A stretch of DNA of 64,000 nucleotides from Lachnospiraceae bacterium (GTDB lineage Bacteria; Bacillota; Clostridia; Lachnospirales; Lachnospiraceae), in the NCBI GenBank assembly GCA_030526195.1, contig JAUNDG010000008.1, positions 52,151 to 116,150 on the forward strand. The letters are read 5' to 3'. How positions within the stretch are numbered: the first letter of the stretch is position 1; each line of letters starts with the position of its first letter. This document shows, in pieces, positions 1 to 64,000 of the stretch. Below the pieces are notes generated by a model. It did not search any database, was not told the DNA's origin, and was given only the letters and a program-made list of their open reading frames with translations. The translations under genes and the position numbers were made by a program.

Positions 1-599
1 TTAATGTTGCTGCGATGCTGGAAAAAGGCCAGCACAATGAGCAGCACATAAACCACCATAGCCTGTCCCATGCCGTTGACCGGCATAGCCACCACGCCTG
101 TCAGACTTAAAGCAGCGGCGGCGACCACCGTCATCGAAAGGGCCACCAGTGAGCCCAGAGATACATAGTGAATCGTGAGCACAATGGTCAGAAAGATCAC
201 AAAGCCAAAAATAGCCAGCGGCCAGTACAGCATCACCGCCACACCCAAAGTGCAGGCGATACCTTTGCCGCCCTTAAAGCCCATATAGAAGGGGAAATTG
301 TGACCCAGCACGCAGCCAAGGCCTGCAAACAGGCCGATAAGATGCCCCATCGCCGGATCACCGCCGGCAAACAGAGCCCGAGCCACCAGGACAGCGACCA
401 CGCATTTTAAGAGGTCACCAAGCAACACCAGAGCCCCCACCTTTTTGCCGTAGCTGCGCAGCGCATTGGTGGTGCCGGCATTGCCGGAGCCCTTCTGACG
501 AATATCCTCCCCTCTCAGCTTGCTGTAGATAAAGGAGGTCTGGAAAAGACCGGCTGCATAGCCGATGATTAAAGAAAGAACGATCATTTTGATACTCAT
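1..599 (-). CDS. plsY: Glycerol-3-phosphate acyltransferase PlsY (3' end outside window)
   Basis: PlsY moves the acyl group of acyl-phosphate onto glycerol-3-phosphate, the first acylation step of phospholipid synthesis; it is an integral membrane protein. About 199 codons are visible and the frame is still open at base 1, so the C-terminus is missing. Family motifs are present: KLRGEDIRQKGSGNAGTTN near residue 30 and GHNFPFYMGFKGGKGIA near residue 100, within a chain of hydrophobic helices. The ATG overlaps the der stop codon by four bases (ATGA), so it is translationally coupled to and cotranscribed with der. Confidence 0.93.
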   Translation of the reverse strand, partial: MSIKMIVLSLIIGYAAGLFQTSFIYSKLRGEDIRQKGSGNAGTTNALRSYGKKVGALVLLGDLLKCVVAVLVARALFAGGDPAMGHLIGLFAGLGCVLGHNFPFYMGFKGGKGIACTLGVAVMLYWPLAIFGFVIFLTIVLTIHYVSLGSLVALSMTVVAAAALSLTGVVAMPVNGMGQAMVVYVLLIVLAFFQHRSNI

Positions 600-1927
600 T
601 TCTGATCCTTGTCCTTTCTCTCACGTACGATAAAATGAAGCGCCGTGCCCTTGAAGCCGAAGGTATCGCGGATCCGGTTTTCCAGATACCGGGTGTATGA
701 GAAATGCATCAGCTTCTTGTCATTTACGAAAATGACGAATGTGGGCGGCTTCACGCTGACCTGGGTCATGTAGTAAATGCGCAGGCGGCGTCCCTTATCT
801 GAGGGCGGCTGGTTAAGTGCCACGGCCTCTGCCAGGATTTCATTAAGAATACCGGTGGAAATGCGCTTGTTCTGGTTTTCGATAACCTCTTCGATGGTCT
901 CGAAAATCTTCGGCAGTCTCTGACCGGTTTCGGCGGACACAAAGAGAATCTCCGCATAGGGCATGTAGGCCAGCACATCCCGGACATCGTCCGTGAATTC
1001 CTTGACCGTATGATTGTCCTTTTCCACCGCATCCCATTTATTAACGGCGATGATCATGCCCTTGCCCCGTTCATGGGCAATACCGGCGATCTTGGCATCC
1101 TGCTCGGTGATGCCTTCTGTGGCATCGATGACCAGCACACACACATCGGCCCGCTCCACGGCGGTGACGGTGCGGATGATCATGTAGCGCTCCAGTTCCT
1201 CATTGATCCGGCTCTTCCGACGAAGACCGGCGGTGTCAACAAAGATGTATTCCTTCTTATTCCATTTCACACGGGTGTCAATGGCATCACGGGTTGTGCC
1301 CGCAATGTTGGAAACGATACAACGATTCTCACCCAGAAGCTTATTAATAATAGAGGATTTGCCCACGTTCGGCTTACCGATGATGGCAATACGCGGGATA
1401 TCTTCCTCCTCTTCCGCCTCTGACCGTTCATTGAAGTAGGCCACGACCTCATCCAGAAGGTCGCCGATACCCTGACGGTTGGCGGCGGAAATGGGATACG
1501 GATCCCCCAGGCCCAGATTATAGAATTCATATACATCGGCCTGCTGTTTTTTGAAATCATCTGTCTTGTTGACCGCCATGACGATGGGTTTAGCAGATTT
1601 TCTCAGAATGTCGGCCACGGAATAATCCGCATCCACAACACCCTGACGCACATCCACCATGAAAATGATAACGTCGGCTGTATCAATGGCGATCTGGGCC
1701 TGGGTTCTCATTTCCCTGAGAATCAGGTCCTGGGAGGCGGGTTCGATACCGCCGGTGTCGATTAATGTAAATGAATAACCTGACCACTCAACATCGGCAT
1801 AGATACGGTCACGGGTGACACCCGGTGTATCCTTGACGATGGAAATGTCAGCGCCGGCCAGTACATTAAATAAAGTCGACTTACCCACATTCGGGCGGCC
1901 GACAATAGCTGCAATAGGCTTGCTCAT
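596..1927 (-). CDS. der: Ribosome-associated GTPase Der (EngA)
   Basis: Der is the tandem-GTPase factor needed for maturation of the 50S ribosomal subunit. The 443-residue product has two G domains, with P-loops GRPNVGKST near the N-terminus and GKPNVGKSS near residue 180, G4 motifs NKTD and NKWD, and a C-terminal KH-like domain. The start at 1927 (MSKPIAAIVGRPNVGK) is preferred to an in-frame ATG further upstream because GGAAAGG lies just ahead of it and the motif normally starts at the N-terminus. A promoter is visible at 2010-2038; plsY follows with an ATGA overlap. Confidence 0.96.
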   Translation of the reverse strand: MSKPIAAIVGRPNVGKSTLFNVLAGADISIVKDTPGVTRDRIYADVEWSGYSFTLIDTGGIEPASQDLILREMRTQAQIAIDTADVIIFMVDVRQGVVDADYSVADILRKSAKPIVMAVNKTDDFKKQQADVYEFYNLGLGDPYPISAANRQGIGDLLDEVVAYFNERSEAEEEEDIPRIAIIGKPNVGKSSIINKLLGENRCIVSNIAGTTRDAIDTRVKWNKKEYIFVDTAGLRRKSRINEELERYMIIRTVTAVERADVCVLVIDATEGITEQDAKIAGIAHERGKGMIIAVNKWDAVEKDNHTVKEFTDDVRDVLAYMPYAEILFVSAETGQRLPKIFETIEEVIENQNKRISTGILNEILAEAVALNQPPSDKGRRLRIYYMTQVSVKPPTFVIFVNDKKLMHFSYTRYLENRIRDTFGFKGTALHFIVRERKDKDQK

Positions 1928-2009
1928 GCTGATATTACCTTTCCAAACATAACCGTAAAAAATGATCGCGGACAAAATTCCGCTATTACTGCATCGTAAT
2001 ACTGTATCA

Positions 2010-2038
2010 ATGATACCAATTGAAATCATTTTTGTAAA
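2010..2038 (-). promoter_or_regulatory. Promoter of der-plsY with palindrome
   Basis: On the minus strand TTTACA (2033-2038) is followed after 17 bases by TATCAT (2010-2015). A perfect 13-base palindrome, GTATCAATGATAC (2004-2016), covers the -10 box and the likely start site, so it could be an operator. Confidence 0.6.
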
Positions 2039-2043
2039 CATTC

Positions 2044-2072
2044 TTGAACGGGTATAGTCCGAATGTTATAAT
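2044..2072 (+). promoter_or_regulatory. Promoter of prs
   Basis: TTGAAC (2044-2049), 17-base spacer, TATAAT (2067-2072). The predicted start near 2079 leaves a leader of about 26 bases containing GAAGGAG seven bases before the ATG at 2105. It lies back to back with the der promoter. Confidence 0.8.
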
Positions 2073-2104
2073 CATTCTGCACTTCACAATGAAGGAGAAA
2101 AACT

Positions 2105-3295
2105 ATGTCTGATAAGATCAAGCGTCACATCACAAAGCCCGTTGCGCCGTTAAAACTGGCCTATCTTGAGGGTTCCGCTTACCTGGCTAAAGCCGTCAAT
2201 GAGATTCTTCTGAAAGAAAGACGAGCACTTGCCGCCGAGTATCCGGAACTGGCAGCCTGCCCCGATTATCAGGTGGATTCTTACCTGCTTGACTGCACTG
2301 CCACCCGTTACGGCACCGGCGAAGGCCGTGTCCGCATCAACGAAACTGTCCGCGGTACCGACCTTTATGTTTTCTGCGATATTACCAACTACAGTCCCAC
2401 CTTCAAGGTTTGCGGCCGTGAGAACCACATGTCCCCGGATAACCATTTCCAGGATCTGAAGCGTATCATTTCCGCTGCCAACGGTCGTGCTCACCGGATC
2501 AAGGTTATCATGCCCTTCCTTTATGAAGGGCGTCAGCACAAAAAGACAGGCCGTGAATCTCTCGACTGTGCTCTGGGACTTAAGGAACTGGTGGACATGG
2601 GTGTTTCCGAGATCATCACCTTCGATGCTCACGATCCCCGTGTCATGAACGCCATTCCGCTGTGTTCCTTTGACAACTACATGCCCACTTACCAGTTCAT
2701 GAAAGCTCTCATCACATCCGTTCCGGATCTGAAGACAGATAAAGAGCATTTCATGGTGGTCAGCCCCGACGAAGGTGCCATGGACAGAGGTCTTTACTTC
2801 TCCAACCTTCTGGGTGTCGATATGGGTACCTTCTACAAACGCCGCGATTATTCCAAGGTCGTTAACGGCCGTAACCCCATCGTGGCCCATGAATTCCTGG
2901 GTGATTCCGTTGAGGGCAAGGATGTGGTCGTCATCGACGATATGATTTCCTCCGGCGGTTCCATGCTGGATGTGTGCAAGCAGCTGAAGGAAAAAGGTTG
3001 CCGCCGTGTCTTCATCTGCGCCACCTTCGGTCTTTTCACCAATGGTATGGCTGACTTCGACAAGTATTATGAGCAGGGTCTCCTGGACAAGGTCATCTGC
3101 ACCAACCTGACCTACCTGCCGGAAGAGATTCTGGCGAAGCCCTACTTTGAGACCGCCAATATGTTTAACTATCTGACCAGCATCATCAACGCTGTTAACC
3201 ATGACTTGGCGTCCAACATTCACAGCACCCCCACTATGATCAATTCTCTTCTTGAGGAGCGTGAATCAGTCCGGTCACTGCTGGAAAGAAAGTAA
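2105..3295 (+). CDS. prs: Ribose-phosphate pyrophosphokinase (PRPP synthetase)
   Basis: Makes 5-phosphoribosyl-1-pyrophosphate from ribose-5-phosphate and ATP for purine, pyrimidine, NAD, His and Trp synthesis. The 396-residue product carries the PRPP-binding loop VVVIDDMISSGGSMLD near residue 280 and the FDAHDPRVMNAIP region near residue 180 that corresponds to the catalytic H-D-P segment. It is roughly 80 residues longer than the common 310-320 residue class, with extra sequence at both ends; longer forms occur in clostridia. Start supported by GAAGGAG and a clear promoter. It is followed by its own terminator and appears monocistronic. Confidence 0.93.
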   Translation: MSDKIKRHITKPVAPLKLAYLEGSAYLAKAVNEILLKERRALAAEYPELAACPDYQVDSYLLDCTATRYGTGEGRVRINETVRGTDLYVFCDITNYSPTFKVCGRENHMSPDNHFQDLKRIISAANGRAHRIKVIMPFLYEGRQHKKTGRESLDCALGLKELVDMGVSEIITFDAHDPRVMNAIPLCSFDNYMPTYQFMKALITSVPDLKTDKEHFMVVSPDEGAMDRGLYFSNLLGVDMGTFYKRRDYSKVVNGRNPIVAHEFLGDSVEGKDVVVIDDMISSGGSMLDVCKQLKEKGCRRVFICATFGLFTNGMADFDKYYEQGLLDKVICTNLTYLPEEILAKPYFETANMFNYLTSIINAVNHDLASNIHSTPTMINSLLEERESVRSLLERK

Positions 3296-3350
3296 TGACA
3301 GATGTTTCTGCCCGGCCACTGCCGGCAATACAACGCCATATGTGTTTATG

Positions 3351-3386
3351 GAGATCGTCGCCTGCGGGCGGCGATCTTTTTTTGTG
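3351..3386 (+). terminator. Rho-independent terminator of prs
   Basis: Stem AGATCGTCGCC / GGCGGCGATCT (one G-T pair) with loop TGCG, followed by seven Ts. Confidence 0.85.
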
Positions 3387-3731
3387 TTCCCTGTCACACA
3401 GATGATCTCAATCCCCGAAGCCTCATGTCCGCTTCACCATTTTCCCGTCAACCACCGAGACTCTCGACTGCCCGGGGTAAGGGGCCTCCGCCTGACAGGT
3501 CATCACGCCTGATCACTATATCTGCTGACCAGAAAATGGCAGAGCCCTATATCTATGAAAGGCCATGGAAAGCCACCACACTCTGTGCACATGTGACAAA
3601 TCTGTGTTCTCTTACCGTTAAGGCTTGAAAAATCCCACTCTTTATGACATACTATTACATAATCATTAAACAAAAGTGGATAGATGTGTCATTTCTCGAT
3701 ATAGATTTGACATGAAGGATTTACAGAACTT
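3387..3731 (+). other. Intergenic leader ahead of the NlpC/P60 gene
   Basis: About 345 bases without a convincing gene. It holds two copies of the GAAAATG/CATTTTC word (3438, 3532), a weak promoter-like TTGAAA (3625) with TACTAT (3650), and GAAGGA about a dozen bases before the ATG at 3732. Clostridial wall hydrolases of this kind are often under a c-di-AMP riboswitch, but I could not recognise that fold here. Confidence 0.4.
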
Positions 3732-5165
3732 ATGAAAAAACGATTACTTTGCCTCACTCTGGGCCTGTCGATGGCTCTGGCGGCACCGATGTCTGTTCTG
3801 GCCGATCAGGAATCCGATCTGAAGGCCCAGATCAATGCCAACGCCAATGCCTTGACAACAACGCAGGGTGACCTTAAAAACAACGAAACTGCTCACAACA
3901 TCGTTGAGGAAGAAATCACCAATCTGGATGCTGAGCTGGTTGACCTGATGGCCAACATCTCTCTTCTGGAAGCTGATCTGATCGACGCCGAAAACCGTCT
4001 GGTACAGAAAGGTGAGGAACTGGTGGTCGCCGAAGCCCAGTGTGATGAACAGTACGCTGATATGAAGACGCGTATCCAGTACATTTACGAAAATGGCTCC
4101 GACATGACCTGGCTCAGTTATCTGGCCGATGCCTCCTCCTTTGTGGATCTTCTGAACCGCTTCCAGTACGCTCAGGACATTAATAAATATGACCGCGAAG
4201 CCCTGGCCAGCTATGAAGAAACCGTCAACGAGATCGTGACGATCAAGGAAAACCTTGAATTCAAAAAAGAGGAAATGGCCGCCGAACAGGAAAGCCTTGA
4301 AACTCAGAAAGGCCGCCTGAATGAAGCTCTTGAAGAAAAGAAACAGATTTCAGCCGATTACGAAGCCGAGATCCTGGCCCTTCAGGAACAGGCCAATGCT
4401 CTGAACGCCACTATCGCCTCCCAGAACCAGCAGTTGCAGGCGATTCAGGAGGAAAAGAGACGTCAGGCTGAAGAAGAAGCCCGCCGCGCTGCTGAAGAAG
4501 CCGCCCGTAAGGCTGCCGAAGAAGAAGCCCAGCGTCAGCAGGAAGAAGCCAATAAGCCGGCCGAACCTGATAAACCGGCCGATGAAGCGCCGGCTCCTGC
4601 TCCGGACCCGACACCGGCTCCCACACCGGAACCGGCACCGCAGCCGGCTCCCCAGCCCGCACCGCCTTCCACCGGTAATCCTTCAGGGAATGCCGCTGCC
4701 AAGGCCGAGGCTCTGGCTAACCAGTATATGGGCAGCCCGTACCATGGTCGTATTCTTTCCGCCAACCGCGAGGCCGCTGCCGTGCAGCGCGCCGGTATCG
4801 GCTCTGAACTGGCCAACTTCGCCTGCTCCTTCGTCGGCAGAATCCCCTACGTTGTGGCCGGTGAAAGCCTTCAGACAGGTGTTGACTGTGCCGGTCTTGT
4901 CAAAGCCGTCTACGCCGTCTATGGTGTTCACTTTGATCGTAACCTTGAGCTCTTCAATCTGATGGGCGAAGCGGTTTCACCCAGCACAGCGGCTATGCAG
5001 CCCGGTGATGTTATCCTTTACTGGGCCGGCAGCGGTATCGGCCATGCCGCCATCTACATCGGCAACGGCATGATCGTCAACGCCAGTGATCCCTCCATCG
5101 GTCTTTGCACACGGCCCTTCAACTACAGAGCCATCGCCAGTGTCAGACGCTTCTTCTGCTATTGA
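3732..5165 (+). CDS. Secreted coiled-coil NlpC/P60 peptidoglycan hydrolase (CwlO/PcsB-like)
   Basis: Predicted exported endopeptidase that cuts peptidoglycan stem peptides during growth or division. A signal peptide (MKKRLLCLTLG..., cleavage after VLA near residue 24) precedes a long coiled coil (about 30-275) rich in Glu, Ala and Gln, a Pro/Ala linker (about 280-320), and a C-terminal NlpC/P60 domain. Catalytic Cys386 lies in GVDCAGLVKAVY and His438 in GIGHAAIYIG; the third polar residue is Asn (MIVNAS). The layout matches CwlO/PcsB proteins regulated by FtsEX, but no ftsEX genes are in the window. It is single, with its own terminator. Confidence 0.9.
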   Translation: MKKRLLCLTLGLSMALAAPMSVLADQESDLKAQINANANALTTTQGDLKNNETAHNIVEEEITNLDAELVDLMANISLLEADLIDAENRLVQKGEELVVAEAQCDEQYADMKTRIQYIYENGSDMTWLSYLADASSFVDLLNRFQYAQDINKYDREALASYEETVNEIVTIKENLEFKKEEMAAEQESLETQKGRLNEALEEKKQISADYEAEILALQEQANALNATIASQNQQLQAIQEEKRRQAEEEARRAAEEAARKAAEEEAQRQQEEANKPAEPDKPADEAPAPAPDPTPAPTPEPAPQPAPQPAPPSTGNPSGNAAAKAEALANQYMGSPYHGRILSANREAAAVQRAGIGSELANFACSFVGRIPYVVAGESLQTGVDCAGLVKAVYAVYGVHFDRNLELFNLMGEAVSPSTAAMQPGDVILYWAGSGIGHAAIYIGNGMIVNASDPSIGLCTRPFNYRAIASVRRFFCY

Positions 5166-5220
5166 TGCTGACAGCATAAGAAACCGATGAAAACAAATAC
5201 ATAACCATCCTGGTATTTAA

Positions 5221-5254
5221 CACCCCGGCAGGGTTTCTGCCGGGGTGTTTTTTT
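5221..5254 (+). terminator. Terminator of the NlpC/P60 gene
   Basis: Perfect 11-bp stem CACCCCGGCAG / CTGCCGGGGTG with loop GGTTT, then a run of Ts. Confidence 0.92.
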
Positions 5255-5316
5255 CTCTCCCATATTCAAATTATTTCCTCCATAGAAGAAGGGTGAAGGG
5301 ATCAACTCGCGCACCT

Positions 5317-5346
5317 TAAAAAGAGGCTGCCCATAGGGCAGCCTCT
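5317..5346 (-). terminator. Terminator of the EF-G-like gene
   Basis: Perfect stem AGAGGCTGCCC / GGGCAGCCTCT with a three-base loop; minus-strand transcripts run into TTTTT. Confidence 0.9.
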
Positions 5347-5385
5347 CAAAACGCGATTTGAAATTATGTTGTGAATTCCGATGGA

Positions 5386-7476
5386 TTACTCTTCTTCGCT
5401 CACCAGCTGATCGGCACGAGCCTTGATCTGCTTTTCCTGAACATCGGCCGGAGCCTGTTCATAGCGGGCAAAGTCGAAAGCAAAGTTACCGGCACCACCT
5501 GTCATGGAGCGCAGTGTTGTGCCGTAGCCGTAGAGTTCCATTTCCGGAACTTCTGCTTCGACGCAGGTCACACCTGACTTAACCGGGTTCATACCCAGCA
5601 CACGGCCTCTTCTCTTATTGAGGTCGCCCATGACATCACCGGTGAATTTATCCGGAACAGTGACCTTCAGGGAAACGATCGGCTCAAGGAGAACCGGACC
5701 GGCCTTCAGGAAGCCATCCTTGAATGCCATACGTGTGGCAGACTTGAAGGCCTGTTCTGAGGAGTCAACCGGATGATAAGAACCATCGTACAGAGTGGCC
5801 TTAACACCGACAACCGGATAAGCGGCAAGCGGGCCCTTAAGGACGGATTCGCTCAGACCCTTTTCAACGGCCGGATAATAGTTCTTCGGAACGGTACCAC
5901 CGACAACGGCGATAGCAAATTCGTAGGCCTTGGATGTGTCGGCGCTGGGCTCGAAACGCATCTTAACGTGACCATACTGGCCGTGACCACCGGTCTGCTT
6001 CTTATACTTACCTTCAACATCGGAGTTCTTACGGATCGTTTCACGGAAAGCGATCTTCGGAGCTGTCAGTTCGATGTCAACTTTGTAACGTTCTTTCAGC
6101 TTGCTGACGATGATGTCCAGATGCTGTTCGCCCATACCGTAAAGCAGTGACTGACGGTTGGCGGAATCCTGAACAACGCGAACGGTGTGGTCTTCCCATG
6201 TCAGACGAGCCAGAGACTGAGCGATCTTATCTTCTTCGCCCTTCTTCAGAGCTTTGTAACGTTTGTAGGTATACGGGATAGACAGCTCAGCTTTTTCATA
6301 GGCAACCTGAGTAGCCTTTGTGGCCAGTGAGAAGCCTGTGCTGACTTCTGTCAGTTTAGCCAGAGCACCGATGTCGCCGGCAGCCAGAGTCGGAACTTCA
6401 GCCGGCTTATTGCCTGTCAGAACATACAGCTTACCGATCTTCTGTTCCAGCTGCTTATCCATGATATACATCATATCGTCGGATTTCAGAGTACCGGAGC
6501 AGACCTTGATGAAGCTGTACTTACCGATGAACGGGTCAACCATGGTCTTCCAGACATAAGCTGTCTTTTCCTTGTTCGGATCATAGTTGGCTTCGAAGGC
6601 TTCGCCTGTCTTGGCATTGGTACCGGAGATCTGTCTCTTATCCGGTGACGGCATGATAGCCACGATGTCATTCAGCAGTCTGGCAACGCCCTTCACCTGT
6701 GTTGAGGAACCGAAGGAAACCGGTACTGTGCTGACATCATTTACGTTGATAGCCAGAGCTTCAGCGATCTCTTCTGCTGTGAATTCATCACCACCGAAGA
6801 AACGATCCATGAATTCTTCTGAAGATTCAGCGACAGATTCCATCAGAGTGCCGTGATAGCTTTCGATATCACCGGCCATATCTGCCGGAACATCGCAGGC
6901 TGTTTCTTTATCCTTATCACCGAACATAGCGGCTGTCTGGGAAGCCACACTGGCATAACCCACCAGCTTACCGCCGTCGCGGATCGGCACGTTAAGCGGT
7001 ACGATCTTTGTACCGAAACGATCTGTCAGCTGAGCCAGAACATCATCATAATTTGCCGCTTCGTTGTCCATACCTGTCAGATAGAACATACGCGGCAGGT
7101 TGTTCTTGTCGCAAAGATCCCAGGCCTTCTGTGTCCCGACCTGGATACCATCCTTGGCGGATACAACGATGACAGCGGCATCAGCCACGCTGGCAGCTTC
7201 TTCAGCTTCACCGACGAAGTCAAAATAACCCGGTGTATCCAGCACGTTGATCTTACAGCCGTTCCATTCGATCGGCAGCATAGCTGCTGAAATTGAGAAT
7301 TTTCGTTTGATTTCTTCTTTATCAAAGTCGCAGACGGTATTGCCGTCGGCAACGTTACCGAGACGATTGGTAATACCGGTCAGGTATGCCATTGCTTCTG
7401 CCAGGCTAGTTTTGCCTGCGCCACCATGTCCAAGTAAGACCACGTTTCGAATTTGTTCTGTTTTGTAAACGTTCAT
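5386..7476 (-). CDS. Elongation factor G-like protein (EF-G paralog with degenerate GTPase motifs)
   Basis: A 696-residue protein with full EF-G domain order: G domain, domain II, and domains III-V. Several GTPase residues differ from canonical EF-G. G1 is GHGGAGKTS rather than GHVDAGKTT; the switch I Thr region reads KFSISAA; G3 is DTPGYFDF, with Tyr84 where the catalytic His normally sits; and G4 is TGMD (134-137) instead of NKMD. Such paralogs are widespread, and an EF-G2 from Bacteroides is reported to support translocation without GTP hydrolysis, so a similar role is possible here. Start supported by GGAGG eight bases upstream. Monocistronic, with promoter and terminator. Confidence 0.9.
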   Translation of the reverse strand: MNVYKTEQIRNVVLLGHGGAGKTSLAEAMAYLTGITNRLGNVADGNTVCDFDKEEIKRKFSISAAMLPIEWNGCKINVLDTPGYFDFVGEAEEAASVADAAVIVVSAKDGIQVGTQKAWDLCDKNNLPRMFYLTGMDNEAANYDDVLAQLTDRFGTKIVPLNVPIRDGGKLVGYASVASQTAAMFGDKDKETACDVPADMAGDIESYHGTLMESVAESSEEFMDRFFGGDEFTAEEIAEALAINVNDVSTVPVSFGSSTQVKGVARLLNDIVAIMPSPDKRQISGTNAKTGEAFEANYDPNKEKTAYVWKTMVDPFIGKYSFIKVCSGTLKSDDMMYIMDKQLEQKIGKLYVLTGNKPAEVPTLAAGDIGALAKLTEVSTGFSLATKATQVAYEKAELSIPYTYKRYKALKKGEEDKIAQSLARLTWEDHTVRVVQDSANRQSLLYGMGEQHLDIIVSKLKERYKVDIELTAPKIAFRETIRKNSDVEGKYKKQTGGHGQYGHVKMRFEPSADTSKAYEFAIAVVGGTVPKNYYPAVEKGLSESVLKGPLAAYPVVGVKATLYDGSYHPVDSSEQAFKSATRMAFKDGFLKAGPVLLEPIVSLKVTVPDKFTGDVMGDLNKRRGRVLGMNPVKSGVTCVEAEVPEMELYGYGTTLRSMTGGAGNFAFDFARYEQAPADVQEKQIKARADQLVSEEE

Positions 7477-7512
7477 AACTAACCTCCAAAAGGGTATAAC
7501 ATATTTAGCACT

Positions 7513-7541
7513 ATTGTACTAAACGCATGACCAAAAAACAA
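7513..7541 (-). promoter_or_regulatory. Promoter of the EF-G-like gene with overlapping palindrome
   Basis: TTGTTT (7536-7541), 17-base spacer, TACAAT (7513-7518) on the minus strand. The imperfect palindrome TTAGCACTATTGTACTAA (7505-7522) covers the -10 box and could be a repressor site. Confidence 0.6.
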
Positions 7542-7631
7542 GTGATTTGTATATTTTGTCCATTTTCCATCAAATTCCTACCCAATAATTGGTTAATAAT
7601 TCAACGCTTTATTTAATTAAAGTATTCTGTG

Positions 7632-7660
7632 TTGAACCAAAGGGTTCTACATGGTAAAAT
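7632..7660 (+). promoter_or_regulatory. Promoter of tyrA-aroA
   Basis: TTGAAC (7632-7637), 17-base spacer, TAAAAT (7655-7660). The leader is about 100 bases long and contains a possible hairpin, GCTTCAG (7676) with CTGAAGC (7719). I did not recognise a T-box or other known riboswitch in it. Confidence 0.7.
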
Positions 7661-7770
7661 AAACAGTTGAATGGTTGCTTCAGAGCCCCATTTCCGAAGG
7701 AAAGTCTCATCCGGACATACTGAAGCACACCGCCTATTACCGAAAAAGAATACCGAAAAGAAGGTGTATT

Positions 7771-8847
7771 ATGACAGTTGGTTTTATTGGTCTCGGACTC
7801 ATCGGGGGGTCTATTGCGAAAGCGATCCGGGATAAAATGCCCGACACCATCATCGTGGCGTACAACCGCAATCAGGAGGTCCTGAAGCAGGCCATCCTTG
7901 ATGATGTGGTGGACATCGCTCTCCCCTCCCCCGAAGAAGGGTTCAGTGACTGTGACATAATTTTTATCTGTGTGCCGGTGATCAAGGCCCTTGACTATCT
8001 GCCGATCCTTAAGAAGCAGATCAAGCCCACCTGCATCCTGACGGATGTGGGGTCCACTAAGACGGCCATTCACAAGGCCGTTGAGGAAATGGGCCTGACC
8101 CGCCAGTTTATCGGCGGTCACCCCATGACAGGTTCCGAAAAGACAGGTTATGCCAATGGCAACCTCCTGCTGCTCGAAAATGCCTATTACATGCTCACAC
8201 CCACAGATGATGTGGATCCCGCCCAGACGGAATTCATGCGGACTTACATCGCGGACCTGGGCTCTCTCCCGCTGGTGCTCAATTATGAGCAGCACGACCG
8301 TGTCGTAGCCGGTGTGAGCCATCTGCCGCATCTGATCTCCGCCTCCCTGGTCAATCTGGTCCATGAGGTGGACGCGGAGGATCACCTGATGAAAACCGTG
8401 GCAGCCGGCGGCTTCCGCGACATCACCCGTATCTCCTCCTCTTCTCCGGAAATGTGGCAGGAGATCTGTCTGGCCAACGGTCCGGCCATTGTGGACCTGC
8501 TGGACCGCTACATCACCCAGCTGACCGCTTACCGGGATGCCGTCAAGCGGTCTGACAGCGACGAGCTCCTGAGCATTTTCACGGAATGCAAGGAATTCCG
8601 CGACAGCTTCAGTTCCCGCGCCAGAGGCGAATACCGTCTCTACTGCGATGTGGCCGATGAATATGGTGCCATTGCCCGTATCGCCGGTCTTCTGGCCGAA
8701 AACGGCATCAGTATCAAGAATATCGGCGTTGTCCATAACCGCGAATTTGAGGAAGGCGTTCTGCAGATCAATTTCTACGATCGCCGCTCCATGCTCCGGT
8801 CCATTAGAAAATTGAAAGGCTCCGGTTATACCATTTATGAAAGTTGA
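7771..8847 (+). CDS. tyrA: Prephenate dehydrogenase (with C-terminal ACT domain)
   Basis: Oxidatively decarboxylates prephenate to 4-hydroxyphenylpyruvate in tyrosine synthesis, using NAD(P). The 358-residue product opens with the Rossmann motif GFIGLGLIGGSIAKA, has the conserved GGHPMTGSEKTGY near residue 125, and ends in a roughly 70-residue ACT domain (ADEYGAIARIAGLLAENGI), which suggests feedback control by tyrosine. The start at 7771 is chosen because GAAGG lies seven bases upstream and the NAD motif then begins at residue 4. It overlaps aroA by 11 bases, so both form an aromatic amino-acid operon. Confidence 0.94.
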   Translation: MTVGFIGLGLIGGSIAKAIRDKMPDTIIVAYNRNQEVLKQAILDDVVDIALPSPEEGFSDCDIIFICVPVIKALDYLPILKKQIKPTCILTDVGSTKTAIHKAVEEMGLTRQFIGGHPMTGSEKTGYANGNLLLLENAYYMLTPTDDVDPAQTEFMRTYIADLGSLPLVLNYEQHDRVVAGVSHLPHLISASLVNLVHEVDAEDHLMKTVAAGGFRDITRISSSSPEMWQEICLANGPAIVDLLDRYITQLTAYRDAVKRSDSDELLSIFTECKEFRDSFSSRARGEYRLYCDVADEYGAIARIAGLLAENGISIKNIGVVHNREFEEGVLQINFYDRRSMLRSIRKLKGSGYTIYES

Positions 8848-10114
8848 TCGTTCCAATGGTCTTCGCGGCACCATGACGGTGCCGGGAGACAAATCCATTT
8901 CCCACCGCTCTGTTATGTTCGGGGCTCTGGCTGAAGGCACCACCCGTGTCCGGCATTTCCTGTCCGGCGCCGACTGCCTCTCCACCATCGACTGCATGAG
9001 TCGCATGGGCATTTCCGTTGAAAAAGATAATGAAGAGCTGCTGATCCACGGCAAGGGCCTTCACGGCCTGACAGCCCCGACAGAGACACTGGATGCCGGC
9101 AACAGCGGCACCACCACAAGACTCCTGTCCGGTATTCTGGCCGGCCAGCGTTTCTCTTCCCGCATCACCGGGGACAGTTCTCTGACGAGTCGCCCCATGA
9201 AGCGCATCATGGAGCCCCTGACGCAGATGGGCGCCCGGATTCGTTCCGAACAAGGCAACGGCTGCGCCCCGCTCATTATTGACGGCGCCCCCCTTCAGGG
9301 CATCACCTACCATACGCCGGTGGCTTCTGCTCAGGTCAAGTCCTGTATCCTGCTGGCCGGTCTTTACGCCGAAGGCCTCACCCGTGTCTACGAACCCGCC
9401 TTATCACGGGATCATACAGAGCGCATGCTGCGAGCCTTTGGGGCGGATGTGGCCACAGATGCCGACGGTTCCATCGTCCTGACACCGGGCCGAAAGCTCA
9501 CAGGCCAGGCCGTGGAAGTGCCGGGGGATATCTCCTCCGCAGCATATTTCCTTGCCGCCGGTCTTCTCGTACCGAACTCTGAGATCATTTTAGAAAATGT
9601 GGGACTTAACCCAACCCGGGACGGTATGATCTGTGTCATTGAGAAAATGGGTGGTCAGATGACCTTCCTGAAGCGCTATCACGAAGACACTGAGCCTGCC
9701 GCTGATATCCTGGTGCGGCCCTCACAGCTTCACGGCACCGTTATCGAAGGGGCTATCATCCCGACGCTCATTGACGAGCTGCCCATCATTGCCGTTATGG
9801 CCGCTTTCGCCGAAGGCGAGACCATCATCAAAGATGCCGCCGAGCTGAAGGTTAAAGAAACCGACCGTCTGGCGCTCATCACCGAGAATCTTACCCGCAT
9901 GGGGGCGGATATCACCGCCACCGATGACGGCATGATCATCCGGGGCGGCCGACCGCTTCACGGCGCCGCTATTGAGGTCCAGGGCGATCACCGCATGGCC
10001 ATGGCCTTCGCCATTGCCGGTCTTCTCACAGGCGATATGGAGATTGCCGATGCCGCCTGCGTCAGCGTCTCCTACCCCACTTTCTTCGAAACATTAAAAA
10101 ACCTGAGTCGATGA
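8837..10114 (+). CDS. aroA: 3-phosphoshikimate 1-carboxyvinyltransferase (EPSP synthase)
   Basis: Condenses shikimate-3-phosphate with phosphoenolpyruvate to 5-enolpyruvylshikimate-3-phosphate. At 425 residues it is the usual length. Motifs: PGDKSISHRSVMFGALAEG near residue 17, LDAGNSGTTTRLLSGILAG near residue 88, DELPIIAVMAAFAEGE, and KVKETDRLALI. The ATG lies inside the last codons of tyrA, so translation is probably coupled; no separate strong ribosome site is seen. Its TGA stop codon lies in the terminator hairpin. Confidence 0.95.
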   Translation: MKVDRSNGLRGTMTVPGDKSISHRSVMFGALAEGTTRVRHFLSGADCLSTIDCMSRMGISVEKDNEELLIHGKGLHGLTAPTETLDAGNSGTTTRLLSGILAGQRFSSRITGDSSLTSRPMKRIMEPLTQMGARIRSEQGNGCAPLIIDGAPLQGITYHTPVASAQVKSCILLAGLYAEGLTRVYEPALSRDHTERMLRAFGADVATDADGSIVLTPGRKLTGQAVEVPGDISSAAYFLAAGLLVPNSEIILENVGLNPTRDGMICVIEKMGGQMTFLKRYHEDTEPAADILVRPSQLHGTVIEGAIIPTLIDELPIIAVMAAFAEGETIIKDAAELKVKETDRLALITENLTRMGADITATDDGMIIRGGRPLHGAAIEVQGDHRMAMAFAIAGLLTGDMEIADAACVSVSYPTFFETLKNLSR

Positions 10115-10127
10115 CTCAGGTTTTTTT
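10099..10127 (+). terminator. Terminator overlapping the aroA stop codon
   Basis: Stem AAACCTGAGTC / GACTCAGGTTT with a three-base loop, then Ts. The TGA stop (10112-10114) sits at the loop/stem junction, so the 3' end of aroA is also the terminator. Confidence 0.9.
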
Positions 10128-10130
10128 GCA

Positions 10131-10163
10131 CAAAAAAAACAGGCAGCGAGCTGCCTGTTTTTT
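10131..10163 (-). terminator. Terminator of the xdh operon
   Basis: Stem ACAGGCAGC / GCTGCCTGT with a two-base apex; A/T runs on both sides mean it may work for both converging transcripts. Confidence 0.85.
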
Positions 10164-10183
10164 GAATAATGTGAATTGTCTGA

Positions 10184-10786
10184 TTATCTGGAATAACGCG
10201 GTTCCTTGATGCAGGCTGTTTCGCCTGTCAGACGGTTGTACGGACCCACATCCGGTGTGGAGTGGAAATCTTCGTTCGGCTGGAGATCTTCCGGCATTTC
10301 AAGACCCTGACGTTTGTACATGGTCTTCTTAACAGCTCTTAAGATGTTCTCATAGCCTGTGCAGCGGCACAGATGGCCGGACAGAAGTTTACGCAGCTCA
10401 TCGTCTGTGTAAATCTTGTTTCTTTCCAGAATTTCTTCGGCTGTCATGATGAAGCCCGGGCTGCAGAAGCCGCACTGAATGGCTGTTTCATCAATGAAGG
10501 CCTGCTGGATGTCGGACAGTTCACCGTTCGGGCCTTCCAGACCTTCCAGTGTGCGGATATCCTTGCCTTCTGCCCATACGGCCAGATAAATGCAGGAGTT
10601 GAAGCATTCGCCGTTAATGATCACATTGCAGGCGCCGCATTCGCCGACTTCACACCCTTTTTTGACAGATGTGAGTTCATATTCGTTTCTCAGCATGTCT
10701 GTCAGAGACGCTCTGACATCAACCATGGCTGACCGTTCTTTACCGTTGATCGTGCAGGTTACTAATTTATACTGGCGCTGACCCAT
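10184..10786 (-). CDS. xdhC: Xanthine dehydrogenase-type 2Fe-2S subunit
   Basis: Iron-sulfur subunit of a molybdenum hydroxylase; passes electrons from the Mo centre to FAD. Two [2Fe-2S] sites are visible: a plant-type ferredoxin fold with GCEVGECGACNV plus a later Cys, and the helical domain with CGFCSPGF and HLCRCTGYENIL. At 200 residues it has a C-terminal extension of about 40 residues compared with typical 160-residue subunits. Its ATG shares one base with the stop of the upstream FAD subunit (TGATG), so the two are translationally coupled. The symbol follows E. coli usage. Confidence 0.9.
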   Translation of the reverse strand: MGQRQYKLVTCTINGKERSAMVDVRASLTDMLRNEYELTSVKKGCEVGECGACNVIINGECFNSCIYLAVWAEGKDIRTLEGLEGPNGELSDIQQAFIDETAIQCGFCSPGFIMTAEEILERNKIYTDDELRKLLSGHLCRCTGYENILRAVKKTMYKRQGLEMPEDLQPNEDFHSTPDVGPYNRLTGETACIKEPRYSR

Positions 10787-11667
10787 CAGATGTCACCTCC
10801 TGCTCTCTTGATCGCTTCGATTGTTGCTCTTTCCGCCATCGTCTTGCAAAGGTGGAGACGGAATTCCTTTGAGGCTCTCCAGCTGTCACGAGGCTTCACA
10901 TCCTCAAGAACCTTTTCGCTGACAAGCTTCACGGTATCCATAGAAACCGGCTGGCCCTTACCGGCAGCTTCCGCTGTCACCGCACGAAGCGGCACCGGGC
11001 CGGCAACACCGTAACCGATACGGATGTCCAGGATGGTCTTTTTATCATCGGACAGCTTCACGTTGACGGAGCAGCCTGTTGTGGCGATTTCCATGGCATT
11101 TCTCATGCCGTATTTGATGTAGTTGCCGTAGTAGCCTTCATAAGCTGCCTTCGGGATCATGATGGCTGTCTGCACTTCGTTGTGAGCCAGATCAACTTTG
11201 CCCGGGCCAAGGTAGAATTCCTTGATCGGCAGTGTACGGACACCGTTCGGACCTGTGACTTCAACGATGGCATCCAGCGCGTGCAGTGTGGATGAGGAGT
11301 CAGCTGATGTCACACCGTTGCAGGTGTTGCCGCCGATGGTACCGATGCAGCGTACCTGCGGGGAACCGACAGTGGAAACAGCTTCACCCAGAACCGGGAT
11401 ATATTTCTGAACAATAGGATCCTCGGCAATGTGATAGAAGGATGTCAGAGAGCCGATACGGATGGTGCCGTCCTCCAACATGGAGACGCCTCTCATATCA
11501 TCGATCATATAAATGGACACAAGTTCTTTACCGGCGCGTCTGCCGCCGCGGATCTGAACCAGAACGTCGGAACCGCCGGCGATGATCTGTGCTTCCGGAT
11601 GCTCGGTCAGAAGACGAATGGCATCCTCGACGCTCTCAGCTTCATAAAGCGCTTTAATATCATACAT
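10786..11667 (-). CDS. xdhB: Xanthine dehydrogenase-type FAD-binding subunit
   Basis: FAD subunit of the molybdenum hydroxylase. It shows the family's FAD-binding segments AQIIAGGSDVLVQIRGG near residue 26 and TIGGNTCNGVTSADSS near residue 110, followed by the CO-dehydrogenase-flavoprotein-like C-terminal domain. At 293 residues it is normal length. AAAGGAG lies nine bases ahead of the ATG. It sits between the Mo subunit gene (17 bases upstream) and the Fe-S subunit gene (one-base overlap), making a three-gene operon. Confidence 0.9.
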   Translation of the reverse strand: MYDIKALYEAESVEDAIRLLTEHPEAQIIAGGSDVLVQIRGGRRAGKELVSIYMIDDMRGVSMLEDGTIRIGSLTSFYHIAEDPIVQKYIPVLGEAVSTVGSPQVRCIGTIGGNTCNGVTSADSSSTLHALDAIVEVTGPNGVRTLPIKEFYLGPGKVDLAHNEVQTAIMIPKAAYEGYYGNYIKYGMRNAMEIATTGCSVNVKLSDDKKTILDIRIGYGVAGPVPLRAVTAEAAGKGQPVSMDTVKLVSEKVLEDVKPRDSWRASKEFRLHLCKTMAERATIEAIKRAGGDI

Positions 11668-11684
11668 AACGCCATTCTCCTTTC

Positions 11685-13967
11685 TTAAATGAGATTTTCT
11701 TCTTTAAACCGCTTGAACAGAAGGTGCGGTCTCATCGGCAATTCATTGCAGGCAACGTCTGTGGCATTCAGAATGGCGTTGCGGATCGCCGGAGCCACCG
11801 GGTTAACCGGCGGTTCGCCCAGGCCCTTGGTGCCGTAGGCTGATGTGGGTTCGGCGTTCTCGATGAACTGTGCTTCCAGATGCGGATGATCCATAAATGT
11901 GGACAGCTTGTAGTCAAGCAGGTTGTCGTTCAGCAGACGGCCTGTCTTTTCATCATAAAGCAGAACCTCTGACAGAGCGAAACCGATACCCATACTCATA
12001 CCGCCGTGAACCTGTGCACGGGCCAGAGCCGGGTTGATCAGAGTACCGACGTCATGGACATTGGTGATGTTGACCAGCTTGCACTTGCACATCTTAAGAT
12101 CCACTTCAACTTCAGCGATGCAGCAGCCAAAGCTGTAAGCATTGCTTCTGATGGATGTGGTAGTCTCAATGTGAAGATGTTCACTGTCATCCTTATCATA
12201 CAGGGACAGCAGAGACAGTTCCTGCATAGTCATCAGAACGCGGCCGTCTGTCACTCTGACGATCTTGCCGTCTTCAATATCCATCAGATACGGCTGGATC
12301 TTGGTGAACTTGAAGGCACGTTCCAGAATCTTTTTCTTAAAGGCCTCAGCGGCGGTACGGATACCCATACCGGCTGTATAGGTCTGACGGGAAGCGTAAG
12401 CACCTGTACCGAAGGGGCAGACATCCGTATCCTGGTTGCTGACCACATTGACCATGTGGAGCGGGAAGCCCAGGGTTTCGGCTGCCATCTGTGTATAGGC
12501 CGTATCGGCACCCTGGCCGATTTCTGTTTCACCGACCTGAACCTGAACAGAACCGTCCTGATTCATGACCATACGGCAGGATGATGTTTCCGGAGAGATC
12601 GGATATGTCGCTGTGTTGTACCAGGACAGCGCAATACCGATACCACGGCGGATATCACCGGTCTGGTTCTTGTAGGCTTCAACCTTGTTCTTATAATCGG
12701 TCACTTCAATGGCTCTGTCGAGACACTGATTGTAAGTATCGAAATACTGTTCGTTCTTGGAGAACGGTTCATAGAAGCCCACCGGCATGCTGAATTTACG
12801 TCTGTATTCCAGCGGATCCAGACCCAGCTTGCGGCAGATATCTTCACAATGGCATTCCTGGGCGAACATAGCCTGCGGAATACCGTAACCTCTCATGGCA
12901 CCGGCCACACCTGTATTGGTGTAAACAGTATAAGCATCAGCTTCTACATTATCGCAGGGATAAAGCTGAGTGATGACGCCCATGCCCTTGGCGGCAATAC
13001 CATGACCATGAGAACCGTAAGCCCCCTGATTAGACCAGCATTCGAATTTTCTGGCCACCGGTGTGCCGTCCGGACGCAGATAAGATTTGATATGGGTCCG
13101 GATACCGTGACGGACACGGCAGTTGGTGAAGGTTTCTTCACGAGTACATTCCAGCTTAACGCAATGGCCACCCACCTGTGTTGTCAGCCAGGCGCACAGC
13201 GGTTCGTAAAGAGCATCCTGCTTATCACCGAAGCCACCGCCGATGTACGGCTTGATCACACGGATCTTGCCCCAGTCCATGCTGAGGGCCTGACCGATGA
13301 TACGACGGACAATGTGCGGGATCTGAGTGGAAGCCACAACCACGATACGGCCGTTTTCCATGTAAGCATAGCACAGGAAATTTTCAATGTGACAATGCTG
13401 GACCTTCGGTGTTTCATACCAGCCGTCAACACAGATAAGACCAGGTTCCTTAATGGCCTCTTCAACATTACCCTTACGGATATCGGTATGGGCGATACAG
13501 TTGTTCGGTGCCCGGTCGTGAAGAACCGGAGCCCCCTCTTCCATCGCTTTCTGGGCATCCAGAACGAACGGCAGCTCTTCGTATTCGACTTTGACCTTTC
13601 TCATGGCCTGAACAGCTGACACTTCGTCTTCAGCCACAACCACGGCCACTTCATCACCGTAATAACGGACATGACGATTCAGCAGATGGCGGTCAGCGAT
13701 ATCCTGATGAGACGGGTCATTGGAATAGGGATGACCGGCTGTGGGGAAATCAACTTCCGGCGCATCAAAGCATGTCAGGATCTTGACAACCCCCGGCACC
13801 TTTTCAGCCTCGGAGGTATCGATTGATTTAACAAAACCATGGGTAATCGTGGAATGAACGATTTTAGCGATATAGGCCTTGCGGCTGCAAAGATCGTCCG
13901 TGTACTTTGTTCTGCCCGTCGCCTTATCATAGGCGTCTACACGGGGAACACTTTTACCGATCAGCAT
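11685..13967 (-). CDS. xdhA: Xanthine dehydrogenase-type molybdopterin-binding subunit
   Basis: Catalytic subunit that hydroxylates purines or related heterocycles. The 760-residue protein has the small N-terminal (hammerhead) domain, then Mo-cofactor motifs GGGFGDKQ near residue 245, AMRGYGIPQAMF near residue 360, and GLGEPPVNPVAP near residue 728, which carries the catalytic Glu. The Arg of AMRGYG matches the substrate-positioning Arg of xanthine dehydrogenases that aldehyde oxidases lack, which favours a purine substrate. GGGAGGA precedes the ATG. No purine transporter, deaminase or cofactor-insertion gene is nearby, so the true substrate is uncertain. Confidence 0.9.
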   Translation of the reverse strand: MLIGKSVPRVDAYDKATGRTKYTDDLCSRKAYIAKIVHSTITHGFVKSIDTSEAEKVPGVVKILTCFDAPEVDFPTAGHPYSNDPSHQDIADRHLLNRHVRYYGDEVAVVVAEDEVSAVQAMRKVKVEYEELPFVLDAQKAMEEGAPVLHDRAPNNCIAHTDIRKGNVEEAIKEPGLICVDGWYETPKVQHCHIENFLCYAYMENGRIVVVASTQIPHIVRRIIGQALSMDWGKIRVIKPYIGGGFGDKQDALYEPLCAWLTTQVGGHCVKLECTREETFTNCRVRHGIRTHIKSYLRPDGTPVARKFECWSNQGAYGSHGHGIAAKGMGVITQLYPCDNVEADAYTVYTNTGVAGAMRGYGIPQAMFAQECHCEDICRKLGLDPLEYRRKFSMPVGFYEPFSKNEQYFDTYNQCLDRAIEVTDYKNKVEAYKNQTGDIRRGIGIALSWYNTATYPISPETSSCRMVMNQDGSVQVQVGETEIGQGADTAYTQMAAETLGFPLHMVNVVSNQDTDVCPFGTGAYASRQTYTAGMGIRTAAEAFKKKILERAFKFTKIQPYLMDIEDGKIVRVTDGRVLMTMQELSLLSLYDKDDSEHLHIETTTSIRSNAYSFGCCIAEVEVDLKMCKCKLVNITNVHDVGTLINPALARAQVHGGMSMGIGFALSEVLLYDEKTGRLLNDNLLDYKLSTFMDHPHLEAQFIENAEPTSAYGTKGLGEPPVNPVAPAIRNAILNATDVACNELPMRPHLLFKRFKEENLI

Positions 13968-14004
13968 GACAGTATCCTCCCAAAAATTGTATTAGTTTGT
14001 TAAA

Positions 14005-14033
14005 ATTGTAATAATGTTAGACCAGAGAGTCAA
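14005..14033 (-). promoter_or_regulatory. Promoter of the xdh operon
   Basis: TTGACT (14028-14033), 17-base spacer, TACAAT (14005-14010). An AT-rich half-site on the minus strand around the -10 box, TCTAACATTATTACAAT, recurs in inverted orientation upstream (TCTAATATTACAAT on the plus strand near 14078-14091), which could be a pair of regulator sites. Confidence 0.75.
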
Positions 14034-14236
14034 GTTTCGCAAAAATACCATTCGCCAAATTATGACTGTATAGATTATCTAATATTACAATTAAAAACAG
14101 CACTTGCTTTTGTCAGATTATATAAAAGATTTTGGTTAAAAGCAACTTTTTTGGATAAATTCATCTGTATTTATTTGAGTCCCCTATAGATCCTGTGGTT
14201 TTCGTCTGCACAAAAATCAATTATTCAGCCAACTTT

Positions 14237-14387
14237 GCATGCGGATTCACTTGGCTCATCGGGGCAGGAGGGAAACCACCTCCTGCCTTTATCCCTTCGG
14301 CATCACCTCGATTCCGCATAGCTCCATCTCGGTGATAGCCGTTCGCCAAATGAATCCGTTCATGCAAGCATGCGGATTCACTTGGCT
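14237..14387. repeat. Structured repeat element with three-way-junction folding potential
   Basis: Arm 14237-14255 (GCATGCGGATTCACTTGGC) is complementary to 14345-14365, with one two-base bulge. Between them lie two further hairpins: GGCAGGAGG / CCTCCTGCC (14263-14287) and GGCATCACC / GGTGATAGCC (14299-14340). A second direct copy of the first arm follows at 14369-14387 and could compete for the same partner. Pairing is slightly better on the minus strand, where a mismatch becomes G-U. It lies between the tRNA-Thr terminator and the xdh promoter. Function unknown; REP-like element or structured RNA are both possible. Confidence 0.5.
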
Positions 14388-14397
14388 CATCGGGATA

Positions 14398-14430
14398 ACA
14401 AAAAAACCCCGGAAGTTTTCACTTCCGGGG
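14398..14430 (-). terminator. Terminator of tRNA-Thr
   Basis: Stem CCCCGGAAGT / ACTTCCGGGG with loop TTTC, followed on the minus strand by seven Ts. Confidence 0.9.
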
Positions 14431-14434
14431 TACG

Positions 14435-14507
14435 AGCTGCTAACCAGACTCGAACTGGTGACCTCATCATTACCAATGATGTGCGCTACCACCTGTGCCA
14501 TAGCAGC
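14435..14507 (-). tRNA. tRNA-Thr(GGT)
   Basis: Seventy-three bases fold as a cloverleaf: acceptor GCTGCTA/TAGCAGC, anticodon stem CATCA/TGATG with loop TTGGTAA giving anticodon GGT, and T arm with GTTCGAG. CCA is not encoded. Confidence 0.95.
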
Positions 14508-14529
14508 CTGTGTTTTTCACACTTGATAA

Positions 14530-14558
14530 ATTATACATCATGTTTGGTGCTTTTGCAA
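14530..14558 (-). promoter_or_regulatory. Promoter of tRNA-Thr
   Basis: TTGCAA (14553-14558), 17-base spacer, TATAAT (14530-14535), about 22 bases upstream of the tRNA 5' end. Confidence 0.8.
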
Positions 14559-14595
14559 ACACTTTTTTAACATATATAGCAAGAATCTCCCCACC

Positions 14596-14681
14596 CTCAT
14601 TTGAAAAAGTAAATTCCACCCCCACCTCTCCCCAGGATGGAAGTTACTTGTTCTAAAGACGCAGGTGGCGTTTACTTTTTC
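14596..14681. repeat. Mobile-element-like terminal repeats
   Basis: The 32-base unit at 14596-14627 (core GAAAAAGTAAATTCCACC) is identical to 21223-21254. Two related units follow in opposite orientation: GGATGGAAGTTACTTGTTCT from about 14635 and AGGTGGCGTTTACTTTTTC at 14663-14681. Repeated end units of this style are seen at the ends of some insertion sequences (IS21-like is my guess). No transposase is present, so this would be a remnant. Confidence 0.5.
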
Positions 14682-14729
14682 CGAATGCTATGCCTATCGT
14701 CCCTGACTGAACCCGTTCTGCCCCGTCGT

Positions 14730-15983
14730 CTACTCTTCTTTCTTCCCGATCCGTCTGAGCCGCTCATCCGTCATCAACGCGCCTCTGGTGACCGCCTGTC
14801 GTCCGAAGTCCTTACGGATCTTATCCGTCATGGCATCCAGCTTCTTCATTTTCTCCCGTCTTGCTTCATCCGCCGGCGTTTCAAAAAGAGACATTTGGTG
14901 CATGTCCTCCTCATCAAGAGAAGACACGGTAATCCCCAGAAGGCGGATTGGTTTACGGCCGTCCCAGATTTCCCGTACCAGACCCACCGCCGTTTCAAAG
15001 ATCACATCCGTCATATCGGTGGGGTCGCTGAGTTTCTTTTGCCGGGCATGATTGGCAAAATCCGCCGTCCGCACCGTCACCGCCACTGTCCGGCCTTTCC
15101 GGCCGTCCCGGCGCATCCGCGAGCCCACAGAATCCGCCAGCGCCAGCATCACCGGCCGCAGCCGCTCATTGGCATTGGCGGCGGTGATGTTTTCCGCCAG
15201 AGTGGTGGAATTGCCGTAACTTTGCTCGTGTGAGGTCCGTTGCCCGACTTCACCCTCATCGAGGCCATTGGCTGCCCGATGAATGTAGGCACCCCCCTTC
15301 TGCCCCAGCCGACGGCACAGCACCTGTTCATCCGCCCTGGCCGCATCCCCGATGGTCATGATCTTCAAAGCCCTCAGAGCCTCCGCCGTGGACTCGCCCA
15401 CACCAAAAAGCTCGCCGATGGGCAGTGGCCACATTTTCGTCGGTACCTCCTCCGGAAATAATGTGTGCACCTTATCAGGTTTCTCAAAATCAGAGGCCAT
15501 TTTCGCCAGCAATTTATTAGAAGAAATGCCCACATTCACTGTAAACCCCAGCGTATCGCGAATCTCATTTTTTAAACGGGCCGCAAAGGCTGTCAGGTCT
15601 CCGTAAAGGTTTTCCGTGCCTGTAAAATCACAGAATGCCTCGTCCACCGATACCTGTTCCACCACGGGCGCGTATTTTTTCAAAATGGCGATGAAAGCCT
15701 CGGAGCAGCGTCGGTACACCTGAAAGTCCGGTGCTGTCAGTACAAGCTCCGGACACTTGCGCAGAGCCGCAGCTGTGGGCTCCCCGGTGACAACCCGGTA
15801 CTTTTTGGCGGGCACAGACTTGGCCAAAATGATGCCGTGGCGGCTCTTCGGATCGCCGGAAACCGCCGACGGGATCGTGCGTAAATCCACCGCATTGGGA
15901 TCCTTCAGCAATTTGTCCACCGCTGACCAGGATAAAAATGCCGAATTAACATCGACATGGAAGATGGTCCGTTTTATAATCAT
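14730..15983 (-). CDS. dinB: DNA polymerase IV, Y family
   Basis: Translesion DNA polymerase. The 417-residue protein has the Y-family first catalytic Asp in FHVDVNSAFLSW, the second acidic pair in VSVDEAFCDFTG near residue 110, the helix-hairpin-helix segment LFGVGESTAEALRAL near residue 190, and a C-terminal little-finger domain. There is no clear C-terminal beta-clamp-binding motif at the very end, though QMSLF near residue 366 resembles one. AAAGGGG precedes the ATG. The gene is divergent from galE with only 38 bases between the start codons, so its promoter must overlap the galE coding sequence. No LexA box was recognised. Confidence 0.93.
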   Translation of the reverse strand: MIIKRTIFHVDVNSAFLSWSAVDKLLKDPNAVDLRTIPSAVSGDPKSRHGIILAKSVPAKKYRVVTGEPTAAALRKCPELVLTAPDFQVYRRCSEAFIAILKKYAPVVEQVSVDEAFCDFTGTENLYGDLTAFAARLKNEIRDTLGFTVNVGISSNKLLAKMASDFEKPDKVHTLFPEEVPTKMWPLPIGELFGVGESTAEALRALKIMTIGDAARADEQVLCRRLGQKGGAYIHRAANGLDEGEVGQRTSHEQSYGNSTTLAENITAANANERLRPVMLALADSVGSRMRRDGRKGRTVAVTVRTADFANHARQKKLSDPTDMTDVIFETAVGLVREIWDGRKPIRLLGITVSSLDEEDMHQMSLFETPADEARREKMKKLDAMTDKIRKDFGRQAVTRGALMTDERLRRIGKKEE

Positions 15984-16021
15984 GGTAATAACCCCTTTAA
16001 TTAAAGAAAGGACTGATGATT

Positions 16022-17038
16022 ATGGCTATTCTTGTAACCGGTGGCTGCGGGTTTATCGGCAGCCATACCTGTGTGGAGCTTCTGAATGCCGGCTATGATG
16101 TGGTCATCTGCGACGACCTCTCCAATTCAAAGGCCGTCGTTGTGGACCGGATCCAGGCGATCACCGGCAAGCGCCCCGCCTTTTACAACATTGATATCAA
16201 GGATAAAGATGCGTTAACCTATGTCTTCGATATTGAAATGATCGAAGCCGTCATCCATTTCGCCGGTTTTAAGGCCGTGGGCGAATCTGTGGTCAAGCCC
16301 ATCGAATACTATCAGAACAATCTCATCGGTACCCTGACCCTGGTGGATGTGATGCGGGAGCACGACTGCAAAAAGCTGGTCTTCTCCTCCTCCGCCACGG
16401 TTTACGGCGATCCCGCCTTCGTGCCCATTACGGAAAGTTGCCCGTTAGGCGAGACCACCAATCCCTACGGCACCACCAAAGCCTGGCAGGAACGCATTTT
16501 CAAAGACATTTATTTTGCTGACAACAGTTGGCAGATCGTGTTGCTGCGCTATTTCAATCCCATCGGTGCCCACGAAAGCGGGCTCATCGGTGAGGATCCC
16601 AAGGGCATTCCCAACAACCTGGTGCCCTACGTGGCCCAGACAGCCCTCGGCATCCGGGAATGTCTCCACATTTTCGGAAATGATTATCCCACGCCGGACG
16701 GCACATGCATCCGGGATTACATCCACGTGGTGGACCTGGCCATCGGTCACATCAAAGCCATCGAGGCCATGGACCGTCTCAACGGCATCAGCATTTTCAA
16801 CCTGGGCACCGGCAAGGGCTCTTCCGTGCTTGATGTGGTGAATGCCTACTCAAAGGCCTGCGGCAAGGACATCCCTTATGTATTCGATGCCCGTCGCCCC
16901 GGGGACGTGACCACCTGCTATGCCGATCCCAGCCTGGCCGCCGAGATCCTGGGCTGGAAAGCCGAACGCACCCTCGAGCAGATGTGCGCCGACTCCTTCC
17001 GCTGGCAGTCCATGAATCCCACCGGCTATCCGGATTAA
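16022..17038 (+). CDS. galE: UDP-glucose 4-epimerase
   Basis: Interconverts UDP-glucose and UDP-galactose (NAD-dependent SDR family), for galactose use and surface polysaccharide. The 338-residue protein starts with the Rossmann loop VTGGCGFIGSHTCVELL and has the catalytic Tyr-x3-Lys as YGTTK near residue 148, with upstream Ser in FSSSATVYGD. The ATG at 16022 is preferred over 16016 because GAAAGGA lies nine bases before it but only three before the other. No other Leloir gene is adjacent. A terminator follows. Confidence 0.94.
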   Translation: MAILVTGGCGFIGSHTCVELLNAGYDVVICDDLSNSKAVVVDRIQAITGKRPAFYNIDIKDKDALTYVFDIEMIEAVIHFAGFKAVGESVVKPIEYYQNNLIGTLTLVDVMREHDCKKLVFSSSATVYGDPAFVPITESCPLGETTNPYGTTKAWQERIFKDIYFADNSWQIVLLRYFNPIGAHESGLIGEDPKGIPNNLVPYVAQTALGIRECLHIFGNDYPTPDGTCIRDYIHVVDLAIGHIKAIEAMDRLNGISIFNLGTGKGSSVLDVVNAYSKACGKDIPYVFDARRPGDVTTCYADPSLAAEILGWKAERTLEQMCADSFRWQSMNPTGYPD

Positions 17039-17057
17039 TGTTAAAACGATTATAACA

Positions 17058-17096
17058 CGACCGGGTACGGCAAATGCCGACCCGGTCGATTTTTTC
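17058..17096 (+). terminator. Terminator of galE
   Basis: Stem CGACCGGGT / ACCCGGTCG continued by CGGC/GCCG around loop AAAT, then TTTTTT. Confidence 0.88.
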
Positions 17097-17108
17097 ATAT
17101 GATTATAT

Positions 17109-18290
17109 TCAGGCCTCTGCTGCCACAACAGCCCGCAACTGCTCAGCCGTGGCGCTCACATTCCCCTCGGCGATCTCCTTGCCGCCGCCTCTGGCACCGC
17201 ACTGATCCTTCAGAGCCTTGTTGAGAGCTCCTGTACGCCCCTCTGAGGCACCCAGAACGTAATGGTAACCTGTTTCATCTGAACCGATGAAGACAGCCGT
17301 TACACCGCCTTTCTCAGCCACGCGATCCGTCACGGCATTGCGCACAGCCTTGCTGTCGGCTTCTGCCATGAAAAGAACCGTCACGGCTTCGTCCTCCGGA
17401 AGCGCCGCAAATGTAAGGGCCAGGACACGAGCCTCAGCCTTCTGGGCTGCCGCTTTAAGACTCCGGATGTCCTCCTGCATGGCGGTGATCTTGCCGGCCA
17501 CCTCCGTGGTTGATGTGGACATCATGCGGGCAATGGACACCATTTCCTCGGTACGGGCGTTCATATAATCAAAAGCCCGCTTGCCGGCCAGGATCCAGAC
17601 GCGGATGCCGCCCTTGTAATTCTGGAAGGACACCACCTTGAAAAGGCCGATCTCGCCGGTGCGCTTCACATGGGGTGCACAGCAGGCGCACAGGTCGACG
17701 CCGGGATAACGCACCAGACGTGTCTGACCGGCAATCTCCTTCTTGCTGCGATAATCCAGCGTCTTTTCCTCTTCCTTGGTCGGATAAAGGATTTCGCTCT
17801 TGATATTAGAAGTAATGACATCATTCACCCCGGACTCCAGAAGACGCAAATCCTCTTCCGTCAGGGCCTTATCGAAATCCACCGTCACTTCCCGTTCGCT
17901 CAAATGAAAGCCCACGTTGGTGCAGCCAAACAGTGTGTGCGCAAGGCCGGAAAAGAGATGCTCAGCGGAATGCTGCTGCATGTTCATGAAGCGATGGCCC
18001 ACATCAACATGGCCCTCCACTTCTGTCCCGACTTCAAGCGGGGCCTTCAGGGTATGGGTGACCACATCATCCTCGATGCCGACATAAAGCACCTCAAGAT
18101 CTGCCAGAACCCCCTTATCGCAGGACTGGCCGCCCTGCTCCGGGAAGAAGGCGGTTCTGTCCAGAATGACATCGTAGACCGTCTCCTCTTCCTTTGTCTT
18201 GCGGGCTTCGCAAGACACTACAACAGCCTCAAAATCCATCAGATAGGCGGTATCATCAAAAAGCTTGACTGTTTTTTCAACTGCAGACAT
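17109..18290 (-). CDS. Alanyl-tRNA editing protein, AlaX-L type (DHHA1 domain)
   Basis: Free-standing homolog of the AlaRS editing domain; such proteins hydrolyse Ser- or Gly-tRNA(Ala). The 393-residue product has an N-terminal beta-barrel (RTAFFPEQGGQSCD), the zinc-binding HSAEH (107-111) and CACCAPH (near 200), and a C-terminal DHHA1 domain ending GARGGGKEIAEGN. It lacks the AlaRS synthetase domain, so it is not a truncated alaS by design: the start has a good GGAAGGAG site. It lies downstream of and collinear with the tRNA group at 18385-18783, across a terminator. Confidence 0.88.
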   Translation of the reverse strand: MSAVEKTVKLFDDTAYLMDFEAVVVSCEARKTKEEETVYDVILDRTAFFPEQGGQSCDKGVLADLEVLYVGIEDDVVTHTLKAPLEVGTEVEGHVDVGHRFMNMQQHSAEHLFSGLAHTLFGCTNVGFHLSEREVTVDFDKALTEEDLRLLESGVNDVITSNIKSEILYPTKEEEKTLDYRSKKEIAGQTRLVRYPGVDLCACCAPHVKRTGEIGLFKVVSFQNYKGGIRVWILAGKRAFDYMNARTEEMVSIARMMSTSTTEVAGKITAMQEDIRSLKAAAQKAEARVLALTFAALPEDEAVTVLFMAEADSKAVRNAVTDRVAEKGGVTAVFIGSDETGYHYVLGASEGRTGALNKALKDQCGARGGGKEIAEGNVSATAEQLRAVVAAEA

Positions 18291-18350
18291 GGCAGGACTC
18301 CTTCCGCTGTGACTTAGCGCTTAGTTTTAAGAAAATGTGTTTTCGGGTAA

Positions 18351-18377
18351 AACAAAAGCCGCAGATTTCTCTGCGGC
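18351..18377 (-). terminator. Terminator of the Asn-Glu-CAT-Arg tRNA operon
   Basis: Stem GCCGCAGA / TCTGCGGC with loop TTTC; on the minus strand it runs into TTTTGTTTT. Confidence 0.88.
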
Positions 18378-18384
18378 TTGTTCG

Positions 18385-18458
18385 CGTGCATGACAAGATT
18401 CGAACTCGTGACCTTCTGGTCCGTAGCCAGACGCTCTATCCAGCTGAGCTACATGCAC
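18385..18458 (-). tRNA. tRNA-Arg(ACG)
   Basis: Seventy-four bases; acceptor GTGCATG/CATGCAC, anticodon stem TCTGG/CCAGA with loop CTACGGA. Anticodon ACG, presumably edited to ICG. CCA not encoded. Confidence 0.95.
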
Positions 18459-18549
18459 ATCACTGTTTTTTCTCAACAGCAACATCTATTATACTCGCTT
18501 ATCAACTTTTGTCAAGAAGAAAAACAAATATTTTTCACATCACTGCTGA

Positions 18550-18623
18550 TGGATCTTCGGGGACTCGAACCCAGGACCGACCGGTTATGAGCCGGCTGCT
18601 CTAACCAACTGAGCTAAAGATCC
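18550..18623 (-). tRNA. tRNA with CAT anticodon, probably Ile2 (lysidine type)
   Basis: Acceptor GGATCTT/AAGATCC, anticodon loop CTCATAA. Anticodon CAT fits Met or Ile2. The 5' half (GGATCTTTAGCTCAGTTGG) resembles Bacillus Ile2(CAT) more than elongator Met, and it lacks initiator features, so a TilS-modified Ile tRNA is favoured. CCA not encoded. Confidence 0.85.
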
Positions 18624-18634
18624 CTAAAGATAAA

Positions 18635-18706
18635 TGACCCCAAGCAGATTCGAACTGCTGTTACCGCCGTGAAAGGGCGATGTCTTAACCGCTTGACCAT
18701 GGGGCC
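18635..18706 (-). tRNA. tRNA-Glu(TTC), copy 1
   Basis: Seventy-two bases, anticodon loop CTTTCAC. Identical in sequence to the tRNA at 20728-20799. Confidence 0.95.
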
Positions 18707-18711
18707 TTAAA

Positions 18712-18783
18712 CTCCCCGAGTTGGGCTCGAACCAACAACCCCTCGGTTAACAGCCGAGTGCTCTACCATTGAGCTATCGAGGA
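18712..18783 (-). tRNA. tRNA-Asn(GTT), copy 1
   Basis: Seventy-two bases, anticodon loop CTGTTAA. Identical to the tRNA at 20805-20876. Together with tRNA-Glu and flanks, 18632-18784 equals 20725-20877. Confidence 0.95.
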
Positions 18784-18815
18784 AAATGTTTTGTTAATTG
18801 CCTGTCGCTCCATCT

Positions 18816-18843
18816 ATTATACGCAAATACAGATAGTTGTCAA
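18816..18843 (-). promoter_or_regulatory. Promoter of the Asn-Glu-CAT-Arg tRNA operon
   Basis: TTGACA (18838-18843), 16-base spacer, TATAAT (18816-18821). The inverted pair TTGCCTGT (18798-18805) and ACAGGCAA (18843-18850) brackets the promoter. Confidence 0.85.
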
Positions 18844-18859
18844 CAGGCAAATAACATTT

Positions 18860-19714
18860 TTAAAAAATAATTTGCCCGATGATGCCACAGATGATGGCGA
18901 TCACCAACAGGAGGCCGATGATAAAGGCACTCTCCTTCTTATCCCGGTTGACCTTGGCCAACACCACAATGCCAAGCCCCGCTGAGGAGCAAAGGCCTGC
19001 CAGCACAGAGCCGAAGGACATGACCCCTTCCATATACAGCTGCACCAGCACCACCGACGAGGCACAGTTGGGAATGAGCCCGATAAGAGCCGCCAGGATC
19101 GGCTGGAAAACCGTATCCGTCAGCAGGATGCGGGACACATTTTCGATCCCCACAAAGTGCAGCACCAGATTCAGAATCAGAGTAAAGACAAAGATAAAGA
19201 TAAAGATCTTAAAGGTATGATGAAGGGCCGGCTTCAAAAGCCCGGCATTGTCTTCATGACAGCCGCAATCCTCATCCCGGCACAGTTCTTCAATATCGTG
19301 AAGATGACGGTGGATCCGGAAGGTTTTCATGATCAGCATAATAAGATAACCGGCCACAGCCCCGATCACGATCTTACAGATGATCATTTTCAGCACAACA
19401 CCCGCCGGTGCCGCGCCGGACATCATAATGATGAGAGCCTCATCGGATGTAGCCAGGTAAACAGCCATCAGGGTACCCAGCGACACCACGCCGCCGGCAT
19501 AAAAGTTGGAGGCCAGGATAGAGAAGCCGCACTGCGGGATACACCCCACCAGAGCCCCCACCAGGGGCCCCAGTTTTTCGGCCTTCACCAGAGTCTGATT
19601 GATTTTATCAAGAGAATGATGTTCCAGAGCCTCCAGCAACAAAAAGGCTACAAACAAAAACGGCAGCATTTTCACGCAGTCCAGAACAGCATCCAGTATC
19701 GTTTCTAAAAGCAT
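18860..19714 (-). CDS. Putative heavy-metal exporter, ArsP_2/manganese-transporter-like
   Basis: Multi-pass membrane protein of 284 residues with about eight to ten hydrophobic segments in two similar halves. Each half carries a short Cys/Pro motif, GCIPQCGFS near residue 57 and GLIPNCASS near residue 212, typical of the ArsP_2 (putative 10-TM metal exporter) family. A His/Cys-rich loop between the halves (HRHLHD then CRDEDCGCHED) looks metal-binding. The substrate is not determined by sequence. It sits alone between the two copies of the Glu-Asn tRNA pair; the upstream ribosome site is weak. Confidence 0.75.
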   Translation of the reverse strand: MLLETILDAVLDCVKMLPFLFVAFLLLEALEHHSLDKINQTLVKAEKLGPLVGALVGCIPQCGFSILASNFYAGGVVSLGTLMAVYLATSDEALIIMMSGAAPAGVVLKMIICKIVIGAVAGYLIMLIMKTFRIHRHLHDIEELCRDEDCGCHEDNAGLLKPALHHTFKIFIFIFVFTLILNLVLHFVGIENVSRILLTDTVFQPILAALIGLIPNCASSVVLVQLYMEGVMSFGSVLAGLCSSAGLGIVVLAKVNRDKKESAFIIGLLLVIAIICGIIGQIIF

Positions 19715-19785
19715 CGTTGTTTTTCCCGTTCGTAAGCTTTGCGGCGCTCTTCCGCCGCAGTCAACAATTCACAAAAAGCCCGTGA

Positions 19786-20313
19786 TCAATACCAGTGGCC
19801 AACAGCCGTGAAAATACTCACACCGACCAGGAGGGTCACCACAATCATAACCACGGTGATGATAAGTGATAAAATAAGGTTTGCTCGCGCCCAGTTCTTT
19901 TTCTCCGGATCAGTATCCGCCGAAAATGACCAGATGATGAGCAACACAAGGCCTGCCACCGGCAGACTGGCCAGGAAGATCGTCAGTACCCACTGCCACA
20001 TGGAGGTGGGCTCTGAAGCTGTCGGAGTAGGCTGATACGGATTCTGCGGCCCGTTCTGATAGTTAACAGGACCATTGCCGCCGGGCTGACCGCTTGTTGA
20101 GTAGGTGCCCGCACCGTTGCCATAAGATGTATTGGGATTTGAACCTGCTGAGCCGTTATTGACCCAGACACCGTCTTCATTTTTGTACCAGCCATTCTGA
20201 GGCACGAAGTTTTCCTTCGGTGTATCCGGTTTCAGGTTAGCCGGACCGCCGCAGAACCGGCAGAACTTATCTTCGTCATTCATGACACAACCGCAATTGG
20301 CACAGGTCTTCAT
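19786..20313 (-). CDS. Zinc-ribbon membrane protein of unknown function
   Basis: A 175-residue protein with an N-terminal zinc ribbon (CANCG then CRFCG, two CxxC pairs), a WYKNEDGVWVNNG segment, a Gly/Asn/Pro/Tyr-rich linker of about 60 residues, and two C-terminal transmembrane helices (about 107-130 and 145-170). This layout is common in Clostridia as small membrane proteins of unknown role. The ATG at 20313 is preferred over one seven codons upstream because AAAGGAGAGG is well placed before it. It is upstream of, and possibly cotranscribed with, the metal-exporter gene 71 bases away. Confidence 0.75.
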   Translation of the reverse strand: MKTCANCGCVMNDEDKFCRFCGGPANLKPDTPKENFVPQNGWYKNEDGVWVNNGSAGSNPNTSYGNGAGTYSTSGQPGGNGPVNYQNGPQNPYQPTPTASEPTSMWQWVLTIFLASLPVAGLVLLIIWSFSADTDPEKKNWARANLILSLIITVVMIVVTLLVGVSIFTAVGHWY

Positions 20314-20449
20314 AAGCCTCTCCTTTCTTTGCATGTCGCAAATGTGATGCGTTATCGCAGGTGATCTGTTGTCGCTTATTATAGCAGACGTCAGATGAAA
20401 ACTATATCACAATTATCACCTGTTTATGAAAACAGAAAAAAATTGAGAT

Positions 20450-20474
20450 AAAAAAAACGACCTGCAAGAGGTCG
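20450..20474 (-). terminator. Terminator of the Asn-Glu-Asp-Leu tRNA operon
   Basis: Stem CGACCT / AGGTCG with loop GCAAG, followed on the minus strand by eight Ts. Confidence 0.8.
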
Positions 20475-20492
20475 AACAAATCAAATGTATTA

Positions 20493-20576
20493 TGCCGGTG
20501 GCCGGACTCGAACCGGCACGGATTTAACTCCGAGGGATTTTAAGTCCCTTGTGTCTACCAATTCCACCACACCGGC
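20493..20576 (-). tRNA. tRNA-Leu(TAA)
   Basis: Eighty-four bases with a long variable arm (class II). Acceptor GCCGGTG, anticodon stem AGGGA/TCCCT with loop CTTAAAA. CCA not encoded. Confidence 0.95.
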
Positions 20577-20587
20577 TTAAAAAGAAA

Positions 20588-20661
20588 CGACCCAGATCGG
20601 ACTCGAACCGACGGCCTCCGCCGTGACAGGGCGGCGCTCTAACCAACTGAGCCACTGGGCC
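20588..20661 (-). tRNA. tRNA-Asp(GTC)
   Basis: Seventy-four bases; acceptor GGCCCAG/CTGGGTC, anticodon loop CTGTCAC. CCA not encoded. Confidence 0.95.
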
Positions 20662-20727
20662 TTGCAATGTACCAGATATGACAAATGCCATAAACCGGAG
20701 TTTTAAGAGTGTTACCTCTTAAAGAAA

Positions 20728-20799
20728 TGACCCCAAGCAGATTCGAACTGCTGTTACCGCCGTGAAAGGGCGATGTCTTAACCGCTTGACCATGGGGCC
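20728..20799 (-). tRNA. tRNA-Glu(TTC), copy 2
   Basis: Identical to 18635-18706. Confidence 0.95.
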
Positions 20800-20804
20800 T
20801 TAAA

Positions 20805-20876
20805 CTCCCCGAGTTGGGCTCGAACCAACAACCCCTCGGTTAACAGCCGAGTGCTCTACCATTGAGCTATCGAGGA
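20805..20876 (-). tRNA. tRNA-Asn(GTT), copy 2
   Basis: Identical to 18712-18783. Confidence 0.95.
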
Positions 20877-20907
20877 ATGTCTCTCGCTTATCGCTCGCGA
20901 CTTGATT

Positions 20908-20936
20908 ATCTTATCACATCCGCAAGCACTTTGCAA
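20908..20936 (-). promoter_or_regulatory. Promoter of the Asn-Glu-Asp-Leu tRNA operon
   Basis: TTGCAA (20931-20936), 17-base spacer, TAAGAT (20908-20913). The -35 region carries an 11-base tandem repeat (GCAAGCACTTT twice, 20922-20943). Confidence 0.7.
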
Positions 20937-20964
20937 GCACTTTTTTTGCTTTGTTCGAAATTAA

Positions 20965-21038
<74 letters not shown>

Positions 21039-21044
21039 ATCAAA

Positions 21045-21134
21045 CGGAGAAGGAGGGATTTGAACCCTCGCGCCGCTATTAACGACCTGCACCCTTTCCA
21101 GGGGTGTCCCTTCGGCCAGCTTGGGTACTTCTCC
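21045..21134 (-). tRNA. tRNA-Ser(GGA)
   Basis: Ninety bases with a long variable arm; acceptor GGAGAAG, anticodon stem CACCC/GGGTG with loop CTGGAAA. First gene of its operon, six bases before tRNA-Ile. Confidence 0.95.
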
Positions 21135-21157
21135 AAATTGCTCGAACAGCAAAACCT

Positions 21158-21186
21158 ATTATAGGTGCTCTCCCACTATATTGCAA
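21158..21186 (-). promoter_or_regulatory. Promoter of the Ser-Ile tRNA operon
   Basis: TTGCAA (21181-21186), 17-base spacer, TATAAT (21158-21163), preceded on the minus strand by an A-rich stretch that may act as an UP element. Confidence 0.85.
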
Positions 21187-21222
21187 GTCTTTTTTTCATT
21201 TTTTTTATTTTTTTCGTCGGCT

Positions 21223-21254
21223 CTCATTTGAAAAAGTAAATTCCACCCCCACCT
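21223..21254. repeat. Second copy of the 32-base mobile-element-like repeat
   Basis: Identical to 14596-14627 (core GAAAAAGTAAATTCCACC). Only the single unit is present here, just upstream of the tRNA-Ser promoter. Confidence 0.6.
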
Positions 21255-21285
21255 GCTCCAATATCCTTTTTGATTTTTGACGGGA

Positions 21286-21317
21286 GAAAAAACGGCAGGC
21301 CCCGCAGGACCTGCCGT
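21286..21317 (-). terminator. Terminator of the trigger-factor-like gene
   Basis: Stem ACGGCAGG / CCTGCCGT, then TTTTTT on the minus strand. Confidence 0.85.
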
Positions 21318-21341
21318 CATAGGTTTACGTTAAAGAATCGA

Positions 21342-22637
21342 TCAGCCTACGATCGCATTGGCCATGATCAGCGCCATAGCCTTATCCTTCTTGATATCCG
21401 GCGCCAGATAGTCTGAGGGTGACCCGGAGAACATATTGCGGATTTCCACCACGGAGATACCGTAAGCAGCCGCCAGGGCCTTCAGCGCCTCACGGATTTC
21501 CTCATCGGACACCGTGATGTTCTCGGCCTTCACGATGGCATTCAGCAGCACCTCGTACTCAAGACTCTTCTTAGCCTTACCACGGAACTCCTTCTCCATC
21601 TCCTCCTGATTGGTGCCCATATAGCTCAGATACTTCTCAAGTTCCAGATTCTGGCTCTGAAGCTGGTCACTGAACTGCTTGACCATATCCTTCACGCGGA
21701 TATCGACCATTTTATCAGACACCCAGACCTTTGAGTTCTGAAGAACAGCTTCGATAGCCTCATCCTTCATTTTCTCATAAGCCGCATCCTCTTTCTGAGC
21801 ATAAATGCTGGCCTTGATATGATCCAGGTACTCAGCCGTGCTGTTGAGACCGGTCTTCTCTTTTACCAGCTTGTCGTCAAACTTCGGCAGATAGCGGGCC
21901 TTCACACCGTGGATCACGATGTGGAACGTAGCCTCCTTGCCGGCCAGATGCTTCACGGTATAATCCTCCGGGAAGGGCACCTTGATGTCGAAGACATCAC
22001 CGGCAGAATGGCCAATGAGCGCTTCTTCAAAGCCCGGGATAAACGTATGAGACCCCAGAGTCAGTTCGGCATTTTCGGCAGAACCGTCTTTGAAACCAAG
22101 GCCGTTCAAGGTACCTTCATAGTCCATGATCACCACGTCAGCCTCTCTGGCGGGACGATTCACATCCTCCAGGTAGGCAGACTCCTCGCACAATGAAGCA
22201 ATCACGCTGACAAGATCACTTTCGGAAATGGTGATCGGCTCCGGTTTGGCCAGATGAATCCCCTTGTACTGCCCCAGCTCCGGATCCGGCACGATGGGCA
22301 GCATGGCCTTAAATGAAAAATCCTCACCATTCTTGGCAAAAATGTCCAGCAGGTTGGGATTTTCCACCAGTGTCAGTTCTTCTTTCTTTGTGATATCCGC
22401 CAGAATCTCGGAAATGAGTTTGTTGGCGGCATCACCGGTGAACATGTCAGCCCCGTAAATGGATTCCACCATTTCACGGGTGACCACCTTGCGTTTGATG
22501 TCCGGTGATACAAATTCCTTACGTCTGTCACGGAAAATGGCATCAGCAGCACTGCCAAGTTCGGCAGCCGGGGCTGTGACCTCAACCTTGATGCGGTCAC
22601 GGGCCATTTTCTCCATTTTATAGGTATAATTCAGCAT
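21342..22637 (-). CDS. tig: Trigger factor-like chaperone/peptidyl-prolyl isomerase
   Basis: A 431-residue protein with trigger-factor domain order: short N-terminal domain, FKBP-type isomerase domain (about 150-245; VIMDYEGTLNGLGFKDG, GFEEALIGHSAGDVF) and a long helical C-terminal chaperone domain. The ribosome-docking signature GFRxGKxP expected near residues 43-52 is not seen; the region reads VSPDIKRKVVTREMVESIYG, where only the last part (REMVESIYG) aligns with the usual sequence. It may therefore be a divergent trigger factor that works off the ribosome, and another tig could exist elsewhere. Start supported by GAGGGAGAG. It lies 42 bases after glnN on the same strand. Confidence 0.8.
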   Translation of the reverse strand: MLNYTYKMEKMARDRIKVEVTAPAAELGSAADAIFRDRRKEFVSPDIKRKVVTREMVESIYGADMFTGDAANKLISEILADITKKEELTLVENPNLLDIFAKNGEDFSFKAMLPIVPDPELGQYKGIHLAKPEPITISESDLVSVIASLCEESAYLEDVNRPAREADVVIMDYEGTLNGLGFKDGSAENAELTLGSHTFIPGFEEALIGHSAGDVFDIKVPFPEDYTVKHLAGKEATFHIVIHGVKARYLPKFDDKLVKEKTGLNSTAEYLDHIKASIYAQKEDAAYEKMKDEAIEAVLQNSKVWVSDKMVDIRVKDMVKQFSDQLQSQNLELEKYLSYMGTNQEEMEKEFRGKAKKSLEYEVLLNAIVKAENITVSDEEIREALKALAAAYGISVVEIRNMFSGSPSDYLAPDIKKDKAMALIMANAIVG

Positions 22638-22679
22638 AGTCGCTCTCTCCCTCGTTCAGATATATGACACTTCTGTCTG

Positions 22680-24800
22680 TCAGACCTCGAAAATGAGGTC
22701 GGCATAAGACGGTACCGGCCAGAGTTTTTCATCCACGATGAGCTCAGCCGCATCAATGGGCGCCCGCAGCTCTTCCATGGCCGGCACGACCAGTTCATGA
22801 TAGAAGTTGGCCTGTTCACGGACATCCGTCATGGCCTGAGCTTCCTTTGTCACCTTTTCCAGAGCGCGCAGAGCTTTATGTGCCGCTTCCAGATGACGGC
22901 CCAGCTCTGTCAGGATATCACGCTGCACATAGGCTTCGCAGATACCGGTCTTCTCCACCAGGGCGATCTGTTCGCCCAGTTCGCCGGCATAGGCCATCAT
23001 GGCCGGAATAAACTGGCGGCCGGCCATCTGCTGCATGGTCAGTGATTCGATATTGATCGCCTTCACATAGGTTTCGTACTGGATTTCCGCCCGGGATTCC
23101 AGCTCGACTTTGGTGAAAATACCGGCATTGCCGAAAAGACGGATGCTCTTCTCACTGGTCAGCGCCGGAATGGCATCCACCATGGAGCGCAGGTTGGGCA
23201 GACCACGGCGCGTTGCCTCTTCCACCCACTCATCGGAATAACCGTTACCGTTGAAGACGATGCGCTTATGCTCGCTCATGTAACGGCGAATAAGCGCCCG
23301 GCAGGCTGTTTCGAAATCATCGGCCTTTTCCAGTTCATCACAGGCTTCGTTAAAGGCCTCCGCCGCAATGGCATTGAGCACCACGTTGGGGCTGGCCACA
23401 GAGTCCCGTGACCCGGCCATACGGAATTCAAACTTATTGCCGGTGAAGGCAAAGGGTGAGGTGCGGTTCCGGTCTGTGGCATCCTTGTGGACATCTGTCA
23501 GAGAGCCGACACCGGTCTCCAGCTTACCGCCCTTTAAGATGTGATCCGCCGAACCGGTCTCGATGATCTGATCCATCATTTCCTCAAGCTGTTCCCCGAG
23601 GAATACAGAAATGATGGCCGGCGGCGCTTCATTGGCCCCCAGACGCAGATCGTTGCCCACATCCGCTGCGGATTCCCGCAGAAGATCGGCATGGGTATCC
23701 ACCGCCTTCAGCATACAGGCCAGCACCAGCTGGAACTGCAGGTTCTGGTGGGGATTTTTGCCCGGATTGAGCAGATTGATGCCGTCATCCGTGGTCAGTG
23801 ACCAGTTATTGTGTTTACCGGAGCCGTTGACACCGGCAAAAGGTTTTTCGTGGAGCACACATTTGAGACCGTGACGGGTGGCCACACGGCGCAGGATCTG
23901 CATGATGACCTGGTTGTGATCCACCGCCACGTTAGCGGTTTCAAAAATGGGGGCCAGTTCGTGCTGAGCCGGCGCCACTTCATTGTGCTGTGTCTTGGAG
24001 GGCACGCCCTTCTTCCACAGTTCCTCATTGACCTCATGCATGTAGGCGGCAATACGGGGCCGAATGGTGCCGAAATAATGGTCATCCATTTCCTGACCCT
24101 TGGGCGGCATCGCCCCGAACAATGTCCGGCCGGTGAACACCAGGTCCCGACGAGCCAGATATTTCTGACGGTCCAGAATGAAATATTCCTGTTCAATACC
24201 CACAGAGGGTTTCACATGCTGGGATGTGGTGTTGCCGAAAAGACGCACCAGACGAATCGCCGCCTGGGAGACCTTTTCCATAGACCGCAGCAGCGGTGTC
24301 TTCTGATCCAGGGCTTCCCCTGTGTAGGAGCAGAAAGCGGTGGGAATCACCAGAATGGCCCCGCACTCATCGCGACGGACAAAGGCCGGTGAGGTGCAGT
24401 CCCAGATGGTGTAACCACGGGCTTCAAATGTGGCCCGGATACCACCTGACGGAAATGAAGAGGCATCCGGCTCACCTTTGATGAGTTCCTTACCGGACAG
24501 GTTCAGCACCACCTGACCATCCTGTGTGGGCGCCGAAATAAACGCGTCATGCTTTTCGGCCGTCATACCGGTCAGCGGCTGGAACCAGTGGGTATAATGG
24601 GTAGCCCCCTTTTCGATGGCCCAGTCCTTCATCTCCCGGGCGATCACATCGGCAGTGGCCAGATCAAGCTGGCCGCCTTCCTCCCGGACAAGCTGTAATT
24701 TTTCAAAAACGTCACGCGGCAGGCGGGCCTTCATGACCCGGTCATTGAAGACCTCCTCGCCGAACATCACGTCAACTTTCATTTCTGTTTCTCCTGACAT
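22680..24800 (-). CDS. glnN: Glutamine synthetase type III
   Basis: ATP-dependent amidation of glutamate by ammonia, in the large dodecameric GSIII class (about 700 residues) found in Bacteroides, cyanobacteria and Clostridia. Family segments include VDVMFGEEVFNDRVMKARLP at the start, SVGIEQEYFILDR near residue 200, KTQHNEVAPAQHELAPIFE near residue 270, FAGVNGSGKHNNWSL near residue 330, and NRTSPFAFTGNKFEFRM near 460. Start is a choice between 24842, 24800 (AGGAGG 11 bases upstream) and 24782 (AGGAG eight bases upstream). Probably cotranscribed with the unknown gene just upstream. Confidence 0.94.
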   Translation of the reverse strand: MSGETEMKVDVMFGEEVFNDRVMKARLPRDVFEKLQLVREEGGQLDLATADVIAREMKDWAIEKGATHYTHWFQPLTGMTAEKHDAFISAPTQDGQVVLNLSGKELIKGEPDASSFPSGGIRATFEARGYTIWDCTSPAFVRRDECGAILVIPTAFCSYTGEALDQKTPLLRSMEKVSQAAIRLVRLFGNTTSQHVKPSVGIEQEYFILDRQKYLARRDLVFTGRTLFGAMPPKGQEMDDHYFGTIRPRIAAYMHEVNEELWKKGVPSKTQHNEVAPAQHELAPIFETANVAVDHNQVIMQILRRVATRHGLKCVLHEKPFAGVNGSGKHNNWSLTTDDGINLLNPGKNPHQNLQFQLVLACMLKAVDTHADLLRESAADVGNDLRLGANEAPPAIISVFLGEQLEEMMDQIIETGSADHILKGGKLETGVGSLTDVHKDATDRNRTSPFAFTGNKFEFRMAGSRDSVASPNVVLNAIAAEAFNEACDELEKADDFETACRALIRRYMSEHKRIVFNGNGYSDEWVEEATRRGLPNLRSMVDAIPALTSEKSIRLFGNAGIFTKVELESRAEIQYETYVKAINIESLTMQQMAGRQFIPAMMAYAGELGEQIALVEKTGICEAYVQRDILTELGRHLEAAHKALRALEKVTKEAQAMTDVREQANFYHELVVPAMEELRAPIDAAELIVDEKLWPVPSYADLIFEV

Positions 24801-24845
24801 GACTCTATCAGCCTCCTGATTGATAAATCGAGCTTTTATCAAAGC

Positions 24846-25283
24846 TCAGCGTGTTTCCGGCAACGGCATCTTGTTGACATTCTGATCGATGAAGGGCCGG
24901 ATAAACGCCTGTGCCGATTCATAATCCGGAGCTGACATATTTTCGCAGGCATCCATAGCCGCTCTGGCCAGACGGATCACCTTCCCGAACTTGGAATGAT
25001 TCAGCTCATTCTCCGGCACGTCATTTAATTCAAAGCTGTAATGCTCTTCTGTCATGGTATCCAGCTTGCGCAGCTCATGATCAAAAGCCACATTGTAGCC
25101 GTTTGTCATGGTCACCGCGATGTCAAACATAGGCATGGAGGAAATGCGGATGTCATCCTCCTCAAAAGCCCGGGACACCAGCACAAAGAAGTTAGCCCCT
25201 TCCTTGTCTGTCACCATGATCTCGGTAATGGTATTATCGGCGGGATCGCCGTCTTTTCCCCAACGTAAATTTTTAACAAACAT
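24846..25283 (-). CDS. Unknown protein upstream of glnN
   Basis: A 145-residue soluble, acidic protein I do not recognise. It starts MFVKNLRWGKDGDPADNTIT and contains no signal peptide, membrane segment or metal motif. The start at 25283 is chosen because GCGAGGT precedes it; the longer open frame to 25526 would begin with low-complexity Arg/Gly-rich sequence over a polypurine tract and is unlikely to be translated. It ends 45 bases before glnN, so a shared transcript is likely and a role in nitrogen control is possible, but this is inference from position only. Confidence 0.7.
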   Translation of the reverse strand: MFVKNLRWGKDGDPADNTITEIMVTDKEGANFFVLVSRAFEEDDIRISSMPMFDIAVTMTNGYNVAFDHELRKLDTMTEEHYSFELNDVPENELNHSKFGKVIRLARAAMDACENMSAPDYESAQAFIRPFIDQNVNKMPLPETR

Positions 25284-25636
25284 AGATTTTACCTCGCAAT
25301 CCTTTACATTATACCTTTTTTTCACAGGTGACGGAAGATATTTCTTCACGCCGCATCGGCGTCCCCCGCCGTTTCTCCGCCGTTTCCCTCCGTTCCTCCA
25401 CCTCTCCCCTTTCCCGTGCCACTTCCGTGCGGCGTGCGTCCGTTCACCGGCCCCTGAAGAACAACTCATCCCCATAATACGAAAGACATGATATGATAAA
25501 CGTGCACCGCAAACCGCAGATGACAAACATGCCCGACAGGAGCATCAGTCGACGGCTTACTGATAATCAATAAACTGCTCCGGCATGCGATCTGCCGGCC
25601 TGCTGTGCCACTACATAAATACTAAAGGATAACACT
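25284..25636. other. Intergenic region with polypyrimidine tract
   Basis: About 350 bases between divergent genes. A minus-strand TATAAT (25308-25313) could serve the glnN operon, with a poor -35 (TTCCGT, 25331). Bases 25355-25426 are almost all pyrimidine on the plus strand, with repeats of CGCCGTTT. A small hairpin CCGGCA / TGCCGG lies near 25580. No gene seen. Confidence 0.4.
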
Positions 25637-26464
25637 ATGTCTCATATCATCCCCATCACCGATTTTCTTGACCCGGCCCTCGACCTCTATGCCCGCCTCA
25701 CGGAAAACCAGCTGCTCAACCGGGCCGATCCGACCCACGGCATGTTCATTGCCGAAAGTCCCAAAGTGATCGAACGCGCCCTGAATGCCGGCTGCCGCCC
25801 CATTTCCTTCCTGGTGGAGGATCGCCATGTAGACGGTGAGGCCGCCGGAGTTCTCGCCCGTTGCCCGGACACACCGGTGTACACAGCCCCATTTTCTGTA
25901 CTGAAGGACCTGACGGGCTTTGCGCTCACACGGGGCGCCCTCTGCGCCATGTACCGGCCCGTGCAGCCTTCCGTGGCCAGCCTCGTGGATCAGGCCGCCC
26001 GACTTGTCATTTTAGAAAATGTGGTGAATCCTACAAACGTAGGCGCTATCTTCCGCTCCGCGGCCGCTATGGGCATGGACGGGGTGCTGCTCACCCCCGG
26101 CTGCAGCGATCCGCTTTATCGGCGGGCCATTCGTGTGAGCATGGGGACCGTCTTCCAGATTCCCTGGACCTATCTTGACCGGGACACCTGGCCCGCACCG
26201 ACCATCGACACCTTGAAACAGGCCGGTTTCACCACCGTTTCCATGGCGCTTAAACCGGATTCTCTCCGCCTGGATGACCCAACCCTGAAGGCCGCCGACA
26301 AGCTGGCCATTATTCTCGGCACCGAGGGCGACGGATTGGCCGATGACACCCTGGCCGCCTGCGATCACACCGTCATCATCCCCATGTACCATGAGGTGGA
26401 TTCCTTAAATGTAGCCGCCGCGGCCGCCGTCACCTTCTGGGAACTGGGGCGGCATCGTGAGTAA
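25637..26464 (+). CDS. TrmH/SpoU-family RNA 2'-O-methyltransferase
   Basis: SPOUT-class methyltransferase that methylates ribose 2'-O of tRNA or rRNA with S-adenosylmethionine. The 275-residue product has an N-terminal substrate-binding domain and the three knot motifs: VILENVVNPTNVGAIFRSAA (about 118-137), LAIILGTEGDGL (about 218), and IPMYHEVDSLNVAAAAAV (about 243). The exact nucleotide target cannot be told. AAAGGA is seven bases before the ATG. Convergent with the Lon-like ATPase gene, sharing a bidirectional terminator. Confidence 0.88.
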   Translation: MSHIIPITDFLDPALDLYARLTENQLLNRADPTHGMFIAESPKVIERALNAGCRPISFLVEDRHVDGEAAGVLARCPDTPVYTAPFSVLKDLTGFALTRGALCAMYRPVQPSVASLVDQAARLVILENVVNPTNVGAIFRSAAAMGMDGVLLTPGCSDPLYRRAIRVSMGTVFQIPWTYLDRDTWPAPTIDTLKQAGFTTVSMALKPDSLRLDDPTLKAADKLAIILGTEGDGLADDTLAACDHTVIIPMYHEVDSLNVAAAAAVTFWELGRHRE

Positions 26465-26573
26465 AGCCGAAAACAATCCCGATGCCCGCATTTTTTGCAA
26501 CGCCCAGGATACATCAAAACAATACAAAAGCAGTTTTTCGATGCCCCACTTATCAATACAGAACAAAACATAA

Positions 26574-26630
26574 AAAAGAGTTCAGATTTTCAGGACGCCC
26601 GGTCTTTGAACAATCTGAACTCTCTTTTTT
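26574..26630. terminator. Bidirectional terminator
   Basis: Stem GAGTTCAGATT (26578-26588) / AATCTGAACTC (26612-26622), preceded by AAAAAA and followed by TTTTTT; serves the converging transcripts. Confidence 0.8.
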
Positions 26631-26663
26631 AATTCTCTATTCCGTTTTCCTTGACGGATGTGC

Positions 26664-26726
26664 AAAGCAGACACTCACCATACCCACAGAGCACGATGGA
26701 CGCTTCGATCCTTACTCATGAACCGC
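26664..26726 (+). repeat. Dispersed ~60-base intergenic repeat, copy A
   Basis: Shares AAAGCAGACACTC, ATACCCACAG, GCACGATG, GCTTCG and TGAACCGC with copies at 41098, 44903, 57786 and (weaker) 30927. The outer bases can pair loosely (GCRGACA with TGTCCGC). Confidence 0.6.
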
Positions 26727-26755
26727 GCTGAAAGTGTCTTAACCCTCTTCTCCTG

Positions 26756-28279
26756 TCAGTTCAGCAATGCCTCCACCATGTCCACGGTGAAGGTCACACT
26801 CTTCACATGATCCACTTCAATGCGGTACAGGGCATTGGCGGCCAGATGTTCCGCCACCTGTTCCAGATCACGGATACCGCTGTCGCCGGCATGATTGGCC
26901 ACGATCACATCAAGAGCCTCATCGCTGACCACCACTTCTTCCGGCAGAAGGCTCATGCGCTTGAGCACCTTCGGCAGGGCGAAGCGGCTGAAAATGACCT
27001 TCTTCTCTTCCGGTGTATAGTCCGGAATATCGATCACGGCAAAACGTGACAGAAGGGGCGCGCTGATGGCAGATTTATCATTGGCTGTGGCAATGGGGTA
27101 AACACCGGCGGTGGGAATCATACATTCCATGTAGTTGTCGGTGAAGCCCAGGTTATCAAGCAGCGTCAGCAACACGTCCGCCGGATTGCCGTTGCCTTTG
27201 CCCGCTGCGGCCTTGTCCAGCTCGTTGATGATAAAGACAAGGTTGGATTCGCCGGCCATGGAGAAGGCCTCCATGATGATACCCGGCTTCGCGTTGGAAT
27301 AAATACGGGAACTGCCGGTCAGCTGTTCCGGATCGTTGATGGAGCTCATGTCCAGTGTTGTCCAGGGCAGCTTCAGGATACGGGCCACCGCATAGGCCAC
27401 CTGAGATTTACCGGTACCGGCAGGGCCTGCCAGAAGAAGGCCGTAAGCCGGCAGCGTATGGGTCCGGTTGATCTGAATGATGGTCTCGATGATACGTTGC
27501 TTCACCCGATCCATGCCGTAAAGCTCTTCGTCCAGGATACGACGGGCCTCCACCGGATCGATGGATTCAAAATAATTGCCCTTCCACTGAATGTTCATCA
27601 TGATGGACAGCGCCCGCTGAGCATGACGCCGTTCTTCCTGGGTGACCTCATGGGATCTGGCCACCGCCAGGTTCCGTCTGGCCCAGAGACGAATGTTATC
27701 CGGCAGTGTCCGACCGGCACAGTTCATAAAGTCTGTGATGCTCTGGACACTGGTGAGGCGCATGTCATCGCCCTCTTCCTCGGCGTCCTCGTCCACCACA
27801 TCAACCTCAGACGGGGCATCGGATGCCAGGAGACGCTCGATCATAAACTGAAGGAAACCGTCCTCAGCAGACAGCTTGGTGGCGGCGCCGAAACTCATTT
27901 CCTTAATCTTATACACCGCATAGCCCTCCGGACGATTGGCGCCGGAAAGCCGCACATGGATATGGTTCTCGCCGAGCCATTTCAGAAGGCTGGTGAACCG
28001 GGCATCAATGCTGATAATATCGGTGGTCATCTTGTGACCGTCAATGCTGTTAAATTCAAAGGCCGTCCGCTTGATGGGATTGACAAAGAGGCCCTCGGCG
28101 TGATGCGGCCACTCCCGGCTGCTGTTGTCCAGGATCAGGAACGGCTGTTCCGGGGATACCTCGTGATTGCTGGCATAAAATACTTCGTAGGTGCATTCCG
28201 GAGCCTTTCCGCTCTCCGGTGTGCTGTTAAAATCAAATACCGGCATAGTGTTACTGCATGGCGGGGTCCGGCCCGTCAT
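26756..28279 (-). CDS. Lon-like AAA+ ATPase without protease domain
   Basis: A 507-residue protein whose residues about 245-500 match the AAA+ module of Lon: EELYGMDRVKQRIIETI, Walker A GPAGTGKS (285-292), SSRIYSNAKPGIIMEAF, sensor Asn400, arginine finger region APLLSRF (Arg412), and GIRDLEQVAEHLA. The C-terminal Lon peptidase domain (Ser-Lys dyad) is absent. Walker B reads LVFIINELDK, with Asn352 where the Mg-coordinating Asp normally lies; Glu353 is kept. The first 240 residues do not resemble the Lon N-domain. Weak activity or a remodelling role is possible. GGAAGG precedes the ATG; mazG lies 81 bases upstream on the same strand. Confidence 0.82.
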   Translation of the reverse strand: MTGRTPPCSNTMPVFDFNSTPESGKAPECTYEVFYASNHEVSPEQPFLILDNSSREWPHHAEGLFVNPIKRTAFEFNSIDGHKMTTDIISIDARFTSLLKWLGENHIHVRLSGANRPEGYAVYKIKEMSFGAATKLSAEDGFLQFMIERLLASDAPSEVDVVDEDAEEEGDDMRLTSVQSITDFMNCAGRTLPDNIRLWARRNLAVARSHEVTQEERRHAQRALSIMMNIQWKGNYFESIDPVEARRILDEELYGMDRVKQRIIETIIQINRTHTLPAYGLLLAGPAGTGKSQVAYAVARILKLPWTTLDMSSINDPEQLTGSSRIYSNAKPGIIMEAFSMAGESNLVFIINELDKAAAGKGNGNPADVLLTLLDNLGFTDNYMECMIPTAGVYPIATANDKSAISAPLLSRFAVIDIPDYTPEEKKVIFSRFALPKVLKRMSLLPEEVVVSDEALDVIVANHAGDSGIRDLEQVAEHLAANALYRIEVDHVKSVTFTVDMVEALLN

Positions 28280-28360
28280 GCCTTCCTTTCTTCATATATT
28301 TTCGGAAATGGCGCTGTGGCCGCTTCCGTTCATTTTCTGTCATTCGCTTCGGTTCATGCC

Positions 28361-28864
28361 TCAGGCATCGGATGAATGCCCCTGCCCGCCGGCACGAATC
28401 TTTTTTCTTGCCCGGGCCCGATCAATGAGGGCTTCCGCTTCATCGAAGGCCTCCGGCAAATAGGGAGCTGCTTTATCTTTTCCGGCTTTTTCCCGGGCCT
28501 TCACCTGTTCCCACAGATCCAGCACCTCCGCCGAATCTGAGGCCGAGGCCTCACCGAACACGTGGGGATGGCGCCGGATCATTTTCTCACGGAGCCCCTC
28601 CATCACATCATCCATGGTGAAGAGTCCTTCCTCTTCGGCGATGAGGGCCTGCATGATCACCTGCAGCAAAAGATCCCCCAGTTCTTCCTTGAGGTTATCG
28701 CCGTCACCGGTGTCCTTCAGCAGATTGATGGCGCCCAGAACCTCGGCCGCCTCTTCCACCACAGGAGCTTTCAGGCTCTCATGGGTCTGTTCCCGGTCCC
28801 AGGGACAGCCATCCGGTGCCCGCAGACGCCGCAGCACATCGATCAGTTCATTGTAAACCTGCAT
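28361..28864 (-). CDS. mazG: MazG-family nucleoside triphosphate pyrophosphohydrolase
   Basis: Hydrolyses NTPs or dNTPs to the monophosphate plus pyrophosphate, as a house-cleaning enzyme. The 167-residue protein has a single MazG domain with DGCPWDREQTHESL near residue 18, metal-binding VVEEAAEVLGAI and ELGDLLLQVIMQA. It is the one-domain form; E. coli MazG has two. The Arg/Lys-rich C-terminus is extra. It overlaps the Nudix gene by 17 bases, so both belong to one transcript. Confidence 0.9.
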   Translation of the reverse strand: MQVYNELIDVLRRLRAPDGCPWDREQTHESLKAPVVEEAAEVLGAINLLKDTGDGDNLKEELGDLLLQVIMQALIAEEEGLFTMDDVMEGLREKMIRRHPHVFGEASASDSAEVLDLWEQVKAREKAGKDKAAPYLPEAFDEAEALIDRARARKKIRAGGQGHSSDA

Positions 28865-29471
28865 GATGTTCCTTCCATTTGTTTAGATGAACGCATCCGC
28901 TTGACAGCGTTGCCACCCTAGCCATAAGTTTGCGGTAAATGCGCTCCGTGACCCAGGCCTCCGTGGATTTCTCCGGAATAAGCTCATTGGGGATCCAATC
29001 CACCGCCTCATTTTCGTCCTCGCAGACGCGCAAAGGCGCTTCGTCATCCGCCTCCAGCAAAAATGTCACATTCATATGAAGATGGGAGGACACATAAGCC
29101 CCCTTCTTCACATGACCGGCCACCGGCAGGATTTCCAATGACAGAATATCCTCCGACACCAGCGACACCTCTGTCAGGCCACTCTCTTCCATGGCTTCTT
29201 TAATCGCCACCCGGGGCAGGTCCTCGCAGCCGTCCGCGTGACCCCCGAGCCAGGCCCAGGAATCATATATCTTGTGATAAGCCATCAGCACCCGACTGCG
29301 GTCGCGGTTAACCACCCAGGCCGACACCGTCATGTGCGCCCGGGTATTGTCACGGGAAAAAGATGTCGGTTCATTCAGTAGAAAATGAATCATTTCCTGC
29401 CGATCGGCGGCTTCCTGCTCATTATAAGGGACAAAGGCCACCACTTTTTCGATCAAATCATCTCTTGTCAT
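28848..29471 (-). CDS. Nudix hydrolase
   Basis: A 207-residue Nudix protein. The box reads GGHADGCEDLPRVAIKEAME then ESGL, with Lys where the consensus has Arg (REUXEE). The substrate is not evident. The first residues form a helical N-terminal extension. The start codon overlaps the stop of the 57-residue gene upstream (ATGA) and its end overlaps mazG, so three genes are translationally linked. The pairing of a Nudix enzyme with MazG suggests nucleotide-pool sanitation. Confidence 0.88.
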   Translation of the reverse strand: MTRDDLIEKVVAFVPYNEQEAADRQEMIHFLLNEPTSFSRDNTRAHMTVSAWVVNRDRSRVLMAYHKIYDSWAWLGGHADGCEDLPRVAIKEAMEESGLTEVSLVSEDILSLEILPVAGHVKKGAYVSSHLHMNVTFLLEADDEAPLRVCEDENEAVDWIPNELIPEKSTEAWVTERIYRKLMARVATLSSGCVHLNKWKEHHAGLQ

Positions 29472-29641
29472 GCGATAATCTCATACTGCAGCATTTCATA
29501 CTTCAGTTCTGTGCCCTCCCGGATCTCATCCGGCAGAAGGGCCCGGGCCACGAGAATGGTATCCTCTGTGTCCCGATCGGTTCTTAATAAGTGGGCGTAA
29601 TCGCCGTCAATGGCCGCCACACGATAAAAAATGGTTTCCAT
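29468..29641 (-). CDS. Small protein of 57 residues (DUF3006-like)
   Basis: An ATG at 29641 preceded by GAGAGGAAATATC opens a 57-codon frame that ends in an ATGA overlap with the Nudix gene. The sequence begins METIFYRVAAIDGDYAHLL and has ARALLPDEIREGTEL in the middle; this beta-rich pattern with LLP...REG resembles DUF3006 proteins, whose role is unknown. Good ribosome site plus tight overlap make it likely real. Confidence 0.7.
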   Translation of the reverse strand: METIFYRVAAIDGDYAHLLRTDRDTEDTILVARALLPDEIREGTELKYEMLQYEIIA

Positions 29642-29748
29642 GATATTTCCTCTCTGTTTTCGGCAAAGTCAGCGGGTGCTTCCCGTCATGATCAAAGCGC
29701 GTTTCGGCGCATACGATGAACTGTTATCACAGACACCGCATCTGTCGA

Positions 29749-30891
29749 TCACCCGAAAAGCTCCCGGGCCGCCTTCATCCGGCTCACCACCGGCACACCG
29801 AAGGGGCAACGCTTTTCGCAGCCACCGCAGGCGATGCAATCCGAGGCGTTGGCCGTCAGCGCCCGGTAATGCTCCCGCACGGTATCCGGCACATGCGCCT
29901 GCATTACCGCCATGTCATAGAACTTATTCACCATGGCAATGTCGATGGCCTTCGGACAGGGGAGACAATGGTTGCAATACATACATTTATGGGTATCTGC
30001 CTGATATTCGGACGAAGCCAGGACTTTTGTGAAATCCTTCTCTTCTTCCGAAGCCTCTTCATAATGCACCGCCTCATCAATATGAGCCGGTTCACCGAAG
30101 CCGGTCATGACAGAAGCCACGCCCGGGCGGGTCAGAGCATAGTGAAGACACTGAATCGGTGTCATGGCCACACTGAAAGGTGAGGCCTCCGCCTTAAAAA
30201 GACGGCCTGCCGCAAAAGGCTTCATGACGGTGATACCAATATCCATCTGTTCACAGAGCTTATAAAGCTCCACCCGATCAGGATGAATGCCCGCCAGCTT
30301 ATCCACGAAATGATCGCTGGCCAGAAGGTCATCCAGATGCTTGGTGGGCATCAGGTCAAAGGAGGGATTGATGGCAAACATCAGCATATCCACTTCACCG
30401 GACATGATGATTCGTTTGGCCACCTTGGCATTATGGGAACTGGCCCCCACATAGCGGATCACACCTCGGGCCTTCAGATCACGCACGTACTCAATAAACG
30501 GCCCATTGATGATCGTGTCCCAATCTTCATCCGTGTCCACGTAGTGGATCATGCCAAGATCGATGTAATCGGTTTCCAGACGCTTCAAAAGATCTTCAAA
30601 TGCCGGAACCACCACCGACATATCACGGGTTCGCACATACTGGCCGTTCTGCCAGGTGGGGCCGATGTGGCCCTGAATGATCCATTTGTCCCGACGGTCT
30701 CTTAAGCTGCGACCGATCAGAGACCGCACCTCAGGATCCGACATCCAGCAATCCAGGATGTTGATTCCATAAGCTGTGGCTTTATCAAAGAAAAGCCCGG
30801 CTTCCTCATCGGTCTTCCCGGGCAGCCATTCGCCGCCAAAGCCGATCTCACTGACCATGAGGCCGGTCCGGCCAAGTCGTCTGTATTTCAT
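29749..30891 (-). CDS. Aldo/keto reductase with C-terminal 4Fe-4S domain
   Basis: A 380-residue fusion: an AKR TIM barrel (MKYRRLGRTGLMVSEIGFGG at the start; DYIDLGMIHYVD near residue 112) followed by a ferredoxin-type tail with CMYCNHCLPCPKAIDI and CIACGGCEKRCPFGV, giving eight or more Cys for iron-sulfur clusters. Such proteins are common in anaerobes and described as oxidoreductases of the aldo/keto reductase family; physiological substrates are mostly unknown. Start at 30891 chosen because GGAGG lies five bases ahead, rather than an upstream in-frame ATG at 30936. Confidence 0.88.
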   Translation of the reverse strand: MKYRRLGRTGLMVSEIGFGGEWLPGKTDEEAGLFFDKATAYGINILDCWMSDPEVRSLIGRSLRDRRDKWIIQGHIGPTWQNGQYVRTRDMSVVVPAFEDLLKRLETDYIDLGMIHYVDTDEDWDTIINGPFIEYVRDLKARGVIRYVGASSHNAKVAKRIIMSGEVDMLMFAINPSFDLMPTKHLDDLLASDHFVDKLAGIHPDRVELYKLCEQMDIGITVMKPFAAGRLFKAEASPFSVAMTPIQCLHYALTRPGVASVMTGFGEPAHIDEAVHYEEASEEEKDFTKVLASSEYQADTHKCMYCNHCLPCPKAIDIAMVNKFYDMAVMQAHVPDTVREHYRALTANASDCIACGGCEKRCPFGVPVVSRMKAARELFG

Positions 30892-30926
30892 GGATACCTC
30901 CGTTTGTCTTCGTTGTCGATAGTCGA

Positions 30927-30985
30927 AAATCGGCACATGCCATCCGCATAGGACAGCTGTCCGCTTCGCTGCGTGCTGTGAGCCT
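30927..30985 (+). repeat. Dispersed intergenic repeat, divergent copy
   Basis: Weak copy of the ~60-base family: contains TGTCCGCTTCG in the matching place and a TGAGCC end in place of TGAACCGC. It lies between the aldo/keto reductase gene and the sugar operon end. Confidence 0.35.
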
Positions 30986-31085
30986 GCATTTCTTTAAATC
31001 GCGCACGCCACAGTACCTGCTCACCGCTCATCATTATATCATTTTCCACTCTGCCGACAAAGGGTCGACGCTAAAAAAGCATAAG

Positions 31086-31116
31086 GAAAGAGCTGCCCCC
31101 TTCCGAGACAGCTCTT
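31086..31116 (-). terminator. Terminator-like hairpin after the sugar operon
   Basis: Stem AAGAGCTG / CAGCTCTT. The minus-strand tail (TCCTTATGC) is only moderately T-rich. Confidence 0.55.
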
Positions 31117-31196
31117 GAACATACACTTATCAGATCAATAATTGATCAATTGGGTTATTGAGTTAAGAGAGAATCTCTCAAACCGATAATACGAAA

Positions 31197-32345
31197 TTAC
31201 TGGTTGATAGCTTCTGTATACTTCTTAACTTCTTCCAGAGATTCAACACAGTTGTTAGCATCGATGATCTTGCAGCCTGTGTCGATGTAAGATTCAGCTT
31301 TTTCGCCCATAAGGACTTTGCACATATTGATAACACCGAGTTTACCCATAACGATCGGCTGCTGAGCGCATGTAGCGACAAACTTGCCGTCAACAACGTA
31401 CTGGATACCTTCAGAGATACCATCATAAGAATAGATGGAGATCTGATCTGTCTTGCCGGCTTCTTCTACAGCCTGGTAAGAACCGATACCCATAAGGTCG
31501 TTTTCGCAATAGATAACTTCGAGATCCGGGTTAGCGTTCAGAACGTTTGTGATGCATGTGTAAGCTTTGTCTGTTTCCCAGTCGCAGTGCTGTTCAGCAA
31601 CGATTTCAACACCATCACCAGCTGTGCTCAGGAAGCCATTGTAACGATCGTCGTCGTTTGTCTGGCCGGAAACACCACGAAGGATAGCAACCTTAGCGCC
31701 ATCCGGATACTTTTCAGCGAAAAGTTCACCAACCATAGAACCGCCAACATAGTTGTCAGTGCCATAGAACGGGATTTCAGATTCCAGAGCGCCACGTGTA
31801 GCTTCGTCAAGCTGTGTATCCAGGTTGATAACCGGGATGCCGGCAGCTTCACAATCCATCAGAGCAGAGATCAGACCCTGAGAGGAAGCCGGAACGAGGA
31901 TGATACCATCAACGCCTTCAGCGATGTAGTTTTCGATGATGACCAGCTGTTCTTCAACAGAAGCATGTTCAGCACCAGCCTGAACTTCAACGCCCATGCC
32001 GATAGCTTCGCAGGATTTCTTAACAGCGTTAGCAACGATGATGTGATATTCGTTGTTCAGAGTCATACCGCAGAAACCAACTGTGAACTGGCTGTAATCG
32101 CCTTCCGGGATAGCAGCAGCAATTTCAGTTGCCAGGTCAGAAGAATCAGATGTTGTTTCAACAACAGCTTCTTCGACTGCTTCTTCGATAGCTTCGCCAA
32201 CTTCTTCTTCAAGTTCTTCAACAGCTTCTTCGACTGCTTCTTCCTTAGCCGGTTCTTCAGCCGGAGCTTCCTGCTTAGCACCGCAGGCTACGAGGCTGAC
32301 TGCCATAGCGGCTGTCAGCATAAGTGCAAATACTTTCTTCATCAT
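31197..32345 (-). CDS. Sugar ABC transporter substrate-binding lipoprotein (RbsB-like)
   Basis: Extracellular sugar-binding lipoprotein, type-1 periplasmic-binding fold. The signal ends in lipobox LVAC (Cys21). A strikingly acidic linker (about 24-75, mostly Glu, Ala and Val) precedes the binding domain, which starts FTVGFCGMTLNNEYH and includes GIILVPASSQGLISAL. The 382-residue length includes that linker. AAAGGAG lies six bases before the first ATG. Last gene of the operon with the permease, ATPase, kinase and glycyl-radical enzyme. The sugar is unknown; a pentose or deoxyhexose is plausible from the family. Confidence 0.9.
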   Translation of the reverse strand: MMKKVFALMLTAAMAVSLVACGAKQEAPAEEPAKEEAVEEAVEELEEEVGEAIEEAVEEAVVETTSDSSDLATEIAAAIPEGDYSQFTVGFCGMTLNNEYHIIVANAVKKSCEAIGMGVEVQAGAEHASVEEQLVIIENYIAEGVDGIILVPASSQGLISALMDCEAAGIPVINLDTQLDEATRGALESEIPFYGTDNYVGGSMVGELFAEKYPDGAKVAILRGVSGQTNDDDRYNGFLSTAGDGVEIVAEQHCDWETDKAYTCITNVLNANPDLEVIYCENDLMGIGSYQAVEEAGKTDQISIYSYDGISEGIQYVVDGKFVATCAQQPIVMGKLGVINMCKVLMGEKAESYIDTGCKIIDANNCVESLEEVKKYTEAINQ

Positions 32346-32409
32346 ATTAAACTCCTTTCAAAATAAGTGTATGCTTCCTTCCTCTTTATGAATAAACACC
32401 AACCGGTGA

Positions 32410-33366
32410 TTATTCCGCTTTACGTTCAGCGCTCTTATCCAGGAATACGGCGATGATAACAACGAGACCTGTGATAACCGTCTGATAGTAGGTCGGCACG
32501 TTCATGATCTGAAGGCCGTTTGTCAGAGCAGCCAGGATGATGGCACCGACAACGGTGTTGGCCAGACGGCCCTTACCACCTGACATGGAGATACCGCCGA
32601 TAACGGCAGCGGCGATGGCGTTCATTTCGTAGGATGAACCTGCGCTGGGGTCAGCATACATAAGACGTGACAGCAACATAACGCCGGCGAAGGCAGCGAA
32701 GACGCCGCACAGGATGTAAACGATGATTTCAATCTTCTTTACCTTGATACCGGAAAGACGGGCTGCATTCTGGTTGCCGCCGATGGCGTAAACACTGCGG
32801 CCGAACTTTGTGTAGCCAAGGATGACACACATCAGTGTGTAGAAAACAATAACATACAGAACACCGATGGGCACAACACCGAAGAACTTAGTCTTCATGA
32901 TGACGCCGATTTCAAGTGAGAAACCGGAAACAGCCTGACCACCATTGATGATCTGAGCCATACCACGCATAACCTGCATGGAACCCAGAGTGGCGATGAA
33001 AGCCGGAACCTTACCGTAGCTGATCAGAAGGCCATTGACAAGACCGACAACAGCACCGCAAAGCAGACAGACAATGAGAGCCACGGCGATGGAACCACCG
33101 TCTCTGAGCATCATAGCCATTAAAATACCGACGAAACCGACAACTGAACCGACGGAAAGGTCGATACCGCCTGTGATGATGACCATAGAAGCACCGATGG
33201 CCAGAATGGCATTGATAGAAGCCTGATTGATGATGTTCATGACGTTTGTAACGCTCATGAACTGTTTACCCATAAGTGAGCAGACAACGGTAAAGATAAC
33301 AAAGATACCGATCATGCCCAGATAAATCGTCCAGTCGGACAGATTGATTTTCTTCTTGTTTTCCAT
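32410..33366 (-). CDS. Sugar ABC transporter permease (RbsC-like)
   Basis: Inner-membrane permease of the ribose/xylose/rhamnose type, 318 residues with eight to ten helices. Family motifs: GGIDLSVGSVVGFVG near residue 70 and AVIGGISMSGGKGRL near residue 258. Start at 33366 has GAGGAGG nine bases upstream; a longer in-frame ATG (33393) would run into the ATPase gene. Four bases separate it from the upstream ATPase gene. Confidence 0.92.
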   Translation of the reverse strand: MENKKKINLSDWTIYLGMIGIFVIFTVVCSLMGKQFMSVTNVMNIINQASINAILAIGASMVIITGGIDLSVGSVVGFVGILMAMMLRDGGSIAVALIVCLLCGAVVGLVNGLLISYGKVPAFIATLGSMQVMRGMAQIINGGQAVSGFSLEIGVIMKTKFFGVVPIGVLYVIVFYTLMCVILGYTKFGRSVYAIGGNQNAARLSGIKVKKIEIIVYILCGVFAAFAGVMLLSRLMYADPSAGSSYEMNAIAAAVIGGISMSGGKGRLANTVVGAIILAALTNGLQIMNVPTYYQTVITGLVVIIAVFLDKSAERKAE

Positions 33367-33370
33367 TTTT

Positions 33371-34861
33371 TTAATCCTCCTCTGAAAGAGCAATCTTCAG
33401 AATATCCTTCTGTGTCAGATTGCCGTCGTTATCGAGAATAGCCTTCATACGGCCTTCACTCATAACACCGACACGGTCACTCATCTTCAGAACCTCGACA
33501 AGGTCAGATGAGATCATGATGATCGATGCGCCCTTGGCGATCAGATTGAACATGATGTTGTAGATCTCATCACGGGCACCGACGTCGATACCACGGGTCG
33601 GCTCATCGAAAATATAAATGTCAGCGTCGGAATACAGCCACTTGGCAATAACGACCTTCTGCTGATTACCACCGGAAAGACTCTTGGCCGGCACCTGATC
33701 GGAGAATGTCTTGATGCGCAGATCCTTGATATAGGATTTGGCCACTTCTCTCTCTTTTGATCTGTTCAGCATCGGCTTGCAAAGCTTGTCAAGGTTCGGC
33801 AGCGCGATATTATCGGCAACGGAATGGATCAGAGTCAGACCCTCATCCTTACGGTCTTCAGACAGGTAAACGATACCGGACTTGATATTCTCAGCCAGAT
33901 CGGTACCGACTTCCTTGCCCTTGTAGACAACCTTACCGCTGTCTTTCTTATAACGGCCGATAATGGTCTTGGCGGTTTCAGTTCTGCCGGCACCCACAAG
34001 ACCGGCCATACCGAAGATTTCGCCCTTATGCAGTTCAAAGGATACATCCTTGACAAGATTCTTATAATTCAGACCTTCAACGGACAGAACGACTTCGTTC
34101 ATATCCACATACTGGTTTTCAATCTTGTCGAAGCTGACCTTACGGCCAACCATCATTTCTGTCAGTTCATCTTCTGTTGTGTCTTTGATCTGAACGGTAC
34201 CGACGTATTCACCGTCACGCATAACCGTACAGGCATCACCGATCTCAAACAGCTCACTCATACGATGTGAGATGTAGATGATACCAACACCTTTGCTCTT
34301 CAGTTCACGGACAACGCCGAAGAGCATCTCAGTTTCCTTGTCTGTGATGGCCGCTGTCGGCTCGTCGAGAACAAGAAGCTTAACGTTATTAGAGATAGCC
34401 TTGGAGATCTCAACCAGCTGCTTCATAGCAACGGAGATCTGGCTGATCGGTGTGCGCGGGTCAATGTTAAGACCAACTCTTTCCATGAAGCCGCGAGCCT
34501 CTTCGATTTCTCTCTTGTGATCGATCATTAAGCCTTTGCGATACTCTTTGCCCAGGAAAATATTTTCATAGATCGGCATATCCGGCACCAGGTTGAATTC
34601 CTGATAGATAACGCTGACCCCTTCCTTAATGGTATCGCCCGGTGAAAGCGGCGGCAGTTCCTTACCATCAAACATAATGGTACCGCCTTCTCTTGCATAA
34701 GCACCCGATAAGATCTTGATCAGTGTTGACTTACCGGCACCGTTCTCACCCAATAAAACATGGACCTGTCCCTTTTCAACGGTCAACTGAGCGTCTTTCA
34801 GGACATTAACGCCATAGAAACTTTTTGAAATGTCTCTCATTTCCAAAATATTCTCAGCCAT
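33371..34861 (-). CDS. Sugar ABC transporter ATPase, two-domain (RbsA-like)
   Basis: Energises sugar import. The 496-residue protein has tandem ABC domains. The first has Walker A GENGAGKST and Walker B LLVLDEPTAA. The second has a degenerate P-loop (GLVGAGRTE) but a clear signature LSGGNQQKVVIAKWL and Walker B IYIFDEPTRGIDVG. This asymmetry is normal for RbsA/MglA/XylG proteins. AGGAGG precedes the ATG. Confidence 0.93.
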   Translation of the reverse strand: MAENILEMRDISKSFYGVNVLKDAQLTVEKGQVHVLLGENGAGKSTLIKILSGAYAREGGTIMFDGKELPPLSPGDTIKEGVSVIYQEFNLVPDMPIYENIFLGKEYRKGLMIDHKREIEEARGFMERVGLNIDPRTPISQISVAMKQLVEISKAISNNVKLLVLDEPTAAITDKETEMLFGVVRELKSKGVGIIYISHRMSELFEIGDACTVMRDGEYVGTVQIKDTTEDELTEMMVGRKVSFDKIENQYVDMNEVVLSVEGLNYKNLVKDVSFELHKGEIFGMAGLVGAGRTETAKTIIGRYKKDSGKVVYKGKEVGTDLAENIKSGIVYLSEDRKDEGLTLIHSVADNIALPNLDKLCKPMLNRSKEREVAKSYIKDLRIKTFSDQVPAKSLSGGNQQKVVIAKWLYSDADIYIFDEPTRGIDVGARDEIYNIMFNLIAKGASIIMISSDLVEVLKMSDRVGVMSEGRMKAILDNDGNLTQKDILKIALSEED

Positions 34862-34952
34862 GTTTTATTTTCCTCCTTCCTCATTTACTCCACGGTATAT
34901 ACGGTTATTTATAAGTAACCGAGTACCATCCATTTATAATACCAAAAAACGA

Positions 34953-36425
34953 TCAGTGTGACAATTTCCTGAACATGGCTAAAATGTCTTCACCACCGGG
35001 CTCAACACAAATCTCTCTCTTCTTGCCGGATGCGCCGATGATCTCACGCAGGTCGGACAGAGACAGTTCCGGTTTGAAGTATTTAAGCTGGAAGGCCACA
35101 TTGCCCATGGATGTGCTCTCACCTTCACAGGCCACCATCGGCTTGCCCAGATGGCGGGATGACAGATTCAGCAGAATCCGGCTGGCAGAGCCACCGCCCA
35201 CGATGTAGACCTTTTCAAAGGTCTGGCCGGTAATCTTTTCGATATTGTGGATAACCTCAGCATAAGCGCAGGCCAGTGTTTCGTAGAAAGCTCTGAACAG
35301 AACTTCCCAACGCAGTTTGCCTGACACCTGACCGGTCTTTGTCAGATACTTCCAAAGCGCTTCGGACATGCTGATCGGGTTGAAGAAAGCGGCATCGTTG
35401 ATGTCGAAGACCACGGTTTCCGTGCAGTTTTCGGCCATCTCCGTGATCTCATCCCAGGAAACCTTACGGCCCTGTTTGAAATCGTACTCTTTCTTCAGTT
35501 CGTTAACAATGAACATACCGGCATTGTTGCGCAGCAGTGTGATCCGGCCCAGAGCCCCGACTTCGTTGGTCAGGTTCGCTTCCATAATAGCCTCATTGAT
35601 GATGGGCTCTTTCAGCTCAGCACCGATCAGTGACCAGGTACCGCAGCTAATGAAAGCAAAAGGTTCTTCGGCAGCCGGAATAGCAGCCACGGCAGCCCCT
35701 GTATCATGGGACGGCACGCACACAACCGGAATGTCATAGTCTACACCGATTTCTTCCAGGATATCTTTTTTCACATAACCGATCAGCTTACCATGCTCAC
35801 CGATCTTGCCGAAGAAAGATTCCGGAATCCCGAATTTCTCACAGATCTTCGGGTTAATCTTCTGGGTACAGGCATCCATCAGCTGTGTTGTGGACAGTTC
35901 GGAGGGTTCGTTCACCATTTCCCCTGTGAGGAAATAGTTGAAGACATCCGGCACCATCAGCAGACGAGATGCATTTTCGAAAATGACCGGAAAATGTTCT
36001 TTCATACCGGCCATCATATAAACGGAATTGATCTTATCGCACAGAATACCGGTCTCATTGAAGATCTCTTTCTTCTCTTCTTCAGAGAGGTTACCGATCA
36101 TCTTCTCACCGATGGTGTTGCGGTAACTCAGCGGGTTGCTGATCATATGACCGTCCTTGTCGAACAGGGCAAAGTCAACACCCCAGGTGGCGATACCGAC
36201 AGAATCGATATGACCGTATTCGGCAGCAATAGTCTTCAGATCCTGTTTAAAGGTGCTGAAGATTTTAAGGAAATCCCAGTAGTAATAGTCTCCGATCTTC
36301 ACCATGCCATTCGGTGTCTGGCTGATGACCTTATTGACGATTCGGCCGTCGCGGTATTCACCCATGACGGTACGGAATGAGCTATTGCCGCAGTCAAGGG
36401 CAACCATTCTTAATACATTTCCCAT
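34953..36425 (-). CDS. FGGY-family sugar kinase, rhamnulokinase-like
   Basis: A 490-residue carbohydrate kinase close in length and layout to rhamnulokinase (RhaB). It has the phosphate-1 loop region VALDCGNSSFRTV, WGVDFALFDKDG, the substrate segment PLSYRN, CVPSHDTGAAVAAIP near residue 237, and adenosine-binding IVGGGSASRILL near residue 420. The canonical RhaB DxGxxSGR start reads DCGNSSFR here, so the substrate may not be rhamnulose. AAGGAG lies close to the ATG. No isomerase or aldolase gene accompanies it, unlike standard rhamnose or fucose operons. Confidence 0.85.
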   Translation of the reverse strand: MGNVLRMVALDCGNSSFRTVMGEYRDGRIVNKVISQTPNGMVKIGDYYYWDFLKIFSTFKQDLKTIAAEYGHIDSVGIATWGVDFALFDKDGHMISNPLSYRNTIGEKMIGNLSEEEKKEIFNETGILCDKINSVYMMAGMKEHFPVIFENASRLLMVPDVFNYFLTGEMVNEPSELSTTQLMDACTQKINPKICEKFGIPESFFGKIGEHGKLIGYVKKDILEEIGVDYDIPVVCVPSHDTGAAVAAIPAAEEPFAFISCGTWSLIGAELKEPIINEAIMEANLTNEVGALGRITLLRNNAGMFIVNELKKEYDFKQGRKVSWDEITEMAENCTETVVFDINDAAFFNPISMSEALWKYLTKTGQVSGKLRWEVLFRAFYETLACAYAEVIHNIEKITGQTFEKVYIVGGGSASRILLNLSSRHLGKPMVACEGESTSMGNVAFQLKYFKPELSLSDLREIIGASGKKREICVEPGGEDILAMFRKLSH

Positions 36426-36434
36426 AAAGACTCC

Positions 36435-37343
36435 TTACATAACCTTGATCTTGAGATTAAAGGTCTTTTCATAGGCCTTCAGATGATCCAGGTCTTTTAT
36501 TTTGAGGGACGGCATATCCCCCATGGCGTACACGCGGCCCAGACCGTTGTACTTGTCAAGCCCCAGTCTGTGATACGGCAGGAAGACCACTTCCTTCACC
36601 TTATCCAGCCCTTCGGCAAATGACAGAAATGCCTCAATGGCTTCCGGTTCATCGTTGCAGCCCGGAATGTAGGGATAACGCAGTGACAGCTCACCTTTGA
36701 ATTTCTCATTCATAAGCTTGATGTTCTCGATGATGCGTTCATTGCCCCGCCCTGTGTAGAGACGATGCTTCTCCGTGTCAAAATGCTTGAAATCGCAGTA
36801 GATGATATCCACGCAATCAAGGATTTCTTCCAGATGAGAGGTTTCCACCTCACCGCAGGTCTCGATGAGGACCGTGGCCCCCATGTCATGAATCCTGCCA
36901 CAGCATGCCTTGATAAAGGATGAATAAATGAGCGGTTCGCCGCCGCTGAAAGTGATCCCGCCGCCGGATTTCCGATAGTAGGTTTCATCCTTCGCCAGAA
37001 TGGCCATCAGTTCATCAACCGTGTAGTCCTCTCCCTGCAACACGCGGGCATCTACGTAGCAGTTATCCAGACACACACCGCAAGCTGTACATTTTTCAAT
37101 ATCCGAGATCATGCCAAAGCCCTCTTTTAAGCTGATGGCATTTTCCGGACACGCCTTCATGCATCGACCGCAGCCGATGCATTTGACGGATTTAAACAAT
37201 ATTTCTTTTTTGAAAATCTGTGATTCCGGATTGGCGCACCAGCGGCACCGCAGGTGACAGCCCTTTGTGAAGACTGTCGTGCGGAGCCCCGGTCCGTCCT
37301 CCGTTGAACATCTTTCGATGTTGAAAATTCTGGCTTTTTCCAT
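36435..37343 (-). CDS. Glycyl-radical enzyme activating enzyme (radical SAM)
   Basis: Installs the glycyl radical on the enzyme encoded just upstream. The 302-residue protein has the radical SAM CHLRCRWC (Cx3Cx2C) near residue 29, then an inserted two-cluster ferredoxin domain (CIGCGRCMKACP and CTACGVCLDNCY, about 55-100), as in activases of dehydratase-type glycyl-radical enzymes rather than classical PflA. SAM-binding GGITFSGGEPL follows near residue 130. Five bases separate it from the glycyl-radical enzyme gene; the ribosome site (AAGG) is short, so coupling to the upstream gene is likely. Confidence 0.92.
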   Translation of the reverse strand: MEKARIFNIERCSTEDGPGLRTTVFTKGCHLRCRWCANPESQIFKKEILFKSVKCIGCGRCMKACPENAISLKEGFGMISDIEKCTACGVCLDNCYVDARVLQGEDYTVDELMAILAKDETYYRKSGGGITFSGGEPLIYSSFIKACCGRIHDMGATVLIETCGEVETSHLEEILDCVDIIYCDFKHFDTEKHRLYTGRGNERIIENIKLMNEKFKGELSLRYPYIPGCNDEPEAIEAFLSFAEGLDKVKEVVFLPYHRLGLDKYNGLGRVYAMGDMPSLKIKDLDHLKAYEKTFNLKIKVM

Positions 37344-37348
37344 GAACC

Positions 37349-39760
37349 TTAGAACTCAACCTCAGCACGGTTCATAACGTCATCCTGTGCAGCCTTACCC
37401 AAAGATGTGAACAGGGCGCTGTAGCCGGATACACGAACCATCAGATCCGGATAATCTTCCGGTCTTTCCTGAGCTTTCTTAAGTACTTCATTGTCTGTGA
37501 CGTTGAACTGGATCTGTTCACCGTCTTTATCGAAGAAGGCACGCATCATATCGACGACCTTCTTACGGTTTTCTTCTGTGGCGATGGTGGAGGGTGCCAG
37601 TCTCATGTTGAAAATGTTACCCTTCTGGTCCCAGATGGTCGGGATCTTACCAACAGAGTTGCAGGCGGCTGTGGCACCATTTCTTTCACTGCCGTTGCAG
37701 GGTGAAACACCGTTGTTAACCGGTTCGCCGGCGGAACGGCCGTCCGGTGTGGCACCGACGCAGCCACCGAAGGAAATGTTACCGGTAACCGGAGTCTGGC
37801 TGTAAGCCATGCAGCAGGGGATCGGGCCCTTGCCATACTTAGAGCTCTTATAGTCGTTGTTCAGAGCAGAACCAACGAACTCTTCCACTGCGACAACCCA
37901 CTTATCAGCGTAGTCATCGTCATTACCGAACTTCGGCGCCTTGTTCTTCAGGATCATCTGAAGTTCCGGACCTGTCGGTGTTGTGGTCTCATCCTTGAAG
38001 TTGGTGGACAGTGCGTGCAGCAGCTGTTCCATTGTGACGATCTTCTTATCGAAGACCAGATATTCGATACCTGTCAGAGCATCGCCGGCGCTGATGGTAC
38101 CGGCTGTCGGCCCACCGTCGGCTGAATACAGGGAGCCACCCTCAACCAGGTCAAGGCAACGACCGATACAGTCATCAACCAGAGATGAACGGAAGGCATT
38201 TAAGTCGTAACGGACATGAACTTCGTCATTGATATGCTCTGTCAGACAGTTCAGATCCAGGAAATATCTCAGTTCCTTGCAATATTCTTCGAAGATTTCC
38301 TGTGTGGATGTGCAATCGGCGATCTTCTTATCTGTGCGACGGAAGACCTTGCCTGTGGCCGGATCAACGCCGTCGTTCAGAGTGATTTCAAGAACTTTCT
38401 GGATGCTCAGCCACGGACCCTTGGCGGCGAAATCCCATTTACCCGGGATAGAAGCTTCGATACAGCCGTCCGGACACCAATCAACCAGATCTTCTTCGGC
38501 AATGCCCATCTTTCTCAGGATCTTGATGAAGGCCTTGTCATTGTAGAAGGCCGGCATACCGCCCTTATGTTCGATGGTGGCTTCAAGAGCTTCCAGGAGC
38601 ACTTCATCTGTTGTGCCGTCGAAGTACTTAACGGAAACAGACGGTGTGATGAGCTTCAGTTCACGGCAGGCCTGGATGCACAGCATGGAAACATCGTTAG
38701 TGGCATCCTTGCCGTCAACTGTCTGACCACAGATAGCCAGGTTGATGAACATCTGATAGCCCATGAAGAATTCTGTATCCGGCCAGGAACGCAGCTTGTT
38801 CAGCTCGTTGCATTTGATGAAGAAGCATTCAACGATTTCCAGAGCTTCTTCTTTTGTCAGTGTGCCGGCTTCGATTTCTTTCTTGTAAAGCGGGTAGACA
38901 TACTGGTCAAAACGGCCAAGAGAAATGGCATGACCGTTGGATTCCAGATGGACAGCCAGAAGAACTGTGAAGATAGCCTGAACAGCTTCCTGGAATGTTT
39001 CGGCCGGATGCAGCGGCACGCGGCGGTTCACCTTGGCCAGGTTCAGCAGTTCCTGTTTTGTCTTTTCATCATCGCAGGTAGCGGCGACTTCTTCGCACTT
39101 ATCAGCGATGCGGTTAGCAAATTTGATAACCGCCTTGTTGCCCATCATAGCAGCATCAAGGAAATGTTTCTTCTTAATAGAGTCCGGTTCCAGCATGTTC
39201 AGGCTGTCCATCTTAGCCTGGATGCGGGCCATAACATCTTCAAGACCTTTTTCGACGACTGTCTTGTAATCCACGATCTCGTTGCCAAGACCGGCAGCGC
39301 AAACCCATGTTTCATCTGTTACGCCGGCATCCCAGGCATCCAGGATTTCCGGTGTCAGGTTCTTTCTGACATAATCGTAAACGGTGTGGCCGTTCCAGTA
39401 TTCGGCGCATTCACGGATGACTTTCTCATCTTCCGGCTTGATGTAGAACACATCGCCCGGACGATCTTCCCAACGGAAGGGCTTGCCGTCAAGTTCATCA
39501 AGGATCCACTGTGCGGAATATTCCGGATAGATCGGAGAACCCTTGGCCACGCGGGACTGATTACCGGCGATCAGTTCGCCCGGTTTTACCCAGACGGTCA
39601 TCTTTGATAACACTTCATCAAAGGAAATGGCACGACGCATGATGATCGGAAGACCATCGGTCTGTTTCATAGATTCTGTAAAAATGAGACATCTTTCACT
39701 GTCAACGTAGGGCTTGGAAGCGGCTAATTCGTCACGCAGTCTCTGTACACGATCGTTCAT
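37349..39760 (-). CDS. Glycyl-radical enzyme of the eliminase (C-x-E) type, substrate unknown
   Basis: An 803-residue pyruvate-formate-lyase-superfamily enzyme. The glycyl-radical loop is RVSGYSALF (Gly779). The thiyl site is GCIEA (Cys433, Glu435): one Cys with the C-x-E pattern of glycerol/propanediol dehydratase and choline lyase, not the Cys-Cys of pyruvate formate-lyase. The usual Pro after Glu (GCVEP) is Ala here, followed by SIPGKWDFAAKG, so it belongs to no subgroup I can name. Start at 39760 fits AAAGGAG six bases upstream. First gene of a six-gene operon with its activase, an FGGY kinase and a sugar importer. Confidence 0.88.
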   Translation of the reverse strand: MNDRVQRLRDELAASKPYVDSERCLIFTESMKQTDGLPIIMRRAISFDEVLSKMTVWVKPGELIAGNQSRVAKGSPIYPEYSAQWILDELDGKPFRWEDRPGDVFYIKPEDEKVIRECAEYWNGHTVYDYVRKNLTPEILDAWDAGVTDETWVCAAGLGNEIVDYKTVVEKGLEDVMARIQAKMDSLNMLEPDSIKKKHFLDAAMMGNKAVIKFANRIADKCEEVAATCDDEKTKQELLNLAKVNRRVPLHPAETFQEAVQAIFTVLLAVHLESNGHAISLGRFDQYVYPLYKKEIEAGTLTKEEALEIVECFFIKCNELNKLRSWPDTEFFMGYQMFINLAICGQTVDGKDATNDVSMLCIQACRELKLITPSVSVKYFDGTTDEVLLEALEATIEHKGGMPAFYNDKAFIKILRKMGIAEEDLVDWCPDGCIEASIPGKWDFAAKGPWLSIQKVLEITLNDGVDPATGKVFRRTDKKIADCTSTQEIFEEYCKELRYFLDLNCLTEHINDEVHVRYDLNAFRSSLVDDCIGRCLDLVEGGSLYSADGGPTAGTISAGDALTGIEYLVFDKKIVTMEQLLHALSTNFKDETTTPTGPELQMILKNKAPKFGNDDDYADKWVVAVEEFVGSALNNDYKSSKYGKGPIPCCMAYSQTPVTGNISFGGCVGATPDGRSAGEPVNNGVSPCNGSERNGATAACNSVGKIPTIWDQKGNIFNMRLAPSTIATEENRKKVVDMMRAFFDKDGEQIQFNVTDNEVLKKAQERPEDYPDLMVRVSGYSALFTSLGKAAQDDVMNRAEVEF

Positions 39761-40024
39761 CTTTCTCTCCTTTATTTCTACCGTCACATCACCTGTTATT
39801 GTCTGCTGTTTTGCATTTTGTTACTTGTGTAACATGTTACATGTGATGTAAAATAAAAAACAAGTCATCACTGATTACGATATGTGTCTCAAGTGAAACT
39901 TGTTAAAGTTCTATGTTGATTATCAACTAAAAGTAGTATAGAGTCAATTGTAAATATATATTTTGTATAGTCATCCAATTATCAGCCTGTGATTTTTGGG
40001 CAAAATGACTCACAGGAGGTTCTT
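39761..40024. promoter_or_regulatory. Divergent control region of the sugar operon and lacI-type gene
   Basis: Contains the operon promoter on the minus strand: TTGACT (39942-39947), 17-base spacer, GATAAT (39919-39924). Three symmetric sites are visible: GTTGATTATCAAC (39915-39927), which covers the -10 box; CAAGTGAAACTTG (39890-39902); and TGTAACATGTTACA (39828-39841) in the ~150-base leader. The LacI-type regulator encoded divergently is the obvious candidate to bind one of them. Confidence 0.7.
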
Positions 40025-41065
40025 ATGACTGATGCACGCCAGAATTCGTCATCAAAAAAGAAGTCTTCAGCAGCCAAATCCTATGCCAATATCCGGGACA
40101 TTGCCCGTCTGGCCGGAGTTTCCACCGCCACGGTCTCCCGTGTGATCAACCATCCGGAAAAATGCTCCCCGGACACCATTGCCCGGGTCAGAGCCATCAT
40201 TGATGAGAAAGGTTATATCCCTAACGACGCCGTCAGCCAGATCATCAGCGGCTCATCCCGCACTCTGGCGGTCTTCGTCTTCGATATCCATAACCCCTTC
40301 TACACCCAGCTGACCCAGGCGCTCAACCGAATCTGCCTGCGCAATCAGTACACCCTGCTCATCTGTGATACAGCCAACGATCCCGAGGTCGAAGCGGCCT
40401 ATCTGAAATCCTGTCTGGCCAAACGCTGCGAAGGGCTCATCATCACCGAAGGTCTCACCACCGATCTTTACAGTAACCTGCCCATGCCCTCCGTTATCCT
40501 CGACCGTCGTGACGACACACCGGGTGCCCGCACCATTGCATCCGAAAACTATCAGGGCGTTCGTGAGGCGGTGGATTATCTCTATGATCTGGGGCATCGC
40601 CGTATCGGCTTTGTCGGAACTGCCAATGACTTTCAGTCTGTCAAAATGCGCCGTGAAGCTTACCTCGACGGACTTGCCGCTCATGGCATTCCTGTGCGAG
40701 AGGACTATGTCTTCTCACTTAACCTTGGACTCACCCCGCGCCTGGGTCAGGCGGCCATCCGAGCCTTCCATAACCTGCCGGATCCGCCTACCGCTGTCAT
40801 CTGCGCCAACGATATGGTGGCCCTGGGCCTGATGAACGAAGCCTTCCGCCTGAAGATTTCAGTACCGGAAGATCTTTCGGTTATCGGCTTTGATAAGATC
40901 GCGGAGGATCTCACCAGTGTGGTCATCACCACCATCCGCCAGGATATTGACACGCTGGCTCAGGCCATCTTCGATTCCCTGGTCCATCCCACACCGGAAA
41001 ACTGCCACCAGACCATTCCCACCACCTTCGTGGAGGGCCAGACCTGTGGCAAGCCCCGGACCTGA
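40025..41065 (+). CDS. LacI-family transcriptional regulator
   Basis: A 346-residue regulator. The helix-turn-helix is NIRDIARLAGVSTATVSRVI (about 20-39), followed by the hinge helix and a sugar-binding periplasmic-protein-like domain (VFDIHNPFYTQLTQAL; VIGFDKIAEDLTSVV). The N-terminus has an unusual 18-residue Ser/Lys-rich extension before the HTH. Start at 40025 has CAGGAGGT four to five bases ahead; an upstream in-frame ATG at 39989 is less likely. Divergent from the glycyl-radical/sugar operon, which it probably represses until the sugar or a derivative is present. Confidence 0.9.
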   Translation: MTDARQNSSSKKKSSAAKSYANIRDIARLAGVSTATVSRVINHPEKCSPDTIARVRAIIDEKGYIPNDAVSQIISGSSRTLAVFVFDIHNPFYTQLTQALNRICLRNQYTLLICDTANDPEVEAAYLKSCLAKRCEGLIITEGLTTDLYSNLPMPSVILDRRDDTPGARTIASENYQGVREAVDYLYDLGHRRIGFVGTANDFQSVKMRREAYLDGLAAHGIPVREDYVFSLNLGLTPRLGQAAIRAFHNLPDPPTAVICANDMVALGLMNEAFRLKISVPEDLSVIGFDKIAEDLTSVVITTIRQDIDTLAQAIFDSLVHPTPENCHQTIPTTFVEGQTCGKPRT

Positions 41066-41097
41066 CGGCCTGAAGCTGAACTTCAGATCCCCCGCGT

Positions 41098-41160
41098 AAA
41101 GCGGACACTCGCAATACCCGCAGGGCACGATGTCCACTTCGTTACTTGTTCGTGAACCGC
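41098..41160 (+). repeat. Dispersed ~60-base intergenic repeat, copy B
   Basis: Best copy of the family: AAAGCGGACACTCGCAATAC, CCGCAGGGCACGATGTCC, then CTTCGTTACTTGTTCGTG and AACCGC. It lies between the regulator gene and sfsA. Confidence 0.65.
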
Positions 41161-41224
41161 AGCCACCTTATGAAAATGATGTGGCCGGCAACGGTCATTC
41201 ATCGATTATCGCTCTATCACACTT

Positions 41225-41935
41225 ATGAAATATCCTAATTACTGCGAGGGAGTCTTTCTCTCACGCCCCAATCGATTCATCGCCAAAGTCACCATCGACG
41301 GCCGCGAAGAAACTGTCCATGTAAAAAATACCGGCCGCTGCCGGGAACTCCTGCTCCCCGGTGCCCGGGTGGGCCTGGTCTATGCCAAAGCTGACAATCC
41401 GGCCCGCAAAACAGCCTATGACCTCATCAGTGTTTATAAGGAAGGTCTCGGCTGGGTCAATATTGACAGCCAGGCCTCCAACGTGGTCGTGAAAGAATAC
41501 CTGGAAAGCGATACTTCCCTCTTCGGCCAGGCTACTGACGGCGATCTTCTGAAACCCGAATACACCTACGGCGATTCCCGGGTGGACTTTTATCTCACAC
41601 GGAGTGACCGTCGCATCCTCATCGAAGTCAAAGGCTGCACTCTGGAAATTGACGGCATCGGCTATTTCCCCGATGCCCCCACGGAGCGCGGTATCAAGCA
41701 TCTCAACGAACTGGTCGCTGCCATCGATGACGGCTATGAAACATACCTCGCCTTTGTTATCGCCATGCCCGGTATCACAGAGGTAAGACCCAATATGGTC
41801 ACCCATCCCGCCTTCGGAGAAGCTCTCGCAAAAGCCAAAGACCGTGGTGTGAAGGTCCTTTTCCTCAGCTGCGCTGTGTCACCGGATGAACTGGTGATCA
41901 CCGGCTGCTCTGTGGCCCCCGCATCTCCCCTCTGA
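41225..41935 (+). CDS. sfsA: SfsA family protein (sugar fermentation stimulation homolog)
   Basis: A 236-residue protein of the SfsA family, a predicted nuclease-like fold that may bind DNA; its biochemical function is not settled. Conserved segments: HVKNTGRCRELLLPGARV near residue 32, DSRVDFYL near 118, EVKGCTLE (with the acidic/Lys residues of a PD-(D/E)xK-like site) near 135, and FPDAPTERGIKHL. The ribosome site is weak. Followed by a strong terminator; monocistronic. Confidence 0.9.
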   Translation: MKYPNYCEGVFLSRPNRFIAKVTIDGREETVHVKNTGRCRELLLPGARVGLVYAKADNPARKTAYDLISVYKEGLGWVNIDSQASNVVVKEYLESDTSLFGQATDGDLLKPEYTYGDSRVDFYLTRSDRRILIEVKGCTLEIDGIGYFPDAPTERGIKHLNELVAAIDDGYETYLAFVIAMPGITEVRPNMVTHPAFGEALAKAKDRGVKVLFLSCAVSPDELVITGCSVAPASPL

Positions 41936-41939
41936 AATA

Positions 41940-41983
41940 AACACCCGCCTGCGTCTTATTGACTAACAGGCGGGTGTTCTTTA
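41940..41983 (+). terminator. Terminator of sfsA
   Basis: Stem AACACCCGCCTG / CAGGCGGGTGTT with a 15-base loop, then CTTT. Confidence 0.85.
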
Positions 41984-42071
41984 TGCTAACGGACAATCAT
42001 TCATGCTGTCCTTTATGAATGAATAACGCAATCACGGAAAGCCGATACGCACCATACCGAAAGCCACGGTG

Positions 42072-43928
42072 TCAGCTATGCGACAGGCTCTTCAAGTATT
42101 CTTCGACATTCAGATACCGAATACCATCCACCTCCGTTTCATCACCGCGATACAGCACATAGCGTCCCGTGATCGTTCCAAAGCGGTGCTCTGTCAAAGC
42201 GCATTTTTCCTCATTTTCGAGATGACGTCTCTGCTCCGGCGCCATTTCCCGGCTATGCTTGATTTCATAGAGCGAACAGGTTCCATTTTCATCATCCGCC
42301 ACCACCATATCAAATTCGCTCACCGGAAACTGAAGCACAAAAACTCGCTTCCGAGGCTCTGCTTTTGTGGTTTCCAGAAGCACGATATCCTCCATCATCC
42401 GCCCCTTGATCTCGCTGATTATTCGCTCTTTTACGAAACGTCGCTCATCAAACGACAGAGCGCTGAATGTTTCATCAAGCAACAGACTCCGAATCAGCGC
42501 ATCAGCCTGTGCATACCGAAGGCCCGGCTGCGTGATCACCATGCGCGTACCCACACGCGCCACATCAGGCAGACTCTCGATCGGAATCTTGTAAGTCAGT
42601 TCCAAAAGATCCAGATAGGTTTTTATCTCTCTAACATGGCCATCATTCAACGCCACCACTCTTTCGCCGGGATTCCGAATATCAAGGAAATGACGCAGTG
42701 TTTCCGTTACTTTCGTAGCATCAACCCGGTCAAGAATATCCTGCGGCTGTTGACGATCACGACGAAGATTGGCTGCACTTAAGACCAGATCATGAGAACG
42801 AAAGGTGCGTGTCAGCACCTCCAGTGCGAAACGATGATTGAGATCCTCGACCACGCGATTGATCACACTTGTCAGTTCTCCGGCTTCATACAGGTCCTGC
42901 AGACCGCGAAAATGACCGCCGTACTGGTAACACTTTAAAGAATGCTGAATATTCCGGGCCACCGCACTGTCCACATAGGCATCCGCCTTATCTTTATCGG
43001 CAAATGTGGAGGTTTCATTATAATGAACACCGCCAAGGCTCATGGTGCCACCATAACGGATATACTCATCAATTCCTTTTATCCCGAGGACATTTTCAAA
43101 CTCACGATAGGCAATGAATGTGGTATGCAACAGCCGACATCGATCATAAAGCTGTTCATCCTCTGCAAAAAGGAAGCCCAGTGAATCTGTCCCGGACAAA
43201 ACGACTTTCATCCCGCAGGCCGCAAAGATATCCGAAAAGAGGGCCGCTCCCTCTATAAAATCCCCCATCAAAGTCACTTCATCCAGGAAAACCCAACCAT
43301 AGTGAGCGGCTGCCAGATATTTTAATACCCGGTTCACATCAGCCAACGTATCCCGCGCTGTCAGCTGAATAAAGGCCGTTCTTGATAGTTCTGCATCCGT
43401 CATATCATTCAGAATCTGGCGGATCATCGTTGTCTTGCCTGTTCGGCGGAGGCCGTAAAGCACAAAAACCTTCTCATCACTCTCATCCCGGATATAAGTG
43501 CACAGCTGATCAAAGCAGGCTCTTTTTTTATAATGACGCACCGGTGCTGCAAATGAACGCAAAGCCTCCCCGGTGAGCATATTGAGGGAAAACATCTCTG
43601 ACAGAGACATCTGATCAGACACAAGCGTTGAAACAATAGCCGGCCTTTCCTCCAGGTTATGACCACTGACGGCTACACCGGCCTGCAATGCTTTTTTTTT
43701 CAACGATTTGAGAGCCTTCTCCAGCTGCTTCCGTTTGTCAATCTGTTCGGCAAGATAAGGCATCTCCTCTTCCCGGACATACATTTCGTGCCTTTTCTTA
43801 TCCACCGTGACACGATGATAATAGTAGTCTTTGCCGTTAACCCTTTTCTTCGTCAAAGATCCGGGCGGCAATGTCGCTATCTGCTTTTGTATGGCCATTA
43901 AACGGCTCAGCATATCATGATCTGCCAT
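42072..43928 (-). CDS. AAA_14-type ATPase with nuclease-like C-terminus and DUF6788-like N-terminus
   Basis: A 618-residue protein in three parts. Residues about 20-60 (LPPGSLTKKRVNGKDYYYHR) resemble the short DUF6788 domain. Residues about 150-330 are an ATPase with Walker A GLRRTGKTT (159-167), Walker B WVFLDEV and sensor VVLSGTDS, as in AAA_14 proteins. The C-terminal part (about 400-618) resembles the DUF4143 tail, with EFDMVVADDENGTCSLYEIK, a D...E-x-K arrangement like restriction-nuclease folds. Such ATPases are numerous in Clostridia with no proven role. AAAGGAG precedes the ATG. The promoter region has three GGGTATA repeats. Confidence 0.8.
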   Translation of the reverse strand: MADHDMLSRLMAIQKQIATLPPGSLTKKRVNGKDYYYHRVTVDKKRHEMYVREEEMPYLAEQIDKRKQLEKALKSLKKKALQAGVAVSGHNLEERPAIVSTLVSDQMSLSEMFSLNMLTGEALRSFAAPVRHYKKRACFDQLCTYIRDESDEKVFVLYGLRRTGKTTMIRQILNDMTDAELSRTAFIQLTARDTLADVNRVLKYLAAAHYGWVFLDEVTLMGDFIEGAALFSDIFAACGMKVVLSGTDSLGFLFAEDEQLYDRCRLLHTTFIAYREFENVLGIKGIDEYIRYGGTMSLGGVHYNETSTFADKDKADAYVDSAVARNIQHSLKCYQYGGHFRGLQDLYEAGELTSVINRVVEDLNHRFALEVLTRTFRSHDLVLSAANLRRDRQQPQDILDRVDATKVTETLRHFLDIRNPGERVVALNDGHVREIKTYLDLLELTYKIPIESLPDVARVGTRMVITQPGLRYAQADALIRSLLLDETFSALSFDERRFVKERIISEIKGRMMEDIVLLETTKAEPRKRVFVLQFPVSEFDMVVADDENGTCSLYEIKHSREMAPEQRRHLENEEKCALTEHRFGTITGRYVLYRGDETEVDGIRYLNVEEYLKSLSHS

Positions 43929-43978
43929 AATACTCTCCTTTCACCTGACTCTGAACAGAGTATAAACTTATCGCCTCT

Positions 43979-44013
43979 TATACCCATTATACCCATTTAT
44001 ACCCGCGTGTAAA
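43979..44013 (-). promoter_or_regulatory. Promoter with GGGTATA triple repeat
   Basis: On the minus strand TTTACA (44008-44013), 16-base spacer, TATAAT (43986-43991). Three direct GGGTATA units at 43979-43985, 43988-43994 and 43998-44004 overlap the -10 and spacer at nearly one-turn spacing, suggesting a regulator site. Confidence 0.65.
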
Positions 44014-44049
44014 CTGATAACCACGATAACACCCCAAGATTTTTGAGCG

Positions 44050-44092
44050 TAAAAATGGGGCTGTCTCACGCTTTACATTCGTGCAACAGCCC
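44050..44092 (-). terminator. Terminator of the ADP-ribose pyrophosphatase-like gene
   Basis: Arms GGGCTGT (44058-44064) and ACAGCCC (44086-44092) around a 21-base loop, followed on the minus strand by CATTTTTACG. Confidence 0.6.
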
Positions 44093-44153
44093 TCTAAGGT
44101 ACATTATGATTATGAGATCAGTGCCATCTCACGATGAGCCGCTTATTGAAGGA

Positions 44154-44708
44154 TCAGATGCCCAGTACCCGGGCAGCCTTCAAAATGGCTGTCTGTGTTT
44201 TACCGTCAGCGATCTTCCCGTTCATCACATCCTCAACCAGTTCCTTAAGCGGCACCAGTTCCACATTGAGGAATTCATCATCATCCAGATTCTGTTCCCC
44301 CTTATGCAGACCGGTGGCCAGATAGGTGTAGATGATCTCATCGCTGTAGGCAACGGTGGGATAAAAAGCCCCCAGATCCTGCCAGTGGTCAGCCGAATAC
44401 CCTGTCTCCTCCCGCAGCTCGCGCTTGGCCGCTTCCAGCGGATCCTCAGCCTTGCTGTCCAGTTTGCCTGCCGGAATCTCCGTCATCACCGCGTCAAAGG
44501 GATAGCGATACTGACGCTCCACAATGACCCGGCCGTCATCCGTTACCGGCACCACGCAGGAAGCCCCCACGTGACGAATCAGCTCCCGGGTGGATTCGTG
44601 ACCGTTCAGAAGACGGATCTTATCATTGAACACATGCAGCATACGGCCGCTGAAAACCTCCTCAGACGACACCGTGATTTCCTTCAGTTTTTCTTCATCA
44701 ATTCTCAT
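44154..44708 (-). CDS. Nudix hydrolase, ADP-ribose pyrophosphatase-like
   Basis: A 184-residue Nudix enzyme of the ADPRase type. The box GKLDSKAEDPLEAAKRELRE then ETGY matches consensus fully, and the upstream strand VERQYRYPFDAVMTEIPAG is the ADPRase signature. It likely splits ADP-ribose to AMP and ribose-5-phosphate. Single gene with a terminator; it is not next to other NAD-metabolism genes. Confidence 0.9.
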   Translation of the reverse strand: MRIDEEKLKEITVSSEEVFSGRMLHVFNDKIRLLNGHESTRELIRHVGASCVVPVTDDGRVIVERQYRYPFDAVMTEIPAGKLDSKAEDPLEAAKRELREETGYSADHWQDLGAFYPTVAYSDEIIYTYLATGLHKGEQNLDDDEFLNVELVPLKELVEDVMNGKIADGKTQTAILKAARVLGI

Positions 44709-44902
44709 GTAAAAGCCTCATTTCCGGACAAAGTCCTTATATTACTAAATTAATGGCCGACAGATAAGCCGTCCTATCGTACGCCATCTGCCTGACACCT
44801 CATGCCCTCCATTTTACCGAATCAGACACCTTTTTGCCCATATTTCTCTCATTTTTTCTCTAAAATATGGTATGCTTTTTGTAATCTGTAACCAGGCAGG
44901 GC

Positions 44903-44964
44903 AAAGCGGCCACGCGCAATACCGGCAGGGCACAATGTTTCCGCCCTCCTTGCCCGTGATCCGC
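44903..44964 (+). repeat. Dispersed ~60-base intergenic repeat, copy C
   Basis: AAAGCGGCCACGCGCAATAC, CGGCAGGGCACAATGT, ending CCGTGATCCGC. Lies between divergent genes. Confidence 0.6.
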
Positions 44965-45007
44965 CACAGAATATGTGAAGGATAATATATCATACGGAGG
45001 AATCCCC

Positions 45008-45946
45008 ATGAGTTCATTTAAAGATCTGCGCGTCGTGGATAATTTCTATCAGACATCGGCCTTTTTCCCGATGCCCACCGTCTGCATCAGCACCGTCAAT
45101 CCGGACGGGAGCCTCAACATCGGCAGCTACTCCCTCTGCTTCCCCTACTACATCGCCGGAAAAGAGCGCTACGCCATGCTGCTGGAATGCCGCAACACCT
45201 CTAACACCGCCCGCAATATTCTCATGAGAGGAAAATGTGCCATCAATTTCATTCCCGATGACAAAAAATACTTCAAAGAAGCGGTGCGTTTCGGCTTCCC
45301 CGGTCCTTCTGAAGAAAAAATGCAGACCAATCTTTTCACCATGGAAAATGGTCTGGCCGGCCCCGAAGATGCCGATCGTCCTCAGGTGATCGCGGAAGCC
45401 TTCCAGGTCTTTGAATGCACCTGGGCCAGTTCTCTCGAACATGCGGATCGTTTCTCAGTTGAAGATATCGATGACGGCCATCCCGGTCCCTACAATGATT
45501 TCAACGGCATCACATCCAAGTACGGGGCTCATTTTGTCTTGTATATCGACAAGATCCTGATGAAGGAACGGTATTACAATGCCATCGTCAACGGTGTGGA
45601 CAAGAACAGTTTCCCGCCGGTGCCGGTGGATTACGGTTATCGCGATTCCACCAACTTCTGGTATACCCCCTTCCCGCGGTTTAAGAAGCCGGTGGCTGAA
45701 CCGATTCCGGCGCCAAAGGAAGTGGATCTGGCGTCTATCCGCTATGCCGCCGATCGCTGCGATGACACCATTCGTTTCACTGACGAAGCCCTGCTCAACT
45801 TTGTGAAGGTGCCCCGCCCCTTCCTCAAAACCGTTCTGAACGGCTGCATCGCCTGGGCCAGGGACAATGATGTGACAGTGATCACCGATGAACATGTGAA
45901 GATCATCAATGACAAACGGCGCCAGGAAAAAGAAGCCAAACGCTAA
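45008..45946 (+). CDS. Flavin reductase-like protein with PCP_red-like C-terminal domain
   Basis: A 312-residue protein. The N-terminal part (about 15-200) looks like a flavin-binding split barrel (FFPMPTVCISTVNPDGSLN; GKCAINFIPDDKKYFKEAV). The last 50 residues (EALLNFVKVPRPFLKTVLNG then CIAWARDNDVTVITDEHV) resemble the small helical domain at the C-terminus of dark protochlorophyllide reductase subunits (PCP_red), which also occurs in non-photosynthetic anaerobes. Substrate and role unknown. Start at 45008 has CGGAGGAATCCCC just ahead; an upstream ATG at 44975 is less likely. Confidence 0.75.
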   Translation: MSSFKDLRVVDNFYQTSAFFPMPTVCISTVNPDGSLNIGSYSLCFPYYIAGKERYAMLLECRNTSNTARNILMRGKCAINFIPDDKKYFKEAVRFGFPGPSEEKMQTNLFTMENGLAGPEDADRPQVIAEAFQVFECTWASSLEHADRFSVEDIDDGHPGPYNDFNGITSKYGAHFVLYIDKILMKERYYNAIVNGVDKNSFPPVPVDYGYRDSTNFWYTPFPRFKKPVAEPIPAPKEVDLASIRYAADRCDDTIRFTDEALLNFVKVPRPFLKTVLNGCIAWARDNDVTVITDEHVKIINDKRRQEKEAKR

Positions 45947-45960
45947 ACACATATAGATAT

Positions 45961-45998
45961 GAAAGAAGCACAGCCCCGTGGCTGTGCTTCTTTCGTAT
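45961..45998. terminator. Bidirectional terminator
   Basis: Perfect 15-bp stem GAAAGAAGCACAGCC / GGCTGTGCTTCTTTC with loop CCGT; serves the converging flavin-reductase and lipoprotein genes. Confidence 0.9.
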
Positions 45999-46007
45999 TA
46001 GTTTTCA

Positions 46008-46829
46008 TTACTGTTCTTCTATGACAAACGGAGCCGCCAGTCCTTCCTTCACAATGCGATAATTCCCGGGGTCTAAGGCACCGTACATTTCAAGGGGACA
46101 GGCATCCTCCACAGTTTCATGCGGCGCTACCAACAACGCTTCCTCCGTAAAACCATAGTTTGATGCCCGGACCGGCAGTGTATACCAGCGTCCATCCATT
46201 TCCTTCTGAAGAGAGAAATAATGACCAAACCAGAAGTCTTCATCAGACTCATTTTCGAAAGCAATAGTCACGATGTTATCCGCCACAGCTTTAATGGACA
46301 ATGTGACACCATTTTCTGAAGAAGGCATGGGTTCTTCGGCAGCTTCCAGGTAACGGTTATCATAGACGGCCAGATATGAGGCATTCAGCATGGAAGCACC
46401 GCCCTGTCTCACCTCCATGTCCGTGTCCGATATGCTGTTATACAGGGCCGGAAAATCGAAAGTGCCCTCGTAGACAGTCCCATCCTTAAGGAGCCACAAC
46501 CCACGGCTGTAGGTCAGCCAAACGGCAAAGCCGTCTTTGTCAGAAATCTCAAGACCGTAAGTGGGGATTGTCATTTCTGCCAGACGATCGGCATCTGCCT
46601 CTTTGAGGGGCAACGCGTTGATTTCCCTGATAATAGCCTTTTCCTGATCTGTGTCAAAAAGCCATTTGATGGTGGTGTTTTGCCCGTCAAAACAATAGAA
46701 GGCCATGGCACTGGTCTCCGGCGAAGCTGAGTCGAGAAGTTTGGGGCCGGTTGAACGACCGCAACCTGTCAGTATGAGGGCAGCCCAAAGACAGCTTATG
46801 ATGCTTATGATGCTTATCATTCTTTTCAT
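46008..46829 (-). CDS. Predicted lipoprotein with Ig-like C-terminal domain
   Basis: A 273-residue exported lipoprotein: signal MKRMISIISIISCLWAALI followed by lipobox LTGC. The middle (about 30-150) has no match I recognise. The C-terminal part (about 165-270) resembles the bacterial Ig-like domain seen in Firmicute lipoproteins (VTLSIKAVADNIVTIAFENE; LDPGNYRIVKEG). Start at 46829 fits GGAGG eight bases upstream. Single gene; role unknown. Confidence 0.75.
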   Translation of the reverse strand: MKRMISIISIISCLWAALILTGCGRSTGPKLLDSASPETSAMAFYCFDGQNTTIKWLFDTDQEKAIIREINALPLKEADADRLAEMTIPTYGLEISDKDGFAVWLTYSRGLWLLKDGTVYEGTFDFPALYNSISDTDMEVRQGGASMLNASYLAVYDNRYLEAAEEPMPSSENGVTLSIKAVADNIVTIAFENESDEDFWFGHYFSLQKEMDGRWYTLPVRASNYGFTEEALLVAPHETVEDACPLEMYGALDPGNYRIVKEGLAAPFVIEEQ

Positions 46830-47063
46830 CTGATGATCCTCCATATCCTATGTTGACATCTGACAATCGGCATATTGATTCGGAACGAACAGGCACACGA
46901 GCATAAACACCTGTCCGTTTATTTTCTTCAAAATATCATCCTCGATATCCTGTGTCAATCAGGCTGTTCCTGATCGATACAGCCGTGTGATTTGTTGCAG
47001 GTAAACAGCTTTCGTCCATCTGTTGAGAGACTTAGGCACGTCGACATAACCTGATCCATAACA
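46830..47063. other. Intergenic region, no gene seen
   Basis: About 235 bases between the lipoprotein start and the ptsI terminator. A minus-strand open frame here has no ribosome site and runs through the terminator, so I do not call it. Confidence 0.5.
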
Positions 47064-47089
47064 AAACCCCCGCCACTCGGCGGGGGTTT
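47064..47089 (-). terminator. Terminator of the fru-pts operon
   Basis: Perfect stem AAACCCCCGCC / GGCGGGGGTTT with loop ACTC; minus-strand tail TTTTGTTATG. Confidence 0.88.
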
Positions 47090-47176
47090 CGCTTGCCCAT
47101 TTCAGGGCTCTGTTTGGATAAAACCGGTATCCAAAACCGGATTTAGTAAGCATTTTTGACATGTTCTGCCTGAGGC

Positions 47177-48790
47177 TTACTCATTTTCGCAAATGAGCTT
47201 GCGAGTCTGCAGAATGTTGGTGGGGGTGACGGAGAATTCGTCCAGGCCCCACTCGATGAGCATGGGGATCATGCGTTCATCCGCAGCGGCTTCGCCGCAC
47301 ATGCCGACCATGATGCCGGCTGATTTGGCATTCTTGATGGTCATCTCGATGGCCCGGAGCACTGAGGGCTGCATGGCATCGTAGAGATTGGCCACGTGGG
47401 GGTTACCGCGATCGGCGGCCATGGTGTAACCGGTCAGGTCGTTGGTGCCGATGGAGAAGAACGACACCTCCTGTGCCAGCAGATCGCTGATAAGGGCTGC
47501 GGCGGGTGTTTCGATCATGACACCCAGGTCGACGGACCGATAGCGCAGCTCTTCTGCCTCAAGCTCAGCCTCGCAGGCTTTGATGAGCGCCTTGGCCTCA
47601 CGCACCTCTTCCAGGGTGGTAACCAGCGGCAGCATGATCTTGATATCGCCGAACTGGGCCGCCCGCAGGATGGCCCGCAGCTGTTTTTTGAACAGGTCCG
47701 GATTGCTGAGGCAATACCGGATGGCCCGATGGCCCATGAAGGGGTTATCTTCCTTTGTGATGTTGAGATAATCGATGGCCTTGTCACCGCCGATATCCAG
47801 GGTCCGGATGATGACCTCCTTGCCGTCCATGGCCTTGGCCACGGTTGAGTAAGCCTCAAACTGCTCCTGCTCTGTGGGCTCGTGATCACGATCCATGAAC
47901 AGGAATTCCGTCCGGAAAAGGCCGATGCCTTCGCCGCCGTTCTGCAGCACGTTCTGGGCATCCTCGGCCTTGCCGATGTTGCCGTAAACCTTTTTCACCA
48001 CGCCGGATTTTGTCATGGTGGTCTTGCCGAAGTACTCGTTCAGGCTTTCCTTTTCAGCCAGGTAAACAGCCTTCTTTTCTTCGTACTCCCGCACCTCCTC
48101 TTCAGAGGGGTTCTGCATGACCTTACCCTTGAAACCGTCCACGATGAGCGCTTCGCCGTCGGTGATGATGTCGGTCACATTGAGCACAGACAGCACCGCA
48201 GGAATGCCCATGGCCCGGGCTAAAATGGCGCTGTGGCTGGTGACACCGCCGATCTCGGTGATGATGGCCGCCACATTATCTTTCTTGATCTGGGAAGTCA
48301 TGGACGGGGTAAAGTCCTTGGCGATCAGGATGGAGCCTGCCGGCACACCGGCAATGTCCACGGTTTCGGCATGCAGCAGGATCCGCAGAAGGCTTTCCTT
48401 GATGTCCTTGATGTCGGAGGCCCGCTGCCGGGTCAGTTCATCATCGACGGAGGAGAACATGTCGATGAACATGGAGCAGACCTGATCCACTGCTCCTTCT
48501 GCCACGACGCCGCCGGTGATGATATCTTCCATCTGGGACAGCATGAAGGGGTCATTGAGCATAGCCACATGGCCCTCCAGGATTTCCGCCTCATGGTCGC
48601 CGGCGGATGCCTTGACCTCGGCGATCAGCTGATTAGTTTCCTCAAGGAAATCAGCCACTGCCTGATGGAGTCTTGCCTTCTCTTCCTCCGCACCTGCAAA
48701 TTTCACAGCAGAGTAATCCGTATTGATATCTTTGATGATAACGGCTTTTCCGATGCCGTAGCCGGAAGAAGCCCCGATGCCTTTTAACAT
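47177..48790 (-). CDS. ptsI: PTS enzyme I (phosphoenolpyruvate-protein phosphotransferase)
   Basis: Takes phosphate from PEP and passes it to HPr, feeding all PTS sugar permeases. The 537-residue protein has the active-site His in GGVTSHSAILARAMGIPAV near residue 185, the PEP-binding barrel motifs GIGLFRTEFLFMDRD and SFFSIGTNDLTGYTMAADR, and the Cys-containing GMCGEAAAD. It is 30-40 residues shorter than typical EI. AGGAG lies about 11 bases before the ATG. Last gene of the fru operon, 39 bases after ptsH. Confidence 0.95.
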   Translation of the reverse strand: MLKGIGASSGYGIGKAVIIKDINTDYSAVKFAGAEEEKARLHQAVADFLEETNQLIAEVKASAGDHEAEILEGHVAMLNDPFMLSQMEDIITGGVVAEGAVDQVCSMFIDMFSSVDDELTRQRASDIKDIKESLLRILLHAETVDIAGVPAGSILIAKDFTPSMTSQIKKDNVAAIITEIGGVTSHSAILARAMGIPAVLSVLNVTDIITDGEALIVDGFKGKVMQNPSEEEVREYEEKKAVYLAEKESLNEYFGKTTMTKSGVVKKVYGNIGKAEDAQNVLQNGGEGIGLFRTEFLFMDRDHEPTEQEQFEAYSTVAKAMDGKEVIIRTLDIGGDKAIDYLNITKEDNPFMGHRAIRYCLSNPDLFKKQLRAILRAAQFGDIKIMLPLVTTLEEVREAKALIKACEAELEAEELRYRSVDLGVMIETPAAALISDLLAQEVSFFSIGTNDLTGYTMAADRGNPHVANLYDAMQPSVLRAIEMTIKNAKSAGIMVGMCGEAAADERMIPMLIEWGLDEFSVTPTNILQTRKLICENE

Positions 48791-48829
48791 AGCCTTGTCC
48801 GCTCCTGACTATCTCTCAATTATCTGGAA

Positions 48830-49096
48830 TTATTCTTCGCCGAAACCGTCCTCGATCAGAGCCGCAGCAGCTTCCAGAGCAGCATTTTCGTCGCTGCCAC
48901 TGCATTCCACTGTGATCTCATGACCGCACTTGATGCAGGCAGCCATGACATTCATGATGCTCTTGCCGTTGATGGTTTTGCCGTTGAATACGATGTTGAC
49001 GTCTGAATCGAATTTAGACACAGCTGTGACGAAAGCGTTCGCTGTTCTCATGTGAAGACCGGTTTTGTTTTTGATTGTAAATGCTTTGGATACCAT
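48830..49096 (-). CDS. ptsH: PTS phosphocarrier protein HPr
   Basis: Shuttles phosphate from EI to EIIA domains and, through Ser46, signals catabolite control in Firmicutes. The 88-residue protein has His15 in TGLHMRTA and Ser46 in NGKSIMNVMA. Around His15 the common HARPA reads HMRTA, and the region after Ser46 reads NVMAACIKCG, so it is a somewhat divergent HPr, perhaps dedicated to fructose. Both regulatory residues are kept. Confidence 0.94.
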   Translation of the reverse strand: MVSKAFTIKNKTGLHMRTANAFVTAVSKFDSDVNIVFNGKTINGKSIMNVMAACIKCGHEITVECSGSDENAALEAAAALIEDGFGEE

Positions 49097-49207
49097 AGTG
49101 TTTTCTCCTTTTGGGTTTTTGGTACTGCCCCTCCGGGCCCCGCAGACTCATTTTCGAAAATGGGGCTCCCGGAGGCGGACAGTTCTGGTTTATGAAAATG
49201 ATGCGTC
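49097..49207. repeat. fruA-ptsH spacer with perfect palindrome
   Basis: The spacer holds CATTTTCGAAAATG (49149-49162), flanked by GGGCC/GGCTCC inverted bases, and another GAAAATG at 49194-49200. No T-run follows the hairpin on the minus strand, so it is not a standard terminator; it could tune the fruA/ptsH ratio. Confidence 0.45.
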
Positions 49208-51151
49208 TTATGCCTGACGGTTTTTCTTCAGGATGGCCAGCATCAGAGCACCGGCGATCGCACCGCCGATGAGGGCTACCACATAAAGCAGCGGGTTGCT
49301 GCAGACGATGAAGGTGAAGATACCGCCGTGGGGTGCCGGGCAGGCCACGTTAAAGAGGGCTGTCAGGGCGCCGGCAACGGCTGAACCCACCATGCAGCTG
49401 GGGATGACACGGATCGGGTCGGCAGCGGCGTACGGAATGGCGCCTTCTGTGATGAAGCAAAGGCCCATCAGGTAGTTTACCGGACCAGATTTGATTTCTT
49501 CGTTTGTCCATTTCTTCTTATTGAAGGTGGTGGACAGAGCCAGGGCGATGGGCGGAACCATACCGCCGATCATAACAGCGGCCATGATCCAGGTGTTGCC
49601 GTCAGCGATGGCGGCTGTACCGAAGACGTAAGCGGCTTTGTTGAAGGGGCCGCCCATGTCGATGGCCATCATGGCAGCCAGCACGATGCAAAGCAGGAGC
49701 TTGCTGCTGTCACCAAGAGAAGCCAGACCGTTGGACAGAGCCATGTTCAGCATACCGATGAAGGGGTTGACCATAGCCATGATAAGACCCATCAGCAGTG
49801 TGCCGAAAAGCGGATAAATGAAGACCGGCTTGATGCCGTCCATGGACTTGGGCAGCCAGGCAAAGAGCTTCTTCAGGGCGTTGACCAGAAGACCGGCCAG
49901 GAAACCGGCGAACAGAGCGCCAAGGAAACCGGACACGGCGTTGCCGTCGCCTGCCAGACCGTCAGAAGCCAGTGTGGCCAGGGTGTAACCGCTGGAGGCG
50001 AACACACCACCCACCATACCGGGCAGAAGACCGGGACGATCTGCGATGGACTGCGCAATGTAAGCGGACAGGATCGGGAGCATCAGGGCGAAAGCGGCTT
50101 TACCGATCCAGAAGACAACAGCGGCCACCGGATGAGTGAAACCGAAGGTACCGCCCACATCGGCATTACCGGCGAAGGTATCGATGAGGAAGCCCAGGGC
50201 GATGAGCACACCGCCGCCCACAACGAAGGGCAGCATGTGGCTGACGCCGTTCATCAGATGCTTGTAGAGCTGATGACCGAAGCTTTCCTTTTCGTCATCA
50301 TAAGAAGCTTCTTTTTCGGAAGCATCGGCGTGGTAGACCGGAGCCTTGCCGTCAACGATCTTCTGAATCAGTTCTTCCGGCTTGTGAATGCCGTTGGAGA
50401 CAGAGGTCTTCACCACCATCTTACCATCAAAACGAGCCATGTCCACATTCTTGTCGGCAGCAATGATGATGCCGTCAGCGGCTGCGATCTCAGCCTTTGT
50501 GAGGACATTCTTGGCACCGCCGGAACCGTTTGTTTCGACTTTCAGCTTAAGACCCATGGCAGCGCCGGCTTTTTCCAGAGCTTCGGCAGCCATATAGGTA
50601 TGGGCGATACCGGTGGGGCAGGCTGTGACAGCCAGGATGCGATAACCGTCATTTTCGACAACAGCAGCCTTGGCCTCGGCGGCTTCTTCCGGATATTTCT
50701 CAGCTTCCTTGGCATCGATGACAGCCAGGAATTCGTCAACTGTCTTAGCCGCGCGCAGAGCTGTGCAGAATTCCGGTTCCATCAGCATGACCATCAGACG
50801 GGACAGGATCTCAAGATGAAGATCACCGTCCATCGGGGCTGCGATCATGAAAAGCAGGTCTGAATCCTTGCCGTCCGGAGCGCCCCAGGCAATGCCCTTA
50901 TCCACTGTGACAGCGGCAAGACCCGGCACCTTCACGCTGTCTGTCTTAGCGTGGGGAACGGCGATGCCTTCACCGACGGCTGTGGAGCCCTGTGCTTCTC
51001 TGGCGAGAATGGCTTCTTTGTAAACGTTGATGTCAGTCAGATTGCCGGCCGCTTCATGCAGCGCGGTCATTTTGTCGATAGCGACTTCCTTGGTCTCAAG
51101 GGATGCGTGAAGCGCGATGGCTTCCTTTTTTAACAAGTCGATAATTCTCAT
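49208..51151 (-). CDS. fruA: PTS fructose transporter, fused EIIABC
   Basis: Imports fructose and delivers fructose-1-phosphate. The 647-residue protein reads EIIA (about 1-150; phospho-His in IAVPHAKTDSV), EIIB (about 160-265; phospho-Cys in ILAVTACPTGIAHTYMAAEA) and EIIC (about 295-640; multi-pass membrane, GLCFITEGAIPYAAADP). The start at 51151 has GGGAGGA six to seven bases upstream and begins MRIIDLLKKE, as is usual; an upstream ATG at 51181 is unlikely. Fourth of five linked genes counting back from ptsI. Confidence 0.95.
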   Translation of the reverse strand: MRIIDLLKKEAIALHASLETKEVAIDKMTALHEAAGNLTDINVYKEAILAREAQGSTAVGEGIAVPHAKTDSVKVPGLAAVTVDKGIAWGAPDGKDSDLLFMIAAPMDGDLHLEILSRLMVMLMEPEFCTALRAAKTVDEFLAVIDAKEAEKYPEEAAEAKAAVVENDGYRILAVTACPTGIAHTYMAAEALEKAGAAMGLKLKVETNGSGGAKNVLTKAEIAAADGIIIAADKNVDMARFDGKMVVKTSVSNGIHKPEELIQKIVDGKAPVYHADASEKEASYDDEKESFGHQLYKHLMNGVSHMLPFVVGGGVLIALGFLIDTFAGNADVGGTFGFTHPVAAVVFWIGKAAFALMLPILSAYIAQSIADRPGLLPGMVGGVFASSGYTLATLASDGLAGDGNAVSGFLGALFAGFLAGLLVNALKKLFAWLPKSMDGIKPVFIYPLFGTLLMGLIMAMVNPFIGMLNMALSNGLASLGDSSKLLLCIVLAAMMAIDMGGPFNKAAYVFGTAAIADGNTWIMAAVMIGGMVPPIALALSTTFNKKKWTNEEIKSGPVNYLMGLCFITEGAIPYAAADPIRVIPSCMVGSAVAGALTALFNVACPAPHGGIFTFIVCSNPLLYVVALIGGAIAGALMLAILKKNRQA

Positions 51152-51228
51152 ATCGTCCTCCCAGTCAGTGTCATCTCCCATCCCCCTTACCGGAACGGGT
51201 ATGACTTTTGAAAAATAGCTTTCCTGTT

Positions 51229-52134
51229 TTATACATTCATGGCCAGAGCGGCTTCGATTTCCTCTTTCGTAGCCAGCTCCGGTGAAAATGCCGTGGCATT
51301 TCCGCAGGCTGTGCCCAGTCTTAAGGCATAGCCGTAATCGTGTTTTTCCAGATAACCGGCCACAAAACCGGCCACCATACTGTCACCGCAGCCCACACTG
51401 TTGACCAGTGTCCCTGGTGCGTTGCCGATGGTGTGTACCTGTCCCTCTTCGTCCACCAGAACGGCGCCCTTTTCGGCCCATGAGATCAGGACGTTGCGCG
51501 CGCCCATCTCCTGGAGTTTCCGGGCATAAGTGACGATTTTTTCCGTCGTGTCCGTTTCCACACCGAAGAGATCACCCAGTTCGTGATGATTCGGCTTGAT
51601 GAGGAAGGGTCTGTACTTCAGCACATTGAGCAGCAGATCTCCGGTGGCATCCACGATGCAGTGAACACCGCGTCCTTCCAGTTTCTGCAGGATTCTTTCG
51701 TAAATGTCCTCCGGCAGATTTTTCGGTATGGAACCGGCCAGCACCAGATAATCCCCTTCACGGATCCTGTCGATCTTTTTCAACAGATGGTCAATGTCTG
51801 TCGAACTGATGTCGGGACCGTTGGCATTGATGTCCAGCTCGTCTCCCGCCTTGACCTTCACGTTGATCCGGGTGTTGCCTGTTTCGAGATAGTCGAAATC
51901 ACAGACAATGTTGTCAGCCTTCAGCATGTCCTCCAGCTTCCGGCCCGTAAAACCTCCGACAAAGCCCATGGCGGCGTTGTCAATTCCCAGTCTGGTAAGA
52001 ATCACGGACACATTGATGCCTTTTCCGCCGTAAAAAATGGCTTCTTTGGTCGCCCGGTTGATGTCGTCAAAGCGGAGCTTATCCACGTACATCACATAAT
52101 CTAAAGCCGGGTTCAATGTAATCGTATATACCAA
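51229..52134 (-). CDS. fruK: 1-phosphofructokinase (TTG start)
   Basis: Phosphorylates fructose-1-phosphate to fructose-1,6-bisphosphate. The 301-residue PfkB-family protein has YTITLNPALDYVMYVDKLRF at the start, GGKGINVSVILTRLG near residue 37, and the C-terminal signature VNSVGCGDSMVAGFVAGYL. The start codon appears to be TTG at 52134, one base after the fruR stop, with AGAGGTGA inside the end of fruR as ribosome site; no better ATG exists. This tight junction implies coupled translation. Confidence 0.94.
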   Translation of the reverse strand: MVYTITLNPALDYVMYVDKLRFDDINRATKEAIFYGGKGINVSVILTRLGIDNAAMGFVGGFTGRKLEDMLKADNIVCDFDYLETGNTRINVKVKAGDELDINANGPDISSTDIDHLLKKIDRIREGDYLVLAGSIPKNLPEDIYERILQKLEGRGVHCIVDATGDLLLNVLKYRPFLIKPNHHELGDLFGVETDTTEKIVTYARKLQEMGARNVLISWAEKGAVLVDEEGQVHTIGNAPGTLVNSVGCGDSMVAGFVAGYLEKHDYGYALRLGTACGNATAFSPELATKEEIEAALAMNV

Positions 52135-52135
52135 A

Positions 52136-52882
52136 TCAGTTCACCTCTTTTACAAGTGCATTTTCTAAGATCATCTCATCCTCGCATCGATCGGTGACGA
52201 TGGCGGCGGCATCCAGCTTCCCGAAGGAAACCGCGAAAACTTTGTTGAACTTTGTTCTGTCGCACAGCACATAGGACACAAAGCTTCGTTTGATGGCCGC
52301 GGCCTTCAGCATGGCTTCATCCGGATCCGGTGTTGTAAAGCCCTGCTTCACGCTGACGCCGTTCGCCCCGATAAAGGCTTTGGAAAAGTTGTAGCTTTGG
52401 AGATTTTCGGAAGCCATCAGGCCTTTGATCGCCCCGGTACTCTCCTTTAACTCACCGCCGAGAACAAAGACGCGGCAGCCTCTGGCGGCCAGTTCTTTGG
52501 CATGAGCAATGCCGTTCGTGACAAAACTGGCCCGGCAATTGTCGATGATGGTCGTCATCAGGTAGGTGGTGGAGCCGGCATCAATGAAAACAGAATCATC
52601 GTCATTGATGAGGGACACCGCGTACTGCGCGATCTTCATTTTCTCATCCACGTTTTTGAGGGTTTTAGCCTCCATGCGGTCTTCGGTCTTACCGAATTCC
52701 TCCGACAGGGCTGTGGCCCCGCCGTAAACCTTGTTGAGCTTCCCCAGATCTGACAGGGCCGCCAGATCGCGGCGGATGGTGCTCTCGCTGGTTTCAAACA
52801 TGATGGCCAGTTCCGTTACTGACACGGTGCCGTTTTTATTCAGCAGGCCGAGTATCTGTTCTCTGCGTTCGTGTGTTAACAT
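52136..52882 (-). CDS. fruR: DeoR-family regulator of the fru operon
   Basis: A 248-residue DeoR-type repressor. The N-terminal winged HTH reads ILGLLNKNGTVSVTELAIMF then ETSESTIRRDLAALSDLGKL; the rest is the sugar-phosphate-sensing domain (FIDAGSTTYLMTTII; ANGVSVKQGFTTPD). By analogy it senses fructose-1-phosphate. First gene of fruRKA-ptsHI and so autoregulated through the operator-like repeats at 52934-52980. AAGGAG precedes the ATG. Confidence 0.92.
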   Translation of the reverse strand: MLTHERREQILGLLNKNGTVSVTELAIMFETSESTIRRDLAALSDLGKLNKVYGGATALSEEFGKTEDRMEAKTLKNVDEKMKIAQYAVSLINDDDSVFIDAGSTTYLMTTIIDNCRASFVTNGIAHAKELAARGCRVFVLGGELKESTGAIKGLMASENLQSYNFSKAFIGANGVSVKQGFTTPDPDEAMLKAAAIKRSFVSYVLCDRTKFNKVFAVSFGKLDAAAIVTDRCEDEMILENALVKEVN

Positions 52883-52933
52883 ATCGTGCTCCTTGTGGTC
52901 GTCACCACTGCAAAAATAATTATTTTCTTAACG

Positions 52934-52980
52934 CAAGTGCACTATACCAAAAGTGCGCACAATCAGTCAATAGTGCGCGC
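52934..52980 (-). promoter_or_regulatory. fru operon promoter with regulator repeats
   Basis: Minus strand TTGACT (52965-52970), 18-base spacer, TATAGT (52941-52946). Three AGTGC units (plus-strand CAAGTGCAC at 52934, AAAAGTGCGCAC at 52949, ATAGTGCGCGC at 52970) cover the -10, the spacer and the -35. The central GTGCGCAC is palindromic. These fit a FruR repressor site. A further copy in inverted orientation is at 53061-53071. Confidence 0.8.
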
Positions 52981-53048
52981 TCATTTTTTCTTACTTTTGG
53001 TTATAAATGGCGATTCTCCCTGATTTAATTGTAAAAAAACACAAAAAA

Positions 53049-53105
53049 AGAGCATTCAAATGCGCACTTTTGATTGATTATCAAAAACCACGCATAAAAA
53101 TGCTC
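53049..53105 (-). terminator. Terminator of mscS with large loop
   Basis: Arms GAGCATT (53050-53056) and AATGCTC (53099-53105); minus-strand tail of seven Ts. The 42-base loop holds a FruR-like TGCGCACTTTT (53061-53071) and the palindrome TTGATTATCAA (53074-53084). Confidence 0.6.
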
Positions 53106-53115
53106 ATTTCTGCTA

Positions 53116-53922
53116 TCAGTTTTCCTGACCGTCATTTTTGATGTGAACATCCAGCTGGTTGTACGGAATCTCGACCTGATGCTCTTCAAAGATCCGGTGG
53201 ATCAGGGTCAGCGCATCCCGGCGGGCCTGAGGACCGTCATTTTTGTCATGAAGGAAAAGCTTGACCCGATAAGGAATCTGGGAATCGCCGAACTCCTGAA
53301 TGCCCATCATCTTCACATCTGCCACCCGGTCAAGGGCCTTGAGCCCCTTTTCGATGGCGGCCAGCAGGTCATTCATGGCTTTCACAGTAAGATCATAGGG
53401 AATCGGCACACTCAGAAGCACAAAATCCGAGATGACCGCCACCTTCTGCAGATGACGATTGTTGATGGTCACGACAGCACCATTGTTGATATCCAGGATC
53501 TTTGTGCACTTCAGGGATATCTTCTGCACCTGACCCACAACGTCATCCACCTGGATATAATCCCCCACCATAAAGAAGTTTTCAAAAATGATGAAGAGAC
53601 CCATGAGCCAGTCATTGATCACATCCTGCAGACCGTAGCCCACGATGATACTGGTGATGCCAAGGCCGGCTACCAGAGATGAGACCTGGACGCCATTTAC
53701 CTGGAGCACAGCGATGAACAGAATGAAAAAGCACACGGCTTTGATAATCGTCATCAGAGTGCGGCTGTACTGCTGCAGCACCGGCCGATGGTCCATCTTC
53801 TCAAAGCGTCGGTTCATGAGGCGCTTAAAAAAGTGCCAGAAAACCAGCCCGAAAGCAATGGTCCCCAGGGTCAGCAAGGGTTTGACCGAAAATAAATAAT
53901 TCTTAATGTCCTCGAAAATCAT
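53116..53922 (-). CDS. mscS: Small-conductance mechanosensitive channel (MscS family)
   Basis: Opens under membrane tension to release solutes on hypo-osmotic shock. The 268-residue protein has three N-terminal membrane helices and the conserved pore/beta-domain junction GLGITSIIVGYGLQDVINDW near residue 98, followed by GDYIQVDDVVGQVQKISLKC. Start at 53922 fits GGAGG six bases upstream; an in-frame ATG at 53973 is less likely. Single gene ending in a terminator before the fru control region. Confidence 0.92.
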   Translation of the reverse strand: MIFEDIKNYLFSVKPLLTLGTIAFGLVFWHFFKRLMNRRFEKMDHRPVLQQYSRTLMTIIKAVCFFILFIAVLQVNGVQVSSLVAGLGITSIIVGYGLQDVINDWLMGLFIIFENFFMVGDYIQVDDVVGQVQKISLKCTKILDINNGAVVTINNRHLQKVAVISDFVLLSVPIPYDLTVKAMNDLLAAIEKGLKALDRVADVKMMGIQEFGDSQIPYRVKLFLHDKNDGPQARRDALTLIHRIFEEHQVEIPYNQLDVHIKNDGQEN

Positions 53923-54044
53923 GTTTTTCCTCCGACTCTCCCGCCGGCACCACCTCGATTCGTTTTCACGCATCTTAGTGTGAGGCGTTCACCGGATGAA
54001 GCTTTCCATGTCGCCATGAATCTTCATCTGAATTATCCGGATAC

Positions 54045-54071
54045 AAAAAATCCCCCGCATTCCTGCGGGGG
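54045..54071 (-). terminator. Terminator of tRNA-Ser(TGA)
   Basis: Stem CCCCCGCA / TGCGGGGG with loop TTCC, followed on the minus strand by ATTTTTTG. Confidence 0.88.
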
Positions 54072-54079
54072 GTTCAAAG

Positions 54080-54165
54080 CGGAGAGGATGGGATTCGAAC
54101 CCATGCGCCGTTGCCGACAAACGGTTTTCAAGACCGCCCCGTTATGACCACTTCGGTACCTCTCC
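54080..54165 (-). tRNA. tRNA-Ser(TGA)
   Basis: Eighty-six bases with long variable arm; acceptor GGAGAGG/CCTCTCC, anticodon stem GCGGT/ACCGT with loop CTTGAAA. CCA not encoded. Confidence 0.95.
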
Positions 54166-54178
54166 ATATGCATTTCTC

Positions 54179-54228
54179 AAACGCAAGCATTATTATAGCA
54201 AACGCATTCGGGAAACGCAAGCATTATT
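54179..54228 (-). promoter_or_regulatory. Promoter of tRNA-Ser(TGA) with 16-base direct repeat
   Basis: Minus strand TTGCGT (54215-54220), 17-base spacer, TATAAT (54192-54197). The 16-mer AAACGCAAGCATTATT occurs at 54179-54194 and 54213-54228, once over the -10/start area and once over the -35. It abuts the ispD stop codon. Confidence 0.75.
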
Positions 54229-54972
54229 TTAGTCTTTCTTCTTATCTTTCTTTTTGTCCTTGTCCTTCTTCTTGTCCTTATCCTTTTTATCTTTTCGGGA
54301 CTTGTCATCAAGTTCAAGGTCGTCCGGTGTGGTGATCTTGATATTGTCGTAGGAACCTTCCACCAGCATGACTTTACCCATGCCGGCGCGCTCTACCACC
54401 ATGGCATCGTCCGTGATGCCCTCCATGTTGTTCTCAGCCATCAGCTTGTCATAGGCTTCCCGGATCAGTTCATAACGGAAAGTCTGCGGTGTCTGGATGG
54501 TCCAAACCTTATCGCGGATGGGTGTGGCGGCCACAAAGCCCTCGTCGTCCACGATCTTCACCGTATCCTTGGAGGGCATGCCTACGGCCACCGCCGGGTT
54601 TTTCTTCACAGCCTCAAAGGCGCGCTTGATGATGTCCTTTGTCACATAGGGACGGGCACTGTCATGAATGAAGACATAGCGGCAGTTATCGCAGACCTTC
54701 AATCCCTCGTAAACAGAGGCATAGCGAGAATCGCCGCCCACCACGATCTTCTTCACCTTGTGGATATCGCTCTTTTTGATCTTCTTCCGGCACACATCCA
54801 CATAGTCTTCACCGGTGACCAGCACGATCTCATCAATGATGTCGCTCTTGTCAAAGACCCGGAGGCTCTTCATCATCATGGGCTCGTTGCCGATGTTCAG
54901 AAACTGCTTGGGAATAAGGGTTTTCATGCGTGTTCCCTGGCCGGCTGCCAGGACGATGGCGATATTCTTCAT
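54229..54972 (-). CDS. ispD: 2-C-methyl-D-erythritol 4-phosphate cytidylyltransferase with Lys/Asp tail
   Basis: MEP-pathway enzyme joining CTP and methylerythritol phosphate in isoprenoid synthesis. The 247-residue protein has [20 protein letters not shown] at the start and the [13 protein letters not shown] segment near residue 105. After the normal domain end (about residue 218) a low-complexity tail of alternating Lys and Asp (about 28 residues) is appended, which is not part of the family. Start at 54972 has AGGAG; the ATG overlaps the tsaD stop (ATGA). Confidence 0.92.
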
Positions 54973-56000
54973 GAGTGCTCTCCTAATCTCAGGTTCGGGA
55001 CTGCGTTGAGATCCCATCCTGCAAAATGCTGTTTCTCATATTCAAAATATGCCGCTGCCCCGATCATCACCGCATTATCCGTGCAGTAGATCGGTGAGGG
55101 CATAAAGAGCTCAAGTCCGGCTTTGTCGCAGGCTGCCTGCATCCCGGCTCTTAAGGCACTGTTGGCCGACACGCCGCCGGCGATTGCCACCTGTTTCAGG
55201 CCGTGGGCCTTCGCCGCGCTGACCGCCCGGCTGCAAAGCACATCCACCACGGATTTCTGGAAAGAGGCCGCCAGATCGGCCTTGTTCACCGTCTCCCCTT
55301 TCATTTCCGCATGGTTCAGATAATTGAGCACCGCGGACTTCAAACCGCTGAAACTGAAGTCATACTCAGAGCCGCTCACATGGGCCTGCGGAAATGGGAT
55401 GGCTTCCGGATTGCCTTCTTTGGCGATGCGGTCGATCTTCGGCCCCCCGGGGTAACCCAGGCCGATGGCTCTGGCCACCTTGTCAAAGGCCTCACCTGCC
55501 GCATCGTCCACCGTCCGGCCGAGGATCTTAAATTTCGTCGCCTCCTCCGCGATGAACATATGGGTATGACCGCCGGAAATGACCAGGCCCAGGTACGGGC
55601 TCTTCAGTTCCGGATGTTCAATATAATTGGCACAGATATGACCCTCAATGTGGTGCACACCGATGAGCGGCTTTTTCGCAGCCCAGGCAATAGCCTTGGC
55701 TTCCGCCACACCCACCAGGAGGGCCCCCACCAGGCCCGGCCCGGAGGTCACCGCGATCGCATCGATCTCCTCAAGGGTCTTCCCCGCATCCTTCAGGGCC
55801 TGACGCACCACGGGGTTGATCTTTTCGATATGGGCCCGGGAGGCCAGCTCCGGCACGACACCGCCGTACACGGTATGCATATCGATCTGTGAATAAATGA
55901 CATTGGACAGCACCTCCCGGCCGTTGCGGACCACCGCCGCAGCCGTTTCATCGCAGGAGCTTTCGATTGCCAGAATGTCAACCGGCTTCATTTCACTCAT
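54969..56000 (-). CDS. tsaD: tRNA N6-adenosine threonylcarbamoyltransferase TsaD
   Basis: Catalytic subunit for t6A37 formation on ANN-decoding tRNAs, acting with TsaB and TsaE, which lie upstream in the same run. The 343-residue protein has the ASKHA start [15 protein letters not shown], the metal site [11 protein letters not shown] near residue 115, and SGGHTHMFI. Overlaps ispD by four bases. Confidence 0.95.
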
Positions 56001-56097
56001 AAATGCTTCTTTTCTCTTCCTGATTTCTGCCTGAGGTCATCACGTTTTTTCATGATTCATCCACTGAGTCACAAACCAAACATGAAGCGCCTCGGAT

Positions 56098-57009
56098 TTA
56101 TTCTTCGTCAAAATTCAGTTCCGCCGACTGGCCGTCTCTGGCCATCACCGTTTCCGGGAAAATGGCCCGAATCTCGTCCTCAAAAAAGTCGGGACGGGCA
56201 CAGGAGGGACTGTAATGGGTGAGCCACATTTCCTTTACGTGGCAGTCCCGGCCTAAAACGGCAGCCTCCTGCATGGTCATATGCCGATACTTCCGGGCAT
56301 TTTCCACCTTATCGGCTTCCCCGTACATCCCCTCGCAGATAAAGAGGTCGGACCCTTCCGCATAGCGGGCAATGAGATCCGTGGGACGGGTGTCAGTGTT
56401 ATAGGTGATCTTAAGTCCTCTGCGTGTTTCGCCCAGTACCATGTCCGGGGTGTACACACGGCCTTCATCTTCAATAGTCTCACCCTTCTGCAGGCGACTC
56501 CAGAACTTCAGCGGAATCTCCTGAGCCTTGGCCCGGGCGGCATCAAAACGACCGGCACGGGGCAGCTCAATGGAATAGCCGTAGCAGGGGATCCGATGGA
56601 ACACATGATACGCGTTCACCACCAGTTCCTTCACCTGGAAGCTTTCCTCCTGCTGCTCGATGGCCAGGCAGTTGATCTCAAAGGGCAGCTCCGGCGCGAT
56701 CACCCGCACCGCGGCAATGACCCGTTCCACACCCTTGGGCCCGATCACCGTCACCGGTTCGGTCCGGTCGGCATTGCCCATGGTCAGAAACAGGCCCGGC
56801 AGCCCGGCAATGTGGTCCGCATGAAAATGGGTCAGCAGAATGCAGTCAATATCTTTAAATGACCAGCCCTTCTTCCGAATGGCGATCTGTGTCCCCTCAC
56901 CGCAGTCGATCAGGAGACTGCTGCCGTTATGTCTGATCATCAGCGATGTCAGATGGCGCCGGGGCAGCGGCATCATACCGCCGCTTCCCAGTAAACATAC
57001 ATCAATCAT
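56098..57009 (-). CDS. rnz: Ribonuclease Z
   Basis: Endonuclease that matures tRNA 3' ends by cutting after the discriminator base. The 303-residue metallo-beta-lactamase-fold protein has the metal motif LLTHFHADHIAGLPGL near residue 58 and the C-terminal HYSPS. This fits the genome, whose tRNA genes here lack encoded CCA. The ribosome site is distant (AAGGA about 14 bases upstream). Ten bases after rimI. Confidence 0.92.
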   Translation of the reverse strand: MIDVCLLGSGGMMPLPRRHLTSLMIRHNGSSLLIDCGEGTQIAIRKKGWSFKDIDCILLTHFHADHIAGLPGLFLTMGNADRTEPVTVIGPKGVERVIAAVRVIAPELPFEINCLAIEQQEESFQVKELVVNAYHVFHRIPCYGYSIELPRAGRFDAARAKAQEIPLKFWSRLQKGETIEDEGRVYTPDMVLGETRRGLKITYNTDTRPTDLIARYAEGSDLFICEGMYGEADKVENARKYRHMTMQEAAVLGRDCHVKEMWLTHYSPSCARPDFFEDEIRAIFPETVMARDGQSAELNFDEE

Positions 57010-57019
57010 ATAGCTAATA

Positions 57020-57655
57020 TTATCCTTGTCTGTGTGTCATAGTCACGGCATTTTCGACGGGGTTTGTGTAATAGCGCTTTCTGAGGCCGTCCCGGACAAA
57101 ACCGAACTTTTCATACAGCCTGAGCGCTGCCTCATTACTCTCCCGCACCTCAAGGTGCACATCCGTCACGCCGTTAAAATAAGCCTCGTGCAGCACCTTC
57201 TCCATCAGCTTTGAGGCGATGCCTCGCCGCCGTCTGTCCTCCCGGACAGCGATGTTTAGGATATCCCCCTCAAAGGGCACCATCAGAAGGCCCACGTAGC
57301 CCACGATAACCTCGGCCGGTTCGTCATCTGCCGCGTCATCCTCAGCAGCAGAGCCTTCGACAGCCTCATTTTCGGCAGACTCATCAGCCGGTGCCGCTAT
57401 GCTGTCAGCGGCAGACTCATCAACCGATGTTTCTGTGCTGTCTGCGGATACGAGTGCCTCATCTGCCGCGGCCTCAGCATCGTCTGCATCGGCTGCCGGC
57501 TCCGTGGCCACGTAAAACAATGTGTCATCTCTTAATAAATAAGTCAGCAGCCCCGTATCTGTCCAGCCGGACCCGGAGCCTGTCTTCTCTTCGATTTCCA
57601 GGACATCCATGATGTCAAACATGGTCATGTCCCGCAAGGTGATCGTATCGGTCAT
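57020..57655 (-). CDS. rimI: RimI-like GNAT acetyltransferase with acidic insertion
   Basis: N-acetyltransferase like RimI, which acetylates ribosomal protein S18, found in the usual place within a tsa cluster. Acetyl-CoA motif REDRRRRGIASKLMEKVLHE and C-terminal NEAALRLYEKFGFVRDGLRK are present. Between the third and fourth strands of the GNAT fold (about residues 53-115) sits an insertion of some 60 residues made almost wholly of Ala, Asp, Glu and Ser. Without it the protein would have the usual 150 residues. The 200-base gap upstream holds a copy of the dispersed repeat. Confidence 0.85.
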   Translation of the reverse strand: MTDTITLRDMTMFDIMDVLEIEEKTGSGSGWTDTGLLTYLLRDDTLFYVATEPAADADDAEAAADEALVSADSTETSVDESAADSIAAPADESAENEAVEGSAAEDDAADDEPAEVIVGYVGLLMVPFEGDILNIAVREDRRRRGIASKLMEKVLHEAYFNGVTDVHLEVRESNEAALRLYEKFGFVRDGLRKRYYTNPVENAVTMTHRQG

Positions 57656-57785
57656 CTTTCTTTTCTTTCTATTTTTTCATCATTCTTGCGACATCTCGTC
57701 ACACCTCGCCCAGGATCACGGTTTCCCCGTAAGATCAGGGGCAACGCACAAGCCGGATGCTCTGCAACACAAAGCCGTCCGGGGA

Positions 57786-57850
57786 AAAGCAGACACCCGC
57801 AGTCTCCACAGGGTACGATGTGCGCTTTGCAACTTGTCCGTCCTTCGGTT
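57786..57850 (+). repeat. Dispersed ~60-base intergenic repeat, copy D
   Basis: AAAGCAGACACCCGCAGT, CCACAGGGTACGATGTGCGC, then TTTGCAACTTGTCCGT. Lies between tsaB and rimI and may interrupt the operon transcript with secondary structure. Confidence 0.55.
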
Positions 57851-57855
57851 TATGC

Positions 57856-58608
57856 TCAGGCGAGCACCGTCTTGGAAAGCTTCGCCGCTTCCTTCTCTTC
57901 CCGGGTCTTTTCAGCCTGGGACTTCTGCAGATATACCGGCACATGATCATCCGCCGGCACGGTCTGTCCCGCCTTCAGCATCTGAAGCCCGATGGTCCCC
58001 ACAGCACCGGCTCTGGGCCGTGCCAGATGACCCGGGGCAAAACGGAAGGGTCGTGTCAGGGATGCCTCGATCACATCCCGGTAAATGGCGATCCCGTCTC
58101 CCAGGAAAATGACGCAGCGCTCAGCCTCTTTGGGGTCTGCTGCCGCCCGGGCATTGAGTTCCTCGCAAAGCTCAGCCACGGTGAGGGCCCGCTGATCCGT
58201 GATGGTGACGAGAGCCCTATTTTCATAAGCATAAAGCCCGTTGTAGACACGGTCCCGGCGGGCATCCATGATCGGGCAAATGAGAGCCCGGTCGTCGTCA
58301 ATATTGGCCGCCAGCCCCATCAGAGTGGGCACCTCCAGGATCGGCTTATCGATCACAAGGGCGATGCCTTTGGCTGTGGCGGATCCGATGCGCAGACCCG
58401 TAAATGACCCCGGCCCCGCGGCCACGGCCACACCGTCTATGTCGGCCAGATTCACATCCGCCATGCGGCAGATCTCATCCAGCATGGACAAAAGGGTCTT
58501 GCTGTGCTGCTGTTTATAATTCACCGTATATTCGGCGATCATGCTGTTTTCGTCCACAATGGCGGTTGAGGCCGTCAGTGCGGAGCTTTCAAGGGCAATA
58601 ATCTTCAT
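57856..58608 (-). CDS. tsaB: tRNA threonylcarbamoyladenosine biosynthesis protein TsaB
   Basis: Partner and activator of TsaD. The 250-residue protein has the ASKHA-like start IALESSALTASTAIVDE and the family motif VAAGPGSFTGLRIGSATAKG near residue 66. The C-terminus carries a charged tail of about 20 residues (QAEKTREEKEAAKLSKTVLA) beyond the usual end. The ATG overlaps the tsaE stop by four bases. Confidence 0.94.
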   Translation of the reverse strand: MKIIALESSALTASTAIVDENSMIAEYTVNYKQQHSKTLLSMLDEICRMADVNLADIDGVAVAAGPGSFTGLRIGSATAKGIALVIDKPILEVPTLMGLAANIDDDRALICPIMDARRDRVYNGLYAYENRALVTITDQRALTVAELCEELNARAAADPKEAERCVIFLGDGIAIYRDVIEASLTRPFRFAPGHLARPRAGAVGTIGLQMLKAGQTVPADDHVPVYLQKSQAEKTREEKEAAKLSKTVLA

Positions 58609-59057
58609 CCTTCAACCTGCTTTCCCGTCACGGTGATGATGCGGATATCATCCCCCAGCTCGGGCGCTCTTTCTATTTCAATACGAATCGTGTCGGCGGG
58701 CATCAGTTCCCGGACCTCATCGGCCCATTCCACCAGGCAGACCCCGTCGCCATCCAGATAATCCTCAAAGCCGATCTCATCCATTTCCACCGGATCATCG
58801 ATGCGGTACACATCAAAATGATAAAACGGCAAACGGCCTTCGTCATATTCCTGCAGGATCGTAAATGTGGGGCTGCTGACGGCCTCTGTGATGCCGATGC
58901 CCTCTGCAAAGCCCTTGGCCAGCACCGTTTTGCCGGCTCCCAGATTCCCGATCAGGGCGTAGACTTCTCCTTTTTTTGCCGCCTCGGCCAGCTTGCGACC
59001 GAAGGCTTTTGTCTCTTCCGAACTATGGCTTACGTATTCCAAACTATTTTCCTCCAT
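58605..59057 (-). CDS. tsaE: tRNA threonylcarbamoyladenosine biosynthesis ATPase TsaE
   Basis: ATPase that resets the TsaB-TsaD complex. The 150-residue protein has Walker A IGNLGAGKTVLAKGFAEGIG near residue 40, SSPTFTILQEY, and YHFDVYRI. The start at 59057 (MEENSLEYVS) gives the family length. AAAGGG is close to the ATG, and a good -10 box lies only ten bases upstream, so its mRNA may be nearly leaderless. First gene of tsaE-tsaB-rimI-rnz-tsaD-ispD. Confidence 0.93.
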   Translation of the reverse strand: MEENSLEYVSHSSEETKAFGRKLAEAAKKGEVYALIGNLGAGKTVLAKGFAEGIGITEAVSSPTFTILQEYDEGRLPFYHFDVYRIDDPVEMDEIGFEDYLDGDGVCLVEWADEVRELMPADTIRIEIERAPELGDDIRIITVTGKQVEG

Positions 59058-59067
59058 AATCCCTTTC

Positions 59068-59096
59068 AGTATAACACAGGGATTTTTCAGGAACAA
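59068..59096 (-). promoter_or_regulatory. Promoter of the tsaE cluster
   Basis: TTGTTC (59091-59096), 17-base spacer, TATACT (59068-59073). The expected start near 59061 is about four bases before the ATG. Confidence 0.6.
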
Positions 59097-59280
59097 TGGG
59101 TCCGAGGGATTATGCACGGCAGACACACAAGTGCCTGTCACACATAGACGAAGCACCGGGCTTGTGATATGATACTGTTTACATTTTTTAAGAAAATGGG
59201 GCTGCCATCCGGCGAAGGTCTTCTCTATCCCGCCCGGCACAAAGTCCCGTGATCATAACACCAAAAAGGAGGCATCCACT

Positions 59281-59799
59281 ATGTCCAATCCCATCGTAAC
59301 CATCACCATGGCTGACGGCGGCGTCATCAAAGCCGAGCTTTATCCGGAAATCGCCCCGAACACAGTCAACAACTTCATCAGCCTTGTCAAGAAAGGCTTC
59401 TATGACGGTGTCATCTTCCACCGCGTCATCCCCGGCTTCATGATCCAGGGCGGTGACCCGAAGGGCACAGGCTCAGGCGGTCCGGGCTACTCCATCCGCG
59501 GTGAATTCTCCTCCAACGGCTTTAAGAACACACTCAGCCACGAAAGAGGCGTCCTTTCCATGGCCCGCACCATGATGCCCAACAGCGCCGGCTCTCAGTT
59601 CTTCATCATGCATGAATATGCCCCGCACCTGAATGGCGAATATGCCGCCTTCGGCAAGGTTCTGGAAGGCATGGAAGTGGTCGATAAGATTGCCAATGCC
59701 GACCGTGACCACTATGATCGTCCCTTCGAAGATCAGACTATGGCCACTGTCACTGTGGACACTCAGGGCGTTGATTATCCGGAACCGGACAAGATGTAA
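59281..59799 (+). CDS. Cyclophilin-type peptidyl-prolyl isomerase
   Basis: Cytoplasmic cyclophilin of 172 residues that speeds prolyl cis-trans isomerisation. Motifs: FHRVIPGFMIQGGDP near residue 46 with the active-site Arg, then AGSQFFIMHEYAPHLNGEYA and FGKVLEGMEVV. No signal peptide. AGGAGG lies eight bases before the ATG. Monocistronic with a terminator. Confidence 0.94.
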   Translation: MSNPIVTITMADGGVIKAELYPEIAPNTVNNFISLVKKGFYDGVIFHRVIPGFMIQGGDPKGTGSGGPGYSIRGEFSSNGFKNTLSHERGVLSMARTMMPNSAGSQFFIMHEYAPHLNGEYAAFGKVLEGMEVVDKIANADRDHYDRPFEDQTMATVTVDTQGVDYPEPDKM

Positions 59800-59861
59800 G
59801 CCCGCGGGTGCGCGACTCACGGTCCGCACTGCCACATCGTGTGCAGCCTGAATAAGTAAGT

Positions 59862-59912
59862 AAAAAGCGTATGAGCATTGTCTAACCGACATAGTTCATA
59901 CGCTTTTTTATT
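59862..59912 (+). terminator. Terminator of the cyclophilin gene
   Basis: Arms AAAGCGTATGA (59864-59874) and TCATACGCTTT (59896-59906) around a 21-base loop, then TTTTA. Confidence 0.75.
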
Positions 59913-60124
59913 TGTTTATGAAACCCGCGACTCATGGATCGTGGGTTCTCACCATAACGTTCATAAAGCCCGCGCCCCGTGGGCCGACGCAGCGACATTC
60001 GCCCGAGGAGCCCGAAGACCAAAGGGCTGAGGGGGACGAAGCGGGAGCGAGGCGGTCCATGGCTGCGGGTATTACCCACAACGTTTAATAAAGCCCATGG
60101 ATCGCGGACTATATAATTATGTGG
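59908..60124. repeat. Intergenic region with internal direct repeats
   Basis: Two similar blocks lie about 110 bases apart: CATAACGTTCATAAAGCCC (from about 59952) and CACAACGTTTAATAAAGCCC (from about 60076), each near an ATGGATCG(T/C)GG word. The space between is GC-rich and purine-rich. No gene is seen; a repeated hairpin element is the best description. Confidence 0.45.
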
Positions 60125-60775
60125 TTACTCCGGCACGACCTCGCCCTCGATCAGGCTGTAGGCCATCGCCTCCCCTTTCTCCATCACAGCCCGTCCGGCT
60201 GTCAGATCCGTCACCGCCGCCATCACCCGGTCGACCGCTTCCGGGTCCAGCACGATGGTGGTTTCCACATCTGCGCCGTATACCGTGTTCATGATCAGGA
60301 TTTCCTGCTGGCGGAACATATACTTCAGCTTGCCGTCATCGTTGTAATTGGCGGTCACCTTGACCGGAAACCCCTGGCGGACCTCCCGATACACCGCATT
60401 TTCCAAAGCGGCCTTCACGGCGCCGGAATACGCCCGGATCAGACCGCCCACCCCAAGGAGTGTGCCGCCGAAATAACGGGTCACCACAGCGATCACATCG
60501 TGCAGTTCCTCGCCCTGCAGCACCGTCAGCATGGGACGGCCGGCAGAACCGCCGGGTTCACCGTCGTCGTTGGACCGGACAATCTCAAAATCTGATCCCA
60601 CCACAAAGGCAGAACAATGATGACGGGCATCATAATACTTCTTCTTCTGGGCCGCCAGGAAGGCTTCAGCCTCAGCTTCATTTTCCACATGCGCCAGCTC
60701 GGCGATAAACCGTGACTTCTTTTCCACGATCTCGCCCACCGCTGTGCCCACGATGGTCTTTCTTGATTCACTCAT
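60125..60775 (-). CDS. YigZ/IMPACT family protein
   Basis: A 216-residue protein of the UPF0029/IMPACT (YigZ) family, linked in eukaryotes to Gcn2 control but of unknown role in bacteria. Signature: DDGEPGGSAGRPMLTVLQGE near residue 70 and VTRYFGGTLLGVGGLIRAY near residue 98, followed by the C-terminal DUF1949-like half. Ribosome site is poor (AAGGG about 11 bases upstream). Confidence 0.9.
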   Translation of the reverse strand: MSESRKTIVGTAVGEIVEKKSRFIAELAHVENEAEAEAFLAAQKKKYYDARHHCSAFVVGSDFEIVRSNDDGEPGGSAGRPMLTVLQGEELHDVIAVVTRYFGGTLLGVGGLIRAYSGAVKAALENAVYREVRQGFPVKVTANYNDDGKLKYMFRQQEILIMNTVYGADVETTIVLDPEAVDRVMAAVTDLTAGRAVMEKGEAMAYSLIEGEVVPE

Positions 60776-60826
60776 GAATTCTCAAACCCTTAGTTCATAA
60801 TCTGGCCTGTCCGAGCCGGCCGCTGC

Positions 60827-61426
60827 TCATTTCGTTTTCAGACTGTTGATGATGGCCAGAACGTCCTCATCCTCCAGGGACACACCGCCGATATCGGCCA
60901 CATCCACCGGAATATTGAGCTGGAACACCTTGCCGTTGCCGGCATCAATGAAAACGAGGTCGTAAATATTCATAAAGCCTTCTTCCACCAGATCCTCGGT
61001 GCGGGCCTCATAGGCGATGCAATCACCATTTTCCGCAGTGAAACTGAACTCTTCCGCTTCATCGTACCAGTAGACGATCATCTCAGCCTGGTCCGCCAGA
61101 CTGTTTTCATAAAGGTAAATGTAGATGGACGGTTTGGTCAGTGAATCCCAGTCATTTTCTCCGCCTTTGACCAGCACGTAGCTGTCCGTCTTCATGGGGA
61201 AGTCGCCGTTGTCATCGGGATCGGCGAAAATGTCCTGCTGAAGCTGACCCATCCAGCCGGCGGGCACATCCACCGTAAAGTCGCCCACATCCACATTTTC
61301 GACAAGAAGCGGTTTATCTTCCGTACCGCTGCCGGTCTCGGCCGCAGCTGAGCCGCCTGAAGAGCCGCAGGCTGTCAGCCCCAGGAGCATGGCACTCATC
61401 AGAATCACTGCTGTTAAACGTTTCAT
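60827..61426 (-). CDS. Predicted lipoprotein of unknown function
   Basis: A 199-residue exported lipoprotein: signal MKRLTAVILMSAMLLG with lipobox LTAC, a Ser/Gly/Ala linker, then a compact acidic domain with DFTVDVPAGWMGQLQQDIF and a C-terminal VSLEDEDVLAIINSLK. It resembles small extracellular lipoproteins of gut Clostridia without known role. Start at 61426 fits GGAGGACAGGAT ahead of the ATG; an upstream in-frame ATG is less likely. Confidence 0.75.
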   Translation of the reverse strand: MKRLTAVILMSAMLLGLTACGSSGGSAAAETGSGTEDKPLLVENVDVGDFTVDVPAGWMGQLQQDIFADPDDNGDFPMKTDSYVLVKGGENDWDSLTKPSIYIYLYENSLADQAEMIVYWYDEAEEFSFTAENGDCIAYEARTEDLVEEGFMNIYDLVFIDAGNGKVFQLNIPVDVADIGGVSLEDEDVLAIINSLKTK

Positions 61427-61653
61427 ATCCTGTCCTCCGTTAGTTTCCGTCAGAAACATCATTTTCATCAGAAAGAAGTGACCGCTCTCGAACTTGTCAA
61501 GCAGCCACGCGCGATCGCGCTTAAGACTCTGCGTCTTTGAAGCGGGGAGTATGCTTGCTGCAGTTCATGGTGCGGCATCTTATGTACTGTCATCATAGCA
61601 TGAGGCACGCCATTTTCGCAATATTCCCCATTTTCCGTGGCCTGACAGGCTCT
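61427..61653. other. Intergenic region between divergent genes
   Basis: No gene seen. Holds three CATTTTC words (61460, 61611, 61629) and the perfect palindrome GCGCGATCGCGC (61509-61520). Confidence 0.45.
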
Positions 61654-61681
61654 TTTACAGAGGAACCGAAGATGGTATAAT
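61654..61681 (+). promoter_or_regulatory. Promoter of the penicillin-binding protein gene
   Basis: TTTACA (61654-61659), 16-base spacer, TATAAT (61676-61681). The predicted start coincides with the ATG at 61688, so the transcript may be leaderless. Confidence 0.65.
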
Positions 61682-61687
61682 ACGCCT

Positions 61688-64000
61688 ATGAATTACGACA
61701 GATATCATTTAAACAAAAAAATCGAAAAACTGAAGCATGCGGATACCGGCGCCCACCTCGGAGTGGTGGCCATCCGTCTCATTGTCTTCCTGGCCGTCGC
61801 CGCCGTTGTGGTGATCACGGCCCTCTCCATCGGCTCCGTCCACGGCATCATCGCCAACGCGCCGGATATCGACGATATCAATTTCGCGCCCACCGGTTTT
61901 GCCACCTTTATCTATGACACCGACGGCAACCAGATGCAGAAGCTCACCACCTCCGACTCCAACCGGACCGCCGTCTCTCTGGAGAAAATCCCGGAGGATC
62001 TTCAGCATGCCGTGGTGGCCATCGAGGACGAGCGCTTCTACGAGCACAAAGGCATCGATCCCCAGGGTATCGTCCGCGCCCTCTTCGTGGGTGTGACCAA
62101 TAATTTCCGTTTCACGGAAGGGGCCAGCACCATCACCCAGCAGCTGCTCAAAAACAATGTCTTCACCACCTGGACCAGTGAAAAATCGCTGATGGACCGG
62201 GTGAAGCGTAAGTTCCAGGAACAGTACCTGGCGGTTCTTCTGGAGGAAAAGCTGGATAACAAGAACCTGATCCTGGAGAACTACCTCAACACCATCAACC
62301 TTGGCGCCGGCACCTACGGTGTGCAGGCGGCTTCCCGGAAATATTTCAACAAGGATGTGTCCGAGCTGACATTGTCCGAGTGCGCTGTCATCGCCGGCAT
62401 TACCCAGAACCCCAGCCGTTACAATCCCATCCGGCATCCGGATGAAAATGCTGAGCGCCGGGAGCGTGTGCTGACCAAGATGGTCGAGCAGGGCTACATC
62501 TCCGAAGCTGAAAAAAATGAAGCTCTGGCCGATCCGGTTTATCAGCGGATCGCCATTTCCCAGAATAATAACAAGACCAACACCGTCTACTCCTACTTCG
62601 TGGATGAGCTCATCAGCCAGGTAAAGGATGACCTGATGCGTGAAAAGGGTTATTCTGAAACGCAGGCTTATCAGATGCTGTATTCCGGCGGTCTGCGGAT
62701 CTACACCACACAGGATCCGGCTATGCAGGCCATTATGGATGAGGAGTACACCAACGAAGAAAACTTCCCGGCAGGCGTGCAGTTCACCTTTGACTGGGCC
62801 TTGTCTGTCCGTCACAGCAACGGCGAGCTGCAGCATTTCAGTAAGGAACAGATGCGGAAATGGTTCCGCGAAAATGTGGATCCTGAGTTTAATCTCCTCT
62901 TCAATTCTTCTGAGGAGATCGAAAATGTACTGGCCCAGTACAAGGCCGCCGTTGTCCGGCCGGATGACGAGATTGTGGCCGAGCGTATCAGCTACGCGCC
63001 TCAACCCCAGTCTTCCATGGTCATCATGGATCAGCACACCGGCCAGGTAAAAGCCCTGGTGGGCGGCCGCGGCGAAAAGACCGCCTCCCTGACACTGAAC
63101 CGGGCCACAGATTCCAAGCGCCAGCCCGGCTCCACCTTCAAGGTAGTGTCCACCTATGCCCCGGCCATCGATCGGTTCGGCATGGACCTGAGCACCCCCT
63201 ATGTGGATGAACCCTACAATTACGCCACAGGCCGTCCGGTACGTGACTGGTCCGGGGATAATTACATGGGGCCCATCACCATCCGACAGGCTATTGCCCA
63301 GTCCGTCAACGTAGTGGCGGTCAAATGTCTCACCGACATCGGCCCCCACACCGGCTATGAGCAGCTGCTCCGCTTCGGTTTCACCACACTGGATGAAGAA
63401 CATGATGCCCTGCAGCCTCTGGCATTGGGCGGTATCTACTATGGTGTCACCAACCTGGAACTGACCGCTGCCTACGCGTCCATCGCCAACAACGGCGTTT
63501 ACACAAAGCCGATCTTCTACACACGGATCGAGGATCAGTACGGCAATATCGTGCTTGAGAACACACCGGAGGTTCACGAGGCCATCAAGCCCGAAACCGC
63601 CTACCAGCTGCAGGTGGCCATGCAGGACGTTGTCAATTGCGGCACCGGCGGAGCGCTCCGCCTTGCCTGCGGCATGCCGGTGGCCGGCAAGACCGGCACC
63701 ACCTCCCGCTACAATGACGTCTGGTTTGTGGGATACACCCCCTACCTGACCTGTGGTGTCTGGGCCGGCTATGACAACGGCGAATACCTGGGCGGTGCCG
63801 ACCGGGATTATCACAAGGTTCTGTGGAACAAAGTCATGAATCGGATTGCTTCCACTCAGCCGCTGCGCCATTTCACAGCGCCGGAAGGTGTCAATGCCGC
63901 CTACTATGACGGATTAGGGGCCGCTCCCATCACACCGGAGCCCACTCCGACCCCCTCTGAAACACCCACACCGACGCCCACAGCGACACCCACACCCACA
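61688..64000 (+). CDS. Class A penicillin-binding protein (3' end outside window)
   Basis: Bifunctional peptidoglycan synthase. At least 771 residues are visible and the frame is open at the right edge. A cytoplasmic stretch and one membrane helix (about 20-60) precede the GT51 transglycosylase (AIEDERFYEHKGIDPQGI near residue 112; GASTITQQLLKNN; NLGAGTYGVQAASRKYF). The transpeptidase follows, with SxxK in QPGSTFKVVS near residue 480, SxN in AQSVNVVAVK near 538, and KTG in AGKTGTTSRY near 667. The end is a Pro/Thr repeat tail (TPTPTATPTPT). There is no good ribosome site; GAGGA is over 20 bases away. Confidence 0.93.
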   Translation, partial: MNYDRYHLNKKIEKLKHADTGAHLGVVAIRLIVFLAVAAVVVITALSIGSVHGIIANAPDIDDINFAPTGFATFIYDTDGNQMQKLTTSDSNRTAVSLEKIPEDLQHAVVAIEDERFYEHKGIDPQGIVRALFVGVTNNFRFTEGASTITQQLLKNNVFTTWTSEKSLMDRVKRKFQEQYLAVLLEEKLDNKNLILENYLNTINLGAGTYGVQAASRKYFNKDVSELTLSECAVIAGITQNPSRYNPIRHPDENAERRERVLTKMVEQGYISEAEKNEALADPVYQRIAISQNNNKTNTVYSYFVDELISQVKDDLMREKGYSETQAYQMLYSGGLRIYTTQDPAMQAIMDEEYTNEENFPAGVQFTFDWALSVRHSNGELQHFSKEQMRKWFRENVDPEFNLLFNSSEEIENVLAQYKAAVVRPDDEIVAERISYAPQPQSSMVIMDQHTGQVKALVGGRGEKTASLTLNRATDSKRQPGSTFKVVSTYAPAIDRFGMDLSTPYVDEPYNYATGRPVRDWSGDNYMGPITIRQAIAQSVNVVAVKCLTDIGPHTGYEQLLRFGFTTLDEEHDALQPLALGGIYYGVTNLELTAAYASIANNGVYTKPIFYTRIEDQYGNIVLENTPEVHEAIKPETAYQLQVAMQDVVNCGTGGALRLACGMPVAGKTGTTSRYNDVWFVGYTPYLTCGVWAGYDNGEYLGGADRDYHKVLWNKVMNRIASTQPLRHFTAPEGVNAAYYDGLGAAPITPEPTPTPSETPTPTPTATPTPT

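What the first reader, a model, noticed from the sequence alone, without database searches (positions are those of the whole stretch)
1..64000. The 7-mer GAAAATG/CATTTTC is about ten-fold over-represented
A hand scan of both strands finds roughly 70-80 copies (about 30 as GAAAATG and 44 as CATTTTC on the plus strand); a random 7-mer would be expected about 8 times. Codon use alone does not explain it. At least fifteen copies are intergenic, for example 3438, 3532, 7561, 18331, 18782, 31040, 41172, 49149, 49156, 49194, 59192, 61460, 61611 and 61629. The preceding G is specific: AAAAATG, CAAAATG and TAAAATG are far rarer. Two copies meet head to head as CATTTTCGAAAATG (35972, 49149). Copies are nearly absent from the EF-G-like and xdh genes. 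Candidates are a Chi-type recombination signal, an uptake sequence, or a chromosome-organising or methylation motif.
Basis: partly seen in the sequence, partly recalled or inferred. Interest (0 to 1): 0.75.

Follow-up and report, generated by a model that had tools for sequence, protein, structure and literature searches.

The report
Over-represented DNA word with species dialects
A ruminant-gut bacterium known only from DNA carries thousands of copies of the short DNA word GAAAATG on both strands of its chromosome, and related species carry altered versions of the word, which hints at a signal for recognising their own DNA, although no protein that reads it is known yet.

Summary
The window holds 77 GAAAATG; the genome (2.54 Mb; Lachnospiraceae-type, inferred from relatives) holds 3510, against 211 of the reversed control word. 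Codon-shuffled genes give a third of the observed number, and intergenic DNA shows a similar excess over a Markov model.

GGAAATG is enriched too, so the word is GRAAATG. The coding excess is equal in sense and antisense (799, 813). In this genome head-to-head copies form a 14-bp palindrome far above chance (39 pairs, background 1.6); most high-motif relatives lack this pairing. GAAAATG, but not GGAAATG, is near expectation in viral contigs related to the resident prophage.

Across 42 genomes of the genus the word has dialects around G-N-AAATG: GGCAAATGCC in G028, TGCAAATG in G025 and G020. Which form prevails follows the Der protein tree (2 changes, 0 of 5000 shuffles as low).

Best reading: a self-genome signature built up by sequence-biased uptake or recombination, working like Neisseriaceae uptake-sequence dialects. 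Chi and KOPS are disfavoured. No reader protein was identified; the mechanism is inferred.

The parts
1..64000 (.). All 77 GAAAATG copies: + strand at 728,1661,3532,4089,8176,9593,9643,18331,18782,19922,22533,22689,26015,26990,29381,35979,35990,37610,41172,42908,45231,45344,49156,49194,51284,56158,56823,58105,59192,61226,62444,62870,62921; as CATTTTC at 3438,7561,8574,14847,15432,15498,16495,16669,16792,19138,19385,19667,21768,22070,22605,25890,28331,28580,29009,31040,35972,37139,42212,42284,43091,46250,46310,47182,48883,49149,50650,52159,52637,56298,57049,57367,60397,60679,61027,61153,61294,61460,61611,61629; plus 44 GGAAATG/CATTTCC, positions not listed
   Evidence: codon-shuffle test
35972..35985 (.). 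14-bp head-to-head palindrome CATTTTCGAAAATG (coding)
49149..49162 (.). 14-bp head-to-head palindrome CATTTTCGAAAATG (intergenic)
16669..16682 (.). mixed palindrome CATTTTCGGAAATG, one A-type and one G-type half (coding)
3438..3444 (-). intergenic GAAAATG
3532..3538 (+). intergenic GAAAATG
7561..7567 (-). intergenic GAAAATG
18331..18337 (+). intergenic GAAAATG
18782..18788 (+). GAAAATG overlapping the 5' end of the tRNA-Asn gene (18711-18784, - strand)
31040..31046 (-). intergenic GAAAATG
41172..41178 (+). intergenic GAAAATG
49194..49200 (+). intergenic GAAAATG
61611..61617 (-). intergenic GAAAATG
61629..61635 (-). intergenic GAAAATG

Best explanation
GRAAATG is a dispersed double-strand DNA word that works as a signature of the chromosome. 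Shown: it is enriched at DNA level in genes and between genes, with equal sense and antisense excess; in this genome it is arranged head to head as a 14-bp palindrome far above chance; its GAAAATG form is near expectation in viral contigs related to the resident prophage; and the genus has dialects around a G-N-AAATG core whose prevailing form follows the Der protein tree. Inferred: a sequence-specific DNA-binding protein whose specificity changes between clades reads it, and the word accumulates by molecular drive, because DNA that carries it is preferentially taken up or recombined (as with Neisseriaceae uptake sequences), mostly at synonymous sites. No reader protein was identified.
For: 3510 copies vs 211 reversed control. 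Codon-shuffle excess 3.1x in genes, Markov excess 3.4x between genes. Excess 799 sense, 813 antisense. Head-to-head gap 0: 39 vs a background of 1.6; non-motif inverted 7-mers show no gap-0 peak. GAAAATG: rest of contig C39 307 vs 84 (3.6x), its prophage 10 vs 6.6 (1.5x), 17 closely related viral-contig loci 44 vs 42.6 (1.03x). Dialects: GGCAAATG 120 vs 9.6 in G028; TGCAAATG 17 vs 2.6 in G025 and 10 vs 1.3 in G020; flank table. The label 'GCAAATG ratio above GAAAATG ratio' (7 of 31 species) needs 2 changes on the Der tree, 0 of 5000 shuffles as low. Ratio 2.0-17.9 in 42 genomes of the genus, 0.9-4.7 in 115 others of the order. ComEC-type family in 38 of 42 genomes, own included.
Against: GGAAATG does not share the contrast with phages: by subtraction it is 22 vs about 8.6 in the prophage and 86 vs about 46 in the 17 related viral loci. 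No prepilin signature and no secretion-ATPase motif by regex in the held 49% of the genome; no uptake data exist. The ComEC family also rings in E. coli and in low-motif relatives, so it discriminates nothing. The pairing is peculiar to this genome: the exact palindrome is found 44 times here, 6 in G023, 2 in G015 and 0-1 in the other genus members searched, among them the high-motif G016, G019 and G032 with 0, and G028 shows no gap-0 pair. The strength of GAAAATG enrichment does not follow the tree (867 of 5000 shuffles as low). The word is short and its excess about 3x.
Confidence: 0.33

Rival explanations
1. Binding site of an abundant chromosome-organising or regulatory protein, probably a dimer in this species, whose sites are kept by weak selection; dialects arise as the protein's specificity drifts.
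For: 14-bp head-to-head palindrome enriched about 25x in this genome, secondary rise at gaps 3-6; T preferred at -4, as a partial second half-site would give; equal sense and antisense excess.
Against: The exact palindrome is rare in other high-motif genomes (G016, G019, G032: 0). Part of the rise at gaps 3-6 is general: non-motif inverted 7-mers are also 1.6-2x commoner at those gaps than at gaps 50-60. 2664 sites in 1.25 Mb; shifting so many weak sites by selection alone is hard (argument, not tested). No candidate protein.
Confidence: 0.2
2. Methylation-coupled drive as proposed for HIP1: a methyltransferase plus biased mismatch repair creates and fixes the word.
For: Species-variable over-represented words with alternative forms are described for HIPs (PMC4390886, abstract and first part of section 3.4 read).
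Against: No PF00145 match and no PF01555 match over the cut-off in this genome. PF00145 is in 6 of 42 genomes, two of them (G011, G028) with a high GAAAATG ratio. GRAAATG is not a palindrome itself. Other methyltransferase families were not searched.
Confidence: 0.2
3. Chi-type hotspot read by AddAB during break repair.
For: AddB matches in 41 of 42 genomes, own included, 3 over the curated cut-off; words of this size are typical of Chi (recalled); intergenic copies lean to the G-rich strand, 190 to 143 with 27 unclear.
Against: Equal sense and antisense excess (raw coding counts 1112 on the G-rich strand, 899 on the other, 293 unclear). Dialects differ between species whose AddB keeps residues at the places of F68 and F210 (five genomes compared by eye, only G000 aligned to the solved AddB, positions counted by hand).
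Confidence: 0.1
4. Compositional or codon-context by-product without a recognising protein.
For: Much of the 11x raw excess comes from composition and codon use; AAATG as a whole is 2x enriched; other codon-context biases exist; GTAAATG and TTAAATG are also raised on small counts; GGAAATG is raised in phages too.
Against: Intergenic DNA shows the excess as well; near neighbours differ (GCAAATG 1.3x, GAAGATG 0.6x); palindromic pairing; a 12x enriched 8-mer in G028.
Confidence: 0.1

Closest known systems
DNA uptake sequence (DUS) dialects of Neisseriaceae
   Same: Thousands of copies per genome and dialects that follow the phylogeny around a shared short core (CTG there, G-N-AAATG here); PMC3630211, passages seen.
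   Different: Different sequence and phylum; shorter and weaker in this species; no receptor (ComP) and no uptake shown.
HIP1 of cyanobacteria
   Same: Highly iterated short word that is rare or replaced by another word in some relatives; PMC4390886, abstract and first part of section 3.4 read.
   Different: HIP1 is a GC-rich palindrome associated with methyltransferases; this word is AT-rich and asymmetric, and the two methyltransferase families searched have no match over cut-off in this genome.
Chi / AddAB hotspots
   Same: Over-represented short word; AddB present.
   Different: Equal sense and antisense excess; dialects within a genus.
Noc-binding sites and CodY boxes (recalled, not tested against a database)
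   Same: 14-15 bp palindromes with GAAA-type half-sites.
   Different: Half-site and spacing differ (gap 1, as in the CodY box, has 3 pairs against 39 at gap 0); copy number here is far higher.

Membership tests
DNA uptake sequence (DUS/USS) | Over-representation beyond codon use, in genes and between genes | tested here: met
   about 3x here, 12x for GGCAAATG in G028
DNA uptake sequence (DUS/USS) | Dialects that share a core and follow the phylogeny | tested here: met
   one gene tree, 31 of 42 genomes, label chosen after seeing the counts
DNA uptake sequence (DUS/USS) | Poor in foreign DNA (recalled feature) | tested here: inconclusive
   met for GAAAATG (prophage 10 vs 6.6; 17 related viral loci 44 vs 42.6; rest of contig 307 vs 84), not for GGAAATG
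DNA uptake sequence (DUS/USS) | Pilus-type uptake machinery with a DNA receptor | tested here: inconclusive
   ComEC-type family present; no prepilin or secretion-ATPase regex hit in the held 49% of the genome
DNA uptake sequence (DUS/USS) | Motif-dependent uptake of DNA by competent cells | not testable with these tools
   needs a culture
HIP1-like iterated palindrome | The word itself is a palindrome | tested here: not met
   GRAAATG is asymmetric; 39 gap-0 pairs among 2664 sites
HIP1-like iterated palindrome | Matching DNA methyltransferase in the genome | tested here: inconclusive
   PF00145 no match, PF01555 below cut-off in G000; other families not searched
Chi site | Over-represented on the leading strand | tested here: not met
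   coding excess 799 sense, 813 antisense; intergenic 190:143 is a weak lean; origin and terminus unknown, strand judged by local GC skew
Chi site | AddAB or RecBCD present | tested here: met
   AddB match of 828 bits, below the curated cut-off of 903.7
KOPS / SpoIIIE recognition sequence | Very strong strand polarity | tested here: not met

The most novel reading that the evidence does not exclude
A genus of Lachnospiraceae known only from metagenomes has its own DNA self-recognition language: a G-N-AAATG word with clade-specific dialects that governs which DNA is taken up or recombined, comparable to Neisseriaceae uptake sequences but evolved independently in Gram-positive bacteria.
Probability: 0.27. 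Interest if true: 0.85.

Novelty: new variant of a known kind. Interest (0 to 1): 0.6.

Why it matters
Uptake-sequence dialects are known to me from Gram-negative families (recalled). A dialect family in a large gut lineage would offer a natural comparative experiment on how thousands of sites and their reader change together, and would suggest a barrier to gene flow among ruminant-gut bacteria.

Tried and rejected
Glu-Asn/His-Phe codon pairs as sole cause: rejected. KOPS or SpoIIIE polarity: rejected. Generic palindrome excess: non-motif inverted 7-mers number 114 at gap 0 against 88-114 at gaps 50-60, so no gap-0 peak, though they are 160-203 at gaps 3-6. Complementarity beyond 7 bp: not clear (15 and 13 of 39 at the next two bases). 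Start-codon context: copies are even along genes apart from a dip in the last tenth. Terminators: 15 of about 360 intergenic sites are followed by GGGCTG or GGGCTC, some in hairpins as judged by eye; tail-to-tail pairs rise slightly at gaps of about 16-29. PF01555: 16 of 42 genomes over cut-off; of the nine with GAAAATG ratio 8.8 or more only G019 clearly and G028 marginally, no formal test. ComEC and AddB: nearly universal, so uninformative. Site turnover between sisters G011 and G032: the chosen locus was not shared beyond short pieces, so not done. Literature: the listings (10 of 514 papers listed) showed no paper on this motif in Lachnospiraceae; only open-licence PMC text is held.
Full report
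What was checked. In the 64-kb window GAAAATG occurs 33 times on the plus strand and 44 times as CATTTTC; it is the commonest 7-mer, and the other three NAAAATG words are rarer (29, 12, 10). Base composition predicts 6.7 copies. Stricter nulls leave about a threefold excess: 64 copies in window genes against 22.9 in codon-shuffled genes (maximum 33 of 200 shuffles), 528 against 157 under an order-3 Markov model in 457 kb, 441 against 143 after codon shuffling of the genes called in those 457 kb (385 genes), and 85 against 25 by a Markov model in their intergenic DNA. Over the whole genome there are 3510 copies against 211 of the reversed word. Gene calls are my own ORF-based calls.

The motif. 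In the Markov test the only other strongly enriched one-base neighbour is GGAAATG (356 vs 131), so the word is GRAAATG, with weaker preferences for T at -4 and a purine after it. In the codon-shuffle test GTAAATG (78 vs 30.5) and TTAAATG (45 vs 16.1) are also raised, GCAAATG hardly (40 vs 30.1). In 1.255 Mb (49% of the genome, window included) there are 2664 GRAAATG sites. The excess over codon shuffling is 799 in sense and 813 in antisense. Judged by local GC skew, intergenic copies lean slightly to the G-rich strand (190 to 143, 27 unclear), and raw coding counts are 1112 to 899 with 293 unclear. Copies are even along genes apart from a dip in the last tenth. Glu-Asn dipeptides are about as common as in five relatives with weaker enrichment (1.37 vs 1.35 of expectation), while His-Phe is raised (1.55 vs 0.95), so most of the effect sits in synonymous choice.

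Pairing. Two copies often meet head to head: gap 0 gives 39 pairs, gaps 3 to 6 give 11, 12, 7 and 6, gap 1 three, gap 2 none, against about 1.6 per spacing farther out; tandem pairs show no such peak, and tail-to-tail pairs only a small rise at gaps of about 16-29. Inverted repeats of other 7-mers have no gap-0 peak but are 1.6-2x commoner at gaps 3-6 than at 50-60, so that part of the pattern is partly general; complementarity does not clearly run past 7 bp. Genome-wide there are 44 exact CATTTTCGAAAATG and none of the reversed control, and 217 degenerate pairs with a gap of at most 25 against 2 for the control. This looks like a dimer site, most sites being single halves. It is peculiar to this genome: in the 36 other genus members the exact palindrome occurs 6 times in G023, 2 in G015, once in six others and not at all in the rest, including the high-motif G016, G019 and G032; G028 has no gap-0 pair in 155 kb.

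Chromosome against phage. Contig C39 carries a prophage (integrase, DNA polymerase, portal, tape measure and endolysin by PHROGs). GAAAATG is 10 against 6.6 shuffled in its 46 called genes, 307 against 84 in the rest of the contig, 44 against 42.6 in 17 closely related viral-contig loci and 24 against 18.4 in 7 more distant ones; 8 loci of the 32 found were left out as short, and the loci overlap in ancestry. GRAAATG as a whole is 32 vs 15.2, 500 vs 140, 130 vs 88.7 and 64 vs 39.4, so GGAAATG by subtraction is raised in phages too. The contrast between self and foreign DNA therefore holds for GAAAATG only.

Relatives. G000 itself is not named. A scan with the EF-G-like protein returned mostly Lachnospiraceae metagenome assemblies, several from ruminants (best 80 of 223); equal contig lengths link G021 to SUG1151, G025 to RUG13328, G020 to RUG12161, G026 to UW_DM_LCO1_1 and G017 to RGIG5770. 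The ratio of GAAAATG to its reversed control is 2.0 to 17.9 in 42 genomes of the genus (own included) and 0.9 to 4.7 in 115 other genomes drawn from the order. High values occur in several branches (G000; G016 and G019; the sisters G011 and G032), and their spread on the tree does not differ from shuffled labels (6 changes; 867 of 5000 as low).

Dialects. GCAAATG is near its control in G000 (288 vs 181) but 3156 vs 157 in G028 and 3.7 to 8.4 times its control in G001, G003, G004, G017, G020, G022 and G025; G016, G019 and G009 have both forms, and G013, G023 and G029 reach 3.7 to 4.5 with the A form still higher. Codon-shuffle tests on sampled DNA agree for G028, G001, G025 and G020, not clearly for G017 (16 vs 7.3 in 62 kb), and for G011 give 7 vs 1.7, more than its genome ratio of 1.8 suggests. 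In G028 the word is longer, GGCAAATGCC (GGCAAATG 120 vs 9.6; sense 66 vs 4.1, antisense 54 vs 6.3). G025 and G020 prefer TGCAAATG; G016 and G011 favour A after AAATG; G027 shows nothing. G013 and G015 have other enriched words. On a tree of the single protein Der (31 of 42 genomes; for the others no full-length locus was held) the label 'GCAAATG ratio above GAAAATG ratio' (7 species) needs 2 changes, fewer than any of 5000 shuffles; two other cut-offs that I tried need 5 and 6 changes. The labels were chosen after seeing the counts. Relatives were sampled with 32 to 155 kb each, so weak dialects could be missed.

Mechanism. KOPS-like polarity is excluded by the equal sense and antisense excess. 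Chi is disfavoured by the same fact, by the dialects, and by AddB keeping residues at the places of F68 and F210, two Chi-binding positions named in PMC4824097 (passages seen), in the five genomes compared by eye. Methylation-linked drive as in HIP1 is weakened: no PF00145 match and no over-cut-off PF01555 match in this genome, but other methyltransferase families were not searched. A dimeric DNA-binding protein explains the pairing in this genome but not its absence in high-motif relatives. Uptake-biased drive explains the dialects, the strand symmetry and the low GAAAATG in phages, and a ComEC-type family is present in 38 of 42 genomes, but no pilin or secretion-ATPase signature was found in the half of the genome that I held. 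I commit to sequence-biased uptake or recombination as most likely, at about one in three. That this is a real DNA-level enrichment with dialects I hold at about 0.9.

Known or new. The closest kind is the DUS dialect family (PMC3630211, passages), then HIPs (PMC4390886, abstract and first part of section 3.4). On the tests made it cannot be filed under either. The listings showed no paper describing it.

Noticed in passing
G000 contig C39:117000-163500 (loci L030-L033): A prophage of about 46 kb; 17 viral-contig loci carry a portal protein 82-89% identical to its own.
   Followed up: partly
G000, 457-kb sample: A separate dispersed repeat family around AAGCGGACACTCGCAATA, about 10 copies in the sample, with related AGCGGAC words enriched in intergenic DNA.
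   Followed up: no
L105:7704-7811 (G011) and many places in G011 and G032: A GC-rich palindromic repeat (GGGGACGGTTCTTCGC...) dispersed in both genomes.
   Followed up: no
G013 and G015 samples: Other enriched words: TTTAAA and CCAAAAGG in G013, TCCGGAA and TTCCGGAA in G015.
   Followed up: no
G000 intergenic, e.g. window 49156: Recurrent context GAAAATGGGGCTG/GAAAATGGGGCTC; some look by eye like terminator hairpins that contain the motif.
   Followed up: partly
window 18635-18784 and 20728-20877: Two tRNA-Glu/tRNA-Asn pairs with the same spacing, suggesting a local duplication.
   Followed up: no
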